From: Neolewinella aurantiaca
Lineage (GTDB): Bacteria > Bacteroidota > Bacteroidia > Chitinophagales > Saprospiraceae
Direction of reading: 5' to 3'
Length of the DNA stretch: 64,000 nt
Assembly: GCF_008014675.1 (NCBI RefSeq)
Contig: NZ_VOXD01000002.1
Location: forward strand, 62,001 to 126,000
A program made the translations under genes and the position numbers. The notes below the pieces were generated by a model. It was not told the DNA's origin and ran no database searches. It worked only from the letters and a program-made list of their open reading frames with translations. Of this stretch, positions 1 to 64,000 are shown one piece after another; within the stretch, counting starts at the first letter, position 1; every line of letters begins with the position of its first letter.

Positions 1-1031
1 ATACTCCGGTTGGAGACCAGGGGTACAACATCGCCCGTGCTGCATTACTCAACGCAGGGTGGGGGAGTGCCCGGGGAGGTTTACAGATCAACCGCTTCAA
101 CACCTCCGGCCTGGAAGCCGTCAACCTTGCTGCGGCCCGCATCACGGCCGAGTATGGCGAAGTCATCATCGCCGGCGGCATCGAATGCATGAGTCGCGTA
201 CCTACTTACCTCAATGGCGGCCCGATGCTCAACGATCCCTCTACGGTCATCAATAGTCACTACATCCCTCAGGGAGTGGCGGCCGATCTTGTGGCGGGCT
301 CCAACGATATTTCACGTGAAGAACTCGATGCGTACGCCTTGAAGTCTCACGCCAAAGCGGTGGCGGCTCAGAAGGCCGGGCGCTACAGCAAGAGCCTCGA
401 GCAAATAGCGGACGCCAATGGCCTCGTTATTCTCGCCGAAGACACCATCTGTAGCCCAGGGCTGAATACCGATGACCTCGCAGAACTGCCGCCCCGGTTT
501 ACAGAAATGGGGCTGGCGGGGTTCGACGAAATGGCCCTGCACCGGTTTCCGCTGGTCGACCATGTTGAGCACAGCCATACAATCGGAAACACCTCCAAGG
601 CGGCCGATGGCTGCGCCCTCGTCTTGCTGGGCAGCGAGAAAGCCGGAAAAGAACTCAGCCTCATCCCCCGGGCCCGGATCAGGGCCGTTGCAATGAGCGC
701 CGTGGATGCGACTTTGTTGACGGGCGGTCGCAATGCTGCCGAGTTGGCCCTGGCCAAAGCAGGGCTTGAGGTGAAAGATATAGACCTTTGGGAATTCAAC
801 GAGTCTTATGCTGCCCCGACAATCCGGTTTCAGCGGCACTTTGAAATCGAAGACGATTGCTTCAATGCCCTCGGCGGAGCTATTGCGCTGGGCGAGCCTC
901 TCGGGGCGGTTGGCGGAATGATGCTTTGCCAGTTGCTCGATGAAATGGAGCGCCGTGATCTTACCCTTGGCAGCCTCACTATCGATGCCGGTGCCGGCCT
1001 GGCCGTCTCAACTATTATTGAAAGAGTATAG
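1..1031 (+). CDS. Thiolase-family protein with degenerate active site (5' partial)
   Basis: The reading frame is open from base 3, so the start lies upstream of the window. It follows the acetyl-CoA acetyltransferase/FadA family closely (GGLQINRF..SGLEAVN, AGGIECMSRVP, HTIGNTS, ending STIIERV). All three usual catalytic positions are changed. The nucleophile Cys of the NRFCxSGL motif is Asn (codon 99-101), the His of GHPLGA is Glu (codon 894-896), and the C-terminal Cys of the CxGGG loop is Asp (codon 984-986). NEAFA reads NESYA. The fold should be intact but ordinary thiolysis is not expected. It lies 68 bp upstream of a FadJ-type gene, so it may be a structural or CoA-binding partner in a beta-oxidation-like complex. 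Family assignment is firm; loss of activity is inferred. Confidence 0.88.
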   Translation, partial: TPVGDQGYNIARAALLNAGWGSARGGLQINRFNTSGLEAVNLAAARITAEYGEVIIAGGIECMSRVPTYLNGGPMLNDPSTVINSHYIPQGVAADLVAGSNDISREELDAYALKSHAKAVAAQKAGRYSKSLEQIADANGLVILAEDTICSPGLNTDDLAELPPRFTEMGLAGFDEMALHRFPLVDHVEHSHTIGNTSKAADGCALVLLGSEKAGKELSLIPRARIRAVAMSAVDATLLTGGRNAAELALAKAGLEVKDIDLWEFNESYAAPTIRFQRHFEIEDDCFNALGGAIALGEPLGAVGGMMLCQLLDEMERRDLTLGSLTIDAGAGLAVSTIIERV

Positions 1032-1099
1032 CAATCTGAAGCTGGGTGCCAGCGATCTGGTAACCGGCTTCTGATTGCTTAGTTTCTAGCTTCCTGACT

Positions 1100-3205
1100 A
1101 TGATTCACTACCGCAAAGACACTGACAATATTGTTACCCTGATCCTCGACATGGAGGGTAGGAGCAGCAACCTGTTGAACCACGAGCTGGTTGCTGCCTT
1201 CCAGCCGGTAATAAAACATTTACAAAGCGAGAAGGCCGCCGGCCGGGTAAGTGGTATTATCATTACCTCCGCAAAGAAGGACTTCCTGCAGGGGGGAGAC
1301 CTTTCCTATCTCCGGGAACTCAAAGATCCTGAAGAGGCCTTCAACGCAGCCCAAAAGTTGAAAACGTTTCTACGTGACATCGAGCGGCCGGGAGTACCCG
1401 TAGTCGCGGCAATAAACGGTGACGCCATCGGTACCGGTTTTGAGCTGGCCCTGGCCTGTCATCACCGGATAGCGCTGGCCAATCCTAAAACCAGGCTTGG
1501 TCACCCTGAAGTGAAGATCGGGCTCATCCCCAGTGGTGGTGCGGTAATCCGGCTCATGTGGCTCCTTGGTATCGAACGGGCCTATCCGCTCTTGCTGGAG
1601 GGCAGGCGCTACAGCCCGCAGGAAGCACTCAAAGTGGGGATCATCGATGATCTGGCGGATGACCAGACGGGGCTGATGCGAAAAGCCAAAGCGTGGCTGC
1701 TGTCTGACCCGCCCACCCAGCGCCCCTGGGATGAGGAAGACGGCGAAATCCCCGGAGGGACAGCCGCTGAACCAAACCTGGGGCACCGCATCAGGTTGCT
1801 GACCGCACGACTCTCCGCAACTTACAATGATCTGTACCCTGCAGAGCGGGCTATCCTGGATTTGCTGGCCGAAGGCTCTAAGCTCGACTTCGAAACCGCA
1901 TGTCGGCTCGATAGCAGGTACTACGCCCGGGTAGCCACCGGTCAGGTGAGCAATAATATGATTTCAACTTTCTGGTTCGACAAGCAAGCCATCCGGACCA
2001 ACGGTCTGGGGCGGCCGAAAGGCTACGGCAAATTCCGGCCGCGCAAAGTCGGCATCATAGGTGCCGGACGAATGGGGTCAGGAATCGCCTTCCTGTGCCT
2101 GCGCAACGGCCTTACGGTGGTGCTGAAGGATGTAAGCCAGCCAATCGCAGACCGCGGGCGCGAGTACGTCATCGAACGGATTGATGAGTACATCGAACGG
2201 GGCACCTTTCAACCGGAGGAGCGGGAAGAGTTGCTCTCCCGGATCATTACCACCGATCAGAGCGCAGAATTCGAGAACTGCGATATTGTGGTGGAGGCGG
2301 TCTTCGAGAACAAAGCCATCAAACTGAAGGTAACCAAGGAAGCCGAAGAACAACTGGATGAGTTTGCGGTGTTCGCCACCAACACGATCTCGATTCCGAT
2401 TACCGAGCTGGGTAAGGGGAGCCTCCGGCCGGAGAACTATGTCGGGATCCACTTCTTCTCTCCGGCAGAGAAGACCTACGTAGTTGAAGTCATCAGAGGT
2501 GAGCAGACAAACGATGAGACCATCGCCCGTGCCTTCGATTTTGCAACCTCGATTCGTAAGATCCCCGTTGTAGTCAAAGACAGTTGGGGCTTCTTCACCG
2601 CCAGGGTACTGAATACCTACATTCTGGAAGGGGTTACTATGCTCAACGAAGGCTACCCCGCTGCGCTGGTGGAAAACATGGGCCGTCAGGCCGGGATGGA
2701 GAAAGGCCCGCTTGCCCTGGCGGACGAGCTGGGGCTCAGCCTGGTGATGCGCTACGAAGAACAAGCCGCATCTCACTACGGAACCAAGTACAAGCAGCAC
2801 CCGGCTGTACCAGCCCTTAAAATAATGCTCGACGACCTGGGCCGGGGCGGGAAAAGCAAACGTGCCGGATTCTACGAATACGATGCCGACGGAACCGCCC
2901 GTCTGTGGAATGGGATCAGCGATCACTTTCCGGTTACCAAAGACGATTACGACCGCCGGCGCATGAAAGACCGCTTTCTTTTCTGCCAGGTCATAGAGTC
3001 TGGCTGGTGCCTTCAGGAAAACGTAATCACTGAACCTGCCGGCGCCAACCTGGCGAGCGTGTACGGTTGGGGATTCCCGCGGTATACCGGTGGTGTCCTT
3101 CGGTACCTGGAAAGCTACGGCCGGGAGGAATTCGCCGCTCGTTGCGCCGAGTTGTCTGAGCGCTACGGACAGCGCTTCACGTTGCCGAAAGCCCTCCGGC
3201 CTTAA
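1100..3205 (+). CDS. FadJ-type enoyl-CoA hydratase/3-hydroxyacyl-CoA dehydrogenase
   Basis: This is a 701-residue bifunctional beta-oxidation enzyme. The N-terminal crotonase domain (about residues 1-200) keeps both catalytic glutamates, in GTGFELALAC and in GHPEVKIGLIP. After a helical linker, the NAD-binding domain begins near residue 313 with VGIIGAGRMGSG. The dehydrogenase His is in GIHFFSP, and the C-terminal domain has the GWGFPRYTGGVLRY signature. Expected activity is hydration of enoyl-CoA followed by NAD-dependent oxidation of 3-hydroxyacyl-CoA. It follows a thiolase homologue in the usual fadA/fadJ pairing, but that partner lacks catalytic residues. The ATG at 1100 gives a start at the expected place for the family. 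Confidence 0.92.
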   Translation: MIHYRKDTDNIVTLILDMEGRSSNLLNHELVAAFQPVIKHLQSEKAAGRVSGIIITSAKKDFLQGGDLSYLRELKDPEEAFNAAQKLKTFLRDIERPGVPVVAAINGDAIGTGFELALACHHRIALANPKTRLGHPEVKIGLIPSGGAVIRLMWLLGIERAYPLLLEGRRYSPQEALKVGIIDDLADDQTGLMRKAKAWLLSDPPTQRPWDEEDGEIPGGTAAEPNLGHRIRLLTARLSATYNDLYPAERAILDLLAEGSKLDFETACRLDSRYYARVATGQVSNNMISTFWFDKQAIRTNGLGRPKGYGKFRPRKVGIIGAGRMGSGIAFLCLRNGLTVVLKDVSQPIADRGREYVIERIDEYIERGTFQPEEREELLSRIITTDQSAEFENCDIVVEAVFENKAIKLKVTKEAEEQLDEFAVFATNTISIPITELGKGSLRPENYVGIHFFSPAEKTYVVEVIRGEQTNDETIARAFDFATSIRKIPVVVKDSWGFFTARVLNTYILEGVTMLNEGYPAALVENMGRQAGMEKGPLALADELGLSLVMRYEEQAASHYGTKYKQHPAVPALKIMLDDLGRGGKSKRAGFYEYDADGTARLWNGISDHFPVTKDDYDRRRMKDRFLFCQVIESGWCLQENVITEPAGANLASVYGWGFPRYTGGVLRYLESYGREEFAARCAELSERYGQRFTLPKALRP

Positions 3206-3281
3206 GCGTGAGGATGTCGTCAGAATTATCTGAGCCGGTAACTCTGTGCTCAGGCCTGTTAATCAGAACAAACCTTCAACT

Positions 3282-4373
3282 GTGCCCACAATATTTCATA
3301 CCATAATAATCGGCGCAGGTCAGGCAGGTCTTGCAGCGGGCTACTTCCTGAAGGAAGCCGGAGAGGATTTTTTGATTCTCGATGCCCACGAGCGCGTAGG
3401 AGACAGTTGGAGGAAACGCTGGGAAGGCCTGAGGTTGTTCAGCCCTCAGCGCTATAACGCGCTTCCGGGGCTTACCCCGCCATTCGGTGAATGGCATCTT
3501 CCGTCGAGGCTTGAGTTGGCGGATTATCTGGAAGATTATGCTCGTCATTTCGGGCTCCCTGTCCGCAATCTTTGCACCTGCGTCCGCGCCCGGATAAAAA
3601 ATGATTCTCCTGAGACTGGTGAGAGGACATGGGAAGTCACAACGAACGACGGAACCTTTCTGACCCGTAACCTGATCGTCGCTACCGGAGCCTACAGTAC
3701 CCCCACAAAGCCAGAAGCCATAGCTGATTCTTTCCCGGCTGATATCCGGCAATTGCACAGCTCTGAAATCCGGAACGTAGCCGATATCGCTGACGCGGAA
3801 ACCGACGTACTCGTGGTGGGTGCCGGAGCCAGCGGCCAGCAACTCAGCCGTTTGCTCCTCGATACGGGGGCCAGCGTTACGCTGGCCGGCCCGACGATGG
3901 GCAACCTCCCCCGCAGCTTTTTGGGTAAGGACATTTACTGGTGGCTCTATAACACGGGGGTGATTACTTTACGGACCGATAAGTTTCCCGGCAAGCTGCT
4001 GCTCAACGATGGCGCCGGTGATGTTACGGTCGGTGAGCCACCGCTCCCCGCCGCAATCAGGCGGATAAAAACCCACATTGCACGCTACAGTGAAGGGAGC
4101 CTCCGTTGCAAGTGCGAGAAAACTGCACCGGACCCTATCGAATGGCCAAAATCCGGCAAAAAAGGTGTCGTACTGTGGTGTACCGGCTACAAGAACCTAT
4201 ATCCCTGGTTACCAACAGAAATGATGGACGAGGATGGCCGCCCGTTGCTGGATTCCGGGCGCAGCGAAAAGTACCCGGAAGTAACTTTCATCGGCCAGCC
4301 TAACCTGTTAAGACCCAGTTCAAGCCTCGTAGGTGGCGTGGGAAGGGACGCAAAAGCTCTGTTAAGTAAATAA
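3282..4373 (+). CDS. Flavin-containing monooxygenase-like NAD(P)/FAD oxidoreductase
   Basis: About 363 residues. Two dinucleotide-binding motifs are visible: an N-terminal FAD site (IIIGAGQAGLAAG) and a mid-protein NADPH site (VLVVGAGASGQQ). A C-terminal WCTGYKNLYPWL resembles the ATGY motif of CzcO/FMO-type enzymes. The substrate is unknown. I prefer the GTG at 3282 because it places the GxGxxG near residue 9; an in-frame GTG at 3246 would add 12 residues. It is 40-76 bp after the FadJ-type gene and may be co-transcribed. The dispersed 19 bp repeat lies inside it at 3572-3590, read as Cys-Thr-Cys-Val-Arg-Ala. Confidence 0.85.
   Translation: MPTIFHTIIIGAGQAGLAAGYFLKEAGEDFLILDAHERVGDSWRKRWEGLRLFSPQRYNALPGLTPPFGEWHLPSRLELADYLEDYARHFGLPVRNLCTCVRARIKNDSPETGERTWEVTTNDGTFLTRNLIVATGAYSTPTKPEAIADSFPADIRQLHSSEIRNVADIADAETDVLVVGAGASGQQLSRLLLDTGASVTLAGPTMGNLPRSFLGKDIYWWLYNTGVITLRTDKFPGKLLLNDGAGDVTVGEPPLPAAIRRIKTHIARYSEGSLRCKCEKTAPDPIEWPKSGKKGVVLWCTGYKNLYPWLPTEMMDEDGRPLLDSGRSEKYPEVTFIGQPNLLRPSSSLVGGVGRDAKALLSK
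3572..3590 (-). repeat. Dispersed 19 bp repeat, copy 1 (in CDS)
   Basis: Reads TTGCACCTGCGTCCGCGCC on the plus strand, a full match to the reverse complement of the consensus GGCGCGGNCGCAGGTGCAA. It lies inside the FMO-like gene. Confidence 0.8.
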
Positions 4374-4375
4374 TG

Positions 4376-4400
4376 TTGCCAGATTAAGTATGTAACTTTG
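4376..4400 (+). promoter_or_regulatory. Bacteroidota-type promoter for the SDR gene
   Basis: A perfect TAACTTTG (TAnnTTTG) -7 box lies at 4393-4400 with a TTG at 4376-4378. The 14 bp spacer is shorter than usual. It would give an untranslated leader of roughly 80 nt before the ATG at 4489. Confidence 0.45.
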
Positions 4401-4488
4401 CAACACCTTAAGAGGGCTTTCATTGAATTGGACCGCTTTTTACTATCCAAACCCTCTGTTTTCGTTCAGATCTTGTACTGCCGTACCA

Positions 4489-5337
4489 ATGACAAAAAAT
4501 CCCAAACAACCTTCTCGCGACTGGGTTCTCATCACGGGAGGAAGCCACGGCATTGGCCGTGCGCTTGCACTGGAGTGTATTCGCCGGCAATTTGCTGTAG
4601 TCATCGTCGCGCTGCCCAACGCCGACCTCCGGAACGTGGAAACCGAACTTTCACAGATCAAAGGTGCCGTTTTTGCCACCTTCGGGGTCAATCTCGTTAA
4701 GGGTGGAGCTGTGGAGGAAGTTATCGATTGGCTCGAAATGGGAAACATCCGGCCAAAGTACCTCATCAATAATGCCGGCTTCGGCCGGGGAGGCCTCTTT
4801 GAAAATACCCGTTGGGAAGAGTACCGCACCATGATGCAGCTCAACAATCAGGTAATGGTAGATCTTACCTACGCGATGCTGCCAATTCTGAAGAAAACCA
4901 AGGGAGGTATCCTGAATATGAGCAGCGTGGAGGCTACACTGCCGCTGCCCTACAAATCTGTTTATACCGGTACCAAGGCTTTTGTATTCAATTACTCTTT
5001 AGCGCTGCGGCAGGAGTTCAAGCACCACAATATTTCCGTTACTGCGCTCTGCCCCGGGCCGGTCATTACCAACGAAGACGGCCTGAAGCGGGTCAAGGCG
5101 ATGGGTACGTTAGCCAAAATTGCCGTAACAATGCCCGAAGACCTCGCTTCGGAAGCGATCTCCGGAATGATTAAAGGCAAAGACATCATCCATCCGGGGG
5201 TATTGGTTAAGTTTATGGCTTTTCTGGGGATCGTTATCCCGCGGAGGGTCAAGCTCAATGTGCTCGAAAAAATGTTCTCCAAATACCGCACCGAAGAAGC
5301 CGAAGAAGTGGAGGAAATGGAGACTATTAAAAAATAG
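4489..5337 (+). CDS. Short-chain dehydrogenase/reductase
   Basis: A classical SDR of 282 residues. It has the cofactor motif TGGSHGIG near the N-terminus, the structural NNAG motif, the catalytic Ser in MSSVEAT and the catalytic YTGTK (YxxxK). The C-terminus ends in an acidic tail (EEAEEVEEME). The N-terminus resembles DltE/YdfG-like SDRs; the substrate cannot be told. The ATG at 4489 is chosen because it starts MTKNPKQ just before the Rossmann motif; an in-frame TTG at 4423 would add 22 residues of poor quality. Located between the flavoprotein and a nitrilase, same strand. Confidence 0.88.
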   Translation: MTKNPKQPSRDWVLITGGSHGIGRALALECIRRQFAVVIVALPNADLRNVETELSQIKGAVFATFGVNLVKGGAVEEVIDWLEMGNIRPKYLINNAGFGRGGLFENTRWEEYRTMMQLNNQVMVDLTYAMLPILKKTKGGILNMSSVEATLPLPYKSVYTGTKAFVFNYSLALRQEFKHHNISVTALCPGPVITNEDGLKRVKAMGTLAKIAVTMPEDLASEAISGMIKGKDIIHPGVLVKFMAFLGIVIPRRVKLNVLEKMFSKYRTEEAEEVEEMETIKK

Positions 5338-5399
5338 ATTCCCCGAGCAGTTATCAGGTTTTACTGCTCTCGTTCTGGAAAACGCTATTTTGGCTGCCG

Positions 5400-6317
5400 A
5401 TGAAAGTAAAAGTAGCCGTTCTGCAGTATCCTCCTGTTTTTTTCGATAAGGAGGCTACGCTGGCCAGAACAGAACAACTCGTAAGTGAGTACGCCACCGG
5501 TGGTACTCAATTGATCCTTTTTCCCGAATCCTTTATTCCTGGTTATCCGCGTGGCTTTGGCTTCGGAGCCGTTATCGGCAGCCGGTCGGCCGAAGGGCGA
5601 CAGTTGTATGCCGATTATCTGGCCAACAGCATCGACCTTGAATCAGAGGACCGGTCACGCCTGGAGGCCATCGCTCGGAAAAATGAGGTTTACATTGTTA
5701 TCGGTGTCACTGAACGCATAGGAGGTTCTTTGTACTGCTCGATGCTTTACCTCTCGCCCGACAATGGCCTCGAGGCGGTCCACCGGAAAATAAAGCCGAC
5801 GGGAAGTGAGCGCCTGATTTGGGGGGAGGCTCCGGTGTACGGTAAGAAGGGCGCGGGCGCAGGTGCAAACATGGCTGCCGTACAAACCGGATTCGGAAAG
5901 ATCGGCGGTCTCATCTGTTGGGAAAACTACATGCCCCTGGCCCGAATGGCGCTGTACGAACAGGGAGTACAGTTGTACCTGGCCCCTACGGCAGATTCCC
6001 GTGAGGTGTGGACTTCGACGCTTCGCCACATCGCCCTGGAGGGCCGGTGCTTCGTGCTGGGGTGTAACCAGTATTTTACCAAATCGATGTACAGCCCCGA
6101 ACACCAGGCCCTGGCCCGTGACGAGCCGGAGGAGATGTGCCCGGGAGGGAGTATCATCGTATCGCCGCTTGGGGAGGTGATTGCAGGTCCGCTGGTGGGT
6201 AAGGCAGGAGCTTTAGTGGCCGAACTTGACCTCGATGACATCCCCCGAGCGAGGCTCGATTTCGATGTAGTCGGGCATTACGCCAGACCGGACCTTTTCC
6301 GGTTCCAATGGCGTTGA
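5400..6317 (+). CDS. Nitrilase / carbon-nitrogen hydrolase
   Basis: 305 residues with the nitrilase triad: Glu in FPESFIPGYP, Lys in HRKIKPTGSERLIWG and Cys in GGLICWENYMP. The true-nitrilase-like context (ERLIWG, CWENYMPLAR) suggests a nitrile or cyanide-type substrate, acting in the cytoplasm. The ATG at 5400 places the first beta strand (VKVAVLQYPP) directly at the start. Between ERLIWG and the next beta strand there is an enlarged loop (APVYGKKGAGAGANMA). Its Gly-Ala part is encoded by a copy of the dispersed 19 bp repeat at 5850-5868, which looks like an in-frame insertion in a surface loop. Confidence 0.92.
   Translation: MKVKVAVLQYPPVFFDKEATLARTEQLVSEYATGGTQLILFPESFIPGYPRGFGFGAVIGSRSAEGRQLYADYLANSIDLESEDRSRLEAIARKNEVYIVIGVTERIGGSLYCSMLYLSPDNGLEAVHRKIKPTGSERLIWGEAPVYGKKGAGAGANMAAVQTGFGKIGGLICWENYMPLARMALYEQGVQLYLAPTADSREVWTSTLRHIALEGRCFVLGCNQYFTKSMYSPEHQALARDEPEEMCPGGSIIVSPLGEVIAGPLVGKAGALVAELDLDDIPRARLDFDVVGHYARPDLFRFQWR
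5850..5868 (+). repeat. Dispersed 19 bp repeat, copy 2 (in CDS)
   Basis: Exact match to GGCGCGGNCGCAGGTGCAA inside the nitrilase gene, translated as Gly-Ala-Gly-Ala-Gly-Ala in a loop longer than usual for the family. Confidence 0.8.
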
Positions 6318-6325
6318 ATCGGCGG

Positions 6326-7183
6326 TTAGAAGTATCGGGAAATTCCCGTCATTTCCTCCGAGGTTTCCCAAAGAATCCGCGCTTCATCCTTGTCGTAAGA
6401 ACTGGAGTAAGATTTCTTTGGTGCGCAATCATCCCAGTACAATCCTGATTGGTCCGCAACCTCCGGGGAGGAAGCAAGGTAAATACTGGTCGCTGCTCCC
6501 TGAGCCGGGGTTTTGTTCCCACTCATTTTCCGCCGCACTTTCCAGGCCAGGCTATGGAGCCAAGTATTTCCTTTCAGTCCGATGTCGGTTTGTACGAGGC
6601 CGGGTTGGATAGCGTAAATGGTGGGGTCTGTACTTTTTCGGCGGCGATCAAACTCGTAGCAGAAGAGTACGTTGGCCAACTTACTCTGAGCGTAAGACCG
6701 CAGACCGTGGTAGTTGCCGTCGAGGTTGAGGTTGTCGAAAAACATCCCCTTGATCTGTTTGTGGCTGTCTGATGCAACGCAGACGATGCGGCCGTTGTCC
6801 GGAGCGTTACGCAACGAAGGCAGGAGCAAATGGCTCAGCAGGAAATAAGCCAGGTGGTTAACGGCAAAGGTTTTTTCTACCCCTTCCTCGGTTAGTTCCT
6901 GGTTGGAATTCCATATCCCGGCGTTATTGACGAGCACGTCGAGTGTTGGAGCAAGTACACGAACTTCTTCCGCAAGCCTGTGGATCTCGTTGAGCTTGCC
7001 GAGGTCGGCCATCACGATTTTAAGTTTTGCATCGGGCTGGCTGGCGAGCAGGTGATCACGGGCCGCTTCGGCTTTTTGCCGGTTACGGCCGTGAAGGATC
7101 ACTTCATAGCCGCGTTTTGATAGTTCCTGGGCTGTGGCAAATCCTATGCCTCCGGTTGCGCCGGTTATAAGTACTGTTTTCAT
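6326..7183 (-). CDS. SDR, retinol dehydrogenase/WWOX-like
   Basis: 285 residues from the ATG at 7183 (MKTVLITGATGGIG). Motifs are TGATGGIG for NAD(P), NNAG, the catalytic Ser in VASDSH and YAQSK. The layout (NPxxHLAYFLLSHLLL-like region, long C-terminal extension after QPGLVQT) matches the retinol-dehydrogenase/protochlorophyllide-reductase-like SDRs common in bacteria. An upstream in-frame start at 7225 would add 14 unlikely residues. It ends 8 bp from the convergent nitrilase gene. The substrate is unknown. Confidence 0.88.
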   Translation of the reverse strand: MKTVLITGATGGIGFATAQELSKRGYEVILHGRNRQKAEAARDHLLASQPDAKLKIVMADLGKLNEIHRLAEEVRVLAPTLDVLVNNAGIWNSNQELTEEGVEKTFAVNHLAYFLLSHLLLPSLRNAPDNGRIVCVASDSHKQIKGMFFDNLNLDGNYHGLRSYAQSKLANVLFCYEFDRRRKSTDPTIYAIQPGLVQTDIGLKGNTWLHSLAWKVRRKMSGNKTPAQGAATSIYLASSPEVADQSGLYWDDCAPKKSYSSSYDKDEARILWETSEEMTGISRYF

Positions 7184-7301
7184 GTATTGGTTTTCGCTAC
7201 ACTCATTTACTTCACGTAATGCCATTCGATGTTTAAAATCTCACGGTGTGCGGGGTTGAACGATCCGACCTTCGCTGTAGATCGGTTTGATAGAGGAAAA
7301 A

Positions 7302-7487
7302 TTATTCTCCGGTGGTTTTATCGAGTTTGTTCAGCGCTTCTTCCACGCCGCGGAGTTGCGCGCGGCAGGTGGCTACGAGTACCTCAGCCCGGGCTACCCG
7401 GGCGTGGAGTTGGTCGATGTCTGCGGGTACTTCCTGCAATTTAACCAGCAGGCTTTCCAGTTCGGTTATGGCTTCTTGGTAAGTCAT
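7302..7487 (-). CDS. xseB: Exodeoxyribonuclease VII small subunit
   Basis: 61 residues, all-helical, matching the XseB pattern: MTYQEAITELESLLVKLQ, then a DIDQLHARVARAEVLVATCRAQLRGVEEAL heptad-rich stretch. XseB binds XseA to form exonuclease VII, which degrades single-stranded DNA. The usual partner xseA is not upstream. The 480 bp on the 5' side hold no XseA-like reading frame, so the gene stands alone here. The ATG at 7487 fits the family N-terminus. Length is typical for Bacteroidota XseB (60-70 residues). Confidence 0.75.
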   Translation of the reverse strand: MTYQEAITELESLLVKLQEVPADIDQLHARVARAEVLVATCRAQLRGVEEALNKLDKTTGE

Positions 7488-7973
7488 GAATAAAATAGCG
7501 TTGGTGTCGGCCTGCGAAGAATCGGGTTGTACTGCCGGAGCCGTGGTTGCAGTTTCGTGCCAGGCGCTCAGTAGGGCTGTGGGCAGGTTTCCTGTTCCCG
7601 CTTCAACTGAAAAACGCCGGGCACCAAGGGTACACTCCGGATTAATGCCGAAGCATACGTTCTTGTTGTAAATCCGGGAGACGAAGGTAGGGAATTGTCG
7701 ATTAGCACTAAAGTGAGTAACCCGGGGTTGCAGTAGGTTTTGGTGCAGGCGCGGCCGCAGGATGCCAGAACTGGTTTATAAATAGCAAGGTACGAGCAGC
7801 CGCTGCAGATTTACGGGCGACAGGCCGAAGGAAGTCAGGCAAAACAGCGTCCAACAATTGAGTGTGAGCCGTATGTAATCTTGTCCGGGGCGGTTGTTCC
7901 TGCTATGCTGATTCTTTAATCTTAAATCTTTACGGCACACACGCCCGATTTGTAAATATAAGCTCAGGTATAA
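7488..7973. other. 486 bp gap between xseB and the protease gene
   Basis: No gene is supported. On the minus strand the frame of xseB stays open upstream to about 7779 but contains no ATG, GTG or TTG, so coding is unlikely. A degenerate copy of the 19 bp repeat sits at 7748-7767. The 3' end is A/T-rich and should hold the promoter of the protease gene at 7974. No known RNA family could be confirmed. Confidence 0.5.
7748..7767 (+). repeat. Dispersed 19 bp repeat, copy 3 (degenerate)
   Basis: GGCGCGGCCGCAGG matches the first 14 positions of the consensus; the 3' part reads ATGCCA instead of TGCAA. Intergenic. Confidence 0.5.
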
Positions 7974-10928
7974 ATGCGTACACTTTTACTTTTTTTTACT
8001 TTACTTAGTTTGCTGTCTGCAACGACACTTTTGGCTCAGCCCCAGCCGGTCACCCGACCTTCGTCGGTCCCGACCCTGGCCCTGCCAGCTCTTGATAATA
8101 CCAGGCTTTTGCAAGAAGAGTTGAGCCTTCGTAAACCAGGGCGCGCCCCCCGGTTTGCTGAAGTCCGGCAGGTCAGTGTACGCCCCGAGACCGATGGTGT
8201 ATGGCAAGTAAACAACGACGGAACAACCACCTGGCGGCTGCGAATCAGCAGCCCCAATGCTGAATCCATCAACCTGGGCTTTACCGAATTTTCGATGCCC
8301 CGGGGCGGAGAACTCTACCTGCACACGGGCAAAAAAGACAACTGGGAGGTCCGGGGCCCGTATACCCCTGCGGATAATGAGGTCCATAACCAACTCTGGA
8401 CTCCTGTCATCAATGGCGATGAGGTGGTTGTGGAGGTCACCCTGCCAGAGGAAGAACGGAGCAATCTCCGGTTGTGGTTAACGGAAGTCAACCACGATTT
8501 TCTGGGGTTCACGGAGAATGTCGAGAAGTCAGGCTCATGTAACGTAGATGTAATCTGCGGTGATGCCGACGGATATGCCATCGTTGACAAGTACCGCGAT
8601 ATTATCCGGTCAGTAGTGGTGTATAGTATCGGAGGGGGGACTTTTTGTACCGGCTTCCTGGTGAACAACACCTCTCAGGACGGAACGCCTTATTTTATGA
8701 CCGCAGATCACTGTAATATGACTGCTGCGAATGCTCCCTCATTAGTAACGTACTACAATTTCGAGAACAGTACCTGCCGCCCGGTAGGGTCTGCCGCCAG
8801 CGGTGGAGCCGGTGATGGTGTGCTTGGGGTAAACAACACCGGAGCCATTTTCAGAGCGAGCAACCCCGCAAGCGATATGACCTTACTCGAACTCGATGAT
8901 CCTATCCCCGCCGCCGCAAACGCATTCCTGGCAGGATGGGACAATTCTTACGACGTGCCTACCGACACTATGATCGCAATTCACCACCCGAGTACCGACG
9001 AAAAACGCATCAGCTTCACCTTTCAGCAAACGTTCTTCACCGCTGGTTACGCTGGTAATAACGCGCCCACTACCGGTACGCACCTCGAAGTTCCTGACTG
9101 GGACATCGGGACCACGGAGCCGGGCTCCTCCGGCTCACCCATCTTCGATCGTTTTCACCGGGTGCGCGGGCAACTGCACGGCGGCCAGGCGGCTTGCGGT
9201 AATAACTCTTTCGATACCTACGGCGCTGTCGCCCGTAGTTGGGAAGGAGGTGGCTCTTCCTCGACCCGCCTGCGCGATTGGTTAGACCCCAACAATACCG
9301 GTGTGTCAGCGATTGACGGGCGGGAAGTCAATGTCGCCCCCTCAACCATTGTGGCGACTCCTTCTGCGCAGAGTGCCTGTGGTACCGATCAGGTTCAGTA
9401 CTCGCTCGCTATCGGTAGTGGCTTTACCAGCAACGTTACTTTGTCCATCGGTGACCTGCCGGCCGGCCTGGGGGCTTCCTATTCTCAAAACCCCGCCGCT
9501 CCGGGCAGTACGGTAACCCTCACCGTCGGCGCTAACACGCCACAAACAGGTGAGTACGATTTTACGGTTATGGCATCCGACGGATCAAACGACGATTCTG
9601 TGCCGTTGAATCTGACCCTGACGGCGGCGACTCCCGGCCCTCCTACAGGTATTACACCCGCCCACAATGAAACTGATGTTTCGCTGACACCAACGATTCA
9701 ATGGTCGGGGACCGGAATGGGAGATTACCTGTTCGAAATCGCTTTGGATCCTTCATTTACGAATACCGTCTTCACCGGAACGCTGACTACAGAAGAGTTC
9801 ACCCCCGCGAGCCCTTTGGAACAGTCAACGACCTATTACTGGATCGTACAGGAAGTCAATGAATGTGGGGCCGGACAGGCTTCTATCGTGCATGAATTCA
9901 CAACTTTGGTTCTCGCTTGCGGCGGCCCTCAGCAAAGTGCAGATGTACCGGTTACAATTGCCGGGAACGGAACGTCAAGCTCTACTTCCGACCTTGTTTT
10001 GAACCAAAACAGTACGGTCGAATCCATCGAAGTTAGCCTGGATGTAAGCCATACCTACGTCGGAGACCTGAGGATCAGCCTTGAAGGCCCCAACGGAACA
10101 TCTGCGGTACTGGTAGACAGGATAGGCCGCACCACTACTGGTTTCGGTTGTGGTGGAGACAACCTCGTACTCACCTTCAGCGATATGGCAGCCAGTACCT
10201 CCGCAGCCCTGGAGGCTACCTGCAACAACGAACCTGCAGCCAGCGGCACCTATCAGCCCGTCGACGCCCTCTCAGTTTTCGCAGGAGTAACCGTGAGCGG
10301 AACATGGCAACTGGTGGTAGAAGACCTCGCTGATGGCGATGGCGGTACGCTCAACAACTGGTCTCTGACCATCTGTACGGCCGATGCTGCGCTGCCCGTA
10401 GAACTGATCAGCTTTGGCGGAACTGGCAAAGATTGTAGCTATACGCTGGATTGGACGGTTGAAAGAGAAGAAGGCTTCAGCCATTACGAAGTTGAGCGAA
10501 GTACCGACGGTCGTACGTTCTCTTTTATCGGCCAGGTAGAAAGCGGTCGGCAGAGGTATACTTTTGTGGACGAACTGGCCCAGGGCCATGCGTACTACCG
10601 CCTGAAACTGATCGACCTTGATGGCTCCTTCGCGTACTCAGCTCTGGTGGCCGCCCAAACGGAGTGCAATCGGAACAGCCTGATCTCGTTGTACCCCAAC
10701 CCGGTGGACAAAGCCAACACGCTCCAACTGGATTTCAACAACCCACTGACAACCGGTACCTCCTTTACGGTATTTGGAGCCGACGGGCGAGCAGTGTTCA
10801 ACCGCTCCGCTACGGGTATTGGTAACCGCTCCACTTCTCTGGAATTGGGAGAACTACCCGCAGGGACTTACTACCTCAGGATCGTCTCCGGAGGACAGGC
10901 AGAAGTCCGTTCGTTCGTGAAAATGTAA
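7974..10928 (+). CDS. Secreted S1-family (lysyl endopeptidase-like) protease with T9SS sorting domain
   Basis: 984 residues. A signal peptide (residues 1-21, cleavage after LLAQ) precedes an N-terminal region and a trypsin-fold domain. The triad is visible as His in FMTADHC, Asp in ASDMTLLEL and Ser in GSSGSPIFD. Paired cysteines around SCNVDVIC recall Lys-C type enzymes. Then come an Ig-like domain, a fibronectin-III-like segment (PSTGITPAHNETD region), a P/Homo-B domain (SVPVTIAGNG to LTIC region) and a type A C-terminal sorting domain (ISLYPNPV..LPAGTYYLRI). It should be exported by Sec and then by type IX secretion to the surface, and act on extracellular protein. Confidence 0.92.
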   Translation: MRTLLLFFTLLSLLSATTLLAQPQPVTRPSSVPTLALPALDNTRLLQEELSLRKPGRAPRFAEVRQVSVRPETDGVWQVNNDGTTTWRLRISSPNAESINLGFTEFSMPRGGELYLHTGKKDNWEVRGPYTPADNEVHNQLWTPVINGDEVVVEVTLPEEERSNLRLWLTEVNHDFLGFTENVEKSGSCNVDVICGDADGYAIVDKYRDIIRSVVVYSIGGGTFCTGFLVNNTSQDGTPYFMTADHCNMTAANAPSLVTYYNFENSTCRPVGSAASGGAGDGVLGVNNTGAIFRASNPASDMTLLELDDPIPAAANAFLAGWDNSYDVPTDTMIAIHHPSTDEKRISFTFQQTFFTAGYAGNNAPTTGTHLEVPDWDIGTTEPGSSGSPIFDRFHRVRGQLHGGQAACGNNSFDTYGAVARSWEGGGSSSTRLRDWLDPNNTGVSAIDGREVNVAPSTIVATPSAQSACGTDQVQYSLAIGSGFTSNVTLSIGDLPAGLGASYSQNPAAPGSTVTLTVGANTPQTGEYDFTVMASDGSNDDSVPLNLTLTAATPGPPTGITPAHNETDVSLTPTIQWSGTGMGDYLFEIALDPSFTNTVFTGTLTTEEFTPASPLEQSTTYYWIVQEVNECGAGQASIVHEFTTLVLACGGPQQSADVPVTIAGNGTSSSTSDLVLNQNSTVESIEVSLDVSHTYVGDLRISLEGPNGTSAVLVDRIGRTTTGFGCGGDNLVLTFSDMAASTSAALEATCNNEPAASGTYQPVDALSVFAGVTVSGTWQLVVEDLADGDGGTLNNWSLTICTADAALPVELISFGGTGKDCSYTLDWTVEREEGFSHYEVERSTDGRTFSFIGQVESGRQRYTFVDELAQGHAYYRLKLIDLDGSFAYSALVAAQTECNRNSLISLYPNPVDKANTLQLDFNNPLTTGTSFTVFGADGRAVFNRSATGIGNRSTSLELGELPAGTYYLRIVSGGQAEVRSFVKM

Positions 10929-10981
10929 GAAGGAGATGAGTCGGCCGAGACTTTGGCTGTAATTTTCCTGACGACAAGTAA

Positions 10982-11150
10982 AAAAGCATTCACCGTTCAC
11001 CATTCAGATAGTCTTCGATGACGGGCGCAAACCAGATTGTCGCAATTGCTCCTCCCCAGCGCAGCGGTGTGGGGAGGCTGGGAGGGGGTTGAGCGACAAT
11101 CTGGTTTGCGCCCTCGTTGACGGTCTCAATGATGAACGATGAATGCTTTT
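10982..11150. repeat. 169 bp imperfect palindrome (ERIC/MITE-like)
   Basis: The ends are AAAAGCATTCAcCGTTCAcC and its complement GGAtGAACGaTGAATGCTTTT-like arm at 11131-11150. An inner perfect 21 bp inverted repeat begins GGGCGCAAACCAGATTG (11023-11043 against 11093-11113). A third stem is CCTCCCCA/TGGGGAGG (11051-11058, 11070-11077). The centre is near 11066. It fills the gap between convergent genes, 53 bp after the protease stop and 4 bp before the lipoprotein stop, so it may also serve as a two-way terminator. Confidence 0.85.
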
Positions 11151-11154
11151 GAGT

Positions 11155-11592
11155 TTACAGCTTATCCCACTTCAGGCGAAGCCTGCCGTCTACTTCCGCG
11201 ATGCTGATGTTGAAGTTGTTGTTCGTCAGGCGATCGATAGTTCCGAGCCAGCGGAAAGCGAGCCGGCCACTGGCGTCATAAAAGTCGGCGTCCATGGTGA
11301 ATTCCAGGTCGTCGTCGAGATCCCGTAATGCGTCAAGAAACCAGGTGCCGGCGAAGAACCGGCCATCTCCGGTAAGGTATTCTACCTGCCCGTTGCGGAA
11401 AAAAGTAATACGGTCGCCTCTGAAATCATCGGTGATGTTATCATTGAAGAGGGCTCCGTCTTCATCAAAAGTGGCTTTTTCTATTATCCAGGTGCCCAAC
11501 AACCGGTCTTCCCTGCGATCGAGCCTGTCTTCGATGCTACAGCCCGAGGCAATAAACAGGGTGCATAAAATAATGGTGTAGAGGTATTTCAT
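11155..11592 (-). CDS. Small lipoprotein, lipocalin-like
   Basis: 145 residues. The N-terminus is a lipoprotein signal peptide with lipobox IASGC (Cys at residue 18). The mature part begins with Asp/Arg-rich SIEDRLDRREDRLLGTW. It then has alternating beta-strand segments with LLGTWIIEKATF and AGTWFLDAL, as in lipocalin-like DUF proteins of Bacteroidota. No catalytic motif is seen and function is unknown. Its stop is 4 bp from the large palindrome at 10982-11150. Confidence 0.8.
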   Translation of the reverse strand: MKYLYTIILCTLFIASGCSIEDRLDRREDRLLGTWIIEKATFDEDGALFNDNITDDFRGDRITFFRNGQVEYLTGDGRFFAGTWFLDALRDLDDDLEFTMDADFYDASGRLAFRWLGTIDRLTNNNFNISIAEVDGRLRLKWDKL

Positions 11593-11742
11593 GGTAAAGG
11601 GTTTTGCTTTACCCTAAGGTCTGAAGCCTCTTTATTATGGCTGCACCGCATTATGTTGTTTAAGGCCGATTTAACGTCCTGAGGGCTATTGGTAAGAGAA
11701 TTTAACTTGCCGGCGAGGTTTTGCCCCACCGGCAAGTTGCTT

Positions 11743-14700
11743 TTACCTGATGACCAGGGGGCGGACGGCGGTTCCTGCTCCGTCGCTGACCCTGAGGAAG
11801 TAAAGCCCGGCCGTAACCTGCCCTGCTTCCATAGCCAAACTTTGCACCCCGCTGCCGAGCCGTCCGCTGAACATTCGTTGAATCACCCGGCCACTCACGT
11901 CCAGCAAATCAATGTTGACGTTGGAGGATGATTCGAGCTGGAATTCAACCTGCACTGCGCCCTCAGTAGGGTTGGGGCTGACGCTGAGGCCGAGCCGGGC
12001 CACCTGGCGATCGTTGAGGCCGGTAGGTAACTGGCCACCCATACGCTCAATAGGCTGATCGAGGTAGAGGTGGAACTCGCCAGGTTGAAGACTAATCTCT
12101 AAGTTCGGATCACTGACCGAAATCGTCTCTCCACTGAAGTAATCGTACCAGTCTCCGCTGGTGGGGAATACACCGGTTGCGGTAAGTTCACTTACCCCGA
12201 AATTTCCCACGATGGCTACCTCACCGTCATCGCCGCTAAGGTTGAAAATTTTAATGAAATCAGCGAGCTGCTGCTTAGTCACTTCGCCGTGGAAGAAATC
12301 AAAGTTATTACGGAGGTACAACAGGTCAGAGATCACGTTATAAACCTCGGCCCGGTCAAAGTCATTCCGGTAGTCCCAGCGAATTGGTTTTGGGTCAACG
12401 CGGCAGTTGGTGTTGATGCCGCCACCAGGACAGTAATTGATGCTGTAGTCGTAGCCCAGTTCACCAAACTGCCAGAGCATTTTAGGGCCAGGAACGGTGT
12501 AAAAGAAGGCGCTGGCGAGTTTCAGCCGGTCCAGCCCGGTGTCCTCTTCCTGAATGTTGTAATCGCCCGCAGAATTGGCAAACGCTTCGTTCTTGTATTG
12601 CATACGCTCTTCGTCGTGGCTTTCCATGTAAGCAACCAGGTTGTTGACGGTGAAGCCCCGGTTGCCGGCCAGAACGTTGCGCAGGTTACTGGTATAGCCC
12701 ATAGACGCCTCTGTATAATCGTCGTGGGGCGTAAATCCGGACCAGAAGTACATGCCGTTGCCGTAATTGGCCAGTTCGTTTTCTTCAGCACTCACGGCGA
12801 GATGCTCCATGATGACATAGCACTCATCATCAACGGACCAAAGATGGTCTGCATAGTCTTTGATGATGGCAATCCGGCTGGCGTCGTACTGGTTCCACAT
12901 GTTGACATCGTCGCCGGAAAAGACCTGTGTGAACCCTTTACTTAGGTCAAAACGGAAGCCGTCTACACGAAACTCTTCCTGCCAGTACCGGGTCGTTACC
13001 TTGAGGTATTCTTTGGTGAGCGGATGCTCGTGGTTCATGTCGAAACCAACGTTGAATGGATGACGCGCGACCGGGTTGAGGTAGGGGTTGTCGTCAGCTG
13101 GCCGCGAGGCTGCATCGTTCCACCACATGCGCGCCAGCGGGCTTTGCCCAAAAGCGTGGTTGTACACTACATCCATAATCACCGCCATGCCGCGGGCGTG
13201 GCAGGCGTCGACGAAAGTTTTGAAGTCTTCGGGGTTGCCGTAGTATTTGTCCAGAGCCATGTGGAAGCTCACGCTATAGCCCCAGCTGTTGTTGTTCTCG
13301 AACTCAGTTACGGGCATCAGCTCAATGGCGTTCACGCCGAGGCGTTCGAGGTAGTCGAGCGTATCGGTCAGTGATTTATAGCTGTGGTCTTCCAGGAAGT
13401 CACGAATGAGCAATTCGTAGACAACCATTTTTTTAGGGTCCGGACGGTCGTAATCCGGTTCGGTCTGCCAGTTGAAGGGGGCGACGGAGCGCCGGTGCCA
13501 GGTGAGGATACCAGAGGCACCAGCAGGGTAAGTTGGGATTCCGCTGAAGGTTTCTTCACTGATGAAGCGATCGTTGTTAGGGTCGAGTACGAGGGTAGAG
13601 TAGGGGTCCGGTTGCAGAATCTCACCGTCGATCAGGTAATTGTAGATGAGGTCTCCGTCGATCTCTGCTGCCGGAATCAATAACCAGAATGTCTCTCCAT
13701 CGACTGATTTTTTCATTCGGCCGCTTGCGGTGGGAGACCATGCATTGAAGTTGCCGAGCACAAAAACGTCGGTTTTTCCCGGAGCCCGCAGCTGGAGAAG
13801 GACGTCGCCGTTGTCCATGTTGTTGGCACCGGGTCTGAAACCGGCCGGAGGGTCAGCGACTTCGGGCTGCCCGGTAATGAAGGTGACGTAATCGGTCGCG
13901 GTCTCTCCTTCCAGCGTGCTGGTGAGGGTGTAGGTCGTGACTGCTCCAGCGGGTAGGGTGACGTCGGTGTTAAAGTCGGTGCCTGCGTCGGAGAACACGA
14001 TCTGGCTCCCGTCTGAGACAGTAAGATCCGAAGAAATGTAGGAGGTTCCCGAGAGGGAGACAAGCTCTCCTTCGGTTGCTTCGATTACCTCCTGGTCCGG
14101 GGAAGTGAAGAGTGCTTCCAGGCGGGCCTCTACGGTGAACTCATCGGAGACTTCCTCGCCGTTGGCGGTAGCAGTTGCACGGATAACGTGTGTACCACTG
14201 GTTTGCAGGCTTATTTCTTCGCTTAGCTCAGTACCAACCGCGGAGTAAATAAGGGTTTCGTTATCGTAGACCTCAATGGTTGCTTCGGTGGTGGTGCCTA
14301 CAGTGATTGGCAAAGGTTTGCCGAGCGGGTAAGCGACTCCTCCGGGGTCGCCAACGAGGTTGAGACTGAGGGCTCCGCCTCCGGCGGAGATGTCTACATA
14401 GATGTCAGCTCCCCCGGTGGCCTTACCTTCAAGGGATCCGTCGGCATTACGAAATACAAAAGCAATTTGCTGGATTTCTGTTCCTTCGGGAACACTGAAA
14501 TATTCACGGACGCTCGGGGTGAAAGTGTAGGTATAGGTGTTCGGTTGGCCTGCTACGGGAGTCAGTTGCCAGTCAGGGTTGGCCACTCCCCATTCCGTTT
14601 GCACGAATTTCCAGTCACTGAGGCTGGTGCTGTTATTAGTGATTACACCGGTGTGGAGGTAGATGTCGCAGCCGCAGTTTTCAAGGCCGGCGGTACCCTG

Positions 14701-14838
14701 GGTCGCGTCAAAGGTCAGGGTTACTTCCTGGTCGTCTGTAGGAGCAGCAGGGACAGTGGTGATGAGTTGAGCTGTCAGAGTGGAGGCCAAAATAAGAAAG
14801 CCCACGAGCAGCTGCGCGCGTTGGAAAAATATTTGCAT
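11743..14838 (-). CDS. Secreted GH13 alpha-amylase family enzyme with T9SS sorting domain
   Basis: About 1031 residues from the ATG at 14838; an upstream ATG at 14883 would add 15 residues before the signal peptide. N-terminal Ig/CBM-like domains come first, then a CBM48-like segment (VFVLGNFNAWSP) and a GH13 barrel. The barrel has region I VVYNHAFGQ, region II DGFRFDLSKGF (nucleophile Asp), region III VIMEHLA (acid Glu) and region IV MESHDEERM. The C-terminus is a type A sorting domain (SVSPNPTEGAVQVEF..AGLYFLRV). Predicted role is extracellular or surface hydrolysis of alpha-glucans after type IX secretion. No SusCD transport genes are next to it. Confidence 0.92.
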   Translation of the reverse strand: MQIFFQRAQLLVGFLILASTLTAQLITTVPAAPTDDQEVTLTFDATQGTAGLENCGCDIYLHTGVITNNSTSLSDWKFVQTEWGVANPDWQLTPVAGQPNTYTYTFTPSVREYFSVPEGTEIQQIAFVFRNADGSLEGKATGGADIYVDISAGGGALSLNLVGDPGGVAYPLGKPLPITVGTTTEATIEVYDNETLIYSAVGTELSEEISLQTSGTHVIRATATANGEEVSDEFTVEARLEALFTSPDQEVIEATEGELVSLSGTSYISSDLTVSDGSQIVFSDAGTDFNTDVTLPAGAVTTYTLTSTLEGETATDYVTFITGQPEVADPPAGFRPGANNMDNGDVLLQLRAPGKTDVFVLGNFNAWSPTASGRMKKSVDGETFWLLIPAAEIDGDLIYNYLIDGEILQPDPYSTLVLDPNNDRFISEETFSGIPTYPAGASGILTWHRRSVAPFNWQTEPDYDRPDPKKMVVYELLIRDFLEDHSYKSLTDTLDYLERLGVNAIELMPVTEFENNNSWGYSVSFHMALDKYYGNPEDFKTFVDACHARGMAVIMDVVYNHAFGQSPLARMWWNDAASRPADDNPYLNPVARHPFNVGFDMNHEHPLTKEYLKVTTRYWQEEFRVDGFRFDLSKGFTQVFSGDDVNMWNQYDASRIAIIKDYADHLWSVDDECYVIMEHLAVSAEENELANYGNGMYFWSGFTPHDDYTEASMGYTSNLRNVLAGNRGFTVNNLVAYMESHDEERMQYKNEAFANSAGDYNIQEEDTGLDRLKLASAFFYTVPGPKMLWQFGELGYDYSINYCPGGGINTNCRVDPKPIRWDYRNDFDRAEVYNVISDLLYLRNNFDFFHGEVTKQQLADFIKIFNLSGDDGEVAIVGNFGVSELTATGVFPTSGDWYDYFSGETISVSDPNLEISLQPGEFHLYLDQPIERMGGQLPTGLNDRQVARLGLSVSPNPTEGAVQVEFQLESSSNVNIDLLDVSGRVIQRMFSGRLGSGVQSLAMEAGQVTAGLYFLRVSDGAGTAVRPLVIR

Positions 14839-14953
14839 GTACACTACTTTAAATCGAGTAAAACGTATGAATCCCGTTTTCAATTCGGAAAATGGGCAGG
14901 GTAAAGTTAGCTAAAAAAACAAATGTGAAACTGAATGCGGGGAACACAAAAAA

Positions 14954-14983
14954 AGCACCCACCAGCTACTGCTGATGGGTGCT
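14954..14983 (-). terminator. Rho-independent terminator for the RRM gene
   Basis: Stem AGCACCCA/TGGGTGCT with an inner CAG/CTG pairing, followed on the minus strand by a run of seven T. It lies 28 bp after the stop of the RRM gene and could also work in the plus direction (CTTTATTTT). Confidence 0.8.
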
Positions 14984-15010
14984 CTTTATTTTACTGGGAG
15001 TAGCGTAGCG

Positions 15011-15661
15011 CTAGAAGCGCTCGTCGTCGCCACCACGGTCGTAGCCACCGCCACGGTTGCCGCGATCGTAACGTCCGCCGCCGCCGCCGTCGCGGTCGAA
15101 TCCGCCGCCACGACCACCGCGGTCGTAACCGCCGCCGCCACGACCGCCACGGTCGTAACCGCCGCCGCCGCCGCCACGACCACCGCGGTCGTAACCGCCG
15201 CCGCCGCCACGGTCGTAACCGCCGCCGCCGCCGCCACGGTAGCCGCCGCCACCGCCGCCGCCACGGTAGCCGCCGCCACCGCCGCCGCCACGGTAGCCGC
15301 CGCCACCGCCGCCGCCACGGTAGCCGCCGCCACCGCCGCCGCCGTAGCCGCCGCCGCCACCGCCGTAGCCGCCGCCACCGCCGCCGCCACGGTAACCACC
15401 GCCACCGCCGCCGCCGCCGCCTTGGCGATCGTTCTCCTTGACAACAATAGTGCGACCGTCAAGGTCTGATTGGTCCAGGGCTTCAATGGCAGCCTTGGCT
15501 TCTTCTTCGTTTGGCATCTCTACGAAACCAAAACCGCGCGAACGACCAGTTTCCCGGTCGAGGATAATTTTTACTGACTCGACCTCACCGTAGGCGCTGA
15601 AGGTATTTTGGAGGGTGTCCTCGTCAGTGTCCCAGCTTAACCGGGCAACAAATAAGTTCAT
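15011..15661 (-). CDS. RRM RNA-binding protein with glycine-rich tail
   Basis: 216 residues. An RRM domain (residues 1-78) carries RNP2 (LFVARL) and RNP1 (RGFGFVEM). From about residue 85 the chain is almost entirely Gly with Tyr, Arg and Asp in repeats such as GGYRGGGGGGG and GYDRGG, ending GGDDERF. This domain order matches the cold-inducible RNA-binding Rbp proteins of cyanobacteria and Bacteroidota; a role as RNA chaperone is likely by family. The tail is encoded by a GC-rich minisatellite and may be prone to length change and phase separation. Confidence 0.9.
   Translation of the reverse strand: MNLFVARLSWDTDEDTLQNTFSAYGEVESVKIILDRETGRSRGFGFVEMPNEEEAKAAIEALDQSDLDGRTIVVKENDRQGGGGGGGGGYRGGGGGGGYGGGGGGYGGGGGGGYRGGGGGGGYRGGGGGGGYRGGGGGGGYRGGGGGGYDRGGGGGYDRGGRGGGGGGYDRGGRGGGGYDRGGRGGGFDRDGGGGGRYDRGNRGGGYDRGGDDERF
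15235..15342. repeat. 27 bp minisatellite, four copies
   Basis: A 27 bp unit starting CACGGTAGCCGCCGCC begins at 15235, 15262, 15289 and 15316. It encodes the nonapeptide YRGGGGGGG of the RRM protein tail. The units look identical or nearly so, suggesting recent slippage or conversion. Confidence 0.8.
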
Positions 15662-16013
15662 AACAAAAAAGGAAAATGAAAGAAAAGATGATATGGAAAA
15701 GCGAATGGATGACTAAGGCAGTCGTTAAATAGAAAAGCAAAAAACACTTCAGATCTCTAAATCGTGTCAAGCCTACTCAAAATTCGCCTGTAAAAGCTTA
15801 GTTGTAACAATATTGAACCGATTTGTTCTCGACTCTGCGGTAAAAATAGGGGTAATTTGATGGAAAAAGAGGGTTTTCTTAACAATTAGGAGCACGAACC
15901 CACACATTTTACTGATTTATAACCTGTTGTGAAGGTTGATTTGATCATGGGGCAACCTGCAGGACGCTGTTTGATTACTATCTTTTCTCTTTACTTTGCA
16001 CAGTACCAACCAT
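15662..16013. other. 352 bp divergent gap between the RRM gene and the NlpC gene
   Basis: This A/T-rich gap holds the promoter of the NlpC/P60 gene near its right end. On the left, the RRM gene has an A-rich leader with no clear Shine-Dalgarno. A long leader would suit a cold-regulated gene, but I see no defined RNA element. Confidence 0.4.
15971..15998 (+). promoter_or_regulatory. Promoter of the NlpC/P60 gene
   Basis: TTG at 15971-15973 and TTACTTTG at 15991-15998 (one mismatch to TAnnTTTG) with a 17 bp spacer; leader of about 10-15 nt. Confidence 0.5.
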
Positions 16014-17222
16014 ATGTCTACCATGAAGCCTTATCTCTTTAATCTCCTGCTTATTCCTTGTTTGCTCTTCTTGAATTCATGCCGGGACGTGAATAAGGCG
16101 AAGAGCTTCGAGCAAATGGCGGACCGCATCAGCAAGCATTATGTAGAAGACAGCAGGGTGGACCGCTTGGAAATCGAGCACAAATCAACCTTTCAGGGCT
16201 TGTTGGTAAAAGGGTACACTACCATCCCCGAGGTGTATGACAGCATTCAGGCGGTACTTTCCGAAGGGGGATTCGTAGTCGCTCAGAACAATTTCCGTTT
16301 ACTGCCTGATGCAAAATTACTGGAAGGGAAAACAGCGGGAATCATCAACGTTTCTGTCGCTAACCTCCGTTCAAAACCGGGCCACAGTCAGGAATTGGCA
16401 ACGCAGGCCCTGATGGGTACACCAATACAGGTACTCGATTTTAAGGATGGTTGGTATCTCGTTCGTACTCCTGATCGGTACCTCGCATGGTTGGAGCCGG
16501 GAGCATTCGTAGCGATGAGGCCACAGGAAGCACAGGGGTGGTTCAACGAAGACCTGCGGATGTACACAGGCCCAACGTCGGTGATGAAGTCGGAAGAAGG
16601 AGATATTGTTACCGATCTTGTTTTCGGCAATTTGCTCAGGTACGCCGATACTGATTGGGCGGAAGACAAGATGGTATTAGTGGAATTGCCTGATGGAACC
16701 CATGGCTACGTGAAGGGGAGCTTTCTTGTTCCACCTTTACTGCAGAGCAGCATCCTAAGAACAGAAGCCTTATTAGAGTCGGCGTTTGCCAACGCCGGTC
16801 GGCCGTATCTGTGGGGTGGAACAAGCCCGAAGGCGATGGACTGTTCCGGGTTTACAAAAACTGCTTTTTACGAAAATGGGTTTGTGATTCCCCGCGATGC
16901 CAGCCAGCAGGTTCTTGCGGGCAAAGTCGTTGAGCTCACGCCTGATTTTCACAACCTCAAACCAGGAGATTTACTTTTCTTCGGCCGTTTCCGGGAGGAT
17001 GGGTCCGAAAAAATAACCCACGTTGGTTTTTACACCGGCGAAGGCCGGTTTTTGCACGCTGGCGCAGACAATGGCCGGATTGTTGAACAATCCCTTCGGC
17101 CGGAAGACGAAGACTTTGCAGAGCACCGGCTGAAATCGCTGCTGCAGGCTCGCCGGTTGGAACCCGGAACTGAAGGGGTGGTACCCGTAGGAACTGCCTT
17201 TACGGATATTCTGAAGCAGTAG
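16014..17222 (+). CDS. NlpC/P60 cell-wall peptidase lipoprotein with SH3 domains
   Basis: About 402 residues from the ATG at 16014 (a second ATG at 16023 is equally possible). A lipoprotein signal has its lipobox at LFLNSC. Two SH3-like segments follow (GIINVSVANLRSKPGHSQ and DLRMYTGPTSV). The C-terminal NlpC/P60 domain has the catalytic Cys in AMDCSGFTKTAF and the His in ITHVGFYTGEGRFLHAG. Predicted function is hydrolysis of peptide bonds in peptidoglycan stems from the outer or inner membrane surface. It is monocistronic; the next gene is on the opposite strand. Confidence 0.9.
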   Translation: MSTMKPYLFNLLLIPCLLFLNSCRDVNKAKSFEQMADRISKHYVEDSRVDRLEIEHKSTFQGLLVKGYTTIPEVYDSIQAVLSEGGFVVAQNNFRLLPDAKLLEGKTAGIINVSVANLRSKPGHSQELATQALMGTPIQVLDFKDGWYLVRTPDRYLAWLEPGAFVAMRPQEAQGWFNEDLRMYTGPTSVMKSEEGDIVTDLVFGNLLRYADTDWAEDKMVLVELPDGTHGYVKGSFLVPPLLQSSILRTEALLESAFANAGRPYLWGGTSPKAMDCSGFTKTAFYENGFVIPRDASQQVLAGKVVELTPDFHNLKPGDLLFFGRFREDGSEKITHVGFYTGEGRFLHAGADNGRIVEQSLRPEDEDFAEHRLKSLLQARRLEPGTEGVVPVGTAFTDILKQ

Positions 17223-17287
17223 ACTCAATCAATCGTGTAGAAGCAAACGAAAATCCTGTGGTTTACCCTTTACCGACGGTGGTGTAA

Positions 17288-17662
17288 TTATACAAGGTCT
17301 TCGTCCCGGTAAGGGCGTCGGGTTTCTAGTTCCCTGAGCTCCAACTCCTCTTTTCTGCGGCGTACGTCCTCATCGGTGATGTCGGGGAGGGGGCCTGAAA
17401 ACTCATGGCTGGCATCTCGTCCGTCGGGATGCGTATCTTCAGGATCTGCCAGTGGACCGTACAAACTTAGCCCCTGCATCGCAACGCCGATTCCCCAGCC
17501 GAGAATAGGCCAGATGGCCCAAAAATGGTTGGAGCCCCCGAAGAAATTCAGACAAACGAAGAACACACTCATCACCAAATAGGTCCGGAAGTGACGACGA
17601 AAGTCAGTTTTCTTTTCGCGAAGGGTTTTCTCTTCGTATTTGGTTTTGCGATTACGAGCCAT
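17288..17662 (-). CDS. 2TM domain-containing protein
   Basis: 124 residues. A charged N-terminus (RNRKTKYEEKTLREKKTDFRRH) is followed by two membrane segments (YLVMSVFFVCLNFF and FWAIWPILGWGIGVAMQGL). The C-terminal acidic and charged tail is cytoplasmic. This matches the 2TM family found in Bacteroidota, sometimes near histidine kinases. No catalytic residues are seen. It follows psd on the same strand after 103 bp. Confidence 0.8.
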   Translation of the reverse strand: MARNRKTKYEEKTLREKKTDFRRHFRTYLVMSVFFVCLNFFGGSNHFWAIWPILGWGIGVAMQGLSLYGPLADPEDTHPDGRDASHEFSGPLPDITDEDVRRRKEELELRELETRRPYRDEDLV

Positions 17663-17765
17663 ATTTCTTGGGTTCTGACTTAGGGGATCAATTGTACTTA
17701 ATGGGGGCTGTCACCTAAAGTTAACGTCAAACCGGATAATCTGATCTGGAAACAGTAGGTTTATT

Positions 17766-18428
17766 TTAGCTGAGTCTGCCAATAACCGTCTTATTGCCCT
17801 TCACTTTCTGGTTCAGTTCTACTTCAAGCTTGGTCCCCAGTGGAAGAAAAAGGTCTACGCGACTGCCAAATTTGATGAAACCGAAATCTTCTCCCTGCTT
17901 TACGGTATCTCCTACTGTAGCGTAATTCTTGATCCGCTTAGCTAAAGCTCCCGCAATCTGACGAAGCAGTATTTCTGTTTTGCCATTATTGATAACCATT
18001 GTGGTGCGTTCGTTCTCCGTGCTCGATTTCGGGTGCCAGGCAACAAGGTATTTGCCGGGATGGTAAGCATTATACTTTACCTCTCCTCCTACGGGATTCC
18101 GGTTGACGTGAACGTTGACCGGAGACATGAAAATACTCACCTGCAAGCGCTTGTCCTTGAAGTACTCGGGCTCCATCGCTTCCTCGATCACCACTACCTT
18201 ACCGTCAGCAGGAGCGTATATGATATTGTCGTCGACTTCAGGCACAAGGCGGGGCGGATTGCGAAAGAACTGTAGGATAATCAGGAAAAAAATAACCGCT
18301 ATGATTGCGACCGGAAAGCCCCAGGCCGGGATTTTCCAGTAGGCAACTGCAGTTATTACTGCGAGCAGGACAAATGTGATGACCAGCATTTTCCGGCCTT
18401 CAGCATGGATGCGCAAAGGTGTGTTCAT
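17766..18428 (-). CDS. psd: Phosphatidylserine decarboxylase proenzyme
   Basis: 220 residues, of the short (archaetidylserine/Psd type II-like) class. Two N-terminal membrane helices (residues about 15-55) precede the catalytic domain. That domain has APADGKVV, the active-site region MSPVNVHVNRNPVGG and the self-cleavage site FGSR, which generates the pyruvoyl group on the alpha chain. It makes phosphatidylethanolamine, the main Bacteroidota phospholipid. A possible -7 box TATATTTG lies 27 nt upstream of the ATG. Confidence 0.93.
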   Translation of the reverse strand: MNTPLRIHAEGRKMLVITFVLLAVITAVAYWKIPAWGFPVAIIAVIFFLIILQFFRNPPRLVPEVDDNIIYAPADGKVVVIEEAMEPEYFKDKRLQVSIFMSPVNVHVNRNPVGGEVKYNAYHPGKYLVAWHPKSSTENERTTMVINNGKTEILLRQIAGALAKRIKNYATVGDTVKQGEDFGFIKFGSRVDLFLPLGTKLEVELNQKVKGNKTVIGRLS

Positions 18429-18454
18429 GTTTTATCTTCTTTGGTTAGGTCGCA

Positions 18455-18462
18455 CAAATATA
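18455..18462 (-). promoter_or_regulatory. -7 box of psd
   Basis: TATATTTG on the minus strand, a perfect TAnnTTTG, 26 nt before the psd start. No TTG is evident at -33. Confidence 0.45.
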
Positions 18463-18525
18463 AAGCGCCGTAAGTGCCCCCCGTGCTTTAAGAATTCCTT
18501 CAACTTCTGCCCCTGCGGGCTAAGA

Positions 18526-19980
18526 TCAGATGAACTGAGTTCTGAAATCAGTCAGGCCGGTACCTAATCGGGTGAGTTCGGCCAACAATTCATTGCAGTG
18601 AACTTCCTCGGTGAGCGGATTGGTGAATGTACACCGCAAGTACGCGTTCCCTCTTAATTTGGTTTGAACGATGTAGAACTTAGTTTCCGATACCAACTGA
18701 GACCGGAGCATTGTGTTCAGATGATTGAGCTCTTCTGCGGAATGGGCAACCCGGGTAGGGCGAAAACGAAAGCAGACGATGTTACAATCAGGCTCAAGAG
18801 CAAGTTCGAAATCAGGGTTAGACCTGACAGCCGTCGCAAAAACCTGTGCTGTCTCGTTTACCCTGACAACGTAGTCGCGAAAAACAGAGGTGCCGGCACA
18901 AGACAAAAGGCTGAAGACCCGCAGGCTCATCATGTTTTTTGTACACTCGAAGGTTCGACGGCCCATATTGTACCAGTCTTCTTCGCTGGTGTCGAAACTG
19001 AGGAGGTAATCCGCCTTTTGGTGGAAGGTACGGTAAGCGTCGGATCCTTTACGGAAGAAGAGCCCTGTGGTCAGGCCCGGGCACATCAGCATTTTGTGGA
19101 AGTCCATAACGAGGCTGTCAGCTTTTTCCAGGCCATCGAGAAGGTGTTTGCGGGCCGGGTCAAGCCTGACCGGAGCGCCGTGTGCTCCGTCTACGTGAAA
19201 CCAGAGGTTGTGCCTGGTAGCTGCGTCTGCAATAGCAGAGAGGTCATCGAATGAGCCTGTACTCGTGGTGCAGGCACTGCCTACGATGGCCAGCGGTGTC
19301 AGGCCTTCCGCTTCGGCCTTGAGGACAGCTTCGTCGATCAGGTCTGTCCGCATCCGGAAGTTCTCGTCAGCAGGGATGTTAACGATGCCCGCAGTTCCCC
19401 AACCCATTATTCTGACGGCTCTGTCTACGCAATAGTGCGCTTCTTCGTTTACGAGGATGCAGGGGCGGATATTACCGTTGCCGTTGCTCCAGGCATCTCC
19501 GGCGGGCCATTTGGCCGCACGGGCGGCAAGTAAAGCCGTCAGGTTGGCGAGGGTTCCGCCGTTGGTCAGGAAACCGCCGGAAGAATCGTCGAGTTCCAGT
19601 AATTCAACGAATTTTTCAATCACCAGGCGTTCCATCACGGCACCGGTGCTTCCCATTTCGAAGACGGCGGTGCTTCCGTTGATGATGCCATTGGCGAGAT
19701 CGGCCAGGGCTGTTAACGGAGCGGGTGGGTTCACCTGGTGCCCCATGTAGCGCGGACTGTGGAGGTGCAGTGAATGCTCGATGTGATGTCCGAAAAATTT
19801 ATTCGGATTAAGTGCTCCGGCAAGGATATTCCGGTAATCATCCAGCATCGTTTCCGGTTCATGCTGTGGGTTAGCATCACGACCGTCGGCGTCTGCGAGG
19901 TAATCTGCCAGTTGATCAATCAATGCATGCCCGACGGTGCGGAAGTTTTCGGAATCATAGAGGTCATGGAGGCTTTTCAT
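18526..19980 (-). CDS. PLP-dependent group II decarboxylase family protein
   Basis: 484 residues from the ATG at 19980 (MKSLHDLYD). It has the group II decarboxylase pattern: HxHSPRYMGHQVNPP near residue 75, TNGGTLANLTALLAAR, WFHVDGAHGAP (PLP-binding Asp) and DSLVMDFHKMLMCPG (PLP-binding Lys). Related enzymes decarboxylate aromatic amino acids, glutamate or 2,4-diaminobutyrate; the substrate cannot be read from sequence. A longer frame to 20244 exists but its N-terminal extension has no family match. Confidence 0.88.
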   Translation of the reverse strand: MKSLHDLYDSENFRTVGHALIDQLADYLADADGRDANPQHEPETMLDDYRNILAGALNPNKFFGHHIEHSLHLHSPRYMGHQVNPPAPLTALADLANGIINGSTAVFEMGSTGAVMERLVIEKFVELLELDDSSGGFLTNGGTLANLTALLAARAAKWPAGDAWSNGNGNIRPCILVNEEAHYCVDRAVRIMGWGTAGIVNIPADENFRMRTDLIDEAVLKAEAEGLTPLAIVGSACTTSTGSFDDLSAIADAATRHNLWFHVDGAHGAPVRLDPARKHLLDGLEKADSLVMDFHKMLMCPGLTTGLFFRKGSDAYRTFHQKADYLLSFDTSEEDWYNMGRRTFECTKNMMSLRVFSLLSCAGTSVFRDYVVRVNETAQVFATAVRSNPDFELALEPDCNIVCFRFRPTRVAHSAEELNHLNTMLRSQLVSETKFYIVQTKLRGNAYLRCTFTNPLTEEVHCNELLAELTRLGTGLTDFRTQFI

Positions 19981-20091
19981 GCGGGCAAGATAGTTGGTTG
20001 ATCCCTTATTTTGTTGCTCTTCCGGAACAGACCGCCTTTTAATTCGGGGGTAGTTGGCCGGGCACCAGAGGAGCTTGCCCGAAAACGTTCT

Positions 20092-20110
20092 TTGCACCGG
20101 CGGCCGCGCC
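20092..20110 (-). repeat. Dispersed 19 bp repeat, copy 4
   Basis: TTGCACCGGCGGCCGCGCC, one mismatch to the consensus, intergenic. On the minus strand it is followed by AAGAACGTTTTCGGG, matching the extended T-rich flank of other copies. Confidence 0.75.
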
Positions 20111-20118
20111 CCGAAACA

Positions 20119-20155
20119 CATCAGGCTGCCCCGCATGGAGCGGAACAGCCTGATG
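20119..20155 (-). terminator. Hairpin after the phosphohexomutase gene
   Basis: Stem CATCAGGCTG/CAGCCTGATG with inner CCGC/GCGG, 28 bp after the stop. There is no long T tract, so the terminator role is likely but not certain. Confidence 0.6.
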
Positions 20156-20182
20156 AATAAAAGGGAGGAGCGAAATGGCGTT

Positions 20183-21592
20183 TTAGATGCCCATCTCTGC
20201 CCGTGCGGCATCGAGAATCTTGCGTACCTCGGCGGCATCAGCACCCTGGGCGTAAACGCGCAGGACGGGCTCTGTACCCGACGGGCGAACCATCACCCAG
20301 CGGTCGTCACCGTCGAGGTAGAACTTGCTGCCGTCTACGTGGGCGACGCGGGTAACCTGGTAGGGGCCAATCTTGGTGAAGGGCGCCTCTTTGGCCTGTT
20401 TAACGATCTCCCACTTGCGGTCGTTTTCGACGTGTACGTCGTCGCGGTCGCAGTTGAAGCTACCAACTTTGACGTACAGGTCCGCAACAAGCTCTTTGAG
20501 TGTTTTGCCAGATTTAGCCATGTATTCAGCGATCATTAGGCCAATCCAGATACCATCCCGCTCGGGGATGTGGCCGGAAACGGCCAGCCCTCCGGATTCC
20601 TCTCCGCCTACGATCACTTCGCGTTCCGCCATGATTTCGGCAATGTACTTAAAGCCTATCTTGGTCACTTCGTACTCAAGACCGTACATCTCGGCAAGCT
20701 TTTTGAGCTTGTCGGTAACGGAGAAGGTAAGGATCACCTCTCCGGTGTTGATCCCTTTGTACTCATGCTGGTACATCAAGAGCAACAGCAGAATGTGGTG
20801 GCTGTCGACGAACTCTCCGTCGCCATCGAACAGACCGATGCGGTCGGCATCTCCGTCGTTGGCGATACCGAGAGCGAGGGAAGGATCATTCTTGATCGTT
20901 TCGGCCAGTTCGGTCAGGTTACGGCCGATAGGCTCGGGGGCCTGGCCGTCGAAGCCAGGGTTGACTTCACAGTGCAGATGCGTGGCGTTGGGAAGTAGTT
21001 TTTTCATCGCCCCCTGGCCGGCTCCGTACATGGCATCGTAGGCAATCCCGATGCCGGAGTTGCGGATGAGTTCCATGTCGAATCCCTGGTTCACGTGGTC
21101 GAGATAGATCTGCTCGAAGTCGTGTTCTTCGACGAGCCCTTTTTCTTTGATTTCGGCGTAGCTGGGCACATTGGCAGGGACAGCATCGGGGATGAGGTTT
21201 TCTACTGCGGCAACATCAGCGGGGACGCTTGGGCCACCGAGTTTAGACTTCAGCTTGTAGCCATTGTAGCTGGGTGGGTTGTGGCTGGCCGTGATGACAA
21301 CGCCGAGATCTGCACCGGTTTTGACAACGCCAAGGCTCACCATTGGGGTGGAAATGTAGCCAGGAGCAACGAGGCTGGTAATGCCGTGCATGCCGAGTAC
21401 TCTTGCGGTGGCTTCGGTAAACATTTTTCCGCCAAAGCGGCAGTCGTAGCCAATCACAACGCGGGTGCCGCCTTGTTCCTTCAACCAAAGAGCAGTGCCC
21501 TCCGCAACGCGCATAACGTTATCTTCGGTGTACTCTCTTGCTATTATCGCGCGCCAACCGTCGGTGCCGAATTTAATCTTTACAGGGTTCAT
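20183..21592 (-). CDS. Phosphoglucomutase/phosphomannomutase family protein
   Basis: 469 residues from the ATG at 21592 (MNPVKIKFGTDGWRA). All four active-site loops are present: phosphoserine loop ITASHNPPSYNGYK, metal loop NDGDADRIGLFDGDG, sugar loop GGEESGGLAVSGHIPERDG and phosphate loop VRPSGTEPVLRVYA. It interconverts 1- and 6-phosphosugars; glucose, mannose or glucosamine specificity is not decided by what I can see. The longer upstream frame to 21940 has no homologous features. Confidence 0.93.
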   Translation of the reverse strand: MNPVKIKFGTDGWRAIIAREYTEDNVMRVAEGTALWLKEQGGTRVVIGYDCRFGGKMFTEATARVLGMHGITSLVAPGYISTPMVSLGVVKTGADLGVVITASHNPPSYNGYKLKSKLGGPSVPADVAAVENLIPDAVPANVPSYAEIKEKGLVEEHDFEQIYLDHVNQGFDMELIRNSGIGIAYDAMYGAGQGAMKKLLPNATHLHCEVNPGFDGQAPEPIGRNLTELAETIKNDPSLALGIANDGDADRIGLFDGDGEFVDSHHILLLLLMYQHEYKGINTGEVILTFSVTDKLKKLAEMYGLEYEVTKIGFKYIAEIMAEREVIVGGEESGGLAVSGHIPERDGIWIGLMIAEYMAKSGKTLKELVADLYVKVGSFNCDRDDVHVENDRKWEIVKQAKEAPFTKIGPYQVTRVAHVDGSKFYLDGDDRWVMVRPSGTEPVLRVYAQGADAAEVRKILDAARAEMGI

Positions 21593-21766
21593 GTTAGATT
21601 TATTTTGCTGAATGATCTCCTTTACGAGATACCAGGTTCGGTAAATTTGTTTGCAAATAAAGCGATGAATTCGCGAAACAGGGCCAAAAAGTCGATTAGA
21701 TGGGCAACTTCGTTGGTTGCTTTTATTCCCCGGTCGATAAACTAGGGAAAGTTTTGTCTTGCCTTT

Positions 21767-21778
21767 TACCTTTGCACC
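21767..21778 (+). promoter_or_regulatory. -7 box four bases before a GTG start
   Basis: A perfect TACCTTTG (21767-21774) is followed by CACC and then GTG at 21779, so the transcript of the LysE-like gene would be leaderless or nearly so. Confidence 0.5.
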
Positions 21779-22405
21779 GTGGAAATAATTACCGCATTTC
21801 TGGTTGGCCTGGGCACTGGCGTATTCATCACCTGGTTTCCGGGAATGCTGAACATGCAGGTGGTGGGCACGGCTGTGCGGGTAGGCCGGCAGAAAGCTTA
21901 CCTGTTCTCTGCTGGGCTGGCTACGGTCATCGGTGCGCAAACGACGGTGGCTGTTTTGTTCGCTAACCTTCTTACTTCCAACCCCTCTGTTGTGCCCACG
22001 ATGAAGCAGTGGGCAATCCCCTTATTTCTCATCCTCGCGCTGGTGTTTACGTGGAAGGGCTTTCGTGCGCGCGCAGCCCGCAAGGCACACGTGGAGCGAC
22101 CGTATAAAGGTGGCCCTTTCTGGAGGGGTATGATGATGAGTACAATGAACATTCTCAACATCCCCTTCGTGTTCGCCATTGCCGGCTTTCTTATGGCCGA
22201 CGGATTTCTCTCCCGGGCGTTTTTACCGCGCCTTTTTTACATCCCCGGCACTGCGCTAGGGGCCTGGTTGGTTTTTGTGGCCTACGGTCGCCTCTCCGGC
22301 TGGATCAACAAGAACATGTCGCTGTTTACCCGGAACATCAATTTCTTTATCGGCGGGTTATTTGCTCTGCTGGCCATATTTCAGGCGGTGCAGATGTACG
22401 AATAA
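21779..22405 (+). CDS. LysE-like membrane protein
   Basis: 208 residues with about six membrane segments. The N-terminal segment AFLVGLGTGVFITWFPGMLNMQ resembles the first helix and PGP-like motif of LysE/RhtB exporters. It is followed by a GxxxAxxxSxG-like second helix and a basic loop (WKGFRARAARKAHVERP). It is probably an exporter of small metabolites, but conservation is weak. The start is GTG at 21779, just after a perfect -7 box. Confidence 0.7.
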   Translation: MEIITAFLVGLGTGVFITWFPGMLNMQVVGTAVRVGRQKAYLFSAGLATVIGAQTTVAVLFANLLTSNPSVVPTMKQWAIPLFLILALVFTWKGFRARAARKAHVERPYKGGPFWRGMMMSTMNILNIPFVFAIAGFLMADGFLSRAFLPRLFYIPGTALGAWLVFVAYGRLSGWINKNMSLFTRNINFFIGGLFALLAIFQAVQMYE

Positions 22406-22464
22406 CCGACAGGTAGTTCGGTCTGGGAAAGATTGCAGGGAGATGTACTGTTGCTCATACTCCG

Positions 22465-22483
22465 GGCGCAGACGCAGGTGCAA
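22465..22483 (+). repeat. Dispersed 19 bp repeat, copy 5
   Basis: GGCGCAGACGCAGGTGCAA, one base from the consensus, in the gap between the convergent LysE-like gene and murB. Confidence 0.75.
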
Positions 22484-22522
22484 GGCACGGGTGCCGGGAC
22501 ATGGGATGGGCGCCGGAAAAAG

Positions 22523-23539
22523 CTATTCTCCGATCAAACGTACTTCCCGTTCTAGCGTCACGCCAAATTTTGCCAGTACTTCGGCCTTCACGTGCTCACT
22601 GAAGGTCAGGATTTCCCGCCCGGTTGCTCCTCCGTGGTTAACCATTACGAGGGCTTGCTTATCGTACGTGCCCACGGGGCCGCTGCGGGCCCCTTTCAAA
22701 CCGGCCTGGTCGATCAGCCACCCTGCGGGTAGCTTCACCTGTGTTTCGTCGATGGGGTAAGAGGGGATCTGATCGTACTCCGCCCTGAGGCGTTGGAAAT
22801 CGGAAATCGGTACCACCGGGTTTTTGAAGAAGCTGCCACTGTTGCCGAGAAACTTCCAGTCCGGAAGTTTGGACCGGCGAATGTTGGTGACCGCAAGGGC
22901 AACGTCGTTTGGTGTAGGGTCTTCCACGTTAAGTCTTGCTAACTCACTTTGAATGGCACCGTAACCTGTTTTTAATTCGTGTCTGCCGTTGAGGCGCAGA
23001 TCTACTGCTGTGATGAGAAACCGGCCGGGTTCGCGCTTGAACCTGCTGTCCCGGTAACCGAACTCACACTCGTCGGGGCTGAGTATGCGGGCTCCGACCC
23101 CAAATTCCCAGACATGAACGGCTTCGATCCGTTCGGCGACTTCGGCGCCGTAGGCGCCGATGTTTTGTACGGGAGCTGCGCCCACCGTGCCCGGTATCAG
23201 GATCAGGTTTTCGAAGCCGTACCATCCCTGATCGAGGGTATAGCGGACAAATTGGTTCCAGTCTACACCCGCGCCTACCCTGATGATTTTATCGGCCTTG
23301 GGGTCGGCCGGGTTGGCTTCGCTGAGCAGCTTTATTCCGCCCAGGCAAACATGAACGGTGAGCCCCGGTACGTGATCGAGCAGGAGAATGTTGCTGCCGC
23401 CGCCCAGGATTAACTCCGGGGCTTTTAAAAACGGCTTGCCTTCCAGTTGCCGGAGGTCCGTCAGGGCGAGGTACCGCTCAGCGGTACCGGGCAAATTGAA
23501 GGTGTTGAGGCGGGAGAGGGAGACGTTTTTTTGGGTCAT
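22523..23539 (-). CDS. murB: UDP-N-acetylmuramate dehydrogenase
   Basis: 338 residues of MurB type I. The FAD-binding motifs are LGGGSNILL and ENLILIPGTVGAAPVQNIGAYG. The catalytic Ser is in GNSGSFFKNP and the C-terminal Glu/Arg region is present. It reduces UDP-GlcNAc-enolpyruvate to UDP-MurNAc with NADPH in peptidoglycan synthesis. The start ATG at 23539 gives MTQKNVSLSRLNTF, which aligns with the family N-terminus. It lies 80 bp downstream of the ABC exporter gene and may be co-transcribed with it. Confidence 0.95.
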   Translation of the reverse strand: MTQKNVSLSRLNTFNLPGTAERYLALTDLRQLEGKPFLKAPELILGGGSNILLLDHVPGLTVHVCLGGIKLLSEANPADPKADKIIRVGAGVDWNQFVRYTLDQGWYGFENLILIPGTVGAAPVQNIGAYGAEVAERIEAVHVWEFGVGARILSPDECEFGYRDSRFKREPGRFLITAVDLRLNGRHELKTGYGAIQSELARLNVEDPTPNDVALAVTNIRRSKLPDWKFLGNSGSFFKNPVVPISDFQRLRAEYDQIPSYPIDETQVKLPAGWLIDQAGLKGARSGPVGTYDKQALVMVNHGGATGREILTFSEHVKAEVLAKFGVTLEREVRLIGE

Positions 23540-23619
23540 GACCGTTGTTTGTCCTGATCGGTGCAGCCTGCGGCTACGCTGGGGGAGGAGCGGCTGGGCC
23601 CGTAATCAGCCCGGCCAGG

Positions 23620-25452
23620 TTAATCTAACTGAAACTGGAGTCTTGCGAGCGCCGAGTAGGCTCCGTCGGTAACTGCGTTGAGCTCGTCGTGGGTGCCTTG
23701 TTCTACAATGCGTCCGTTTTCAATCACATAGATACGGTCAACTTCGCGGATGGTGGCCAGGCGGTGAGCAATGATGATGGATGTTCGGCCCTCCATCAGC
23801 CGGTCGAGTGCTTCCTGTACAACGCGTTCGCTCTCGGCGTCGAGGCTGCTGGTGGCTTCGTCGAGCAGGAGGATCGCCGGGTTTTTAAGTATGGCGCGCG
23901 CAATGGCTACACGCTGGCGCTGGCCGCCACTCAGCTGGATGCCACGATCTCCGACTATGGTGTCAAAGCCTTCCGGGAATTTTTCGATGAACTCCAGGGC
24001 GTTGGCCTGGCGGGCGGCTTCACGAATGGCTTCTTCGGTAGCGTTCAGAGCTCCGTAAGCAATGTTTTCGCGGATACTACCTCCGAAGAGGAGAACTTCC
24101 TGAGGAACAAGTGCAAGGTTGTCGCGGAAGTGATGAAGGTCGTAGTCTTCCACGTTTTTACCATCTACCGTGATACTACCGTCGCTGATGGGGTAGAAGC
24201 GAAGCAGCAATTTCATGATGGTTGACTTTCCGCTTCCGGAAGCTCCTACGAGAGCGATCTTCTCTCCTGGTTTGATGGTGAGATCAATTCCCTTGAGGAC
24301 CTGAATGTCGGGGCGGGTCGGGTAATTGAAATGGACGTTGCTGTAGTGAATGTTTCCCTCGATTTTGGCGGTGGAACTGTTGCTGACGGAGGAACTACGT
24401 GTTTCAACCTCCATTGCACCGGCGTTTGCGCCCTCAGTTTCTTCACTGTCCAGGATGTCGACCACCCGGTCAGAAGCACCGAGTGCTGAAACTATTTCAC
24501 CGTAAAAATTGCCAAGGCTGGCGATAGAGCCTCCGATCAGCGCCGTGAAGATGACGAACGAAAACAAGTCGCCTTCGGGAAGGGAACCCGCCTGAACAAG
24601 TAAAACGGCGCGGTAAATGATGTAGAACAGCGAACCGAACATCACCGTGACGATGAACGAAGAGAAAAGGCCGCGGGCCGAGGCTGTTTTCAGCGAAATC
24701 CGAACGGTTTCATCGATGCTTTGGCCGTAGCGGGAGCGTTCGAACTCTTCGTTGGTATAAGCTTTAACGGTTGTAATACTGCTGAGGCTTTCCTCTACGA
24801 TGACATTAGACGCGGCCAGTTGCTCCTGGCGGGCTTTTGTCATTTTACGCACATACTTACCGAAGAACATTGCCGCAACCACCACCACGGGAAAGATAGC
24901 CAGGCTGACGAGCGCAAGCTTGGTCATCGTCCAGAGGATGAAAATGATCGCTCCGGTCAGAATAATGAGTTGGCGCAGGAACTCGGCGAGGGTGAGCGAG
25001 AAGATTCCCTGGATCTGGGTGATGTCGTTAGTTATCCGGCTGGTAATTTCCCCCACGCGGGTCCGTTCAAAGAACGGAATCTGAAGATGAAGGATTTTGC
25101 CGTAGAGGTCTTTCCGCAGGGAAGCCATCGCTTTCTCGCTTACTTCGGCCTGCAGGCGAACGCGCAGGAAACTCAGTGGAGCCTGAATGATGAGGAGCAC
25201 AGCCAAGAGGGTGAATATTTCGGTCACCGTAAGATCGTATTTCCCTTTGCCGCTGATCACGTTCAGGGCTTCCCCCGGCAACTGCAACAGCACAAGGAAC
25301 ACCAGGCTGCTGATCGCAAGGATGATGAAGCTGAGAATAAACTTCCACCGGTAAAGCCAGACGTAATCGAAGATGCGTAAGCTCCGGTTGAACTTTTCCT
25401 TTTGGGTGCGCCCTGAATCAGGGCGGTCGGTTTTGTCAGTTGTTTTAGCCAT
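23620..25452 (-). CDS. ABC exporter, fused membrane and ATPase domains (MsbA/ABCB type)
   Basis: 610 residues from the ATG at 25452 (MAKTTDKTD). An ABC transmembrane domain with six helices (about residues 30-320) is followed by a nucleotide-binding domain. The latter has Walker A GASGSGKST, signature LSGGQRQRVA, Walker B ILLLDEATSSLD and switch His in IIIAHRLATI. It works as a dimer, probably exporting lipids, lipooligosaccharide or drugs. A Ser/Thr/Glu-rich linker (EETEGANAGAMEVETRSSSV) sits between the domains. The substrate is not known. Confidence 0.92.
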   Translation of the reverse strand: MAKTTDKTDRPDSGRTQKEKFNRSLRIFDYVWLYRWKFILSFIILAISSLVFLVLLQLPGEALNVISGKGKYDLTVTEIFTLLAVLLIIQAPLSFLRVRLQAEVSEKAMASLRKDLYGKILHLQIPFFERTRVGEITSRITNDITQIQGIFSLTLAEFLRQLIILTGAIIFILWTMTKLALVSLAIFPVVVVAAMFFGKYVRKMTKARQEQLAASNVIVEESLSSITTVKAYTNEEFERSRYGQSIDETVRISLKTASARGLFSSFIVTVMFGSLFYIIYRAVLLVQAGSLPEGDLFSFVIFTALIGGSIASLGNFYGEIVSALGASDRVVDILDSEETEGANAGAMEVETRSSSVSNSSTAKIEGNIHYSNVHFNYPTRPDIQVLKGIDLTIKPGEKIALVGASGSGKSTIMKLLLRFYPISDGSITVDGKNVEDYDLHHFRDNLALVPQEVLLFGGSIRENIAYGALNATEEAIREAARQANALEFIEKFPEGFDTIVGDRGIQLSGGQRQRVAIARAILKNPAILLLDEATSSLDAESERVVQEALDRLMEGRTSIIIAHRLATIREVDRIYVIENGRIVEQGTHDELNAVTDGAYSALARLQFQLD

Positions 25453-25512
25453 AAGCAATGCAAAGGAAACCCATTACGCCGCATTTTGAGGTGTTCAGCA
25501 CAATTTTTGGCG

Positions 25513-25520
25513 TAACTTTG
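25513..25520 (+). promoter_or_regulatory. -7 box of the DUF6089 gene
   Basis: A perfect TAACTTTG, 56 nt before the ATG at 25577. Confidence 0.45.
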
Positions 25521-25576
25521 AGCTTTCTATTACGGGAATATTGCACTTCTCCCCAAAAACTGAAATCTAACAGGCT

Positions 25577-26443
25577 ATGCAAACTCGTTTTTCCTTTCTT
25601 CTTTCCATCCTCTTCGTGATTGGAGGCATTTCTGCCGCCCAGGCACAAGAGCTGGAGTTCGGTCTCAAGGCTGGTACCGCACTTTACAGTGGAGACCTTA
25701 GCCCAAAGGAGTTCGGACTCTACCCCGATGACCTCAATTTTGCGGGTGGGCTGTACCTGCGCTACCGCCCCGGTGGGCGGTTTGGTATCCGGGTAAACGG
25801 AGACTTCGGCCGGATCAGTGCTGAACGGGACGACATGAGAGCCCCGAACGAAATGGGCGTTTTTTTGGACGTGACCCGTAATTTCCGCTCTTCGATTACT
25901 GAGTTCAATGCTGTGCTCGAATATGACCTGTTTTACCTTGGTAACCGAGATGGTAACTACTTCGCGCCTTACATCTTTGGTGGTGTCGGTGTACTCAGCT
26001 TCAACCCGGAAGGAGAAATGGATGGCGTTTACACTGAGCTTCAACCGCTGGCCACTGAAGGCCAGGGGAGTGGCCTGAGCCCGGCCTACGATGCAACACC
26101 CTACGAACTGACAACTGTCGTTGGTGTGTTTGGAGGAGGTGTAAGGGTTCGTTTTGCGGACCGTATTGTGGTTGGCCTCGAGCTTGGCGGGCGTAAAACA
26201 GGAACCGACTACCTGGACGACATTTCCGATACCCGCGTAAACTACCTCGATGTACTTCAGGGTGACAACGGAGGTTTGGCCGCCCGGTTCTCGAACCCAG
26301 CAGTACAGGACCCCGCGGAAGTAGGTGATCTCTCTTACTCACGTGGTGGCGATGCCGAAGACTACTACTTCATCGGTAGCCTTACGGTCGGAATCACCAT
26401 CGGAGCATCAGGAAGTAATAAGTCAGGCTGCTACAAATTCTAG
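25577..26443 (+). CDS. DUF6089/PorG-like outer-membrane beta-barrel
   Basis: 288 residues. The signal peptide (residues 1-24) ends in AAQAQ. The mature protein starts with ELEFGLKAGTALYSGDL, the hallmark start of DUF6089 barrels (G.. YxGDL). It then alternates aromatic beta strands, including YFAPYIFGGVGVLSFNPEG, and ends in a short Cys-containing tail (SGCYKF). Relatives include PorG of the type IX secretion system, so a T9SS role is plausible, but other DUF6089 proteins exist in each genome. It stands alone, with guaA following after a hairpin. Confidence 0.75.
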   Translation: MQTRFSFLLSILFVIGGISAAQAQELEFGLKAGTALYSGDLSPKEFGLYPDDLNFAGGLYLRYRPGGRFGIRVNGDFGRISAERDDMRAPNEMGVFLDVTRNFRSSITEFNAVLEYDLFYLGNRDGNYFAPYIFGGVGVLSFNPEGEMDGVYTELQPLATEGQGSGLSPAYDATPYELTTVVGVFGGGVRVRFADRIVVGLELGGRKTGTDYLDDISDTRVNYLDVLQGDNGGLAARFSNPAVQDPAEVGDLSYSRGGDAEDYYFIGSLTVGITIGASGSNKSGCYKF

Positions 26444-26471
26444 TCAGCCTTCAACGATCATCGATTTTGGT

Positions 26472-26522
26472 AATTAGCATTTAGAACTTAGCCAATCCCC
26501 GGCTAAAGACTAAATGCTAATT
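26472..26522. terminator. Perfect hairpin between the DUF6089 gene and guaA
   Basis: The 13 bp arms AATTAGCATTTAG (26472-26484) and CTAAATGCTAATT (26510-26522) are perfect. An inner TAGCC/GGCTA stem closes the loop. No T tract follows in either direction. It abuts the guaA promoter, so it could be a terminator of the upstream gene or an operator. Confidence 0.6.
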
Positions 26523-26550
26523 GCATTTACAAACTAATCCATTACCTTCG
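26521..26550 (+). promoter_or_regulatory. guaA promoter, short-leader type
   Basis: TTG (26521-26523) and TACCTTCG (26543-26550) are separated by 19 bp. Only five C residues lie between the -7 box and the ATG. Confidence 0.5.
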
Positions 26551-26555
26551 CCCCC

Positions 26556-28097
26556 ATGACGGAGAAAGTGCTAATCCTCGACTTTGGCAGCCAATATACC
26601 CAGCTGATTGCCCGCCGCATTCGCGAGTTGAACGTATACAGCGAAATTGTACCTTTCAATAAGGTACCTGAGCTGGATGATACCATCAAAGCGGTGATCC
26701 TGAGCGGAAGCCCCTTTTCGGTAAGGGAAGAACGTGCGCTGCACCCAAATCTTGAGCCCCTGATCGGTAAGCGACCGGTGCTCGGTATTTGCTACGGAGC
26801 ACAGTATGTGGCCCAGCACTTTGGTGGGCGCGTAGAACGTAGCGAAACTAGAGAGTACGGTAAAGCTAACCTCGCTACCATCCATAAACCCGAGGGACTG
26901 ATGACTGGCATTGAAGCCGGAAGTCAGGTATGGATGAGCCACGGCGATACCATCAAGGAAATACCGGAACAGTTTGAGCTGTTAGCCAGCACCGCAGACG
27001 TAGAAGTTGCGGCCTATGGCAGTAAACCAGGAGCATTCAGCGAACCGGTGTTCTGTATCCAGTTCCACCCGGAGGTATATCATAGCCTGGACGGTAAAGC
27101 TTTGCTTAAGAACTTTGTGATCGATGTCGCAGGATGCACCGGAAACTGGACGCCAGCCCACTTCATCGATGATACCGTTGCTGCACTTCAGGCAAAAATT
27201 GGTGATGACCGTGTACTGCTCGGCCTTTCGGGGGGAGTAGACAGCTCTGTTGCCGCAATGCTGTTGCACCGCGCCATCGGCGATCGACTCTTCTGCTTTT
27301 TCATTGACAACGGTCTTCTCCGTAAAGATGAGTTCGAGCAGGTGCTGAAAAGCTATGACGGCATGGGCCTCAACGTAAAAGGTATTGACGCCAAACAGGA
27401 GTTTTATGACGCCCTGGCCGAAATCTCCGACCCGGAGTTGAAACGTAAAGCCATCGGTAAGACCTTCATTGACGTCTTCGACCGTGAAGCCAAGAAGCTA
27501 ACTAACATCAAGTACCTCGCCCAGGGTACAATTTACCCCGATGTGATCGAGAGCGTATCCGTTCACGGCCCGTCGGTTACCATCAAGAGCCACCACAACG
27601 TTGGCGGGTTACCCGCCAAAATGGGACTCAAGATCGTGGAACCGTTGCGGTTCCTGTTCAAGGATGAGGTCCGCAGGGTCGGAACCGAACTCGGCATGGC
27701 CGATCACCTGATTAAGCGCCACCCGTTCCCCGGCCCGGGCCTCGCTATCCGCATTCTGGGAGACATCACTCCTGAGAAAGTGGACCTGCTGCAGAAGGCA
27801 GACGCCATCTACATCAACAAACTCCGCGAATACGGACTTTACGACCAGGTGTGGCAGGCAGGTACCATTCTCCTGCCCGTACAATCCGTTGGCGTAATGG
27901 GAGACGAGCGCACCTACGAGCAGGCCGTCGCGTTACGCGCAGTAAACAGTACCGACGGCATGACGGCAGAATGGAGCCACCTGCCGTACGACTTCCTGGC
28001 CGCCGTCAGTAGTTCGATCATCAATAATGTAAAAGGGATTAACCGCGTCGTATATGATATCAGTACCAAACCGCCGGCCACCATTGAGTGGGAATAA
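26556..28097 (+). CDS. guaA: GMP synthase (glutamine-hydrolysing)
   Basis: 513 residues. The N-terminal class I glutamine amidotransferase domain has the nucleophile in GICYGAQYV and the His-Glu in [11 protein letters not shown]. The ATP-pyrophosphatase domain has its PP-loop at [13 protein letters not shown]. The dimerisation domain ends in the invariant [14 protein letters not shown]. It converts XMP to GMP. The C-terminal codons overlap the start of the next gene by 44 bp, implying co-transcription of guaA with a lipoprotein gene. Confidence 0.97.
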
Positions 28098-29607
28098 CCT
28101 GAGCACTTTCGTTGCACTAGCTCTGTTGCTGGTCTTCGTTTCTTCATGTGAACTCTTCAAGCCAGCCGTGGATCCCGGAACCGGCCAGACAACCGGTACC
28201 GATGAGTCCCGGCGGGAACAAGAGGGCGAAGACCTCGATCCCGTACAGAGCCGCCGCGTTTATGACCCGGCTACGGGAACGTACATCTACGTTGCCAACG
28301 CGCCGACCGATAAAATGGATACCGTTCGCTGGACGACCGTCTCCGAAGACCGTAACCCTCCTATCGTTGAAGAAGGGGGTAATGATTACATCCCCGACAA
28401 CCAAACCGGCGTCGATACTAACGGTGAAACCGGCATGACGCCCGTTTCTCAGGTAGGAACAACGCCCGAAGGCTCTCGCCTTTTGAATGGCTATAACGTA
28501 GACTTCGTCCTGCCCTTCCTCACGGATCGTTACCTCGGTAGCGAGGATAAAGTAGACGCAAACTCGCAGTGGTCGCTCCATTTTTACAGCGGAGCTAAAC
28601 TCGCTCTCGATGATATGCGGGGCGCAGCTAACGTAAACTATAACGTGAACGTACAGGACAGCAGGGCCAGCGAAGCCAGGGTGCAGTCAATTGCCGCCAG
28701 TCCTGAGTTCAGCCAGTCTCAGGTTGTGATCGGCCCGTACCTCAAGAACAATGTTTCTGCCCTGGCGGAAGCCGCTCGTGGCAAAGAGACCGTTCTGATC
28801 TCACCCTACAGCGCAAGCGGAGGCATTACCGAGAAGAACCCTAATTACGTCCAGGTAAACCCGACCCTCGAAACGCACATGCGGTCGTTGTTGCAACACG
28901 CCTACAAAACCCAGGGAGCCGACCGCATCGTTTTGGTGACCGGCATGGACCCCAACCAGAAAACCCGCCTCGGCTATATTCAGGACGAGTACAAAATTCT
29001 GACGGGTAACGCCCAGATTGAACCACTCGAAGAAGTGCAGGTGGATATGAATGACGCGAATACCAGCCTGCGGGATTACCTCAGGGGCCGCAAAACGGTA
29101 TTCATTGTACCTATTTACGAGGACGAATCTTTCGTTGCCAACTTCCTACGTGTCCTGTATTCCGAAACACGCGATGATTTCGGCCAGAACGTAGCCGTTT
29201 ACGGTCTTCCGCAGTGGATCGATTTCACGCGGATCAATTTCGATTATTACGAAGGGACAAATGTTCATGTGTCGAGCAGTGTGTTTATCGACAAACTGAA
29301 CCCTGCCGTTCGTGAGTTCCGCCGCAAGTTTTTCGAGCGTTACGCAGCGCTGCCGCGCGACGAGGCGTACGTGGGGTACGATGTTACCCGTTATTTCCTG
29401 CGGATGGCAGCCGAGCACGGCACCCGTTTCCAGTACGCTCTGGAAGCTAATCCGGAAGATCTCATGCATACGCGCTTCCGCTTCCAGCCGGTGGCCGTGG
29501 TTCCGGCAGGAGCAACGAATTTCGAGCAGGCTACCCTGGATCGCTTCGAGAACAAATTTGTCAATATCCTGCGGTTCCGTGATTACTCGTTCAAAAGAGT
29601 GAATTAA
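28054..29607 (+). CDS. Periplasmic-binding-fold lipoprotein (LpoA/Leu-Ile-Val-binding-like)
   Basis: 517 residues from the ATG at 28054, overlapping guaA by 44 bp; a TTG at 28084 would be a shorter start just upstream of the lipoprotein signal. The lipobox is LVFVSSC. A disordered Glu/Asp/Thr-rich region (residues about 35-140) precedes a type I periplasmic-binding fold ([40 protein letters not shown]). Such proteins in Bacteroidota resemble LpoA-type penicillin-binding-protein activators or amino-acid binding proteins. No permease is adjacent. The ligand is unknown. Confidence 0.82.
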
Positions 29608-29612
29608 TACGC

Positions 29613-29631
29613 GGCGCGAGCGCAGGTGCAA
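29613..29631 (+). repeat. Dispersed 19 bp repeat, copy 6
   Basis: GGCGCGAGCGCAGGTGCAA lies 5 bp after the lipoprotein stop. It is followed by AGCAGGTTTAAAAGC, one of the best extended flanks. Confidence 0.8.
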
Positions 29632-29702
29632 AGCAGGTTTAAAAGCAAAGGCTTGTAACCCGGATGTTGGAATCGGCTGATAGTCGCTGGTCAGCATCCA
29701 GG

Positions 29703-30809
29703 TTACAGGCCTTCCTTTTTGGGAGAAAACCGGTCGATGTTTACTTCGGCAGGAATAGGGCTGCCGTTCAGGATTGCCTCCGCCAACCAGCGTGACCCGA
29801 GAGGAGCGAGTGAGCCACCTTTGGTGCCCAGTCCGTTGAAGATCCAGAGGCGGGGGAGCTCGGGGTGCTGACCAATGAACATTCTTCGGTCACGGACAGT
29901 AGGGCGCACCGCTGCCCGGTGGTCGATGATTTCGTATTTCGTGCCGGTAAGGACTTCGGCCAGCCGGTCTTCAAGAAACTTTCGGTTAGCCGGGGTAGGG
30001 GAGTCGTCGGGGAATTTATTCTCGCTGGTAGCTCCCACCCAGTAGGTATCGTCGGAGAGCGGTACCAGAAAAACCCGGTGCTTGAACATTCGGTCGAGGA
30101 CCGGTGCTTCGGTTTTGACGATGAGGACCTCGCCTTTATTTCCGCCGTGCGGCAGGTAGCTGAAATAAGGGTTGAAGCGCGCGCGCCACCCCTCGCAACA
30201 AATAATATGGTCGTAGGTAGCGCTGCTCTTTTGTCCTTTCGTTGCACCTGCGCTGCGGCGCCCCTCACCTGATGCGGGTTCTGCACCGAGTAGTCGTGGT
30301 ACGCCGGAATAGTCGAATCTATCCGTCTTCAACTGGTCGCCGGAAGTGATTCTTTCCCGGAATGCAGCAACCAAACCCGCCACATCGACCCTTGCTGCAT
30401 GACGAACGCCGGCGTAAGCAAAGACCGGAACAGTAAGCACCGGAATACGCCCCGGGGCGGGGTTATCGTCCATATATTCGGGGTAACCGGCGTCTGCTGA
30501 CCGGGCCTGCCAGTCGTTGAGGTCTCCGCGGTTATAGAGTGTACGAATCAGCGGTTGTTCGTGCCAGAAAGTGAGGCCAAGCAACTTTTCGAATTCCAGG
30601 TAGCACGATTTTGCTTCGGGAATAAGTTCGTCGATGCGCCAGCTCTTTACGAAGCGCCGACCGGTGATAGGGTTGATGATTCCGGCAGCTACGGAACTGG
30701 AGGCGGTTTGTTCCGGAGCGTCGATGTAGTGGACTGTATGGCCGGCCAGTTCAAGGCGCCGGCCGGTAAGGGTGCCGGCCAGCCCCTGGCCGATAATCAG
30801 AAATTTCAT
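29703..30809 (-). CDS. FAD-dependent oxidoreductase, DAO family
   Basis: About 368 residues from the ATG at 30809 (MKFLIIGQGLAGTLTG). A GTG at 30830 would add seven residues and overlap the end of the lacI-family gene by 8 bp, hinting at translational coupling. It has the N-terminal FAD motif GQGLAGTLTG, then SSSVAAGIINPITGRRF as in DadA/ThiO-like enzymes, and a C-terminal FNGLGTKGGSLAPL FAD contact. The substrate is unknown; an amine or amino acid is likely. A copy of the 19 bp repeat at 30242-30262 encodes GRRSAGATK in a loop before YDHIICCEGW. Confidence 0.85.
   Translation of the reverse strand: MKFLIIGQGLAGTLTGRRLELAGHTVHYIDAPEQTASSSVAAGIINPITGRRFVKSWRIDELIPEAKSCYLEFEKLLGLTFWHEQPLIRTLYNRGDLNDWQARSADAGYPEYMDDNPAPGRIPVLTVPVFAYAGVRHAARVDVAGLVAAFRERITSGDQLKTDRFDYSGVPRLLGAEPASGEGRRSAGATKGQKSSATYDHIICCEGWRARFNPYFSYLPHGGNKGEVLIVKTEAPVLDRMFKHRVFLVPLSDDTYWVGATSENKFPDDSPTPANRKFLEDRLAEVLTGTKYEIIDHRAAVRPTVRDRRMFIGQHPELPRLWIFNGLGTKGGSLAPLGSRWLAEAILNGSPIPAEVNIDRFSPKKEGL
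30242..30262 (-). repeat. Dispersed 19 bp repeat, copy 7 (in CDS, 2 bp longer)
   Basis: TTGCACCTGCGctGCGGCGCC with two extra bases in the middle, inside the DAO-family gene at what looks like a loop insertion. Confidence 0.65.
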
Positions 30810-30822
30810 TGTTTGGGGGCTT

Positions 30823-31851
30823 TTACTCACTGCTTCCCCGTACGATTACGCGGGGAGAAAGGACCAGCTTGGGGTCGGCATCGATGGCGGAAGAGTCATC
30901 GTTCAAGGCGGCCATTAGTCTTTCCGCCGAGCGGCGGCCCATTTCGAGGGTCTGCTGATCGACAGTGGATATCTTTGGAGTGATGATTTCGGTGAAAGGC
31001 TCATTTGCGAAGCCGATGAAGGCGATATCCTGAGGAACACGCAGGCCCAGGCTTTGAGCAGCGCGGACACCCCCTGCTGCGCTGAAATCGCTGGCGGCGA
31101 AGATGGCGTCAGGCCTTTCGGGGAGTTGCCATAACTTATGGAATGCCTCTTCTCCACTATCGAAGTGGTTTTCGATCTGGACGACATAGTCGTCGTTGAC
31201 GGGGAGGCCTGCTTCGGTTAGTGCGCGCAGGTAGCCTTTGTACCGGTCCCGGTAAATATGCAGGTACCTTGGTCCGTTGAGATGGGCGATGCGCCGGTAG
31301 CCTTTGCTGATGAGGTGTTTGGTTGCCTCATAGGCCCCTTTTTCGTCGTCGATCACGACCGCAGGGGCCCCGATGTCCTCGGGGATGTTGTCGAAGAACT
31401 GGATAGGTAAGCCACCTTCGATGAGTTTGCGGTAAAAATCCTTGTCGGTTTTTCCATCTTTAGCGAGGGAGATGAGGACCCCGTCGACCTGTACGCGGCG
31501 GAGGGTCTTTACCATGATTTGCTCTCGTTCGGAAGAGTCGTAGCTCTGGCAGACCATAATATGGTATCCTTCTTCGTCAGCTTTTTCTTCGATCCCTCTG
31601 ATGACGCTGGAGAAGAAAGCCCGGTCGATGGCGGGAACAATAACCCCCAGAATATCTGACCGGCCGCGACGCAGTGCTGCGGCAATATGGTTGGGTTGAT
31701 AATTGAGTTCAGTTGCTTTCTCCTGGACTAAATCCCTGGTTTTTTTACTGACTACAGGGTTGTTGGCCAGGGCACGACTAACAGTGCTGGCGTTGAGTCC
31801 AAGTGCAAAAGCAATATCATGAATAGTTGTTTTACCGGTTTTTTTGGCCAT
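30823..31851 (-). CDS. LacI-family transcriptional regulator
   Basis: 342 residues. The N-terminal HTH reads TIHDIAFALGLNASTVSRALANNPVVS, followed by the hinge helix region NHIAAALRRGRSDILGV and a sugar-binding type I periplasmic fold (GVIVPAIDRAFF, DAIFAASDFSAAGGVRAAQ). It should bind a palindromic operator as a dimer and respond to a small ligand. A 14 bp palindrome upstream of its own start suggests autoregulation and possible control of the divergent receptor gene at 32050. Confidence 0.93.
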   Translation of the reverse strand: MAKKTGKTTIHDIAFALGLNASTVSRALANNPVVSKKTRDLVQEKATELNYQPNHIAAALRRGRSDILGVIVPAIDRAFFSSVIRGIEEKADEEGYHIMVCQSYDSSEREQIMVKTLRRVQVDGVLISLAKDGKTDKDFYRKLIEGGLPIQFFDNIPEDIGAPAVVIDDEKGAYEATKHLISKGYRRIAHLNGPRYLHIYRDRYKGYLRALTEAGLPVNDDYVVQIENHFDSGEEAFHKLWQLPERPDAIFAASDFSAAGGVRAAQSLGLRVPQDIAFIGFANEPFTEIITPKISTVDQQTLEMGRRSAERLMAALNDDSSAIDADPKLVLSPRVIVRGSSE

Positions 31852-31855
31852 GATG

Positions 31856-31863
31856 CTAAGGTA
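31856..31863 (-). promoter_or_regulatory. -7 box of the LacI-family gene
   Basis: TACCTTAG on the minus strand, then CATC, then the ATG at 31851; a short-leader promoter like that of guaA and coaD. Confidence 0.45.
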
Positions 31864-31885
31864 GCCACTTTTGCTCCGGCTTTAG

Positions 31886-31899
31886 GTAAACTTGTTTAC
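31886..31899. promoter_or_regulatory. Candidate LacI-family operator
   Basis: GTAAACTTGTTTAC has perfect 6 bp arms (GTAAAC/GTTTAC) around TT. It lies 22 bp upstream of the regulator -7 box, over its -33 region, in the divergent gap to the SusC-like gene. Palindromes of this size are typical of LacI-family sites. Confidence 0.55.
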
Positions 31900-32049
31900 A
31901 TTTGCGGAAATAGCACACAAGGGTTCTTTTTTGTCGGCTGAATTACTCCGATACGATCAACGGGAAATAATCCAACTTAGTGCACCACTTTTGTAGTCAG
32001 GCCAGCCATCTTCGGTTTCTCGGCACCATTCAGATTAAACTCACCAGGT

Positions 32050-35000
32050 ATGAAAAGAACGCTACTCCTCTTTTTACTCGTGTTTATTTCCATTTCCGCT
32101 TTTGCTCAGACTGCCCTTAAGGGTAAGGTGACAGATCCGGATTCGGGAGAAGAACTTCCGTTCGCCACGATTCAGCTTTTCAAAGAAGGCGCTTTTGTTA
32201 ACGGCGTTACCACAGACTTTGAAGGCAACTATTACTTCTCTAATATTGACCCGGGTACTTACGATATTCAGGCAGACTTCACCGGCTACCAGGGTATTCG
32301 CCTCACGGGTATCGTTGTAACTCCCGGTAAAACGAACGTTGCCGATGTTGAAATGACCAACGATGGAGGTGTTATTCTTGAAGAAGTTGTGGTTAAGGCC
32401 TTCCGCAAGCCACTGATCGAGCAAGATAATACTACCTCGGGCCAGACGGTTACCTCGGAAGAAATCCGAAACCTGCCGACCCGTAATATTAACCAGATTG
32501 CCTCGATTGCGGCTGGTGCATCTTCTGCAGATGAAGGTGGTGCGATCAACATGCGTGGTTCCCGCTCCAATGCGACGAACTACTACGTTGATGGTGTACG
32601 GGTAAGTGCAACAAGCATTCCTGACTCTGAAATCGAAGCACTCCAGGTAATTACGGGTGGTGTTGAAGCACGGTACGGTGATGTAACGGGTGGTATCATC
32701 TCGATTACGACCAAAGGCCCCGCAAATAACTTCAGTGTAAATGCCGAAGCAGAAACAAGCGAAGGATTGGACAACTACGGACAGAGCCTGGTTGGCCTTT
32801 CTGTGAATGGGCCCATCCTTAAGAACAGCGAAGGAAGTTCCATCCTTGGTTACCGTTTTAGTGGTCGTTACTCTTACAGCGAAGATGACAGCCCATCCGG
32901 AATTCCAGCTTACCGGGCTAAGGACGATGTAATCGCTGCCCTGGAGGCTGACCCACTGCGAATTGTTAACTCGGGAACCAACCTGATCGAATTCGTTTCT
33001 GCTGACTTCATCAACAATGATGATGTTGATGCACTAAAAACACGCCCCTTCGAGGAATCGAGCGGCATTAACCTCAACGGTAAGATCGATGCCCGTCTCA
33101 GTGATGCCATCGACATCTCTTTTTCCGGCGCTTACGGAAAGTTTGAGAACCAGTTCACTCCGGGCAACTGGCAGTTGCTGAACGCTGCTCGTAACCCAAC
33201 CCAGAACAGCCAAAACTACCGTGGTAACTTCCGCTTCCGTCACCGCCTCGGCGGTTCAGGTGTTGCAGATGGTGGTACCGGCAGCAGCAGCATCATTCGT
33301 AATGCCAGCTACACGCTCCAATTTACAGCAGAGAACACGCGGAGCGACCTGGAAGACCCTATCCACGGAGACAACCTGTTTGCTTACGGACACGTAGGAA
33401 CGTTTGATATTGACTACATCCCTGTATTCGACTTCAACGAAACCCTGGATTCTGCCTTTCAGACAGATTACCGTGAAGTAATCCGCTCTTTTGATGCGAC
33501 TACCTCCAGCAACCCGATTCTTTCCAACTACAACAATATTCTCGATCTGTCTGAAGACCAGATCCTCACTATGGGGGCATACGGTATTCAGGGAGATCCG
33601 AACGCTTCTACCTTTTTCGATTTCCGCGCAGGTGGTGTTGTCCCGATTAGCCTTGACCGTTTCTACACGATCAACGGTCGTACCAACAGTGCCTACGTCA
33701 ATACCTGGTTCGACAGCAATGTCGGCGCCGTATACAACGTCTTCAACAAAGGAGATAACGATACTTATACCTTCCAGGCGAACGCTTCCTTCGAAATCGT
33801 TCCTGGTAGTTCAGACAAAAGCCGCCACAGCATTCAGCTTGGTGTTATTTACGAGCAACGGACCAACCGTAGCTATAGCGTAGCTCCACGAGGTCTCTGG
33901 ACTGCCGCGCGCAGCCGCGCAAACCAGCACCTGGTATCTGTCGACGGCACTAACCGGGTCGTTGATTCAGTATTCGTAAGTGAACCTAGCGCAATCGGAG
34001 GATTTGAGGGCAACGTAGCGGTGCTCGCTCCTACTATTCAAGACAACGATGGTCAGTTTTACCAGGCGATCCGTGAGCGCCTTGGTGTCCCGCTGGATGA
34101 ATTCGTTAACGTTGATGGCCTGAGCCCAGACCAACTGAGCCTCGACCTGTTCAGCGCCCGCGAACTGACCTTCGACGGTCTTGTGGACTACTTCGGTTAC
34201 GACTACCTGGGTAACGAGTACGACGGAACTTTTGATGACTTCTTTACGGTAGGGGCCGATGGAGAGCGTTCATTCGACGTTGCGCCGTTCCGCCCGATTT
34301 ACGCGTCTGCTTACCTGCAGGATAAATTTACCATCAATAAGATGATTTTCCGTCTTGGTGTACGTGTAGACCGTTACGACGCCAACACTAAGGTTCTGAA
34401 GGACCCTTACAGCCTTTACGAGATCATGGGAGCAGAAGACTTCCACACCAACTTCGGCGGTGAACGCCCCGGTAGCATTGGTGAAGATTACAAAGTATAC
34501 ACCGACGTTAACAACGGTACCGACGTAGTTGCTTACCGCCGTGGTGATGACTGGTTCCGCCCTGACGGTACACCAACCAACAGCCCTTTGGAAATCGATG
34601 CATTGCGTGGCCTGCTTCCTACCCCTAAGTACGTCAACCCTGCTGTCCATGAAGTGGCTGACTTCATCAAAGACGATGCCTTCTCTGTTGATGACTCTTT
34701 CAAAGACTACGAGGTACAGTTCAACGTGATGCCACGTCTGGCTTTCTCTTTCCCTATTTCAGAGGATGCCAACTTCTTCGCGCACTACGATGTACTGCTC
34801 CAGCGGCCGCCGAGCAATAGTTACGCAACACCACTGGATTACTACTTCTTCAATGACCGTTCTACGAGCAGCACGTTCAACAACCCGTCTTTGCTCCCTG
34901 AGCGTACGGTAGATTACGAAGTAGGATTCAAAACCCGTCTTTCCGAGTCTTCAGCGCTTACGATTGCTTCTTACTACAAAGAGATGCGAGACATGATCCA

Positions 35001-35736
35001 GCTGCGCACTTACCTACCGGTACCTACTGTAAGTTCCTACACTACCTACGACAACCAGGATTTCGGTACGGTTAAAGGTTTCAGCCTTACGTACGATCTG
35101 CGTCGCACCGCTAACTTCACGGTTAACGCCAACTACACCCTTCAGTTTGCTGATGGTACAGGATCTGGGTCTACCTCTCAGGCAGGTCTGACCAACCGTG
35201 GTAACCTCCGTACGCTCTTCCCCCTCAGCTTCGATGAGCGTCACCGTGTAAACCTTGTTCTTGATTACCGTGTAGGGCGCAATACCGGCCTCCCCGGATT
35301 CTTTAAAGATCTCGGTATCAACCTGCAGACTTCCGCTGTATCCGGCCGTCCTTACACTGCTACTTCTATTCCTACCCAGTTCGGCGGTTCGAACACCGAA
35401 GGCGCGATCAACGGTGCCCGCAAACCATTCAACTTCACGATGAATGGCCAGATCAACAAAGACTTCAAAATCGGTAACAACTCAAGAATGAACGTTTACT
35501 TCCGGGTTTCCAATATTCTGGATCGTCGTAACGTACTGAACGTTTACTCTTCTACGGGTTCTGATTCAGACCCTGGGTACTTGCAGTCGAGCTTCGGCCG
35601 TGATGAAATCGAAAACATCGAAGCCGGTAGCCGTTCCCTGGAAAGCTTCCTTGCTGCCTACCAGTGGAACGTGATCAATCCTGGTTTTTACACGCTGCCG
35701 CGTCGTATGTACCTCGGTGCTCAGTTCAGCCTTTAA
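32050..35736 (+). CDS. SusC-like TonB-dependent outer-membrane receptor
   Basis: 1228 residues. The signal peptide ends near residue 20 (ISAFAQ). A carboxypeptidase-regulatory-like domain follows (residues about 22-105, LKGKVTDPDSGEELPFATI). Next come a TonB-box-like EEVVVKAF and a plug domain (SEEIRNLPTRNINQIASIAAG, INMRGSRSNATNYYVDGV, GGVEARYGDVTGGIISI), then a large 22-strand-type barrel ending at LGAQFSL. Unlike polysaccharide loci there is no SusD; the partners are a large exported protein and a PorV-like barrel. Ligand unknown. Confidence 0.88.
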   Translation: MKRTLLLFLLVFISISAFAQTALKGKVTDPDSGEELPFATIQLFKEGAFVNGVTTDFEGNYYFSNIDPGTYDIQADFTGYQGIRLTGIVVTPGKTNVADVEMTNDGGVILEEVVVKAFRKPLIEQDNTTSGQTVTSEEIRNLPTRNINQIASIAAGASSADEGGAINMRGSRSNATNYYVDGVRVSATSIPDSEIEALQVITGGVEARYGDVTGGIISITTKGPANNFSVNAEAETSEGLDNYGQSLVGLSVNGPILKNSEGSSILGYRFSGRYSYSEDDSPSGIPAYRAKDDVIAALEADPLRIVNSGTNLIEFVSADFINNDDVDALKTRPFEESSGINLNGKIDARLSDAIDISFSGAYGKFENQFTPGNWQLLNAARNPTQNSQNYRGNFRFRHRLGGSGVADGGTGSSSIIRNASYTLQFTAENTRSDLEDPIHGDNLFAYGHVGTFDIDYIPVFDFNETLDSAFQTDYREVIRSFDATTSSNPILSNYNNILDLSEDQILTMGAYGIQGDPNASTFFDFRAGGVVPISLDRFYTINGRTNSAYVNTWFDSNVGAVYNVFNKGDNDTYTFQANASFEIVPGSSDKSRHSIQLGVIYEQRTNRSYSVAPRGLWTAARSRANQHLVSVDGTNRVVDSVFVSEPSAIGGFEGNVAVLAPTIQDNDGQFYQAIRERLGVPLDEFVNVDGLSPDQLSLDLFSARELTFDGLVDYFGYDYLGNEYDGTFDDFFTVGADGERSFDVAPFRPIYASAYLQDKFTINKMIFRLGVRVDRYDANTKVLKDPYSLYEIMGAEDFHTNFGGERPGSIGEDYKVYTDVNNGTDVVAYRRGDDWFRPDGTPTNSPLEIDALRGLLPTPKYVNPAVHEVADFIKDDAFSVDDSFKDYEVQFNVMPRLAFSFPISEDANFFAHYDVLLQRPPSNSYATPLDYYFFNDRSTSSTFNNPSLLPERTVDYEVGFKTRLSESSALTIASYYKEMRDMIQLRTYLPVPTVSSYTTYDNQDFGTVKGFSLTYDLRRTANFTVNANYTLQFADGTGSGSTSQAGLTNRGNLRTLFPLSFDERHRVNLVLDYRVGRNTGLPGFFKDLGINLQTSAVSGRPYTATSIPTQFGGSNTEGAINGARKPFNFTMNGQINKDFKIGNNSRMNVYFRVSNILDRRNVLNVYSSTGSDSDPGYLQSSFGRDEIENIEAGSRSLESFLAAYQWNVINPGFYTLPRRMYLGAQFSL

Positions 35737-35769
35737 ACCTTACTTCCGCCAATTAATAAAATTTAAGTT

Positions 35770-38700
35770 ATGCGAGTTAATCAACTCATACTTTCTCTGA
35801 TCGCGCTGGTGGGGTTTGCTGCCCCTACAGCGTTGTGGGCCAAGGAAGGCCCCGATCGAGGCCGACCAGCAATGACGGCCTCTCAGCAGCAACAGATTGA
35901 TTTCCGGGCTGCCTGTGACAACGCGACGGCCCAAACCGATATGGACGTTAACAATGTACGCGCCCGCCTGACCACAGGCGGTGACGTATGGTGGAACGGA
36001 TCTGCCGGCCGCTATGTAGTACCTAAAGTGCCAACCGGCGTAGATGAGGTAAGCTCAATCTTTGCCGGAGCAGTCTGGCTGGGTGGTAAAGACCCGGGGG
36101 GTGGACTGAAAGTTGCCGCCCAGCAGTACGGCCGTGGAAGTGGTAACTTCGATTTTTACACCGGCCCGCTTACTGATGAAGGTTTGACATCAAAAGACAC
36201 TTGTGCCCGCTGGGACCGTTTCTTTACCGTTAGCGGTGAAGCAATCCGGGAACTGCGTGCTGCTTACGAGCTTGTTCGTGAAGACCCCAACGGGCGACTG
36301 GACCCCTCTACTCTCCCCGACGAAATTCTCGGTTGGCCGGCAACCGGAAACCAGTACTTCTTCGATGTACACCGCTTTGAACTCCCTAACACCACACAGG
36401 GACTCGCCGGTTTCTGGGACGAAGACTTAGATGGTATATACGATCCTACCCTGGGAGATTACCCAATCATCGAAATCCGTGGCTGTGGCGAAACACCACA
36501 GTTCCCGGAGGAAATGACCTTCTGGATCTATAACGATGCGGGTAACACTCACCGTGAGTCTAATATTCCCCAGCAGATTCAGATGGAAGTTCAGGTGCAG
36601 GCTTTCGCTTACACTACTTCTGACGACATCAACAGCATGACTTTTCAGCGCTACAAGCTGATCAACCGTGCGACGGAGGACATTTTTGATACTTACTTCG
36701 CGATGTGGGTGGATGCTGACCTTGGTTGCTCTCAGGATGACTACGTGGGTACCGACACTACGCGCTCTTTAGCCTACGTTTACAACTCCGATGTTCTCGA
36801 TGGTATTGGTACCGGTTGTGACTGTGACGGCGCGAACACCTACTGTGATGAAATTCCAATTCTGGGTGTTGATTACTTCCGTGGCCCACGGAAGCCGATC
36901 TTTGATGAAGATGGCAACCAGATTGGTGAAGAAGAACTCGGAATGAGTTCTTTCATCACCATTTACAACTCTTCTCCGGGTAGCCCGGATCCGGGTACTA
37001 CGGACCCTAACACGGCTCAGGAATACTACAACTACCTGCAGGGCCGCTGGCTCGATGGTAGTACACTGCAAAATACCGGTGACGGCTATGACGAAGCAGG
37101 TGCAGAAGAGACACGCTACGTTTTCTCTGACGCTCCCAACGTAACGAATGGCTTCAACATGGTTACCGCCGATCTCGGCCCTCGTGACCCTCGTACTCTG
37201 CAGGCTTCTGGCCCCTTTACCCTTCAGCCTGGTGCGGTAAACGAACTTATTATTGGTGTGGTCTGGGTTCCGGACCAAACTTACCCTAACCCTTCCATCC
37301 AGCGTCTGCAGCAGGCCGATGACCTCGCTCAGAGCCTCTTCGACAACTGTTTCGACATTTGTGACGGACCGGATGCACCGGATGTTGACGTTATCGAACT
37401 CGACCGTGAGGTTATCCTCCTGTTGAGCAACAACATCGCCAGCAACAATTACGAAGAAGCTTACGTAGAACCGGGTCTTGGTGTTCCCGAAGGTTTCGAC
37501 AGCCTTTACCGCTTCGAAGGCTACCGTGTGTACCAATTCTCTGGGCCTAACGTATCCCTCGCAGAAGAAGGAAACGTTGAGCGTGTGCGCGAAATCGCAC
37601 AGTTCGACCTTAACAACGGCATTACCAAAGTCTTCAACTGGAATCCGATTAACGAAGACGACAACCCGCTGCTTGAGCCCTACCTGGCACCCGAGCTGGT
37701 CGCTACCGGAACCGATAACGGTATCCGCCACAGCCTCCGGATCACGCAGGATGCCTTTGCAAGTAGTGGTGACACGCGCCTGATCAACCACCGGCGTTAC
37801 TACTTTACCGTAGTCGCCTATGGTTACAACAATTACAAAGAGTACGATCCGCTGAATACCGATCTCCCGGGCCAGCCGCAGCAATACAAGGCTTCCAGCC
37901 GGAATATTGGAGACAACCTCACAGGAAGTCCTTTCTACCAGGTAATCCCGCGTCCGATCCTGGACCGTCAACTGATGGCAGATTACGGTGACGGAGCCAT
38001 CGTTACCCGTATCGCAGGTGAGGGTAACAACGGTACTTTCCTGGACATTAACGACGAGACACGCGAAGAGATGGAAAACGCTTTCGCTGCCGGTGAAACT
38101 GTCTTCCCCGAAATCACCTACGAAACCGGAGCAGCTCCTATCGATGTATTCGTTGTCAACCCACTTGGAGTTGTAGATGGAGATTACGAACTTACTTTCG
38201 TTGACGCAGACATGAGCGATGAAAACTTCGACGAACCCGTCAACTGGATTCTTCGCAACCTCTCTGACCCCGGTGCGATGACTGTGATGAGCGAACGCCC
38301 TATCAGCCAGCGCAACGAGCAAATTATTGGTGAATACGGTTTCTCTGTGAACATCGGTGACGTGGAAGAACCAAGTGATCCTGCCCTTGCAGAACAAGGC
38401 AATGGTGTCATTGGTGGTAGTATCTCCTACGACGACCCGGACGGAGACAAATGGTTGGGCTTCCTGCCCGACGGTCTCGACATCGGCCTGAACCTTCCGG
38501 TTCAACTGCGGGACGAACTATTCAACTACGTCAATAACGGCGTGATGGAACAATTTGAAGAAGATGATCCGAACCAGGACTTCAACAACCTGTTCCCCGG
38601 TATTTACCCGTACCGCCTGATGAACTGGGAGGAACGCGCGAGCGGATTCCCGTTCTTCTCTCCGGTTTGGCTCAACCGTACCAACGGTACGGCTAACACC

Positions 38701-39858
38701 CGGATGTCTTTGGAGGACCTCACCAACGTAGACATCGTCCTGACTTCCAACAAAGACCTCTGGTCTCGTTGTCCGGTAATCGAAACGTCCAACATCTTCT
38801 ATGAGGACGCCATCATCAACGGAACACCAGTGAAGACTGACGACGACCGCCCTATGTTCGACACCCGTGACGCACCAAGCGTCACGAAGAACGCAGGCAG
38901 CGATGGTTTACCTGAAGTAGACACAGACATTGACCCTGCAATGGAAACAGGAATGGGTTGGTTCCCCGGCTATGCTGTTGATGTGGAAACCGGTCAGCGC
39001 CTCGAAATCTTCTGGGGTGAGAACAGTCTCTACGACGGTCGCAGCATCGGTAGCGGAGACTTCACCGCGCAAAGCAACGGTAACGATATGATCTGGAACC
39101 CTTCAGACGTAATTCTGGAGCCAGTACCGGAATCTGACCTGAACGCCTACACTTTTGTTGGTGGTGGTCAGCATTACTTCTACGTGACCAAACTACCTTA
39201 CGATGGTGGTGAGTACCTAGAAAGCCGCCTCAACCCTCACCCATCCGCCAGCCGTAAGGTGAACGGTATCCGTGAAATCATTTGGGCAGGATTCCCGCTG
39301 CTGTCTCCTGGTTCCGAGCTTCTGTCTTACGAGGACGGTATCGTCCCGAACGACGCAACCATCAAACTGCGGGTTAACAATAAGTACGACTTCCGCGAAG
39401 GCACCGAAGACGCAACTGGTTACCCAACGTACCGCTTCAGCATCGACGGTAAAGCCGCTGACGACAACGATGCTGCTGCCAATGAGCGCGAGTTGGACAT
39501 GATCAACATCGTTCCTAACCCGTACTATGGCTTCAGCAGCTACGAAGACAGTGCTCTGGAGACCATCGTGAAGATCACCAACCTGCCCGCTAAGGCTACG
39601 GTGACGATCTACTCGCTCGACGGTAAATTCATCCGCAAATACGAGCGTGATGAAGCGCCGACGGCACTGCGTCGTTCCGACAGCCGCCCGATCGGTACAC
39701 GTCAGGTTACTCCGGCACTGGAATGGGACCTTAAGAACTTCAAGCAGATTCCGGTTTCAGGTGGTGTTTATCTCATCCACGTTGAAGCTCCGGGACTTGG
39801 TGAGCGTACGCTGAAATTCTTCGGCGTTCAGCGCCAGTTCGATCCTACCGGCCTCTAA
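35770..39858 (+). CDS. Large exported protein of unknown function with sorting-like C-terminus
   Basis: 1362 residues with a signal peptide (cleavage near ALWA, residue 24). I do not recognise a catalytic domain. The protein is acidic and rich in Asp, Asn, Gly and aromatic residues. Motifs include VWWNGSAGRYVVPKVP, AVWLGGKDPGGGLKVAA and several EEDxNPLLEPY-like turns. The C-terminal 110 residues (IVPNPYYGFSSYE, VTIYSLDGKFIRKY, PVSGGVYLIHVEA) resemble a T9SS type A sorting domain, with a longer tail after it. It starts 33 bp after the SusC-like gene and is probably co-transcribed. It could be a surface-anchored partner of the receptor. Confidence 0.8.
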   Translation: MRVNQLILSLIALVGFAAPTALWAKEGPDRGRPAMTASQQQQIDFRAACDNATAQTDMDVNNVRARLTTGGDVWWNGSAGRYVVPKVPTGVDEVSSIFAGAVWLGGKDPGGGLKVAAQQYGRGSGNFDFYTGPLTDEGLTSKDTCARWDRFFTVSGEAIRELRAAYELVREDPNGRLDPSTLPDEILGWPATGNQYFFDVHRFELPNTTQGLAGFWDEDLDGIYDPTLGDYPIIEIRGCGETPQFPEEMTFWIYNDAGNTHRESNIPQQIQMEVQVQAFAYTTSDDINSMTFQRYKLINRATEDIFDTYFAMWVDADLGCSQDDYVGTDTTRSLAYVYNSDVLDGIGTGCDCDGANTYCDEIPILGVDYFRGPRKPIFDEDGNQIGEEELGMSSFITIYNSSPGSPDPGTTDPNTAQEYYNYLQGRWLDGSTLQNTGDGYDEAGAEETRYVFSDAPNVTNGFNMVTADLGPRDPRTLQASGPFTLQPGAVNELIIGVVWVPDQTYPNPSIQRLQQADDLAQSLFDNCFDICDGPDAPDVDVIELDREVILLLSNNIASNNYEEAYVEPGLGVPEGFDSLYRFEGYRVYQFSGPNVSLAEEGNVERVREIAQFDLNNGITKVFNWNPINEDDNPLLEPYLAPELVATGTDNGIRHSLRITQDAFASSGDTRLINHRRYYFTVVAYGYNNYKEYDPLNTDLPGQPQQYKASSRNIGDNLTGSPFYQVIPRPILDRQLMADYGDGAIVTRIAGEGNNGTFLDINDETREEMENAFAAGETVFPEITYETGAAPIDVFVVNPLGVVDGDYELTFVDADMSDENFDEPVNWILRNLSDPGAMTVMSERPISQRNEQIIGEYGFSVNIGDVEEPSDPALAEQGNGVIGGSISYDDPDGDKWLGFLPDGLDIGLNLPVQLRDELFNYVNNGVMEQFEEDDPNQDFNNLFPGIYPYRLMNWEERASGFPFFSPVWLNRTNGTANTRMSLEDLTNVDIVLTSNKDLWSRCPVIETSNIFYEDAIINGTPVKTDDDRPMFDTRDAPSVTKNAGSDGLPEVDTDIDPAMETGMGWFPGYAVDVETGQRLEIFWGENSLYDGRSIGSGDFTAQSNGNDMIWNPSDVILEPVPESDLNAYTFVGGGQHYFYVTKLPYDGGEYLESRLNPHPSASRKVNGIREIIWAGFPLLSPGSELLSYEDGIVPNDATIKLRVNNKYDFREGTEDATGYPTYRFSIDGKAADDNDAAANERELDMINIVPNPYYGFSSYEDSALETIVKITNLPAKATVTIYSLDGKFIRKYERDEAPTALRRSDSRPIGTRQVTPALEWDLKNFKQIPVSGGVYLIHVEAPGLGERTLKFFGVQRQFDPTGL

Positions 39859-39871
39859 ACGGCCTTTGCTG

Positions 39872-39906
39872 CCGCCCGTTCCGAATACGAAATTCGGAAC
39901 GGGCGG
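39872..39906. terminator. Strong hairpin after the large exported protein gene
   Basis: Perfect 15 bp arms CCGCCCGTTCCGAAT/ATTCGGAACGGGCGG with a 5 nt loop, 13 bp after the stop. The tail is TGCATTTA rather than a T run, so it may only attenuate transcription into the downstream gene. Confidence 0.65.
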
Positions 39907-39931
39907 TGCATTTATCTCGGCCCCGAAAAGG

Positions 39932-39950
39932 GGCGAGGCCGCAGGTGCAA
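39932..39950 (+). repeat. Dispersed 19 bp repeat, copy 8
   Basis: GGCGAGGCCGCAGGTGCAA followed by TGAAGGTTTTAAGCAGGCAAG-like flank. Intergenic, right after the hairpin. Confidence 0.75.
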
Positions 39951-40024
39951 TGAAGGTTTTAAGCAGGCAAGAACATCCGGTGAAGTATATCCGCACCGGA
40001 AACATTGCTCTTAAAAAACACACC

Positions 40025-40043
40025 CTGTACCTGCGTCAGCGCC
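40025..40043 (-). repeat. Dispersed 19 bp repeat, copy 9 (degenerate)
   Basis: CTGTACCTGCGTCAGCGCC, three mismatches to the consensus complement, upstream of the PorV-like gene. Confidence 0.45.
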
Positions 40044-40127
40044 CAAATCAACTATCAGCGATTAGTCGCTTCACATAAAATCTTCTCCCCTGTAAATACC
40101 AGGGAGACAACTAACCACTCAAGTAGC

Positions 40128-41174
40128 ATGAAGAAAATCTACCTACTCGCATTATGTTTCGGTCTGGCGACCTCCGTCGCCTTTGCCGGAAACCCTGACC
40201 GCCAGGGCGAAGCCGGGGCAGCACAATTGCTGATGAACCCATGGGCTACCTCTGCTGGTCTTCATTCAATGAATACCTCAAGTGTCTTCGGTGTGGAAGC
40301 TATGCGGATCAACCCCGCAGGCGTTTCCCGCTTCAACGGTACCGAGGTGAAACTCGGATACGCCAACTACCTGCAGGGAACCGACATCGCCATGCAGGCG
40401 ATTGGTGTTGCCAGCTCCAACGGAAAAGGTGGCGCTATCGGCTTTAGTATTATGAGCCTCGACTTTGGCGATATCCCGGTTACTACTACCGCACAGCCGG
40501 AAGGTACCGGTGGTGACCTCAACATCAACTTCCTCAACATCGGCCTTACTTACAGCTATACTTTCGAAGAAGCGGTATCGGTAGGTGTTACCCTCCGCGG
40601 TGTCAGCGAAGGAACCAGCGATGTATCTTCGTTTGGGTTTGCTGTCGACGCCGGTGTGCAGTACGTGGCTGGCGAAAACGATGAGTTTAAATTTGGTCTG
40701 TCGCTGCGCAACATCGGCTCTCGCATGAGCTACGGTGGCCAGGGCATCACCGTTACCGCTCAGGCATCAGAAGGTGATTCCCGCGCCCTGCAGGAGCGCT
40801 CTTTCGCTTTCGAAATGCCAACCCTGCTCAACGTAGGTGCATCCTATGATCTGCTCACGAAAGCCGAAGGATCCAAGAACCGCCTGACGTTGATGGGTAA
40901 CTTCACCGCCAACTCCTTTGGCCGTGATCAGTTAGGTGTTGCCGCAGAGTACGCCTTCAAAGAACAGTTCATTGCACGTGTGGGCTATCGTTCAGACATC
41001 GAGCAGAGCGAGCTTACGGAAGTACCGCTGTACGATGGCCTCAGTGCTGGTGCCAGCATCCGCGTACCTTTCAAAAAAGGTGACCCCAGCCGTAGCTTCA
41101 GCATCGATTACGCGTGGAGAAATACCCGTGTATTCAACGGTACACATAACATCGGTATCGGGATAAATATTTAG
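40128..41174 (+). CDS. PorV/PorQ-like outer-membrane protein
   Basis: 348 residues from the ATG at 40128. The signal peptide ends at AFAG (residue about 20). The N-terminus of the mature part (GEAGAAQLLMNPWATSAGLHSMNTSSVFGVEAMRINPAGVSR) has the early-barrel pattern of PorV/PorQ and FadL-like 14-strand barrels. The last strand ends GTHNIGIGINI. In the type IX system PorV carries cargo from the translocon to the sortase PorU. This copy is next to a SusC-like receptor and a giant exported protein rather than to por genes, suggesting a dedicated paralogue. Confidence 0.82.
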   Translation: MKKIYLLALCFGLATSVAFAGNPDRQGEAGAAQLLMNPWATSAGLHSMNTSSVFGVEAMRINPAGVSRFNGTEVKLGYANYLQGTDIAMQAIGVASSNGKGGAIGFSIMSLDFGDIPVTTTAQPEGTGGDLNINFLNIGLTYSYTFEEAVSVGVTLRGVSEGTSDVSSFGFAVDAGVQYVAGENDEFKFGLSLRNIGSRMSYGGQGITVTAQASEGDSRALQERSFAFEMPTLLNVGASYDLLTKAEGSKNRLTLMGNFTANSFGRDQLGVAAEYAFKEQFIARVGYRSDIEQSELTEVPLYDGLSAGASIRVPFKKGDPSRSFSIDYAWRNTRVFNGTHNIGIGINI

Positions 41175-41295
41175 TATTCTACCGTTAAGTAAGCTAAGAG
41201 CGTGTCTAACAAAAGGCAGCAGTATTTAACAGCGCTTCGTGCACGACCGGCTACCTAACTATCTACTATTTAATTATCTTTGGAACTAAGATCGG

Positions 41296-41338
41296 AACAA
41301 AGACGTTTCTACCATGAGGTAGGAACGTCTTTGTTTTT
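41296..41338 (+). terminator. Rho-independent terminator of the outer-membrane module
   Basis: Perfect 18 bp stem AACAAAGACGTTTCTACC/GGTAGGAACGTCTTTGTT with an ATGA loop and a following T run. It is about 120 bp after the PorV-like stop and before greA. Confidence 0.88.
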
Positions 41339-41460
41339 ACCCTTAACCCTCCGAACCTGTTTCGTAGGGAACCATTAAATGAACGGCAAGCCGGGTCTTT
41401 ACTGCTTCCCCTCCCGGGGAAGAAAGGAGGACTTTAGCCTCTGCCCCAAACAATTCTACT

Positions 41461-41934
41461 ATGTCCAAAACCCACTATCTGTCACAGGAAGGTTTCGACA
41501 AACTTACCGCTGAACTCGAAGAGCTCAAAACCACTGGCCGGCAGAACGTAGCTAAAGCCATCGCCGAGGCAAGGGAGAAGGGAGACCTCTCCGAAAATGC
41601 CGAGTACGATGCAGCCAAGGATGCCCAGGGCCTTCTGGAAATGAAGATCAACGAGCTGGAAAAAGTAATGGCCAACGCGCGCGTTCTCGATGCCAGCCAG
41701 TTAGACACCAGTAAGGTAACGGTGATGAGTAAAGTCACCATCCGCAACGTTAAGGTCAAGAAAGAAATGACCTATATGCTGGTAGCCGAATCTGAAGCAG
41801 ACCTGAAGGCAAAGAAAATTTCAGTCAACAGCCCAATGGGGGCTGGCCTGTTGGGCAAAGAGCCCGGCGACATCGCTGAAGTGGTGACGCCGAACGGAAC
41901 AATTCAGTTTGAGATCGTCTCGATTAGCATTTAA
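41461..41934 (+). CDS. greA: Transcription elongation factor GreA
   Basis: 157 residues. The N-terminal coiled coil carries the acidic tip GDLSENAEYDAAKDAQ, and the C-terminal domain ends in VTPNGTIQFEIVSISI (FKBP-like). It rescues backtracked RNA polymerase by stimulating transcript cleavage. It is 72 bp upstream of a HIT-family gene on the same strand, a common pair in Bacteroidota. Confidence 0.96.
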   Translation: MSKTHYLSQEGFDKLTAELEELKTTGRQNVAKAIAEAREKGDLSENAEYDAAKDAQGLLEMKINELEKVMANARVLDASQLDTSKVTVMSKVTIRNVKVKKEMTYMLVAESEADLKAKKISVNSPMGAGLLGKEPGDIAEVVTPNGTIQFEIVSISI

Positions 41935-41946
41935 AAACCGGAACCT

Positions 41947-41993
41947 GTAGCGCCGGCTTGAACCGGCACCACGCTGGTTCAGGCCAGCGGTAC
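41947..41993. repeat. 47 bp imperfect palindrome
   Basis: Two joined hairpins, GCCGGcttgaaCCGGC and GCTGGttcaggCCAGC, in a segment that is itself nearly its own reverse complement. It sits between greA and the HIT gene. The TTCAGGCCAG part resembles the centre of the palindrome at 51132-51296. Confidence 0.6.
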
Positions 41994-42005
41994 AACACCA
42001 GCATC

Positions 42006-42401
42006 ATGCCAAGTATTTTTACAAAAATTATTGACGGGGAAATCCCCAGCCACAAAGTGGCAGAAACAGAGGAGTTTATTGCGTTTCTTGACGTTCGGCC
42101 GATGAAAGAAGGCCATATCCTCTGTGTTCCTAAACGAGAAGTAGACTATTACTTCGACCTGACGGATGAAGAAATTACCGGACTAACGCTGTTCTCTAAG
42201 GCCGTTGCCAAGGCCATAAAAGAAGTGATCGATTGCAACCGCGTTGCGGTTGGAGTACTTGGGCTGGAAGTTCCCCACGCTCACGTTCACCTTGTGCCCG
42301 TTACTGCTGAAGGAGACTTCCGCTTCGGGAAGTCCGTCGAGGTTTCCGCTGAGCGGATGGCAGAAATCAGGGACGCTATTGCTGCCGCTTATTCAGCCTA
42401 A
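42006..42401 (+). CDS. HIT family nucleotide-binding protein
   Basis: 131 residues from the ATG at 42006 (MPSIFTKIIDGEIP). The histidine triad HAHVHLVPV is near residue 94. HIT proteins hydrolyse nucleoside phosphoramidates and dinucleotides such as AMP-lysine. It is downstream of greA. Its last 9 bp overlap the convergent VOC gene. Confidence 0.95.
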   Translation: MPSIFTKIIDGEIPSHKVAETEEFIAFLDVRPMKEGHILCVPKREVDYYFDLTDEEITGLTLFSKAVAKAIKEVIDCNRVAVGVLGLEVPHAHVHLVPVTAEGDFRFGKSVEVSAERMAEIRDAIAAAYSA

Positions 42402-42770
42402 GCGCCAGGGTGGGTTCTTGCGGTCTTCTCCGGCCCAAAACAAAATCAACCGGTTATTGTCCGGGTCACGGAGGCGTGCTTCACGCCAGCGCCATGTTTC
42501 ATCGGTAGGCTGGGTGTCAAAATCCAGGCCTGCGGCTTGGAGGGCGACCACTCTTTCGTCGAGGTCCTCACATTCAAAGTATGTATAACTGCCTTCTCCC
42601 GAAGGAAGCTCGTCGACCAGGTGGAGGGAAAAGGTGGAGTCTCCGTTGGGGCATTCAAAGCGGGCATAACGCGGCGGCGCATGAACGATCAGCCGGAGGC
42701 CAAGGGTCTCGTAAAAGCTTATGCTTTGGGCAAGATCGAGGGTGGGTAAGGTTACTTGATTGAGATTCAT
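42393..42770 (-). CDS. VOC-family (glyoxalase-like) protein
   Basis: 125 residues with the two beta-alpha-beta-beta-beta modules of VOC proteins (VTLPTLDLAQSISFYETLGLRLIVH and YFECEDLDERVVALQAAG). It ends LRDPDNNRLILFWAGE. A metal-binding Glu is present near the C-terminus, but specificity cannot be told: glyoxalase, dioxygenase or resistance proteins share this fold. It overlaps the end of the HIT gene by 9 bp. Confidence 0.85.
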   Translation of the reverse strand: MNLNQVTLPTLDLAQSISFYETLGLRLIVHAPPRYARFECPNGDSTFSLHLVDELPSGEGSYTYFECEDLDERVVALQAAGLDFDTQPTDETWRWREARLRDPDNNRLILFWAGEDRKNPPWRLG

Positions 42771-42839
42771 TGAAAATAAAACTGTACGGCAGCTACTAAA
42801 GATTAAACTGCCCTGACGATTCCTAGCTTAACAACGGCT

Positions 42840-42863
42840 TACCTTCGCGCAACAAAATATTTG
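42840..42863 (+). promoter_or_regulatory. hemL promoter candidates
   Basis: TACCTTCG at 42840-42847 and AATATTTG at 42856-42863. The second is followed by CCCC and the ATG at 42868. Confidence 0.35.
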
Positions 42864-42867
42864 CCCC

Positions 42868-44175
42868 ATGAAGTTCGAACAACGCATTCCCCGCCAGACC
42901 TCCGCCGATCTCTTTACCGAAGCTAAGGAATACTTTCCGGGTGGTGTCAATAGTCCGGTGCGTGCTTTCCGAAGTGTAAGTGGCCCGCCACTTTTCATCA
43001 AGGAAGGTAAAGGAAGCCGGATGACGGACGAAGACGACAACGTTTTTCTCGACTTCTGTTGTTCCTGGGGGCCACTCATCCACGGCCACGCCAACGATTA
43101 CATCGAAGGAAAGGTGATCGAAACGGTCCGCAAGGGCACCAGCTTCGGTACACCCAACCGGATGGGTAACCGCCTCGGTAAGCTCATCCTGGACAACCAT
43201 CCCTACATAGAACGCATCCGCTTTGTGAGCTCCGGTACGGAGGCTGTGATGAGCGCAATACGCCTGGCCCGTGGGGTGACGGGCAAAACCAAGATTTTGA
43301 AGTTCGATGGCTGTTACCACGGCCACGTGGACAGTTTGCTGGTGAAGGCCGGTTCAGGGCTGGCCACCTTCGGAACAAGTTCCTCTGCGGGCGTCCCTGA
43401 GGCGGTAGCAAAGGATACGCTCATTCTACCGCTCAATAAGCCTGAATTGCTGGAAGAAACGCTCGGCAAGTACGCCGATGACATTGCATGCATCATCGTA
43501 GAACCCGTTCCCGCTAACAACGGCCTCCTTATTCAGGACAAGGAATGGCTGGAATGCCTGCGCGCCAAAGCAGACAAGCACAACGTGCTGTTGATCTTTG
43601 ACGAAGTGATTTCTGGCTTTCGGGTAGGCTTCACCGGCGCAGCAGGCTATTACGACGTGAAGCCAGACATCATTACCTTCGGTAAGGTGATCGGTGGTGG
43701 CTTCCCCGTAGGAGCCTACGCTGCCAGCGCGGAGATCATGGATCATATTTCGCCGGTAGGCCCGGTTTACCAGGCAGGTACACTCAGCGCCAACCCCGTT
43801 GCCATGGCGGCAGGACTGGCAGCGCTGGAGTTATGTCTTACACCAGGCTTCTACGAACTACAGGCCAAGAAGACTCACGCGATGGCTACCGCCATCGAAG
43901 CTTACGCCAAAGAGAAGGGATATCCTCTCCACGTTCCCCACATCGGCTCTATTTTTTGGTTGGCCTTCGGCAACGAGCGTATTACCCGCTCAGATCAGAT
44001 CGACCCGGCTAACATGGAGTACTTCAAGGTGATTCACCACGAGCTGCTCCAAACGGGCGTTTACCTTGGGCCAAGCGGCTACGAGGTAGGTTTCGTATCG
44101 GGGGCGCACTCCGTTGCCGACCTGGAAGAAGCGGTTCGTAAAATCTGTGCGGCCATGGATGTAGCTTTCGGGTAA
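42868..44175 (+). CDS. hemL: Glutamate-1-semialdehyde 2,1-aminomutase
   Basis: 435 residues. The class III aminotransferase fold has FVSSGTEAVMSAIRLARG, DGCYHGHVDSLLVKAGSG, LIFDEVISGFRVG (PLP-binding Asp) and the PLP Lys in ITFGKVIGGGFPVGAY. It converts glutamate-1-semialdehyde to 5-aminolevulinate in the C5 haem pathway. The gatekeeper segment GTLSANPVAMAAGLAAL is present. Monocistronic as far as seen. Confidence 0.96.
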   Translation: MKFEQRIPRQTSADLFTEAKEYFPGGVNSPVRAFRSVSGPPLFIKEGKGSRMTDEDDNVFLDFCCSWGPLIHGHANDYIEGKVIETVRKGTSFGTPNRMGNRLGKLILDNHPYIERIRFVSSGTEAVMSAIRLARGVTGKTKILKFDGCYHGHVDSLLVKAGSGLATFGTSSSAGVPEAVAKDTLILPLNKPELLEETLGKYADDIACIIVEPVPANNGLLIQDKEWLECLRAKADKHNVLLIFDEVISGFRVGFTGAAGYYDVKPDIITFGKVIGGGFPVGAYAASAEIMDHISPVGPVYQAGTLSANPVAMAAGLAALELCLTPGFYELQAKKTHAMATAIEAYAKEKGYPLHVPHIGSIFWLAFGNERITRSDQIDPANMEYFKVIHHELLQTGVYLGPSGYEVGFVSGAHSVADLEEAVRKICAAMDVAFG

Positions 44176-44223
44176 GGACCGCGCGGCAAGCCGAGGTTCA
44201 ATCGTTGCTCTTTATCCGAATCT

Positions 44224-44242
44224 GTGCACCTGCGACCGCGTC
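44224..44242 (-). repeat. Dispersed 19 bp repeat, copy 10
   Basis: GTGCACCTGCGACCGCGTC, two mismatches, intergenic after hemL. Confidence 0.65.
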
Positions 44243-44308
44243 TGCATTAGTATTTTGGATCGTTGGCCTGTTGGTTCGTCGTGACGTGAAGGTCTGTTGT
44301 CCCGGGCG

Positions 44309-44360
44309 CTCGAAGACGCTTAAAATGCTCCGCTCCGCTGCGTTTTAAGCGCGCTTCGAG
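44309..44360. repeat. Long hairpin, REP-like
   Basis: Arms CTCGAAGACGCTTAAAATGC (44309-44328) and GCGTTTTAAGCGCGCTTCGA (from 44340) pair over about 18 of 20 positions around a TCCGCTCCGCT-type loop. No T tract; it could be a terminator of hemL or a dispersed palindrome. Confidence 0.65.
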
Positions 44361-44468
44361 ACCCTCTACGTGTATTTGAAATTATCGAGGTGCTTGCAAA
44401 TGTCGCCTCTGAAAACCTTTTGGGGAGCGAACCAACGCTCCAACGAACCCAAATACCAACGAACCAAT

Positions 44469-44480
44469 TACCTTTGCCTA
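44469..44480 (+). promoter_or_regulatory. -7 box four bases before the metZ ATG
   Basis: A perfect TACCTTTG (44469-44476) followed by CCTA and the ATG at 44481. Confidence 0.5.
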
Positions 44481-45653
44481 ATGAATAAAAACTGGCAGCC
44501 CCAGACCCGCGCTATCCGCGGACAGATGGACAAAACGCAATACGGCGAGCACTCTACGCCGCTGTTCCTGACGAGCAGTTTCACCTTCGGCTCCGCCGAA
44601 GAAATGGCCGCTGTCTTTGCCGGAGAACAGGAAGGACTGATTTATTCCCGCTACAGCAATCCGGGAGTAGATGAACTGATTGCAAAAGCCTGCGCTCTGG
44701 AAGGAACCCAGGCCGGTTTCGCCACTGCCTCCGGCATGGCTGCCGTTTTTGCCAGCCTGGCTGCGCTTGTAAAGCAGGGCGACCACATTGTTGCAACCCG
44801 CGCGCTCTTCGGCAGCACTCACCAACTACTGACCAATTTTCTGCCCAAATGGGGGGTGACTTTTACCTACGTTGAGCCCGATCAGCCCGAAACATGGTCG
44901 GCCGCGGTACAGGACAATACGGTGCTCTTCTGCACCGAAACGCCATCTAACCCGGGGTTGAAGCTGGTAGACCTCGAAGCCGCGGGCAGACTCTGCAAAG
45001 AGCATGGCCTCTTATTCGTAGTTGATAATTGCTTTGCTACTCCAGTGATACAGCGACCTGCTGAATTCGGTGCGGATCTGATTACCCATTCGGTTACTAA
45101 ATGGATGGACGGTCAGGGCCGCGTACTCGGCGGCCTGCTGTTGGGTACTGAGGAAGTGATGGAAAAGGTTACTGCCTTCTGCCGGCATACGGGTCCGGCC
45201 ATGTCACCTTTCAACGCCTGGACGGTCAGCAAAAGCCTCGAGACGCTTCACCTGCGAATGGATGCGCACTGTCGTTCAGCGCTCGTGATGGCCGAATGGC
45301 TGGGGAAACAGAGTGGCGTTGCCAGGGTGCATTACCCTTACCTCCCGAGCCATCCGCAGTACGAGTTGGCGCAGCGACAGATGTCGGCCGGCGGAGGCAT
45401 CGTAACCTTCGAGCTCAAAGGCGGTATCGAAGCAGCGCAACGGCTGCTCAACTCCGCAGAGTTGTGCACCCGCAGTTCCAATCTCGGCGATACGCGGACC
45501 ATCCTGACACATCCGGCCACCACAACACATTCCAAACTGACCGCCGAAGAACGCGCGCGGGTGGGCATCACCGATGGCCTTGTACGGATGAGCGTAGGAC
45601 TGGAAGCTGTCGTAGACATTCAGAATGACCTGAAGCTGGTAGGGGAGATGTAG
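44481..45653 (+). CDS. metZ: O-succinylhomoserine sulfhydrylase / Cys-Met metabolism PLP enzyme
   Basis: 390 residues from the ATG at 44481 (MNKNWQPQTRAIRG). It shows the Cys/Met PLP family pattern: YSRYSNPGVDEL, ATASGMAAVFASL and the PLP Lys in HSVTKWMDGQGRVLGG, then GPAMSPFNAWTVSKSLETL and a C-terminal LGDTRTILTHPATTTHS. The DGQGRxLGG context favours O-succinyl- or O-acetylhomoserine sulfhydrylase over cystathionine lyases. It would form homocysteine from an activated homoserine and sulfide. Confidence 0.88.
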   Translation: MNKNWQPQTRAIRGQMDKTQYGEHSTPLFLTSSFTFGSAEEMAAVFAGEQEGLIYSRYSNPGVDELIAKACALEGTQAGFATASGMAAVFASLAALVKQGDHIVATRALFGSTHQLLTNFLPKWGVTFTYVEPDQPETWSAAVQDNTVLFCTETPSNPGLKLVDLEAAGRLCKEHGLLFVVDNCFATPVIQRPAEFGADLITHSVTKWMDGQGRVLGGLLLGTEEVMEKVTAFCRHTGPAMSPFNAWTVSKSLETLHLRMDAHCRSALVMAEWLGKQSGVARVHYPYLPSHPQYELAQRQMSAGGGIVTFELKGGIEAAQRLLNSAELCTRSSNLGDTRTILTHPATTTHSKLTAEERARVGITDGLVRMSVGLEAVVDIQNDLKLVGEM

Positions 45654-45659
45654 CGCTTT

Positions 45660-45926
45660 CTATTCACTGATCTCCAACAGGTGCTGAAGTTTATGGAGTG
45701 CTTCAGGCTTGTCCCGCAAATGATCCCGCAGGGTAGTTTTGATGAGATCAATGTGTTCGTTTGGGCTTTGCTTTACTTCCGCAAAAATCCTGGCTCCTTC
45801 CGCCGGGTCATTCTTGAGGAACACCGGGCGGAGGTAATCTTCCCAAATGGCGGAACGTAGTTCGTGGCGGCCGGAGTCTTCGGCAATTTCGAAAAGAGCG
45901 GCGTCGATGGTCGGTTGCAGGATCAT
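45660..45926 (-). CDS. Small hypothetical helical protein
   Basis: 88 residues, mostly helical with many Glu, Asp, Arg and Leu (RHELRSAIWEDYLRPVF, HIDLIKTTLRDHLRDKP). No signal peptide or membrane segment. Not recognised. The codon use looks like that of the neighbours. It ends 6 bp from the convergent metZ stop and is divergent from the flavoprotein gene at 46056. Confidence 0.6.
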   Translation of the reverse strand: MILQPTIDAALFEIAEDSGRHELRSAIWEDYLRPVFLKNDPAEGARIFAEVKQSPNEHIDLIKTTLRDHLRDKPEALHKLQHLLEISE

Positions 45927-46055
45927 AATTTGTATTTTTCGCTAAAACGGGAGTAAGCACCATCGGAGTTCGGTTTGTCCTTCGGTTTCTGGACTTCGGC
46001 GGCCACTTTCGTGTATTCGTTACCTGATGCACTTCATCCCAATAAAGATCATGCT

Positions 46056-47204
46056 ATGAATATGTTCCGCCCTTCTTACTGGGAGCAAACAACTTTCTTT
46101 CGCTCGCCAGATGTAGTCGTAATCGGAGCGGGGCTGACCGGCCTGCAGGCGGCACTCGCCCTGAAGCAGGCAAATCCGAAGTGCGATGTTCTCGTGGTTG
46201 AACGTGCTGCCGTTCCGCGCGGAGCAAGCACGCGCAATGCTGGTTTCGCCTGCTTTGGCGGGCCTACCGAACTCTTAGCCGATATGGATGCCTACGGTGC
46301 AGCATCTACCCTGGCTACGGTCCGCGAGCGGTTTGCGGGCATTCTCGCGCTGGAACGTGACTACTCGCAGCGGAACATCGGTTGGCGCAAGCACGGTGGC
46401 TACGAAGTTATCGATGATAAGAAAACGGCGGAGATGGTCAGTGAGCGCCTGCCGGAACTGAATGCGCTCTTAGCGGAGGTGACGGAACTGAAAGATACCT
46501 GGTCGGTCGTTGCGGATTCTGGCTGGTCAGGAAGTATAAAACTGAGCCTTCATAACCGGCTCGAGGCTCAGTTGCACCCAGGTAAATTGGTGTCGTTGTT
46601 GCTGGAAGATTGTCATCGTGCGGGGGTGCGTTTCCTTTTCGGTTGCCAGGTGGATCATGTGGGCGCGACCGCGGGTGCGGTGACGGTTGAAGGAGCAGGA
46701 TGGGGTAGAGTAGATGCTAAACAGGCACTGGTAACCGTAAATGCTTTCGCCCGTGATCTGCTCCCCGCTGAGTTTCCCGAAAGCATCCGGCCAGTCCGCA
46801 ACCAGATTTTGCTGAGTGATTCCTTGCCGGACTTTAAGCTGCGCGGTTGCTACCATTACCACGAGGGATACGTGTACTTCCGCAACGTCGGTAAAGACCG
46901 TATGTTGATTGGTGGTGCCCGGCACCGGGCTGGTGAAGCTTCGGAAACGGATGTTTTTGGCCCGAACGGAGTCCCCGAAGCGTTTCTGATCGATAAACTG
47001 AACGAATGGTTCCCTGAACGCAAATGGACCGATGCCGATTTCCCAACCCGCTGGAGTGGCATCATTGCCCAGGGAGACGGTAAATCGCCGGTGCTCCGGT
47101 ACGCCAACAATAATGTGCTGGTTGCCGGACGCCTTGCCGGAATGGGAGTTGCGCTCAGTGCGGCCCTTGCCAGCCGGGCTGCAAAAATGATAAGTGAATC
47201 CTGA
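46056..47204 (+). CDS. FAD-dependent oxidoreductase, DAO family
   Basis: 382 residues from the ATG at 46056 (MNMFRPSYWEQTTFF). N-terminal FAD motif VVVIGAGLTGLQAALALK, then RGASTRNAGFACFG, which is typical of glycine oxidase/PuuB-like (gamma-glutamylputrescine oxidoreductase) proteins. The C-terminal part has WSGIIAQGDGKSPVLRY and VAGRLAGMGVALSAALA contacting FAD. Its substrate is likely an amine or amino acid. It is separate from and only distantly similar to the DAO gene at 29703. Confidence 0.87.
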   Translation: MNMFRPSYWEQTTFFRSPDVVVIGAGLTGLQAALALKQANPKCDVLVVERAAVPRGASTRNAGFACFGGPTELLADMDAYGAASTLATVRERFAGILALERDYSQRNIGWRKHGGYEVIDDKKTAEMVSERLPELNALLAEVTELKDTWSVVADSGWSGSIKLSLHNRLEAQLHPGKLVSLLLEDCHRAGVRFLFGCQVDHVGATAGAVTVEGAGWGRVDAKQALVTVNAFARDLLPAEFPESIRPVRNQILLSDSLPDFKLRGCYHYHEGYVYFRNVGKDRMLIGGARHRAGEASETDVFGPNGVPEAFLIDKLNEWFPERKWTDADFPTRWSGIIAQGDGKSPVLRYANNNVLVAGRLAGMGVALSAALASRAAKMISES

Positions 47205-47220
47205 ATTTGCGCCATGAAAA

Positions 47221-47249
47221 ATAGCGCCCGGAGAGCCTCCGGGCGCTAT
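47221..47249. terminator. Bidirectional terminator
   Basis: ATAGCGCCCGGA/TCCGGGCGCTAT stem with a 5 nt loop; TCTTTT follows on plus and TTTTTCATGG-type A/T bases on minus. It serves the convergent flavoprotein and lipoprotein genes. Confidence 0.88.
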
Positions 47250-47275
47250 TCTTTTATAGCGTAAGAAAAAGATGA

Positions 47276-48151
47276 TTACTTACCCGGAAGATCGGTTGTA
47301 ACCTTTGCTCCTGCGGGCTTAGCAAAAGCTTCATCCTCGGTGTCCGGACGGAACTCGTAGTCTTTGACGTAAATGTTGGTGATTACTTCGGTTGGCTTAT
47401 CAGACCAGCGGGTGGTGTAACCCGTCGGTAGGGTAATGCCGTCTACGGTGGTTTTGCCACTGAGGACCATCAACTTTTCCGGAGAATGACCTTCGTCCTT
47501 GAAAAAACCGGGGTAGGAGACGATGTAGTTGAGTGCGTCCATCTGCTTGGTTTCAGGATTGATCCAGAGTACGTAGTAATCACCGTCGGCATCGCCGGTT
47601 CCCTGCTCGTAGGTCACCTTTATCTTGTTGTAAGTGGTTCCTTCCCATTCAGCGTCGGGAAGTTGCTCAAAGTTGATGCCTTCGTCAGCAAGAACAAACG
47701 GCAGGCCAACGAAGTAGTAGGGCGTAAGCGACCAGAAGCGGGGGCTGACGGTGGGCTTCACGTCGGCGGGGGCGTGCCATGCATCCTGGCCATCAAAGCC
47801 GTAGGTGACGCCTTCCTGATTGGCCGAGGTATGTACGGCGCGGGCGTTGACATAATCGTTGAGGATGTAGGAGTCGCGGATCGTTTTGTCGTCGGTGGGG
47901 AGGTACTGGAAGTGGTAGTAGAGTGGGCTCTGGCTGTACCATTTGTCGAGTCCGCCGTGAGCGTCGATGCTGGCGAGTACGAGCTTACCTGCGTCGGTTC
48001 CGCTGAGACGTTCGGTTGCAGCTTCGATTCGTTGGGCGAAGGGCGCAGGTGCAGGCTCAGTTGAAGGAGTAGGTTCTGCTGACTCAACGGCAGTTTCGTT
48101 ACCGCAAGCCATGAAGGCTACGGCGAGAAGAAGGAAGAAAAAATTTTTCAT
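47276..48151 (-). CDS. DUF6503-family lipoprotein
   Basis: 291 residues from the ATG at 48151. The lipoprotein signal has lipobox VAFMACG. A Pro/Ala/Thr/Glu linker (ESAEPTPSTEPAPAPFAQ) follows; part of it is encoded by a copy of the 19 bp repeat. The folded part has SIDAHGGLDKWYSQSPLYYHF and VLWINPETKQMDALNYIVSYP, as in the DUF6503/outer-membrane-lipoprotein-sorting-like proteins of Bacteroidota. No known function; a lipid- or peptide-binding half-barrel is plausible. Confidence 0.78.
   Translation of the reverse strand: MKNFFFLLLAVAFMACGNETAVESAEPTPSTEPAPAPFAQRIEAATERLSGTDAGKLVLASIDAHGGLDKWYSQSPLYYHFQYLPTDDKTIRDSYILNDYVNARAVHTSANQEGVTYGFDGQDAWHAPADVKPTVSPRFWSLTPYYFVGLPFVLADEGINFEQLPDAEWEGTTYNKIKVTYEQGTGDADGDYYVLWINPETKQMDALNYIVSYPGFFKDEGHSPEKLMVLSGKTTVDGITLPTGYTTRWSDKPTEVITNIYVKDYEFRPDTEDEAFAKPAGAKVTTDLPGK
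48035..48054 (+). repeat. Dispersed 19 bp repeat, copy 11 (in CDS)
   Basis: GGCGAAGGGCGCAGGTGCAG, one base longer, in the linker of the DUF6503 lipoprotein. Confidence 0.6.
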
Positions 48152-48334
48152 TTGTTGGAGGTTTGCTTTAAATAGGTCTTTTGAAAGGCGATTGTTTGGC
48201 TGGCAACCCTGAAAGTGTCGGCTCAGGACTTTTACACGGATTTGCGTCATGTGAAATCCCGGACGTCACCTGGTCCGGATTCAGGTCATTGCTTTTTTTT
48301 GCGGGGCAGGCACAAAACAATCGAAGACTAAAAA

Positions 48335-48366
48335 GCCGCCGCTGCCAAATTAATGGCAACGGCGGC
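48335..48366 (-). terminator. Terminator of the Dps gene
   Basis: Stem GCCGCCGcTGCCA/TGGCAaCGGCGGC with AATTAA loop; on the minus strand it is followed by TTTTT. It lies 40 bp after the dps stop. Confidence 0.85.
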
Positions 48367-48405
48367 GATTGTGTCTTTCGGTTCAGAAAGAGGAAAGGAA
48401 GAAAA

Positions 48406-48987
48406 TTATTTTTTCTTCTTTTTCTTGCTGTTCTCTTCCTCGTCAATTTCTTCTGGCTTGTGCAGCAAGCCAACGGCCATGCTGTCTTCGCCCAGGAAGT
48501 GTTCGAGGTGGTGACAACGGTCTTCGATTTTGAACAGGAAGCCTTCGAGCATAGATTTCGTACCGTAGTCTCCGTGCTTGATACAGAGTTCGATGGTTTT
48601 ACGGAACTCAACGGCGATCTTCCGCTCGTTCTTCATGTTGTTCTCGAAACCGTCACGGATGTGGTAAACATCGGCTGGTTCCTGCTCGATGTAGGCGAGT
48701 TTTACGTAGTTTTCAAGACGGGTGGTTGGAGTGTAACCCAACAGCGTCATTCTTTCTGCTACTGCGTCGAGTTGGAGGTTTACTTCCTCGTAGTGGCCCT
48801 GCAGGAACAGGTGGATGTCGCGGAACTGTGGCCCCTCCACCAACCAGTGGTGCTTGTGGTACTGCGCGTACATGATCCAGAGTGAAGCAAGGTGTTTGTC
48901 GAGATCGGCAGCGATGGCCTTACAGGCTTTATCACTAAGACCAACGGGGTTTCCTTCGTAAGCAGATTTTTTTCTAAGCTTTTGCAT
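48406..48987 (-). CDS. dps: Dps-family DNA-protecting ferritin
   Basis: 193 residues. The inter-subunit ferroxidase site is visible as HKHHWLVEGPQFRDIHLFLQGHYEEV, with partner acidic residues further on. It forms dodecamers that oxidise and store iron and may bind DNA. The C-terminus ends in a Lys-rich run (SKKKKKK) after an acidic stretch, a likely DNA-binding tail. Upstream on the minus strand TTG and TATACA elements are close to the start. Confidence 0.9.
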   Translation of the reverse strand: MQKLRKKSAYEGNPVGLSDKACKAIAADLDKHLASLWIMYAQYHKHHWLVEGPQFRDIHLFLQGHYEEVNLQLDAVAERMTLLGYTPTTRLENYVKLAYIEQEPADVYHIRDGFENNMKNERKIAVEFRKTIELCIKHGDYGTKSMLEGFLFKIEDRCHHLEHFLGEDSMAVGLLHKPEEIDEEENSKKKKKK

Positions 48988-49128
48988 TGTATAATGGTTT
49001 TTTGGTTCTTTGTTGCAACGGGAGCCCGCTTTTCAGAGTTCGGTTTGGCCGAAAAAACTGTTGCAACAAGAGCCTTGCCGCAAGGGGAAATGGAGAGATT
49101 GTAGCCACGGGCAGACCTTAAACACACC

Positions 49129-49147
49129 TTGCACCCGCGCCCGCGCC
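49129..49147 (-). repeat. Dispersed 19 bp repeat, copy 12
   Basis: TTGCACCCGCGCCCGCGCC, one mismatch. On the minus strand the flank GGTGTGTTTAAGG continues the extended motif. Confidence 0.75.
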
Positions 49148-49157
49148 TTTATATTTA
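49129..49157 (+). promoter_or_regulatory. Promoter of the CPBP gene built on a repeat copy
   Basis: The TTG at the start of the 19 bp repeat (49129-49131) is placed 18 bp before TATATTTA (49150-49157, one mismatch to TAnnTTTG). The repeat thus fills the spacer of a possible promoter, 33 nt before the ATG. Confidence 0.4.
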
Positions 49158-49190
49158 ACCACTTTTTGAAACCTTAAAACGCCTAAGCTG

Positions 49191-50054
49191 ATGCGCGACC
49201 CTAAATTCCCGGACTGGAACCACATTGTAATCCTTGCTCTCATTTTCATCGGCGGCTCCATCCTGGGAGCCATCCCGTTAATCATCGATACGATGGCCAG
49301 TGGGGTGAATATGGAAGACCTGGCGCAGGGGCTCGACATGAGCGCTAGCATGAGCCGCTGGGCTTTCATCGCCTCCGGTACTCCGCTGGTGCTTTGCATC
49401 CTTTACGCCTGGAAGAAGATGGGTAAGCCCCGTTGGTCACTTGGTTTCGAAAACGTTACGGTCGTTACGGCGTTGCTCAGTATTTTCGGTACGCTGCTGG
49501 TCTCTAACGGAGTTTCCGCTACGGCCGAATACCTGCCCGGTTACGAAGGCTTTGCCGAAATGATGGAGGATATGATGGTTCCCGGAATTGGCATTGCACT
49601 TGCCGTTGTGGTGGTAGCGCCAATATTTGAAGAAGTTTTGCTGCGGGGCCTGATAATGCGCGGCTACCTGCGTAAAACAACACCCTTTAAGTCTATTCTC
49701 TTTTCTGGTCTGATTTTCGGGGTGATGCACATCTATCCTGTGCATGTCTTTTTCGCGAGCATCATGGGGTTCTGTCTCGGGTACGTTTACTACCGGACCC
49801 GCTCGCTGGGGTTGGTGATTCTGATTCACTTCATCAATAATGCGATAAGCTACTACTACGGCATGCAGGCCGACGCACCGGAAAGCAGCGAAGAGTTGTT
49901 GGGCACCGGCCCGTTGGGCGTGTTGGGTATGGCTGCCGTACTGACGCTGGCGGGAGTTGGTTTACTCTGGTTTCTGGCCCGGAATTATCCGCTGGCCCCT
50001 CCTCCGCCTGAAGACCTGGAACCGAAAGATGCTCCGGCCCTGGCGGAGCTTTAG
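49191..50054 (+). CDS. CPBP-family intramembrane glutamic endopeptidase
   Basis: 287 residues with about eight membrane segments. The Abi/CPBP motifs are EEVLLRGLIMRGYLRK (motif 1, EExxxR), FGVMHIYPVHVFFASIMGFCLGYVYYR (motif 2, FxxxH) and ILIHFINNAI (motif 3, HxxxN). The family cleaves prenylated or membrane substrates or acts in bacteriocin immunity. It stands alone. The C-terminal tail (LAPPPPEDLEPKDAPALAEL) is Pro/acid-rich. Confidence 0.9.
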   Translation: MRDPKFPDWNHIVILALIFIGGSILGAIPLIIDTMASGVNMEDLAQGLDMSASMSRWAFIASGTPLVLCILYAWKKMGKPRWSLGFENVTVVTALLSIFGTLLVSNGVSATAEYLPGYEGFAEMMEDMMVPGIGIALAVVVVAPIFEEVLLRGLIMRGYLRKTTPFKSILFSGLIFGVMHIYPVHVFFASIMGFCLGYVYYRTRSLGLVILIHFINNAISYYYGMQADAPESSEELLGTGPLGVLGMAAVLTLAGVGLLWFLARNYPLAPPPPEDLEPKDAPALAEL

Positions 50055-50216
50055 AGACCGAACCGGAGGAGGTTACGAGGCAGGCAGCATTTAGTCTGGC
50101 CAAAACGTTAACATCCTATTATTCCTGGTTTTCAGGTAAACCGGGTTACTTTACCGCCGGTTTAACGTCTTTTAAGCCGTGATCCTTTCCCCCGACCTCA
50201 CGAAACCAAATCAGTT

Positions 50217-51038
50217 ATGAGCCGTCTCCGCCTTGCTATCCTCGACCTCTACAACGGCATCCCTAACCAGGGAATGCGCTGCATCCGTGAACTGGTGGGC
50301 CGCTTCGCTGACCGCGTTGACTACGAAGTCTTCGACGTCAGGGTAGACGGCGTTACCCCCGGGATGGATTTCGACATATTCATCAGCTCCGGAGGACCCG
50401 GTGATCCGCGCGAAGTCGACGGAGCATGGTACAAAGCATGGACTGACTGGTTAGACAACGTGATGGCCTTCAACGCTGAAAACGACCGCAAGAAGTACGT
50501 TTTCTTCATCTGCCACAGCTTCCAGATGGCCGTTCACCATTTTCAGCTCGCCGAGGTGACCGCCCGTAAAAGCATCAGCTTCGGAACTTTCCCGATTCAT
50601 ATGACCAAAGAGGGTAAAGAAGATCCAATCTTCCGCGGGCTCGACAATCCCTTCGTCGCTGCCGATTTCCGTCACTTCCAGGCCATCCAGCCCGACGACG
50701 AGAAACTGGAAGAAGTTGGGGCTGTCTTCCTGGCTAAAGAAAAAATACGGCCGCACGTAGACCTCGAGCGGGCCCTGATGGCCGTACGTTGGAGCAAAGA
50801 AGTTGTCGGTGTTCAGTTTCACCCCGAGGCGGATGCCGACGGGATGCTGGTGCACTTCAGCCGCCCCGAAATCAAAGCTGAGATCATTGCCGATCACGGC
50901 CGCGAAAAGTGGATGCAACTGATGGAAGACCTCAGCAACCCTGAGGCCATCCGCCGCACCCACGACGCAATTATTCCGGGATTCCTCGAGCGGGCAACCT
51001 CCGCACTGCTCGAAGAAAAAGAGGTCTCTACCATGTAA
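50217..51038 (+). CDS. Stand-alone class I glutamine amidotransferase-like protein
   Basis: 273 residues. The nucleophile elbow is FFICHSFQMA and the His/Glu pair is in VGVQFHPEADADG. The oxyanion strand is ISSGGPGDP. It resembles GMP-synthase-type GATase domains without a synthetase partner, as found in many Bacteroidota genomes. Function is unknown; it may release ammonia for an unlinked synthase or cleave a gamma-glutamyl compound. Confidence 0.82.
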   Translation: MSRLRLAILDLYNGIPNQGMRCIRELVGRFADRVDYEVFDVRVDGVTPGMDFDIFISSGGPGDPREVDGAWYKAWTDWLDNVMAFNAENDRKKYVFFICHSFQMAVHHFQLAEVTARKSISFGTFPIHMTKEGKEDPIFRGLDNPFVAADFRHFQAIQPDDEKLEEVGAVFLAKEKIRPHVDLERALMAVRWSKEVVGVQFHPEADADGMLVHFSRPEIKAEIIADHGREKWMQLMEDLSNPEAIRRTHDAIIPGFLERATSALLEEKEVSTM

Positions 51039-51131
51039 TGCCGACAGCAGGAGAGCGGGGGTATTCTGATTCACTGAAATTTAAGCCCCCAAGCGGTCGA
51101 CCAAAGTGGTTTCCCGTATTGTTTGCCTGTA

Positions 51132-51296
51132 TATACCGGAACCAAAGTGGTTTGGGACTTTATCGCTTGTTATCGCGGCGCCTGGCGGCGTTGCTGAAAA
51201 CCTTACCTGGCTCAGGCCAGGCGCGGCTTTCAGCGCCTTACCAGCCACCACGCTAACGGCGCGCTAATTGTCCCAAACCACTTCGTTTCCGGTATA
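51132..51296. repeat. 165 bp imperfect palindrome (ERIC/MITE-like)
   Basis: Terminal arms beginning TATACCGGAACCAAAGTGG (51132-51158) and ending CCACTTCGTTTCCGGTATA (51270-51296) pair over 25 of 27 positions. The interior continues as a palindrome to the centre CCTGGCTCAGGCCAGG at 51206-51221. A partial copy of the CCAAAGTGGTTT arm also occurs at about 51100. It fills the gap between the GATase gene and the gene at 51325. Confidence 0.85.
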
Positions 51297-51324
51297 AATG
51301 CATCGCTAACCATACTATCATCCC

Positions 51325-51681
51325 GTGGCAAGATCCTCCCGCAAGCATTACATCAACTTCGCTATTTTCGGTCTTTTCAGCCTGACTTTCGCCTCCTTTC
51401 TGGCGGTTGCAGCTTATTATTACTTCACCGACGGAAAGAACATGACCATTGAGTCTTTCGCTCCGGGAGTCCCGGCTTTCTTCCTGTTCTTTCTCGCCAG
51501 GAAAGAGTGGCGAAGCGCCCGTGCAGTTCGCAAAATGGAACGCAGGCCGGTGGCAGATCCCGCCGAAGGCATCGACGAGCTGATGGCTATCGCTGCGCAG
51601 CGGGTGGAAGAGAAGAAAAAGCCGGTCGCACCTTCGGATGCCGAAGGCCATGATACTGCCGGGGAGCCGGTCAGAAAATAA
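51325..51681 (+). CDS. Small membrane protein
   Basis: 118 residues from a GTG at 51325. Two membrane segments (INFAIFGLFSLTFASFLAVAAYYYF and PGVPAFFLFFLARKEW) are followed by a basic helix (RSARAVRKMERRP) and a charged tail. Not recognised. It overlaps the convergent DUF481 gene by 11 bp. It starts 29 bp after the large palindrome. Coding is likely but not certain. Confidence 0.6.
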   Translation: MARSSRKHYINFAIFGLFSLTFASFLAVAAYYYFTDGKNMTIESFAPGVPAFFLFFLARKEWRSARAVRKMERRPVADPAEGIDELMAIAAQRVEEKKKPVAPSDAEGHDTAGEPVRK

Positions 51682-52444
51682 TCCGCAGACCATTTAGCCA
51701 CGTGAAAACCGTTGCCGGAACCTCGGGGAAATCCCGGTTCACGCGCTCATCGTAGGTCAGGGAGAAATTTGATGTGAACCGCAGGGAATTGCTGAAAGTC
51801 ACGGCAACACTAGCCACCGAAGAAATACGGGGGACGGTAAAATCGGGAAGGCGCGGCTGATAATAGCTGGTGCTCGCCAGCGAAATTGTGGGCGTCAGCT
51901 GGGCCCGGATGGTGAAGTAATTGCTCATCCGGTGGTCGCGGTACACGATTTCAGAATCGGTCATTTCATCGTATTCGTGCATGTATAGGACGCCGAGGTA
52001 GGCGCGCGATTGTCCGTTACGGTAGAGCCTCCTCCGGATGCCGCTTCCCACCAGAAAGCGGAGATTGAGGCGTAGCTGCTCGTTGTACTGCACCTGGGTG
52101 AAAGTCTCCCAGCGCCATCCATCCTTTATCTCCCAGCCGTACCGCGCGTGCAGGAACCCGGCGTTGGTTGCGTTATCACCGCTGACCTGTACGAGTTTAT
52201 AATCGCTGAGAAAAAGGACATTACCCCGCTGCCCCAGCCGGTCGAGGCGTAAAGCCCCGCCTACGGTGATAACGGTGTTGTTGTTTTTGGTGAGGCTTCC
52301 GTTTACGTCCAGCTGCCCGAACCAGCCCAGGGAGTCCAGGGCCTTACGCTTGTCTTCGATATTCACGATTTGGGCGCGGGCGCAGGTGCAGGGTGTCAGA
52401 ACAGAGAGCAATGCAAGAACAAAAGCACGGATAAAGAAAATCAT
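51671..52444 (-). CDS. DUF481-family outer-membrane protein
   Basis: 257 residues. The signal peptide ends at about residue 25 (CTCARAQ); its last part is encoded by a copy of the 19 bp repeat. The mature chain starts IVNIEDKRKALDSLGWFGQL. It then runs as amphipathic beta strands (NGSLTKNNNTVITVGGAL, AYLGVLYMHEYDE, NYFTIRAQLTP) of the DUF481/YdiY type. Role unknown. The ATG at 52444 is followed by a well-formed signal peptide. Confidence 0.83.
   Translation of the reverse strand: MIFFIRAFVLALLSVLTPCTCARAQIVNIEDKRKALDSLGWFGQLDVNGSLTKNNNTVITVGGALRLDRLGQRGNVLFLSDYKLVQVSGDNATNAGFLHARYGWEIKDGWRWETFTQVQYNEQLRLNLRFLVGSGIRRRLYRNGQSRAYLGVLYMHEYDEMTDSEIVYRDHRMSNYFTIRAQLTPTISLASTSYYQPRLPDFTVPRISSVASVAVTFSNSLRFTSNFSLTYDERVNRDFPEVPATVFTWLNGLRIIF
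52373..52391 (+). repeat. Dispersed 19 bp repeat, copy 13 (in CDS)
   Basis: GGCGCGGGCGCAGGTGCAG, one mismatch at the last base, in the signal-peptide region of the DUF481 gene. Confidence 0.7.
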
Positions 52445-52527
52445 AAGTATTCAGTATTAAAACACAAGATAAATGGCAGCGGCGTAACGAACGCAGCTGC
52501 GCGGGCTCGCTTTATAACTCTAAAAAA

Positions 52528-53226
52528 GTGACGCCCCAGGAAAAAACCTTGCTTATTGATGAAATTCTTGCCGCGCATTACGGCGCGCCCTTCATTCCTT
52601 TCAGCTACCGCGACCCGCTGAGTGAGTTGGTCAGCGCAATGCTGTCGCACCGCACCAGGAACGCCGTAACCCGAGTGGCTTATCTGAACCTGAAAGAGCG
52701 GTTTGCTACCTGGGAGGAGGTAATCGAAGCTCCGACCGACGAAGTTGAGGAAGCCATCAGGGGCGTCACCTTCCCGGAGGTAAAAGCGCCGCGAATTCAG
52801 CAGGCGCTGCGCGAAGTCGCAGCCCGCAACATGGGGGAACTCAGCCTTGAAGGACTGCACGAAGTGAGCGTGGAGGAAGCCCGTTCGTGGCTCGAGGCCA
52901 TTCCCGGTGTTGGCGCTAAAACCAGTGCGGCAGTATTGAGCTTCAGCCACCTCAGAATGCCAGCTCTGGTGGTCGATACCCACCACCATCGGGTAGCCCT
53001 GCGGCTGGGCCTGGTGCCGGCAAAATCAAGCCTGGACAAAACAGCCCGCATCCTGCAGGCTTTCATCCCCGAAGATTGGGACGGCCAAAGGGTGTACGAC
53101 AGTCACCAGGGGTTTATGCGGCACGGCCAGAAAGTCTGTCACTGGCGTAAACCGAACTGTCAGGTGTGCATCGTACGGGAGTATTGCGATCATTACGCCG
53201 CGCAAAACGCTACTTCAGAGGGTTGA
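52528..53226 (+). CDS. Endonuclease III-like DNA glycosylase
   Basis: 232 residues from a GTG at 52528. The HhH motif LEAIPGVGAKTSAAV carries the catalytic Lys, and ALVVDTHHHRVALRLG carries the catalytic Asp. The 4Fe-4S loop is C-x6-C-x2-C-x5-C (CHWRKPNCQVCIVREYC). It should excise oxidised pyrimidines. The N-terminal region has SAMLSHRTRNAVTRVA instead of the classic ILSAQTTD, so it belongs to a divergent Nth branch rather than to canonical Nth. Confidence 0.88.
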   Translation: MTPQEKTLLIDEILAAHYGAPFIPFSYRDPLSELVSAMLSHRTRNAVTRVAYLNLKERFATWEEVIEAPTDEVEEAIRGVTFPEVKAPRIQQALREVAARNMGELSLEGLHEVSVEEARSWLEAIPGVGAKTSAAVLSFSHLRMPALVVDTHHHRVALRLGLVPAKSSLDKTARILQAFIPEDWDGQRVYDSHQGFMRHGQKVCHWRKPNCQVCIVREYCDHYAAQNATSEG

Positions 53227-53229
53227 ACC

Positions 53230-53268
53230 CTACGCCAATGAAGTGAATGACTTTGGGGCCTGGCGTAG
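53230..53268 (+). terminator. Possible terminator hairpin after the nth-like gene
   Basis: CTACGCCA/TGGCGTAG arms around a 23 nt loop, directly after the stop. Weak, no T tract. Confidence 0.3.
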
Positions 53269-53379
53269 CATGTGCAAACCCGGTTTGATGCCCCTGCTAA
53301 CCGGCTGTTCCCCAAACTCTGTTAACGCGGCAACATCAAGTTCGCTGGCACCGTTGAATCAGCAAAATTCCACCTGCCC

Positions 53380-54243
53380 ATGCCCCGCCGCTACGCCTTG
53401 ATTTTTATCTCTTTACTTCTGGTCCAGTTCTGCGCTGTGTACGCCTGGCAGCGTTACGAACGCAACGAGGAACTAACGAAGCTGTCGGCAAGCCTCAGCG
53501 CGACTAACCAAGCAGCCATCGCTAATCAGGAAGAAATGCTGGAGATGCAAATCAGGAGCTACGAGGAATTGATGAGGGATGGTAGTAAAGCGCGGTTTGC
53601 GCCACTGCTACATTTCGTCCTTAAGAACTATGCGGCCTACGACGAATTGACAAATGACGACAATGATAATGACTTTAGAAAACAAGCCCTTGCGCTGATC
53701 GAAGCAGTCTCTTCGGATTACGTCGCCATGATGACGGAGCATCACCTGTCTATGGACCTGAGCGAAGACGACGCTAAATATAAATGCGGCAAAATTGAGG
53801 ATTCAGCGGTGATCTCGCTCGATGACCTGACCGTAATCCCCCATCAATTACCTCCTGCCTTGCAACGCGATATGGCGCAGATGATAACACTTGACTATCT
53901 CAAGGATATCCTTCTGGATGCTATGTCGATAACCTGCAGCAGAGTGTATGTTTTCGATCAGTTCTTTCCCCTCTTTATGTCTGATCGCTGCGCCTACGAG
54001 CGTGGAGATTCCCTCAACGCCCGGGTGGCAATTGGTAGTTACAGCAACGCCCTTGACCCGGCGAACGTGAAGCTTACGGTCGGTGGCCAGGAGCTCGAAA
54101 TTGGCCTGGACGGTATCGCGGTGTTCAAAGCTCCGGCAGGAAAACGCGGGGACCACAGGCTAAAGACAAAGGTTGTGGTAACCAATCCGCTAACGGGAGA
54201 AGTGGAAACAGGAGAAGGGCAATTTAACTACCGGGTGGACTAA
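53380..54243 (+). CDS. GldM-like C-terminal-domain protein with membrane anchor
   Basis: 287 residues. An N-terminal membrane helix (YALIFISLLLVQFCAVYAW) is followed by a helical coiled-coil-like region (residues 30-180). The last 100 residues are a beta domain starting FDQFFPLFMSDRCAYERGDSL and ending VVVTNPLTGEVETGEGQFNYRV. That segment resembles the beta domains of GldM/PorM, the periplasmic rod of the type IX secretion/gliding motor (VKNP-TG motif, EYxV ending). At 287 residues it is about half of GldM. A T9SS accessory role is an inference; it may be unrelated beyond this domain. Confidence 0.65.
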   Translation: MPRRYALIFISLLLVQFCAVYAWQRYERNEELTKLSASLSATNQAAIANQEEMLEMQIRSYEELMRDGSKARFAPLLHFVLKNYAAYDELTNDDNDNDFRKQALALIEAVSSDYVAMMTEHHLSMDLSEDDAKYKCGKIEDSAVISLDDLTVIPHQLPPALQRDMAQMITLDYLKDILLDAMSITCSRVYVFDQFFPLFMSDRCAYERGDSLNARVAIGSYSNALDPANVKLTVGGQELEIGLDGIAVFKAPAGKRGDHRLKTKVVVTNPLTGEVETGEGQFNYRVD

Positions 54244-54269
54244 ACCAGAGAGCGGAGTGTTTTGCCACA

Positions 54270-55196
54270 TCATCTGCTCTGAAAAGGAACCGTGAAGCGG
54301 TAAAGGTCATCGGCCGCAACCGTATTGGGGAATACCTTTCGGGCTTCATTTTCGTGTCCTGCCGATGATTCGTAGCGCGTGCTGTAATGCCCGAGTACGA
54401 GTTGCCCAACCCCGGCCGCAAGGGCGGTACGTGCAGCGTCTTTGGCGGTGGAATGCCCCTTGAGGGCAGCATCCTCGGCCATGTCTTCAAGAAACGTAGC
54501 TTCGTGGTACAGCAAATTCACCCCTGCAACATACCCGGCGAGCTCCGGAAAGTATACAGTATCGGAACAATGCGCGTAGCTACGGGGTGGGGGAGGTTGG
54601 GAGACCAAATCAGCGTTGGGGATTACTGTCCCGTCGGGAAGTACGTGGTTGGCACCTGCCTTAATGGCCTTTATTGCAGTGTAGGGGAGGTCGTATTTCG
54701 CAATCGCTTCTTTGCGGATGTTGGCTTCCCGTTGCCTTTCGCGCAGGAGATAGCCATTGGTCTCGATCCGGTGTTGAAGCGGGAAGGCGAAGATTTCGAG
54801 ATCACCGGTGCCAGGCAGCTGAACGGGTGCTTCAGCGCACACGGTATGAAAAATCAGATCGTAGCTGAGCGGGTACTTGTCCAGTTCAAGCAGCGCTTCG
54901 AGGCGCGGCCGCAGGTGCAAAGGGGAGGTAATAGAAAGCGGCCTGGAGCGGCCCTGCATGGATAGTGAGGAAAGCAAGGGAGCTAACCCGAAATAATGAT
55001 CGCCGTGGAGGTGGGTGATCAGAATGTCGGAAACTCTCCCCATGCCCAGTCCTGCTTTCAGTAACTGGCGTTGGGTGTTTTCACCACAGTCAATAAGTAC
55101 GTCCGTTGTCTCCGTGCGCAGCATGGCGGCGGAACAATTCCGGACGGCTGTTGGTGCTCCTCCGGAGGTGCCGAGGAGGATGAGTTCGAAACGCAT
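54270..55196 (-). CDS. rnz: Ribonuclease Z
   Basis: 308 residues. The metallo-beta-lactamase motif HLHGDHYFGL is near residue 63, with later metal ligands in LLYHEATFLED and GHSTAKDAA and the final His in LVLGHYSTRY. It cuts the 3' trailer of tRNA precursors. A copy of the 19 bp repeat is inside it, read as Leu-His-Leu-Arg-Pro-Arg. It lies downstream of the STAS gene on the same strand. Confidence 0.94.
   Translation of the reverse strand: MRFELILLGTSGGAPTAVRNCSAAMLRTETTDVLIDCGENTQRQLLKAGLGMGRVSDILITHLHGDHYFGLAPLLSSLSMQGRSRPLSITSPLHLRPRLEALLELDKYPLSYDLIFHTVCAEAPVQLPGTGDLEIFAFPLQHRIETNGYLLRERQREANIRKEAIAKYDLPYTAIKAIKAGANHVLPDGTVIPNADLVSQPPPPRSYAHCSDTVYFPELAGYVAGVNLLYHEATFLEDMAEDAALKGHSTAKDAARTALAAGVGQLVLGHYSTRYESSAGHENEARKVFPNTVAADDLYRFTVPFQSR
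54902..54920 (+). repeat. Dispersed 19 bp repeat, copy 14 (in CDS)
   Basis: Exact match GGCGCGGCCGCAGGTGCAA inside rnz, followed by AGGGGAGGTAA. Confidence 0.8.
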
Positions 55197-55197
55197 A

Positions 55198-55288
55198 GTT
55201 TAGTCTGTTAGGCAGTTAGTTCGTTAGCCCTTCAAAAAGTTGCAGCAAGAGCTCCAACAGACTAACGAACTAACGGGCTAACAAACTA
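55198..55288. repeat. GTTAG-rich palindrome between STAS and rnz
   Basis: Arms GTTAGTTCGTTAG (55215-55227) and CTAACGAACTAAC (55262-55274) are perfect. They are flanked by further imperfect pairing of TAGTTT/AAACTA ends. The pentamer GTTAG is repeated several times on each side. It may end STAS transcription or be a mobile palindrome. Confidence 0.7.
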
Positions 55289-55669
55289 TTACTCCTCACC
55301 TTCGCTCTGAAGGTCACGCTGAAGCTCTTCCATCATGATGAAGTCGGAGCTTTCCGAAACGGTAGGAAGGATAGTAAGAACGGAATCTACTTTGGAGATT
55401 TCAACCAGTCGCTTTACGGCAGGGTGATCTACTCCGGTAACAACGAAAGTACCGAGGTTGCTCCACAGGCGGCGGGCGGTAAGAATGGCACTAAGGCCCG
55501 AGCTATCAACGTAGTGAACGTCACTAAGGTCGAGGATAAGGTTAGTGATGCCTTCATTGGCCAGAATCACGAACTCTGACTTGAGCTTAGGAGCTACTGC
55601 GGAGTTGAGGTTTTCTTCCAGAGGCTTAATGAGGGTGTAGCGTTCCTGTTTGTCGATACTGAATTTCAT
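55289..55669 (-). CDS. STAS-domain anti-sigma-factor antagonist
   Basis: 126 residues. A single STAS domain with the phosphorylatable Ser in VHYVDSSGLSAILTARR (DSSGLS). It binds partner kinases of the RsbW/SpoIIAB type in general stress or envelope signalling. A -7 box TACCTTTG is 16 nt upstream of the ATG. No partner kinase is in the window. The C-terminus is acidic (QRDLQSEGEE). Confidence 0.9.
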   Translation of the reverse strand: MKFSIDKQERYTLIKPLEENLNSAVAPKLKSEFVILANEGITNLILDLSDVHYVDSSGLSAILTARRLWSNLGTFVVTGVDHPAVKRLVEISKVDSVLTILPTVSESSDFIMMEELQRDLQSEGEE

Positions 55670-55685
55670 ACGTTATTATTTTTCG

Positions 55686-55693
55686 CAAAGGTA
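55686..55693 (-). promoter_or_regulatory. -7 box of the STAS gene
   Basis: A perfect TACCTTTG on the minus strand, 16 nt before the ATG. Confidence 0.5.
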
Positions 55694-55962
55694 GTGTTTG
55701 CGTGGTATTAGTATTTTTAGAGAGCACAAAACGTGCCATATGGCTGGTTTATCCCGCTGCCAATTTACGAAACCCTTAAAAATGGCTTTGAGTTCAGCTT
55801 TACCACAACCAACTAACCCGGAACACGTTCTTTTTATTGGAGAGAGAAATGCGACGGCGATATGTCAGGTATTTTTGTCAGGTCAGTGCGATGGCACGGT
55901 TATTCCTCTTTAGACCTTACATTTAGGTCTCGTTCGCCAAACTTTGCTTCAACGTTCCGACG

Positions 55963-55981
55963 TTGCACCTGCGGCCGCGCC
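55963..55981 (-). repeat. Dispersed 19 bp repeat, copy 15
   Basis: Exact match TTGCACCTGCGGCCGCGCC, intergenic, upstream of clpC. Confidence 0.8.
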
Positions 55982-56072
55982 ACCCAAAAGCTATCAATAC
56001 TACGTATGTAAGCACGGGTTCAAAGACTGTGGCCTTTAGTAGGCCTGATACGAAACAAGAAAATTTATTAAA

Positions 56073-58634
56073 ATGAATCCTAGCCAAAGAGAATTCAACC
56101 CTGAAATAAAAAAGGCCATGGCCCGGGGGAAGATGGAAGCCGAAAAGATGGGGCACGCCTATGTGGGCCCTGAACATCTTTTGCTCGGTGTGCTGTCTAT
56201 GCCCGATACCCTGGCTGCCCGCGTACTGAAAAATCTTTCCGTGGATATTCAGGCTCTGAAGGACACCATCCGCCAGAATGTTCACCGCAACGGTGGGCAG
56301 GCAAGTGGCCATACTATTTCGCAGTTGCCACTTAACGACAAAGCTGACCGTGTACTGAAGGTCACTTTTCTTGAAGCGAAAGCACTGAAAACCTCAGTGG
56401 TCAGCCCCGAACATCTAATCTTGTCCATCCTCCGTAACAAGGAACTGCCCGCAACCAAAATTCTGGGCCAGTTTGAGGTGGAGTACGACATCTACAAAGC
56501 TGAACTTGATTACGTGAAAGACGAAAAAGATTTTACCGAAGACATCAACCTCCCGCTCAACGAGACGCCGGGGGAAGAAGAACAATATGAAGACGACGGC
56601 GATCAGGGCCGCGGCTTTCAGGGTGGCCAGCGCAAGGGCGCCGGCAACAACAAGAGCCGTACTCCGGTACTCGATAATTTCGGCCGCGATATTACCGCCC
56701 TTGCCGACGGTGATAAACTCGACCCGATTATTGGCCGGGAAACTGAAATCGAGCGCGTCAGCCAGATCCTGAGCCGCCGCAAGAAGAACAACCCGATCCT
56801 GATCGGTGAGCCCGGTGTCGGTAAAACCGCCATCGTTGAAGGTCTCGCCCTGCGGATCAAGGAAAAGAAGGTCAGCCGAACCCTCTTCGATAAGCGCATC
56901 GTGATGCTCGATCTGGCAGCACTGGTAGCCGGTACCAAGTACCGGGGCCAGTTTGAAGAACGGATGAAAGCGATTATGACCGAGCTCGAAAAAAGCCGCG
57001 ACGTGATCCTGTTCATCGATGAAATCCATACCATCGTTGGTGCCGGTGGCGCAACCGGATCGTTGGATGCCTCCAACATCTTTAAGCCTGCCCTGGCAAG
57101 GGGTGAGCTCCAATGCATCGGTGCATCTACGCTGGATGAATACCGCCAGCACATCGAAAAAGATGGCGCGCTCGATCGTCGCTTCCAGAAAGTGCTCGTC
57201 AACCCGCCGAGTGCAGAGGAAGCTGTACACATCCTCAATAACATCAAGGCGAAGTACGAAGACTTCCACCACGTGGAGTATTCCGATGATGCCATCGAGG
57301 CTTGTGTGAAGTTCTCCGACCGGTACATCACAGATCGGTTCCTGCCCGATAAGGCCATCGATGTTCTCGACGAAGTCGGAGCCCGTACTCACCTGAAAAA
57401 CATCGTTGTACCGAAATCCATCGAAGAGATCGAAGTACAGATCGAAGAGGTGAAGGTGGAAAAGAACAACGCCGTCAAGAACCAGCAGTACGAAAAAGCT
57501 GCCGATCTGCGCGATCAGGAAAGCAAACTTCAGCGTTCGCTCGAGGAGGCTCAGGTGAAGTGGGAGGAAGAATCCCGCAATGCCCGTTACCCCGTCAACG
57601 AAGAAGACATTGCCGAAGTAGTGTCCATGATGACGGGCATCCCCGTGAACCGGGTTGCTCAGAACGAGAGCAAGAAACTCGTCGGAATGGCCGAAGACCT
57701 GAAGGGTGCGGTGATTGGTCAGGATAGTGCCATCGAAAAGGTAACCAAGGCTATCCAACGCAACCGCGTTGGTCTTAAAGACCCCAGCAAGCCGATCGGT
57801 ACGTTCATCTTCCTTGGCCCTACTGGTGTCGGTAAGACTGAGTTGGCCAAGGTGTTGGCGAAGTATATCTTCGACAGCGAAGACAGCCTGATCCGTATCG
57901 ACATGTCTGAGTACATGGAGAAATTCTCCGTCAGCCGCCTCATCGGTGCGCCTCCCGGATACGTGGGGTACGAAGAAGGTGGCCAGCTGACCGAGAAAGT
58001 TCGTCGCAAGCCTTACAGCGTCATCCTGCTTGATGAGATCGAAAAGGCTCACCCCGATGTTTATAACATCCTCCTGCAAGTGCTCGACGACGGACAACTT
58101 ACCGACGGCATGGGCCGTAAGGTAGACTTCAAGAACACCCTGATCATCATGACCTCCAACATCGGTGTACGCCAGTTGAAGGACTTCGGCCAGGGAGTTG
58201 GTTTCGCGACCAAAGCCCGCACCGAAAATGCAGAAGAGAACAGCAAGGCCGTAATCAACAACGCGCTGAAACGGACGTTCTCTCCTGAGTTCCTCAACCG
58301 GATCGATGACGTGGTTATCTTCAACAGCCTCAACCAGGAGAACATCTTCAAGATCATCGACATCGCGCTTGCTGATCTTTACAAGCGCCTGGACGGTTTG
58401 GAATTCACCATGACGCTGAGCGACGAAGCGAAGAAATTCGTAGCCGAAAAAGGTTTCGATCCTCAGTTTGGTGCACGTCCGTTGCACCGTGCTATCCAGA
58501 AGTACATTGAAGACCCGCTGGCCGAATTCATCCTCAACAACAACCCCGAAGGTGGCTCCAAACTGGTCGCTAACCTGAATGAGGAAGGTGACGGACTCAC
58601 GATTGTGCAGGAGACAGCAATTGCCTCTGAATAG
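56073..58634 (+). CDS. clpC: ATP-dependent Clp protease ATPase subunit ClpC
   Basis: 853 residues. The Clp N-domain repeats (residues 1-150, HAYVGPEHLLLGVL and VSPEHLILSILRN) precede two AAA+ modules. D1 has Walker A GEPGVGKT and Walker B ILFIDEIH. D2 has Walker A GPTGVGKT and Walker B VILLDEIE. A UVR-like M-domain (VKNQQYEKAADLRDQE) lies between them, which separates ClpC from ClpA. An acidic Gly/Gln linker (EEEQYEDDGDQGRGFQGG) follows the N-domain. It unfolds proteins for ClpP. Its end is followed by a clear terminator. Confidence 0.96.
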   Translation: MNPSQREFNPEIKKAMARGKMEAEKMGHAYVGPEHLLLGVLSMPDTLAARVLKNLSVDIQALKDTIRQNVHRNGGQASGHTISQLPLNDKADRVLKVTFLEAKALKTSVVSPEHLILSILRNKELPATKILGQFEVEYDIYKAELDYVKDEKDFTEDINLPLNETPGEEEQYEDDGDQGRGFQGGQRKGAGNNKSRTPVLDNFGRDITALADGDKLDPIIGRETEIERVSQILSRRKKNNPILIGEPGVGKTAIVEGLALRIKEKKVSRTLFDKRIVMLDLAALVAGTKYRGQFEERMKAIMTELEKSRDVILFIDEIHTIVGAGGATGSLDASNIFKPALARGELQCIGASTLDEYRQHIEKDGALDRRFQKVLVNPPSAEEAVHILNNIKAKYEDFHHVEYSDDAIEACVKFSDRYITDRFLPDKAIDVLDEVGARTHLKNIVVPKSIEEIEVQIEEVKVEKNNAVKNQQYEKAADLRDQESKLQRSLEEAQVKWEEESRNARYPVNEEDIAEVVSMMTGIPVNRVAQNESKKLVGMAEDLKGAVIGQDSAIEKVTKAIQRNRVGLKDPSKPIGTFIFLGPTGVGKTELAKVLAKYIFDSEDSLIRIDMSEYMEKFSVSRLIGAPPGYVGYEEGGQLTEKVRRKPYSVILLDEIEKAHPDVYNILLQVLDDGQLTDGMGRKVDFKNTLIIMTSNIGVRQLKDFGQGVGFATKARTENAEENSKAVINNALKRTFSPEFLNRIDDVVIFNSLNQENIFKIIDIALADLYKRLDGLEFTMTLSDEAKKFVAEKGFDPQFGARPLHRAIQKYIEDPLAEFILNNNPEGGSKLVANLNEEGDGLTIVQETAIASE

Positions 58635-58674
58635 TAACAGTAAGGTTCAACCGGTAACGATTTGAATCACCGTA

Positions 58675-58720
58675 ACAGCCCCGGATACAGCAACGCTGAT
58701 TCCGGGGCTGTTTTTATTTT
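58675..58720 (+). terminator. Terminator of clpC
   Basis: ACAGCCCCGGA/TCCGGGGCTGT stem (58675-58685, 58701-58711) followed by TTTTATTTT. Confidence 0.9.
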
Positions 58721-59000
58721 GCAGCCAGAGGTATAGTGCTGTTAATCAGGGCCTGGTCTTGCTCCTGAGTGCCGAAGGACACACCTCAAAATAAGCTGCA
58801 GAGGAACCTGAAGATCGGTTCTGTACGTCTCAGCGCCCCGGTTATTTCGCCCTGCACGATAACCTGACGCGAAGAACAGTTGTCCTAAAAGGTGCCTTTT
58901 TTGCGGTAAATGCTGATTTCCAGGCGCAAATCGCTGATTTCTCCTTAATTTTGTTAACACTCCAGAACTTATACCCGTATAAATTCTTTATTAAGGAGAG

Positions 59001-59054
59001 CAGCCCTTGCGGAGGACGGCTGAAAACAAGACCTCCGGCATCCTCCCTTTTTTT
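59001..59054 (+). promoter_or_regulatory. infC leader with attenuator-like hairpin
   Basis: CAGCC (59001-59005) can pair with GGCTG (59017-59021). Alternatively GGAGGA (59011-59016) can pair with TCCTCC (59041-59046), followed by seven T. The two pairings exclude each other, as in attenuators. Proximity to the non-ATG start of infC suggests feedback control. Confidence 0.45.
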
Positions 59055-59055
59055 C

Positions 59056-59784
59056 ATTAAACACAACAATTTTTTGGGTAGACGTAAAGGCGGCGGCCGC
59101 AAACGCACTTTCCGCAGAGAAGATACTGCACCAAAACACCGGATCAATGACATGATCCGTAGCCCCGAGGTACGCCTGGTGGGCGACAACGTAGCTGACA
59201 TTTCAACTGAGCTCAACCTTAATATCGGTCCGGGACAGGTTCATGATTCCCGCCGCGCGAAGCAGTGGGCCCGTGAAGTTGATCTTGACCTCGTAGAGAT
59301 CAGCCCAAACGCTGAACCACCGGTTGTTAAAATTATCGACTACAAGAAATTCCTTTACCAGCAAAAGCAGCGGGAAAAGGAACTGAAGGCTAATACGGTA
59401 AAGACCGTAGTTAAGGAAGTCCGGTTCGGACCTAATACCGACGACCATGATTTCGAATTCAAGGTGCGCCACGCGCGCGGCTTCCTCGAAGACGGTGCAA
59501 AGGTGAAGGCCTACGTTCACTTCCGTGGCCGCTCCATCGTGTTCAAGGACCGTGGCGAACTGTTACTGCTTCGTTTCATGAAGGAGCTTGAAGATCTCGG
59601 CCAGGCAGAAGCCATGCCGAAGATGGAGAAACGCCGGATGAACGTTATGATTCAGCCCAAGAAATCAGCTAAGTCTGCTTCTGCTAAGAAGAAAGCAGAA
59701 GCAGCTAAGCGCAGTAAAGAATTGAGCAAGAAGCCAATGGCTTCTAAGGCTGAAGTTGCTGCCGCAGAAGCTGAAGAGGAATAG
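59056..59784 (+). CDS. infC: Translation initiation factor IF-3
   Basis: About 242 residues. No ATG exists before HRINDMIRSPEVRLVGDN; the candidates are ATT at 59056, typical of infC in many bacteria, or TTG at 59074. The N-domain (INDMIRSPEVRLVGDNVADIS, LDLVEISPNAEPPVVKIIDY) and C-domain (KEVRFGPNTDDHDFEFKVRHA, VHFRGRS) are complete. A Lys/Ala-rich tail of about 45 residues (KSAKSASAKKKAEAAKRSK) extends beyond the usual end. IF-3 dissociates ribosomes and checks the initiator codon. Confidence 0.93.
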   Translation: MKHNNFLGRRKGGGRKRTFRREDTAPKHRINDMIRSPEVRLVGDNVADISTELNLNIGPGQVHDSRRAKQWAREVDLDLVEISPNAEPPVVKIIDYKKFLYQQKQREKELKANTVKTVVKEVRFGPNTDDHDFEFKVRHARGFLEDGAKVKAYVHFRGRSIVFKDRGELLLLRFMKELEDLGQAEAMPKMEKRRMNVMIQPKKSAKSASAKKKAEAAKRSKELSKKPMASKAEVAAAEAEEE

Positions 59785-59809
59785 GTTCTGCCCTTCTTTT
59801 ACAAATGCA

Positions 59810-59846
59810 AAAAGCCCCACTTTCCATTATGGAAGGTGGGGCTTTT
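59810..59846 (+). terminator. Terminator of infC
   Basis: AAAAGCCCCACTTTCC/GGAAGGTGGGGCTTTT around ATTAT, 26 bp after the stop, with T-rich sequence on the plus strand. Confidence 0.9.
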
Positions 59847-59923
59847 GGTTTTATGTGGGTCTACCTCCATTCAGTAACCTTCAGGCTCCCGAATGGAGGA
59901 TTACTGCTTCTGAAAAGCCTCCA

Positions 59924-59943
59924 TTGCATCCCGCGGCCGCGCC
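59924..59943 (-). repeat. Dispersed 19 bp repeat, copy 16
   Basis: TTGCATCCCGCGGCCGCGCC, one extra base; the minus-strand flank ATGGAGGCTTTTCAGAAGC continues the extended motif. Confidence 0.65.
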
Positions 59944-59955
59944 CTGGTGAAAAGG

Positions 59956-61266
59956 TCATCCAAAAAGGTCTGTTGCAGGATTCTCAGCGGTCTGCTCGGG
60001 CAGTTTAAACTTCCAGAGGATGATCATTCCCAGGGCAAAGAAAAAGGAGAGGGCGAGCAGACTGAGCCGCATACTGCCAGTAATAAGGTCGAGCAGGGCG
60101 AAGATGAAAGTGCCGCCAACGATGGCCAGTTTTTCGAGGATGTCGTAAAAACTGAAATAGCTCGTTACGTCCTCCCTTGTGGGAATAAGTTTGGCGTAGG
60201 TACTCCGGCTCATACTCTGGATGCCTCCCATTACGAGGCCAACCGCCGCGGCAACGCCGTAGAAAGTCGTTTTGCCCTGCACGAAGTAGCCCGCCAGGCA
60301 GATCAGGAACCAGATTACCAGTTGGAAGTAAATGGCTGTTTTATTGCCAAACCGCTTACTCACCGACGCGGCCAAATACGCGCCGCCAATGGCGACGATC
60401 TGGAGGATCAGGACAACCTGAATCAATTCGCTGGTCTCGAAACCCAACTCCTTTGCCGCAAAGAGCGAAGCCAGAAAAATCACGGTCTGTACGCCCGCAG
60501 AGTAGCTGAAGAAAGCGCCGAGGAACCGCAGCGTTGGCGGTGAAGCTTTCACCCTGCGCCACACAGATTTGAACTCTTCCCAGCCCTTACGGCTGACATC
60601 CGCGATGCCCGCACTTTTTTTGCGCAGGTCCTGCGGAAGGCGGGAGAAAGCGATATAGCCGAACAGTAACCACCAGAGGCCAACAGTAACGAAGGCCAGC
60701 CGCGTGGCCATGCCCGCATCCGGAATGCCGAACCATTCTGGCTTGAGGACCATCGCGAGGTTGAGGACGAGCAGCAAAACCGAGCCGATGTACCCCATCG
60801 CAAAACCTTTTGCGCTGAGCTTGTCGAACCGGTCCGGAGTAGCAATGACGGGCAAAAAGCTGTTGTAGAAAACCAAACCTCCGGCGAAGCCGATGAGCCC
60901 CAACGAGAAGCCGAACGTCCCCAGCGCAAGGTCGTTCATGTCCTGGAACCAGAACAAGCTGAGGCAGGCAATACCTCCTATCGTGGTGAAAACCTGGAGA
61001 AAAAACTTCCGCCGACCGCCCGCATCTGCGATACCGGACAGCAGGGGCGAGAGCACCGCAATGATGAGGTAGCTGATACTGATCGTGAAGGCCAGCCAGG
61101 AACTGTTGCTGAAACCGATGCCCAGCACCGAAAACTCTTCGTCGACCACCGTCTCGAAGTAAGGCGGAAAGATAGCCGTAGTGATCACGAGCGCGAAGGC
61201 CGAGTTGGCCCAGTCGAAAAGCGCCCAGCCGTTCATGGTGCGGGGGTGGTTGAGGTCGTGCTGCAT
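59956..61266 (-). CDS. MFS transporter, Atg22/UMF22-like
   Basis: About 436 residues with 12 membrane segments. The start MNGWALFDWANSAFALVITTAIFPPYF is the signature of the vacuole-effluxer Atg22-like family. Further motifs are GIADAGGRRKFFL between helices 2 and 3 and GGIQSMSRSTYAKLIP later. Substrates are unknown; eukaryotic relatives export amino acids. The ATG at 61266 (MQHDLNHPRTMNG) is preferred; a start at 61275 adds three residues. Confidence 0.88.
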   Translation of the reverse strand: MQHDLNHPRTMNGWALFDWANSAFALVITTAIFPPYFETVVDEEFSVLGIGFSNSSWLAFTISISYLIIAVLSPLLSGIADAGGRRKFFLQVFTTIGGIACLSLFWFQDMNDLALGTFGFSLGLIGFAGGLVFYNSFLPVIATPDRFDKLSAKGFAMGYIGSVLLLVLNLAMVLKPEWFGIPDAGMATRLAFVTVGLWWLLFGYIAFSRLPQDLRKKSAGIADVSRKGWEEFKSVWRRVKASPPTLRFLGAFFSYSAGVQTVIFLASLFAAKELGFETSELIQVVLILQIVAIGGAYLAASVSKRFGNKTAIYFQLVIWFLICLAGYFVQGKTTFYGVAAAVGLVMGGIQSMSRSTYAKLIPTREDVTSYFSFYDILEKLAIVGGTFIFALLDLITGSMRLSLLALSFFFALGMIILWKFKLPEQTAENPATDLFG

Positions 61267-61363
61267 GATCCACAAGGTAGGGTGCGGTACGTTAATGATT
61301 GAGGAGTTTTACGACGAATTCCAGAGATCGCAGTCCGGAGTATAACTCCTCGGCCGTAAACCT

Positions 61364-61375
61364 TAACTTTCCCCC
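61364..61375 (+). promoter_or_regulatory. -7 box four bases before the coaD ATG
   Basis: TAACTTTC (61364-61371, one mismatch) then CCCC and the ATG at 61376. Confidence 0.45.
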
Positions 61376-61840
61376 ATGAAAACCGCCGTATTCCCCGGAT
61401 CATTCGATCCCATCACCACCGGCCACGCCGAACTCGTTCGCCGCGCCGTTCCTTTATTCGATAAAATCGTAGTGGCCGTAGGTGTCAACAGCCAGAAGAA
61501 ATATTTATTTCCGCTGGAACAGCGGTTGGAGTGGTTGCAAGCCGTTTTTGCGGATGAACCCAAAGTAGAAGTGGCTAGTTTTGAAGGTCTGACGGCTCAC
61601 TTCTGTAACAAGATCGACGCCAAATACCTGCTCCGTGGCTTGCGGAACGCAAGCGATTTCGATTATGAGAAGACGATCTCTCAACTCAACGACATCGTAG
61701 GGGAAGGGCTGGAGACGGTGTTTCTGATCAGCCAACCGGCGTTCTCACACATCAGTTCCACGATCGTGCGGGAGATCATTAAGGGTGGGGGAGATGCATC
61801 TCCGTTTTTGCCGGAAGGGGTGGAGATTCCTGACGCTTGA
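61376..61840 (+). CDS. coaD: Phosphopantetheine adenylyltransferase
   Basis: 154 residues. Nucleotidyltransferase motif GSFDPITTGHAELVRRA at the N-terminus, and the ISSTIVREI (SSTxVRE) motif near the C-terminus. It makes dephospho-CoA from phosphopantetheine and ATP. The coding region ends 1 bp from the convergent lipoprotein gene. Confidence 0.96.
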   Translation: MKTAVFPGSFDPITTGHAELVRRAVPLFDKIVVAVGVNSQKKYLFPLEQRLEWLQAVFADEPKVEVASFEGLTAHFCNKIDAKYLLRGLRNASDFDYEKTISQLNDIVGEGLETVFLISQPAFSHISSTIVREIIKGGGDASPFLPEGVEIPDA

Positions 61841-61841
61841 T

Positions 61842-63086
61842 TCACCGCCAGCAGACCTCCACGAACTGTTCTCCCTTCTCTGCGCCAACCACCGTTCGGG
61901 CCCAGTAGAGTTTGTTTTCGAACAAAGCAATTTTCGGGAAGCCGGAGGAGCGGGCGGCGGAGGTTTTTGTTAGTTCTTCCCGTTTGACTTCTCCGGCGGA
62001 AGAGATGGTCCAGAGCGTGAGCGAAGCGTCATCGGAGCCTTCTTTTGTGGTGAGCCCGGTGACGTAGGCAGTGCCGTCTTCGGCCAGTTGTAGGTCTACA
62101 CGGCCCAGCGGTGCCTGACCGTCGAGCAGGGTGGGGGCGTTGAAGTTTTTAGTGACGGGGTTGTAGCGGGCGAAGTTGATCTGGGCGCGGTCCGCAGGTG
62201 CAGTGTACCAAACGACGGCAATGTTTCCGGCATCGTTGGCGGCTAACGCGGGGCCGTTGACGGGACAGCCGTTGATTTCCCAATTGTCGGCATGCACTAG
62301 TTTGGGCGTAGACCATTCGTTGCCGGAGGTGGGTTTGGTCACATACGCGATGTCGCGGATCTCGTGCTCGGAGCGGTCGCGGTACGCGACCATGATAAGG
62401 CTGTCGGTGGCCACCGTAGCCGTGTTGCAGCAGTCGCAGACCCGGTGGTCGAGTTCTACGCTGGTGGAATCGGACAAAAGACTGATCGTCCGGAGGGTCA
62501 TCGCTCCGCCGGCACCATGACCGTGGTCGTGACCATCGCCTGCACCTGCGTCCGCGCCCGTATCCTGCTTGGTAAACCGCCCATCCAGCCAGCTCACCTG
62601 TAAGCCACCGCCGGGAAGTGAGGCGGAAGAGAGGAAACCGTGTTCGGCGGATACTGTGTCCTGGTGGAGTTTCCCGGGGAGAGAAGAAGAAAAGGGGAAT
62701 TGCAAATTGTGCATTATATCGTAATCATAAGTCCCCTCACCGGAATACTGTAGCCAGTGGTAGAAGTAGTACGATGACTCCATAAATGAATCGACAGGTA
62801 CAACAGACGGAAAATCGGCCCAGTTGATGAACCAGTTTTCGCCGTATATCTCTAAGTCTGGTCCCATCCATCGATTTCCATCAAACGAATAGATTGCCAA
62901 AGTATCAATATTGCTTCCTGAAGAGTTAACATACGAAAGCCATAATTCAGTTTGACTTTTAGCCAATCTCGGCAAATGCGTCCCAGTAGGCAATTGGAAG
63001 CATTCAGTAGTTGAATAGACAGCATCCTTTTGCTTACAAGTAAGCAACAATAACCCAATAAGAACAGCCCCAATAAATCTAATCAT
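61842..63086 (-). CDS. Sialidase/BNR-like lipoprotein
   Basis: 414 residues. A lipoprotein signal (IGLLLLTC) is at the N-terminus. The chain looks like a beta-propeller: repeated strands such as LWLSYVNSSG, GLQVSWLDGRF, IMVAYRDRSEHEIRDIAYV and IAVVWYTA. A conserved HRVCDCCNTATVA motif is seen in exo-sialidase-like exported proteins. A His/Gly linker (GADAGAGDGHDHGHGAGG), partly encoded by a repeat copy, interrupts the propeller. The first 130 codons are much richer in A/T than the rest, which hints at a mosaic origin. Enzyme activity is not proven. Confidence 0.75.
   Translation of the reverse strand: MIRFIGAVLIGLLLLTCKQKDAVYSTTECFQLPTGTHLPRLAKSQTELWLSYVNSSGSNIDTLAIYSFDGNRWMGPDLEIYGENWFINWADFPSVVPVDSFMESSYYFYHWLQYSGEGTYDYDIMHNLQFPFSSSLPGKLHQDTVSAEHGFLSSASLPGGGLQVSWLDGRFTKQDTGADAGAGDGHDHGHGAGGAMTLRTISLLSDSTSVELDHRVCDCCNTATVATDSLIMVAYRDRSEHEIRDIAYVTKPTSGNEWSTPKLVHADNWEINGCPVNGPALAANDAGNIAVVWYTAPADRAQINFARYNPVTKNFNAPTLLDGQAPLGRVDLQLAEDGTAYVTGLTTKEGSDDASLTLWTISSAGEVKREELTKTSAARSSGFPKIALFENKLYWARTVVGAEKGEQFVEVCWR
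62184..62203 (+). repeat. Dispersed 19 bp repeat, copy 17 (in CDS)
   Basis: GGCGCGGtCCGCAGGTGCAG, one extra base, inside the sialidase-like gene, read as Thr-Ala-Pro-Ala-Asp-Arg. Confidence 0.65.
62540..62558 (-). repeat. Dispersed 19 bp repeat, copy 18 (in CDS)
   Basis: CTGCACCTGCGTCCGCGCC, one mismatch, in the His/Gly linker of the sialidase-like gene. Confidence 0.75.
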
Positions 63087-63220
63087 ACCACAAAGATAAA
63101 AGCCCTCCGAACTGGCCAGGGGGTCCCTTTACCAGTTCGAAGAGCTTCGTTACACAGCACCGGTTTTAACCGGGTGCCTTAAAAACAGGATGAATTTATC
63201 GGGTCGGAGACCCTCAACCC

Positions 63221-64000
63221 TTACCCCAGCCCCAAAATCTTCCGGTTGGTCTCCGCATCCGTACCTGCGTCAGCGAAGTCGTCGAAGGCCCGCTCGGTGA
63301 CCTGGATGAGGTGATCGGTGATGAACGGCGCGCCTTCGGCCGCGCCCTGGGCGCTGGATTTGATGGCACATTCCCACTCCAAAACGGCCCAGCCGTCGTA
63401 GCCGTACTGAGCGAGTTTGGTAAAGATGGATTTGAAGTCGACCTGCCCGTCGCCGAGGCTGCGGAAGCGTCCGGCGCGATCAGCCCAACCGGAATAACCG
63501 GAGTAGACACCCTGGCGACCGGTGGGGTTGAACTCGGCGTCCTTCACGTGGTAAGCGGAGATGCGCTCGTGGTAGATATCGATGAACTGGAGGTAATCCA
63601 GGCACTGGAGGACGAAGTGGCTCGGGTCGTAGTTGATCGTTACACGGGCGTGGTTATTGGTTGCTTCCAGGAAGCGCTCGAAGCTGGTGCCGTCGAAGAG
63701 GTCTTCGCCGGGGTGGAGCTCGTAGGCAACGTCTACGCCGCACTCATCGAATACATCGAGGATGGGCGTCCAGCGTTTGGCGAGTTCGCCGAAGGCTTCT
63801 TCCACCAGGCCGGCGGGGCGCTGTGGCCAGGGGTAGAGGTAAGGCCAGAGTAAGGCGCCGGAAAAGGAAGGGTGAGCGGAAATGCCGAGGTTCTGGCTCG
63901 CCTTTGCGTTCCATTTCATTTGCTGTACGGCCCATTCCTGGGTGGCTTTTTGGTTACCGGCTACTTCGGCCGGGGCGAAACCTTCGTACATTTTGTAGTA
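63221..64000 (-). CDS. Sugar phosphate isomerase/epimerase, TIM barrel (5' partial)
   Basis: The frame is open to the window edge (the last codons read YYKMYEG), so the start is outside. Xylose-isomerase-like TIM-barrel motifs: VAYELHPGEDLFDGTSF, TINYDPSHFVLQ (metal Asp/His), ISAYHVKDAEF and GWAVLEWECAIK. These give Glu, Asp, His and Glu metal ligands. Likely an inositol or sugar-derivative isomerase or epimerase, such as IolE/IolI-type. A weak relative of the 19 bp repeat (six mismatches) is at 63259-63277. Confidence 0.86.
   Translation of the reverse strand, partial: YYKMYEGFAPAEVAGNQKATQEWAVQQMKWNAKASQNLGISAHPSFSGALLWPYLYPWPQRPAGLVEEAFGELAKRWTPILDVFDECGVDVAYELHPGEDLFDGTSFERFLEATNNHARVTINYDPSHFVLQCLDYLQFIDIYHERISAYHVKDAEFNPTGRQGVYSGYSGWADRAGRFRSLGDGQVDFKSIFTKLAQYGYDGWAVLEWECAIKSSAQGAAEGAPFITDHLIQVTERAFDDFADAGTDAETNRKILGLG

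What the first reader, a model, noticed from the sequence alone, without database searches (positions are those of the whole stretch)
3572..62558. An abundant dispersed 19 bp motif, in genes and gaps, in both orientations
Consensus GGCGCGGNCGCAGGTGCAA is found about 18 times: plus at 5850, 7748, 22465, 29613, 39932, 48035, 52373, 54902, 62184; minus at 3572, 20092, 30242, 40025, 44224, 49129, 55963, 59924, 62540. Chance cannot explain this for a near-identical 19-mer in 64 kb. Copies are balanced between orientations and spaced about every 3.5 kb. Eight are in coding sequence and are read in different frames (GAGAGA, CTCVRA, HLRPR, APAPF, ADAGAG). The conserved core is GCAGGTGCA. Hypotheses: an uptake-signal sequence for natural transformation, a binding site for an architectural or repair protein (Chi-like), or a small mobile repeat. 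I know of no such motif in this group.
Basis: partly seen in the sequence, partly recalled or inferred. Interest (0 to 1): 0.85.

Follow-up and report, generated by a model that had tools for sequence, protein, structure and literature searches.

The report
Polar, strand-tiled self-DNA motif in Neolewinella
A roughly 20-40 base DNA word is repeated about every 2.5 thousand bases in genomes of one bacterial genus, laid out separately and evenly on each DNA strand and spelled differently in different species, which suggests a directional 'this is my own DNA' signal whose reader is unknown.

Summary
The repeat is real and genome-wide: 661 exact GCAGGTGCAA in the 6.0-Mb genome, 8 for the reversed word. 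A weight matrix finds 175 copies in a 464-kb sample, 0-3 in five shuffles. High counts of this word occur only in one genus (Neolewinella/Lewinella); 0 of 79 relatives outside it reach them. Species of the genus carry tree-structured dialects. No orthologous alignment shows a motif-length gap (12 of 17 ungapped): substitution, not insertion. New finding: each strand is tiled separately (mean 5.3 kb, CV 0.47; random orientation 0.82±0.06), so orientations alternate (139 of 172 neighbours); 13 dialect genomes agree (220 of 316). Strength follows the same-strand gap on the 5' side only. A USS-rich control genome and E. coli Chi lack this pattern. Some phage contigs carry several copies, not alternating. 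Pilin family: 0 of 21. Against: a rare variant in G014 is strand-biased. Best reading: a polar self-DNA signal read by a strand-tracking machine, Chi-like in action. A polar uptake signal is the main rival. Function is inferred.

The parts
3570..3590 (-). motif copy GGCGCGGACGCAGGTGCAAAG, in FAD/NAD oxidoreductase ORF 3246-4373
   Evidence: matrix score 39.7; Pfam Pyr_redox_3
5850..5870 (+). motif copy, in carbon-nitrogen hydrolase ORF 5400-6317
   Evidence: score 28.7; PF00795
7748..7768 (+). motif copy (variant GGATGCC end), intergenic
   Evidence: score 20.5
13482..13502 (+). weak candidate copy in ORF 11743-14883
   Evidence: score 12.4, below the 14 cut-off used for most spacing tests
20090..20110 (-). 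motif copy near the start of ORF 18526-20244
   Evidence: score 41.1
22465..22485 (+). motif copy, intergenic, downstream of MurB ORF 22523-23539(-)
   Evidence: score 36.6; MurB_C
24412..24432 (-). motif copy in ORF 23620-25458; ungapped in G008
   Evidence: score 30.1
29613..29633 (+). motif copy, intergenic; kept in G008 (18 of 21 bases) while flanks are 51% identical
   Evidence: score 42.9
30240..30260 (-). motif copy in ORF 29703-30830; 2-base gap in G003 and G008
   Evidence: score 21.6
34793..34813 (-). weak candidate copy in ORF 32050-35736
   Evidence: score 14.3
39932..39952 (+). motif copy, intergenic, left half of a facing (+-) pair
   Evidence: score 37.1; the pair folds as an inverted repeat, z -4.0
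40023..40043 (-). motif copy, right half of the facing pair
   Evidence: score 37.4
44222..44242 (-). motif copy, intergenic
   Evidence: score 25.4
   Evidence: score 32.4
48036..48056 (+). motif copy in ORF 47276-48250
   Evidence: score 19.8
49127..49147 (-). motif copy, intergenic
   Evidence: score 31.7
52373..52393 (+). motif copy in DUF481 ORF 51671-52444
   Evidence: score 31.7; PF04338
54902..54922 (+). motif copy in metallo-beta-lactamase-fold ORF 54270-55196; ungapped and kept in G003, G008, G005
   Evidence: score 37.8
55155..55175 (+). weak candidate copy, same ORF
   Evidence: score 10.3
55961..55981 (-). motif copy upstream of a clpC-like gene (56073-58634); a version stands at about the same place in 16 of 21 genus members by eye while flanks diverge
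   Evidence: score 31.1; Clp_N, AAA_2, ClpB_D2-small, UVR
59923..59943 (-). motif copy (variant), intergenic
   Evidence: score 17.7
62185..62205 (+). weak/variant copy in ORF 61842-63086
   Evidence: score 12.9
62538..62558 (-). motif copy in ORF 61842-63086; ungapped in G003, absent at the aligned place in G008
   Evidence: score 32.7

Best explanation
The motif is a polar self-DNA signal, present in roughly 2,260 to 2,460 copies (175-190 matrix hits per 464 kb, extrapolated to 6.0 Mb) and kept by selection or biased gene transfer on the DNA as such. SHOWN: genome-wide abundance, both strands, intergenic enrichment, substitution-type change at the sites compared, species dialects, even tiling of each strand on its own, strength tied to the same-strand gap on one side, several copies in some phage contigs. 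INFERRED: a machine tracks along DNA in one direction on one strand and responds to the first correctly oriented copy it meets. A second same-strand copy close by is then redundant and decays, which gives even spacing per strand, while copies on the other strand are invisible to it. The closest known action is Chi with RecBCD/AddAB (recalled): a polar site that tells an end-processing helicase-nuclease it is on own DNA and switches it from degradation to recombination. Because the strand I call plus is arbitrary, the served side (5' of GGCGCGG...) is the 3' side of the complementary strand TTGCACCTGCG..., the side from which such enzymes arrive (recalled). Phages of these hosts would carry the site to pass as self. 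Dialects would arise as the reader protein and thousands of sites shift together.
For: Per-strand spacing mean 5268 bp, CV 0.47 against 0.82±0.06 for random orientation on the same positions (0 of 2000 as even); smallest same-strand distance 1069 bp. Adjacent copies alternate, 139 of 172, p 1e-16. Sliding one strand against the other keeps most of the alternation (0.757; observed 0.808), so the strands are tiled largely independently. In 13 dialect genomes 220 of 316 neighbours alternate (7 of 13 genomes at p<0.05 alone), mean per-strand CV 0.63 against 0.87±0.04, same-strand gaps under 1.5 kb 15 of 303 against 45±4.5. Strength against the 5'-side same-strand gap: rho 0.213 own (p 0.004, n 178), 0.165 in the 13 others (p 0.006, n 277); 3' side 0.014 pooled (p 0.77); swap test p 0.016 own, 0.061 others, 0.005 pooled. 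Tailed-phage contigs carry several copies, for example 5 in 14.9 kb of L204; 15 degenerate copies in 10 of 59 viral loci, reversed control 0. Per-strand density is close to that of E. coli Chi on its favoured strand in my sample (5268 and 5175 bp).
Against: Known Chi sites are 5-8 bases (recalled); this motif carries about 29 bits over about 40 bp. E. coli Chi is strand-biased (49 to 11) and randomly spaced (CV 0.96), unlike this. Dialect turnover inside one genus is typical of uptake sequences. In the phage loci neighbours do not alternate (17 of 31, p 0.72). In G014 a 22-base exact variant is 23 forward to 40 reverse (p 0.04), 4 to 20 over the first 1.4 Mb of the largest contig (p 0.0015, picked after seeing it), and that subset does not alternate (24 of 48), although all matrix hits in the first 100 kb of the same contig are 15 to 10. 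A G+T excess 5' of isolated copies in the own genome (t 3.7, n 71) did not repeat in 13 others (p 0.54). No reader was identified and recombination genes were not examined.
Confidence: 0.42

Rival explanations
1. A polar DNA uptake (import) signal for natural transformation: DNA is bound and perhaps cut at the motif and one strand is drawn in from there, so that each copy serves the DNA on one side. Uptake-biased transfer spreads and keeps copies (molecular drive) and makes species dialects.
For: Dialects that follow the clpC tree, as for the Neisseriaceae DUS (abstract and two sections of PMC3630211). 38% of copies in the 11% of DNA outside called ORFs (72 of 190). Change by substitution. ComEC in 21 of 21 genus genomes. 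Riemerella transforms with machinery that includes ComEC and proteins unlike the well-known ones (abstract and sections 19-21 of PMC8459023). The 5'-side relation fits a one-sided import.
Against: Copies whose served sides overlap (-+ pairs) should be redundant for double-stranded information, but no cross-strand repulsion is seen: merged CV 0.749 against 0.650 when strands are slid. Phages carry the motif. No type IV pilin family (0 of 21). The Riemerella surface domain DUF5689 is in only 1 of 21 genomes.
Confidence: 0.3
2. An orientation-independent uptake sequence exactly like the Pasteurellaceae USS, with alternation a side effect.
For: Overall density, intergenic enrichment, even spacing and dialects. 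Even spacing of USS has been reported (passages of PMC1939737 and PMC7811141).
Against: A 2.0-Mb genome with 1270 USS cores shows no alternation (54 of 98) and per-strand CV 0.86 against 0.91±0.07 random (100 exact cores listed). Thinning the own motif to 60% would still give 0.66 alternation and CV 0.71. Uptake by H. influenzae is reported not to depend on USS orientation (passages of PMC1939737).
Confidence: 0.08
3. A polar chromosome-architecture or loop-barrier site, or a global regulator's site.
For: Even spacing and alternating orientation would suit loop boundaries.
Against: 118 of 190 copies are in coding sequence, with no orientation preference relative to genes: 55 same, 61 opposite of 116 counted. 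Copies in phages.
Confidence: 0.1
4. A packaging start (pac-like) signal of a gene transfer agent, each copy starting a headful of about 5 kb in one direction.
For: Polar service of about 5 kb per copy; presence in tailed-phage contigs.
Against: A phage needs one pac site (recalled), yet these carry several; no gene transfer agent cluster was looked for.
Confidence: 0.05
5. A small mobile repeat (REP/MITE-like).
For: Many dispersed copies in both orientations.
Against: No motif-length gap at any of 17 aligned orthologous sites; no information beyond about -17 to +27; motif kept while flanks diverge; even spacing; two single copies fold no better than shuffles.
Confidence: 0.02

Closest known systems
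DNA uptake sequences (DUS) of Neisseriaceae and uptake signal sequences (USS) of Pasteurellaceae
   Same: Hundreds to thousands of short dispersed copies on both strands, in genes and gaps, changing by substitution, with species dialects.
   Different: Here each strand is tiled on its own and orientations alternate; the USS control lacks this. Different phylum, no type IV pilin family found, copies in phages, a longer two-part motif with a spacer of about 2, 4 or 6 bases (my reading).
Chi sites of RecBCD/AddAB
   Same: Polar action inferred; one copy per about 5.2 kb of the active strand in each.
   Different: Long motif, both strands nearly equal in the own sample, even spacing, genus-level dialects; E. 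coli Chi is biased 49 to 11 and randomly spaced.
REP/REPIN and MITE repeats
   Same: Dispersed short repeats in both orientations.
   Different: 118 of 190 inside called ORFs, no insertion signature, evenly spaced.
KOPS/FtsK-orienting polar sequences (recalled)
   Same: Polar, abundant.
   Different: KOPS follow replication direction (recalled); here orientation alternates locally.

Membership tests
DNA uptake sequence (DUS/USS) | Hundreds to thousands of copies, far above chance | tested here: met
   661 exact 10-mers against 8 reversed; 175 matrix hits in 464 kb against 0-3 in five shuffles
DNA uptake sequence (DUS/USS) | Dispersed in coding and noncoding DNA, evolving by substitution | tested here: met
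   118 coding, 72 noncoding; 12 of 17 aligned sites ungapped, no motif-length gap
DNA uptake sequence (DUS/USS) | Orientation-independent layout | tested here: not met
DNA uptake sequence (DUS/USS) | Type IV pilin receptor | tested here: not met
   PF07963 in 0 of 21, while it rings in 8 of 14 controls
DNA uptake sequence (DUS/USS) | Type IV pilus-type ATPase | tested here: inconclusive
   PF00437 matches in 20 of 21 genomes, over the cut-off in 11, but all listed matches are short (up to about 85 of 370 positions, at most 25.5 bits), several at places where one search found clp-like DNA
DNA uptake sequence (DUS/USS) | Raises uptake/transformation of the DNA carrying it | not testable with these tools
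   needs experiment
Chi site | Short (5-8 base) single-strand-read sequence (recalled) | tested here: not met
   about 29 bits over about 40 bp
Chi site | Orientation biased with replication | tested here: inconclusive
   own sample 97 plus, 93 minus, alternating within contigs; but a rare exact variant in G014 is 23 to 40 with a regional bias. Origin and terminus were not mapped.
Chi site | Polar action | tested here: inconclusive
   statistical polarity only
Chi site | Switches a helicase-nuclease to recombination | not testable with these tools
   needs biochemistry
REP/MITE repeat | Inserted unit, empty sites show gaps | tested here: not met
REP/MITE repeat | Hairpin in each unit | tested here: not met
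   2 single copies folded, both no better than shuffles

The most novel reading that the evidence does not exclude
A new class of genome-wide signal: a polar self-DNA mark tiled separately on each strand at about 5 kb. It would be read by a strand-tracking machine not yet described, with species dialects kept in step by reader-site co-evolution and copied by phages as a passport, combining Chi-like action with uptake-sequence-like evolution, in a phylum where I found neither defined.
Probability: 0.4. Interest if true: 0.95.

Novelty: new variant of a known kind. Interest (0 to 1): 0.85.

Why it matters
I found no report of an abundant self-DNA signal family in the Bacteroidota in searches of one open-access library (listings only, most subscription journals not held). 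The strand-by-strand tiling is a quantitative law that separates polar, scanning mechanisms from orientation-blind binding, so it gives a direct test of what such motifs are for. The dialects predict barriers to gene exchange between species of the genus, and the phage copies predict a contest over the mark. The dialect set also gives a route to the unknown reader protein by co-variation.

Tried and rejected
Mobile repeat: rejected, no motif-length gap at 17 aligned orthologous sites. Transcription-polar element: coding copies lie 55 same, 61 opposite to the gene. Replication-oriented site: not supported in the own sample (97 to 93, locally alternating), but left open by the biased rare variant in G014. 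Type IV pilus route: pilin family 0 of 21; the ATPase family gave short low matches in 20 of 21 genomes, 11 over the cut-off, which I read as P-loops of other proteins. Riemerella-type surface domain DUF5689: in 1 of 21 genomes, G011. Strand composition: a symmetric skew flip at copies (z 6.4 own against matched positions; z from -1.8 to 4.1 in 13 others) appears to come largely from alternating neighbours. The one-sided excess left at isolated own copies was mainly T over A and did not repeat elsewhere, so I give it little weight. Exact-core counting weakens or loses the effect (GCAGGTGCAA 29 of 56 alternate; CGCAGGTGC 78 of 113), so comparisons should use a matrix, and the USS control, made with exact cores, is weaker for that. 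Other genera: samples of four (43, 81, 94 and 100 kb) gave 0, 0, 0 and 1 matrix hits; some overrepresented words there were not followed. Rows dropped from the spacing tests: dialect models of G009, G016 and G020 (drowned by codon composition or too few sites), G003 (42 kb), and G008, G010, G018 (little or no sample); 13 dialect genomes were used.
Full report
What was checked. In the whole genome (5,995,659 bases, 104 contigs) the exact 10-mer GCAGGTGCAA occurs 661 times, 323 forward and 338 reverse, against 4 and 4 for the same word read backwards.

Anatomy. From a 464-kb sample (the window, 300 kb of contig 1 and 100 kb of contig 2, not chosen by motif density) a matrix converged on 190 copies at a cut-off giving 5 in a shuffle; 175 remain at score 14, against 3, 2, 0, 1 and 0 in five shuffles and 2 in the reversed sequence. 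The core is GGCGCGGNCGCAGGTGCARNG, with a T-rich stretch before it and GGTT plus a purine-rich tail after it, about 29 bits in all. Information falls to background beyond about -17 and +28. Two single copies folded no better than shuffles; one facing pair did.

Placement. 118 copies lie in called ORFs and 72 outside, 0.29 against 1.37 per kb; all six frames are used; orientation relative to the gene is 55 same to 61 opposite. ORF calling was a simple longest-ORF procedure. Merged spacing is more even than random placement with the same coding split: CV 0.725 against 1.01±0.07, 0 of 2000.

Distribution. Of 100 genomes searched for the exact word (own genome, 20 others of its genus, 79 outside), only the genus shows high counts, and there very unevenly: 5 (G011) to 714 (G005). 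The highest outside is 57 against a control of 14. A relative with a different dialect would be missed by this word. One genus member, G002, has a contig of the same length as a record of Neolewinella agarilytica DSM 24740, and G003 one of the same length as a Lewinella metagenome record. Samples of four other genera (43-100 kb) gave 0, 0, 0 and 1 hits.

Dialects. De novo search in 100-kb samples showed that species with few exact copies carry altered versions. Examples: GGGCGCTGCCGCAGGTGC (G014), GGCGCGGTCGCGGGTGC (G019), GCGGGNNCGCAGGAGCA (G017), GGCGNCGGAGCGCAGG with a spacer two bases longer (G007, G001), and TGGCTNNCAAAGTAGCAA (G011). For G009, G016 and G020 only partial words were found. 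On a clpC tree neighbouring species share dialect features. Upstream of clpC 16 of 21 genus members have a recognisable version at about the same place although flanks have diverged; G001, G007, G009 and G012 look eroded and G011 has none (my reading by eye).

How copies arise. With the window aligned to G003 and G008, 17 site comparisons were possible (7 and 10 of 23 sites); 12 are ungapped, 5 have gaps of 1-3 bases (30240 twice, 55961 in G003, 59923 and 62538 in G008), and none has a gap the length of the motif. At 54902 the copy is kept in G003, G008 and G005 without gaps; at 62538 G008 lacks it. This is substitution, not insertion, though the number of sites is small.

The orientation law. 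Read along the genome the orientations alternate: 139 of 172 neighbours at score 14 or more (p 1e-16), and no same-strand pair lies within 1 kb. Each strand taken alone is evenly spaced (mean 5268 bp, CV 0.47; 0 of 2000 random-orientation trials as even). Sliding one strand against the other keeps alternation at 0.757±0.027 against 0.808 observed, so independent tiling of the two strands explains most of it. Beyond that, facing (+-) pairs within 300 bp are in excess: 18 against 5 expected; -+ pairs 3 against 5. In 13 dialect genomes 220 of 316 neighbours alternate, 7 of the 13 at p<0.05 on their own, among them G011 (20 of 24); G015 shows none (9 of 17). Mean per-strand CV is 0.63 against 0.87±0.04, same-strand gaps under 1.5 kb are 15 of 303 against 45 expected, and close pairs are 22 +-, 8 -+ and 2 same. 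I take this as a sign that the dialects, even the extreme one of G011, are one system.

Polarity. Copy strength rises with the distance to the next same-strand copy on the 5' side only: rho 0.213 (own, n 178), 0.165 (13 others, n 277), pooled p 7.5e-5; 3' side rho 0.014. Exchanging the two sides at random reaches the observed difference in 1.6% of trials (own), 6.1% (others) and 0.5% (pooled). Coding sites are weaker; with that in the regression the 5' term is 0.145±0.047 and the 3' term 0.018±0.046. Four kinds of gap were tried in the own genome and in the 13 others together; the 5' same-strand gap stood out in both.

Controls and contrary results. A 2.0-Mb genome with 638+632 USS cores, found among 369 genomes of another class, shows 54 of 98 alternation and per-strand CV 0.86 against 0.91±0.07. 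Only 100 exact cores of that one genome were listed; thinning the own motif to 60% would still give 0.66 and 0.71, but the own exact 10-mer alone shows nothing (29 of 56). E. coli K-12 Chi in 250 kb: 49 to 11 strand bias, CV 0.96 on the favoured strand. In G014 a 22-base exact variant occurs 23 forward and 40 reverse (p 0.04), 4 to 20 in the first 1.4 Mb of the largest contig, and neighbours within this subset on that contig do not alternate (24 of 48); the matrix hits in the first 100 kb of that contig are 15 to 10 and alternate 17 of 24. The bias of this variant is unexplained.

Phages. 59 stretches (57 contigs) of viral sequence hold the exact 18-mer. Ten of these 59 hold 15 further degenerate copies at score 20 or more, reversed control 0. 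L221 encodes a tape-measure protein whose relatives include Flavobacterium phages; L204 and L207 encode tail-fibre-like proteins. L204 has five copies in 14.9 kb. Several same-strand spacings are 3.3-3.6 kb, but over all viral loci neighbours do not alternate (17 of 31). The stretches were picked for having one exact copy, so only the additional copies count.

Machinery. ComEC is in 21 of 21 genus genomes. The pilin N-terminal family is in 0 of 21 while it rings in 8 of 14 controls. The pilus-type ATPase family matches in 20 of 21, over its cut-off in 11, but the listed matches are short and at most 25.5 bits, and several sit where one search found clp-like DNA, so I read them as P-loops of other proteins. 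Riemerella anatipestifer transforms with ComEC, DprA, ComF, RecA and four unusual proteins (PMC8459023, abstract and sections 19-21); the domain of one, DUF5689, is in 1 of 21 genomes here.

Papers. Seen: PMC3630211 (abstract, introduction, DUS dialects section), PMC8459023 (abstract, three sections), passages of PMC1939737, PMC2346458 and PMC7811141, abstract and outline of PMC5217627; the rest only as listings. Chi and KOPS properties are recalled.

Weighing. Orientation-blind uptake predicts redundancy between copies whatever their orientation; the data show redundancy only within a strand. A strand-tracking reader predicts this, including the one-sided strength relation. Copies in phages suggest the mark protects or favours DNA inside the cell. 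Length and dialects argue against an ordinary Chi and for a fast-evolving reader of double-stranded DNA. I therefore put a Chi-like polar self-signal first (0.42) and a polar uptake signal second (0.30). No reader protein or phenotype has been shown.

Noticed in passing
window 55863-55904: Upstream of the clpC-like gene a block TGTCAGG-N4-TTTGTCAGG...TGGCACGGTTATT stands in recognisable form in all 21 genus members, G011 included (by eye; position). It looks like a promoter/operator with a direct repeat.
   Followed up: partly
window 15009-15463: Low-complexity tract with 22 overlapping repeat copies in steps that are multiples of three, inside ORF 14975-15469.
   Followed up: no
window 55201-55288 and 26472-26522: AT-rich imperfect inverted repeats.
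   Followed up: no
G011:C115:8691-10592 (L191-L193): Three DUF5689 matches in a 708-aa frame in G011 only, the species with the most divergent motif.
   Followed up: no
L216, L217, L220, L221: Viral contigs from different samples share two motif copies about 3.58 kb apart, suggesting one phage group that keeps the motif.
   Followed up: partly
G014:C14:1-1420000: The exact variant GGGCGCTGCCGCAGGTGCCNGG is 4 forward to 20 reverse here, against 13 to 12 in the rest of the contig; unexplained.
   Followed up: partly
own genome, isolated motif copies: The motif strand is T-rich and A-poor over about 750 bp on the 5' side (t 3.7, n 71); not seen in 13 other genomes.
   Followed up: yes
G349: In the class-wide control the reversed word TGGCGTGAA occurs 185 times in this genome against 26 for AAGTGCGGT, possibly another dispersed motif.
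   Followed up: no
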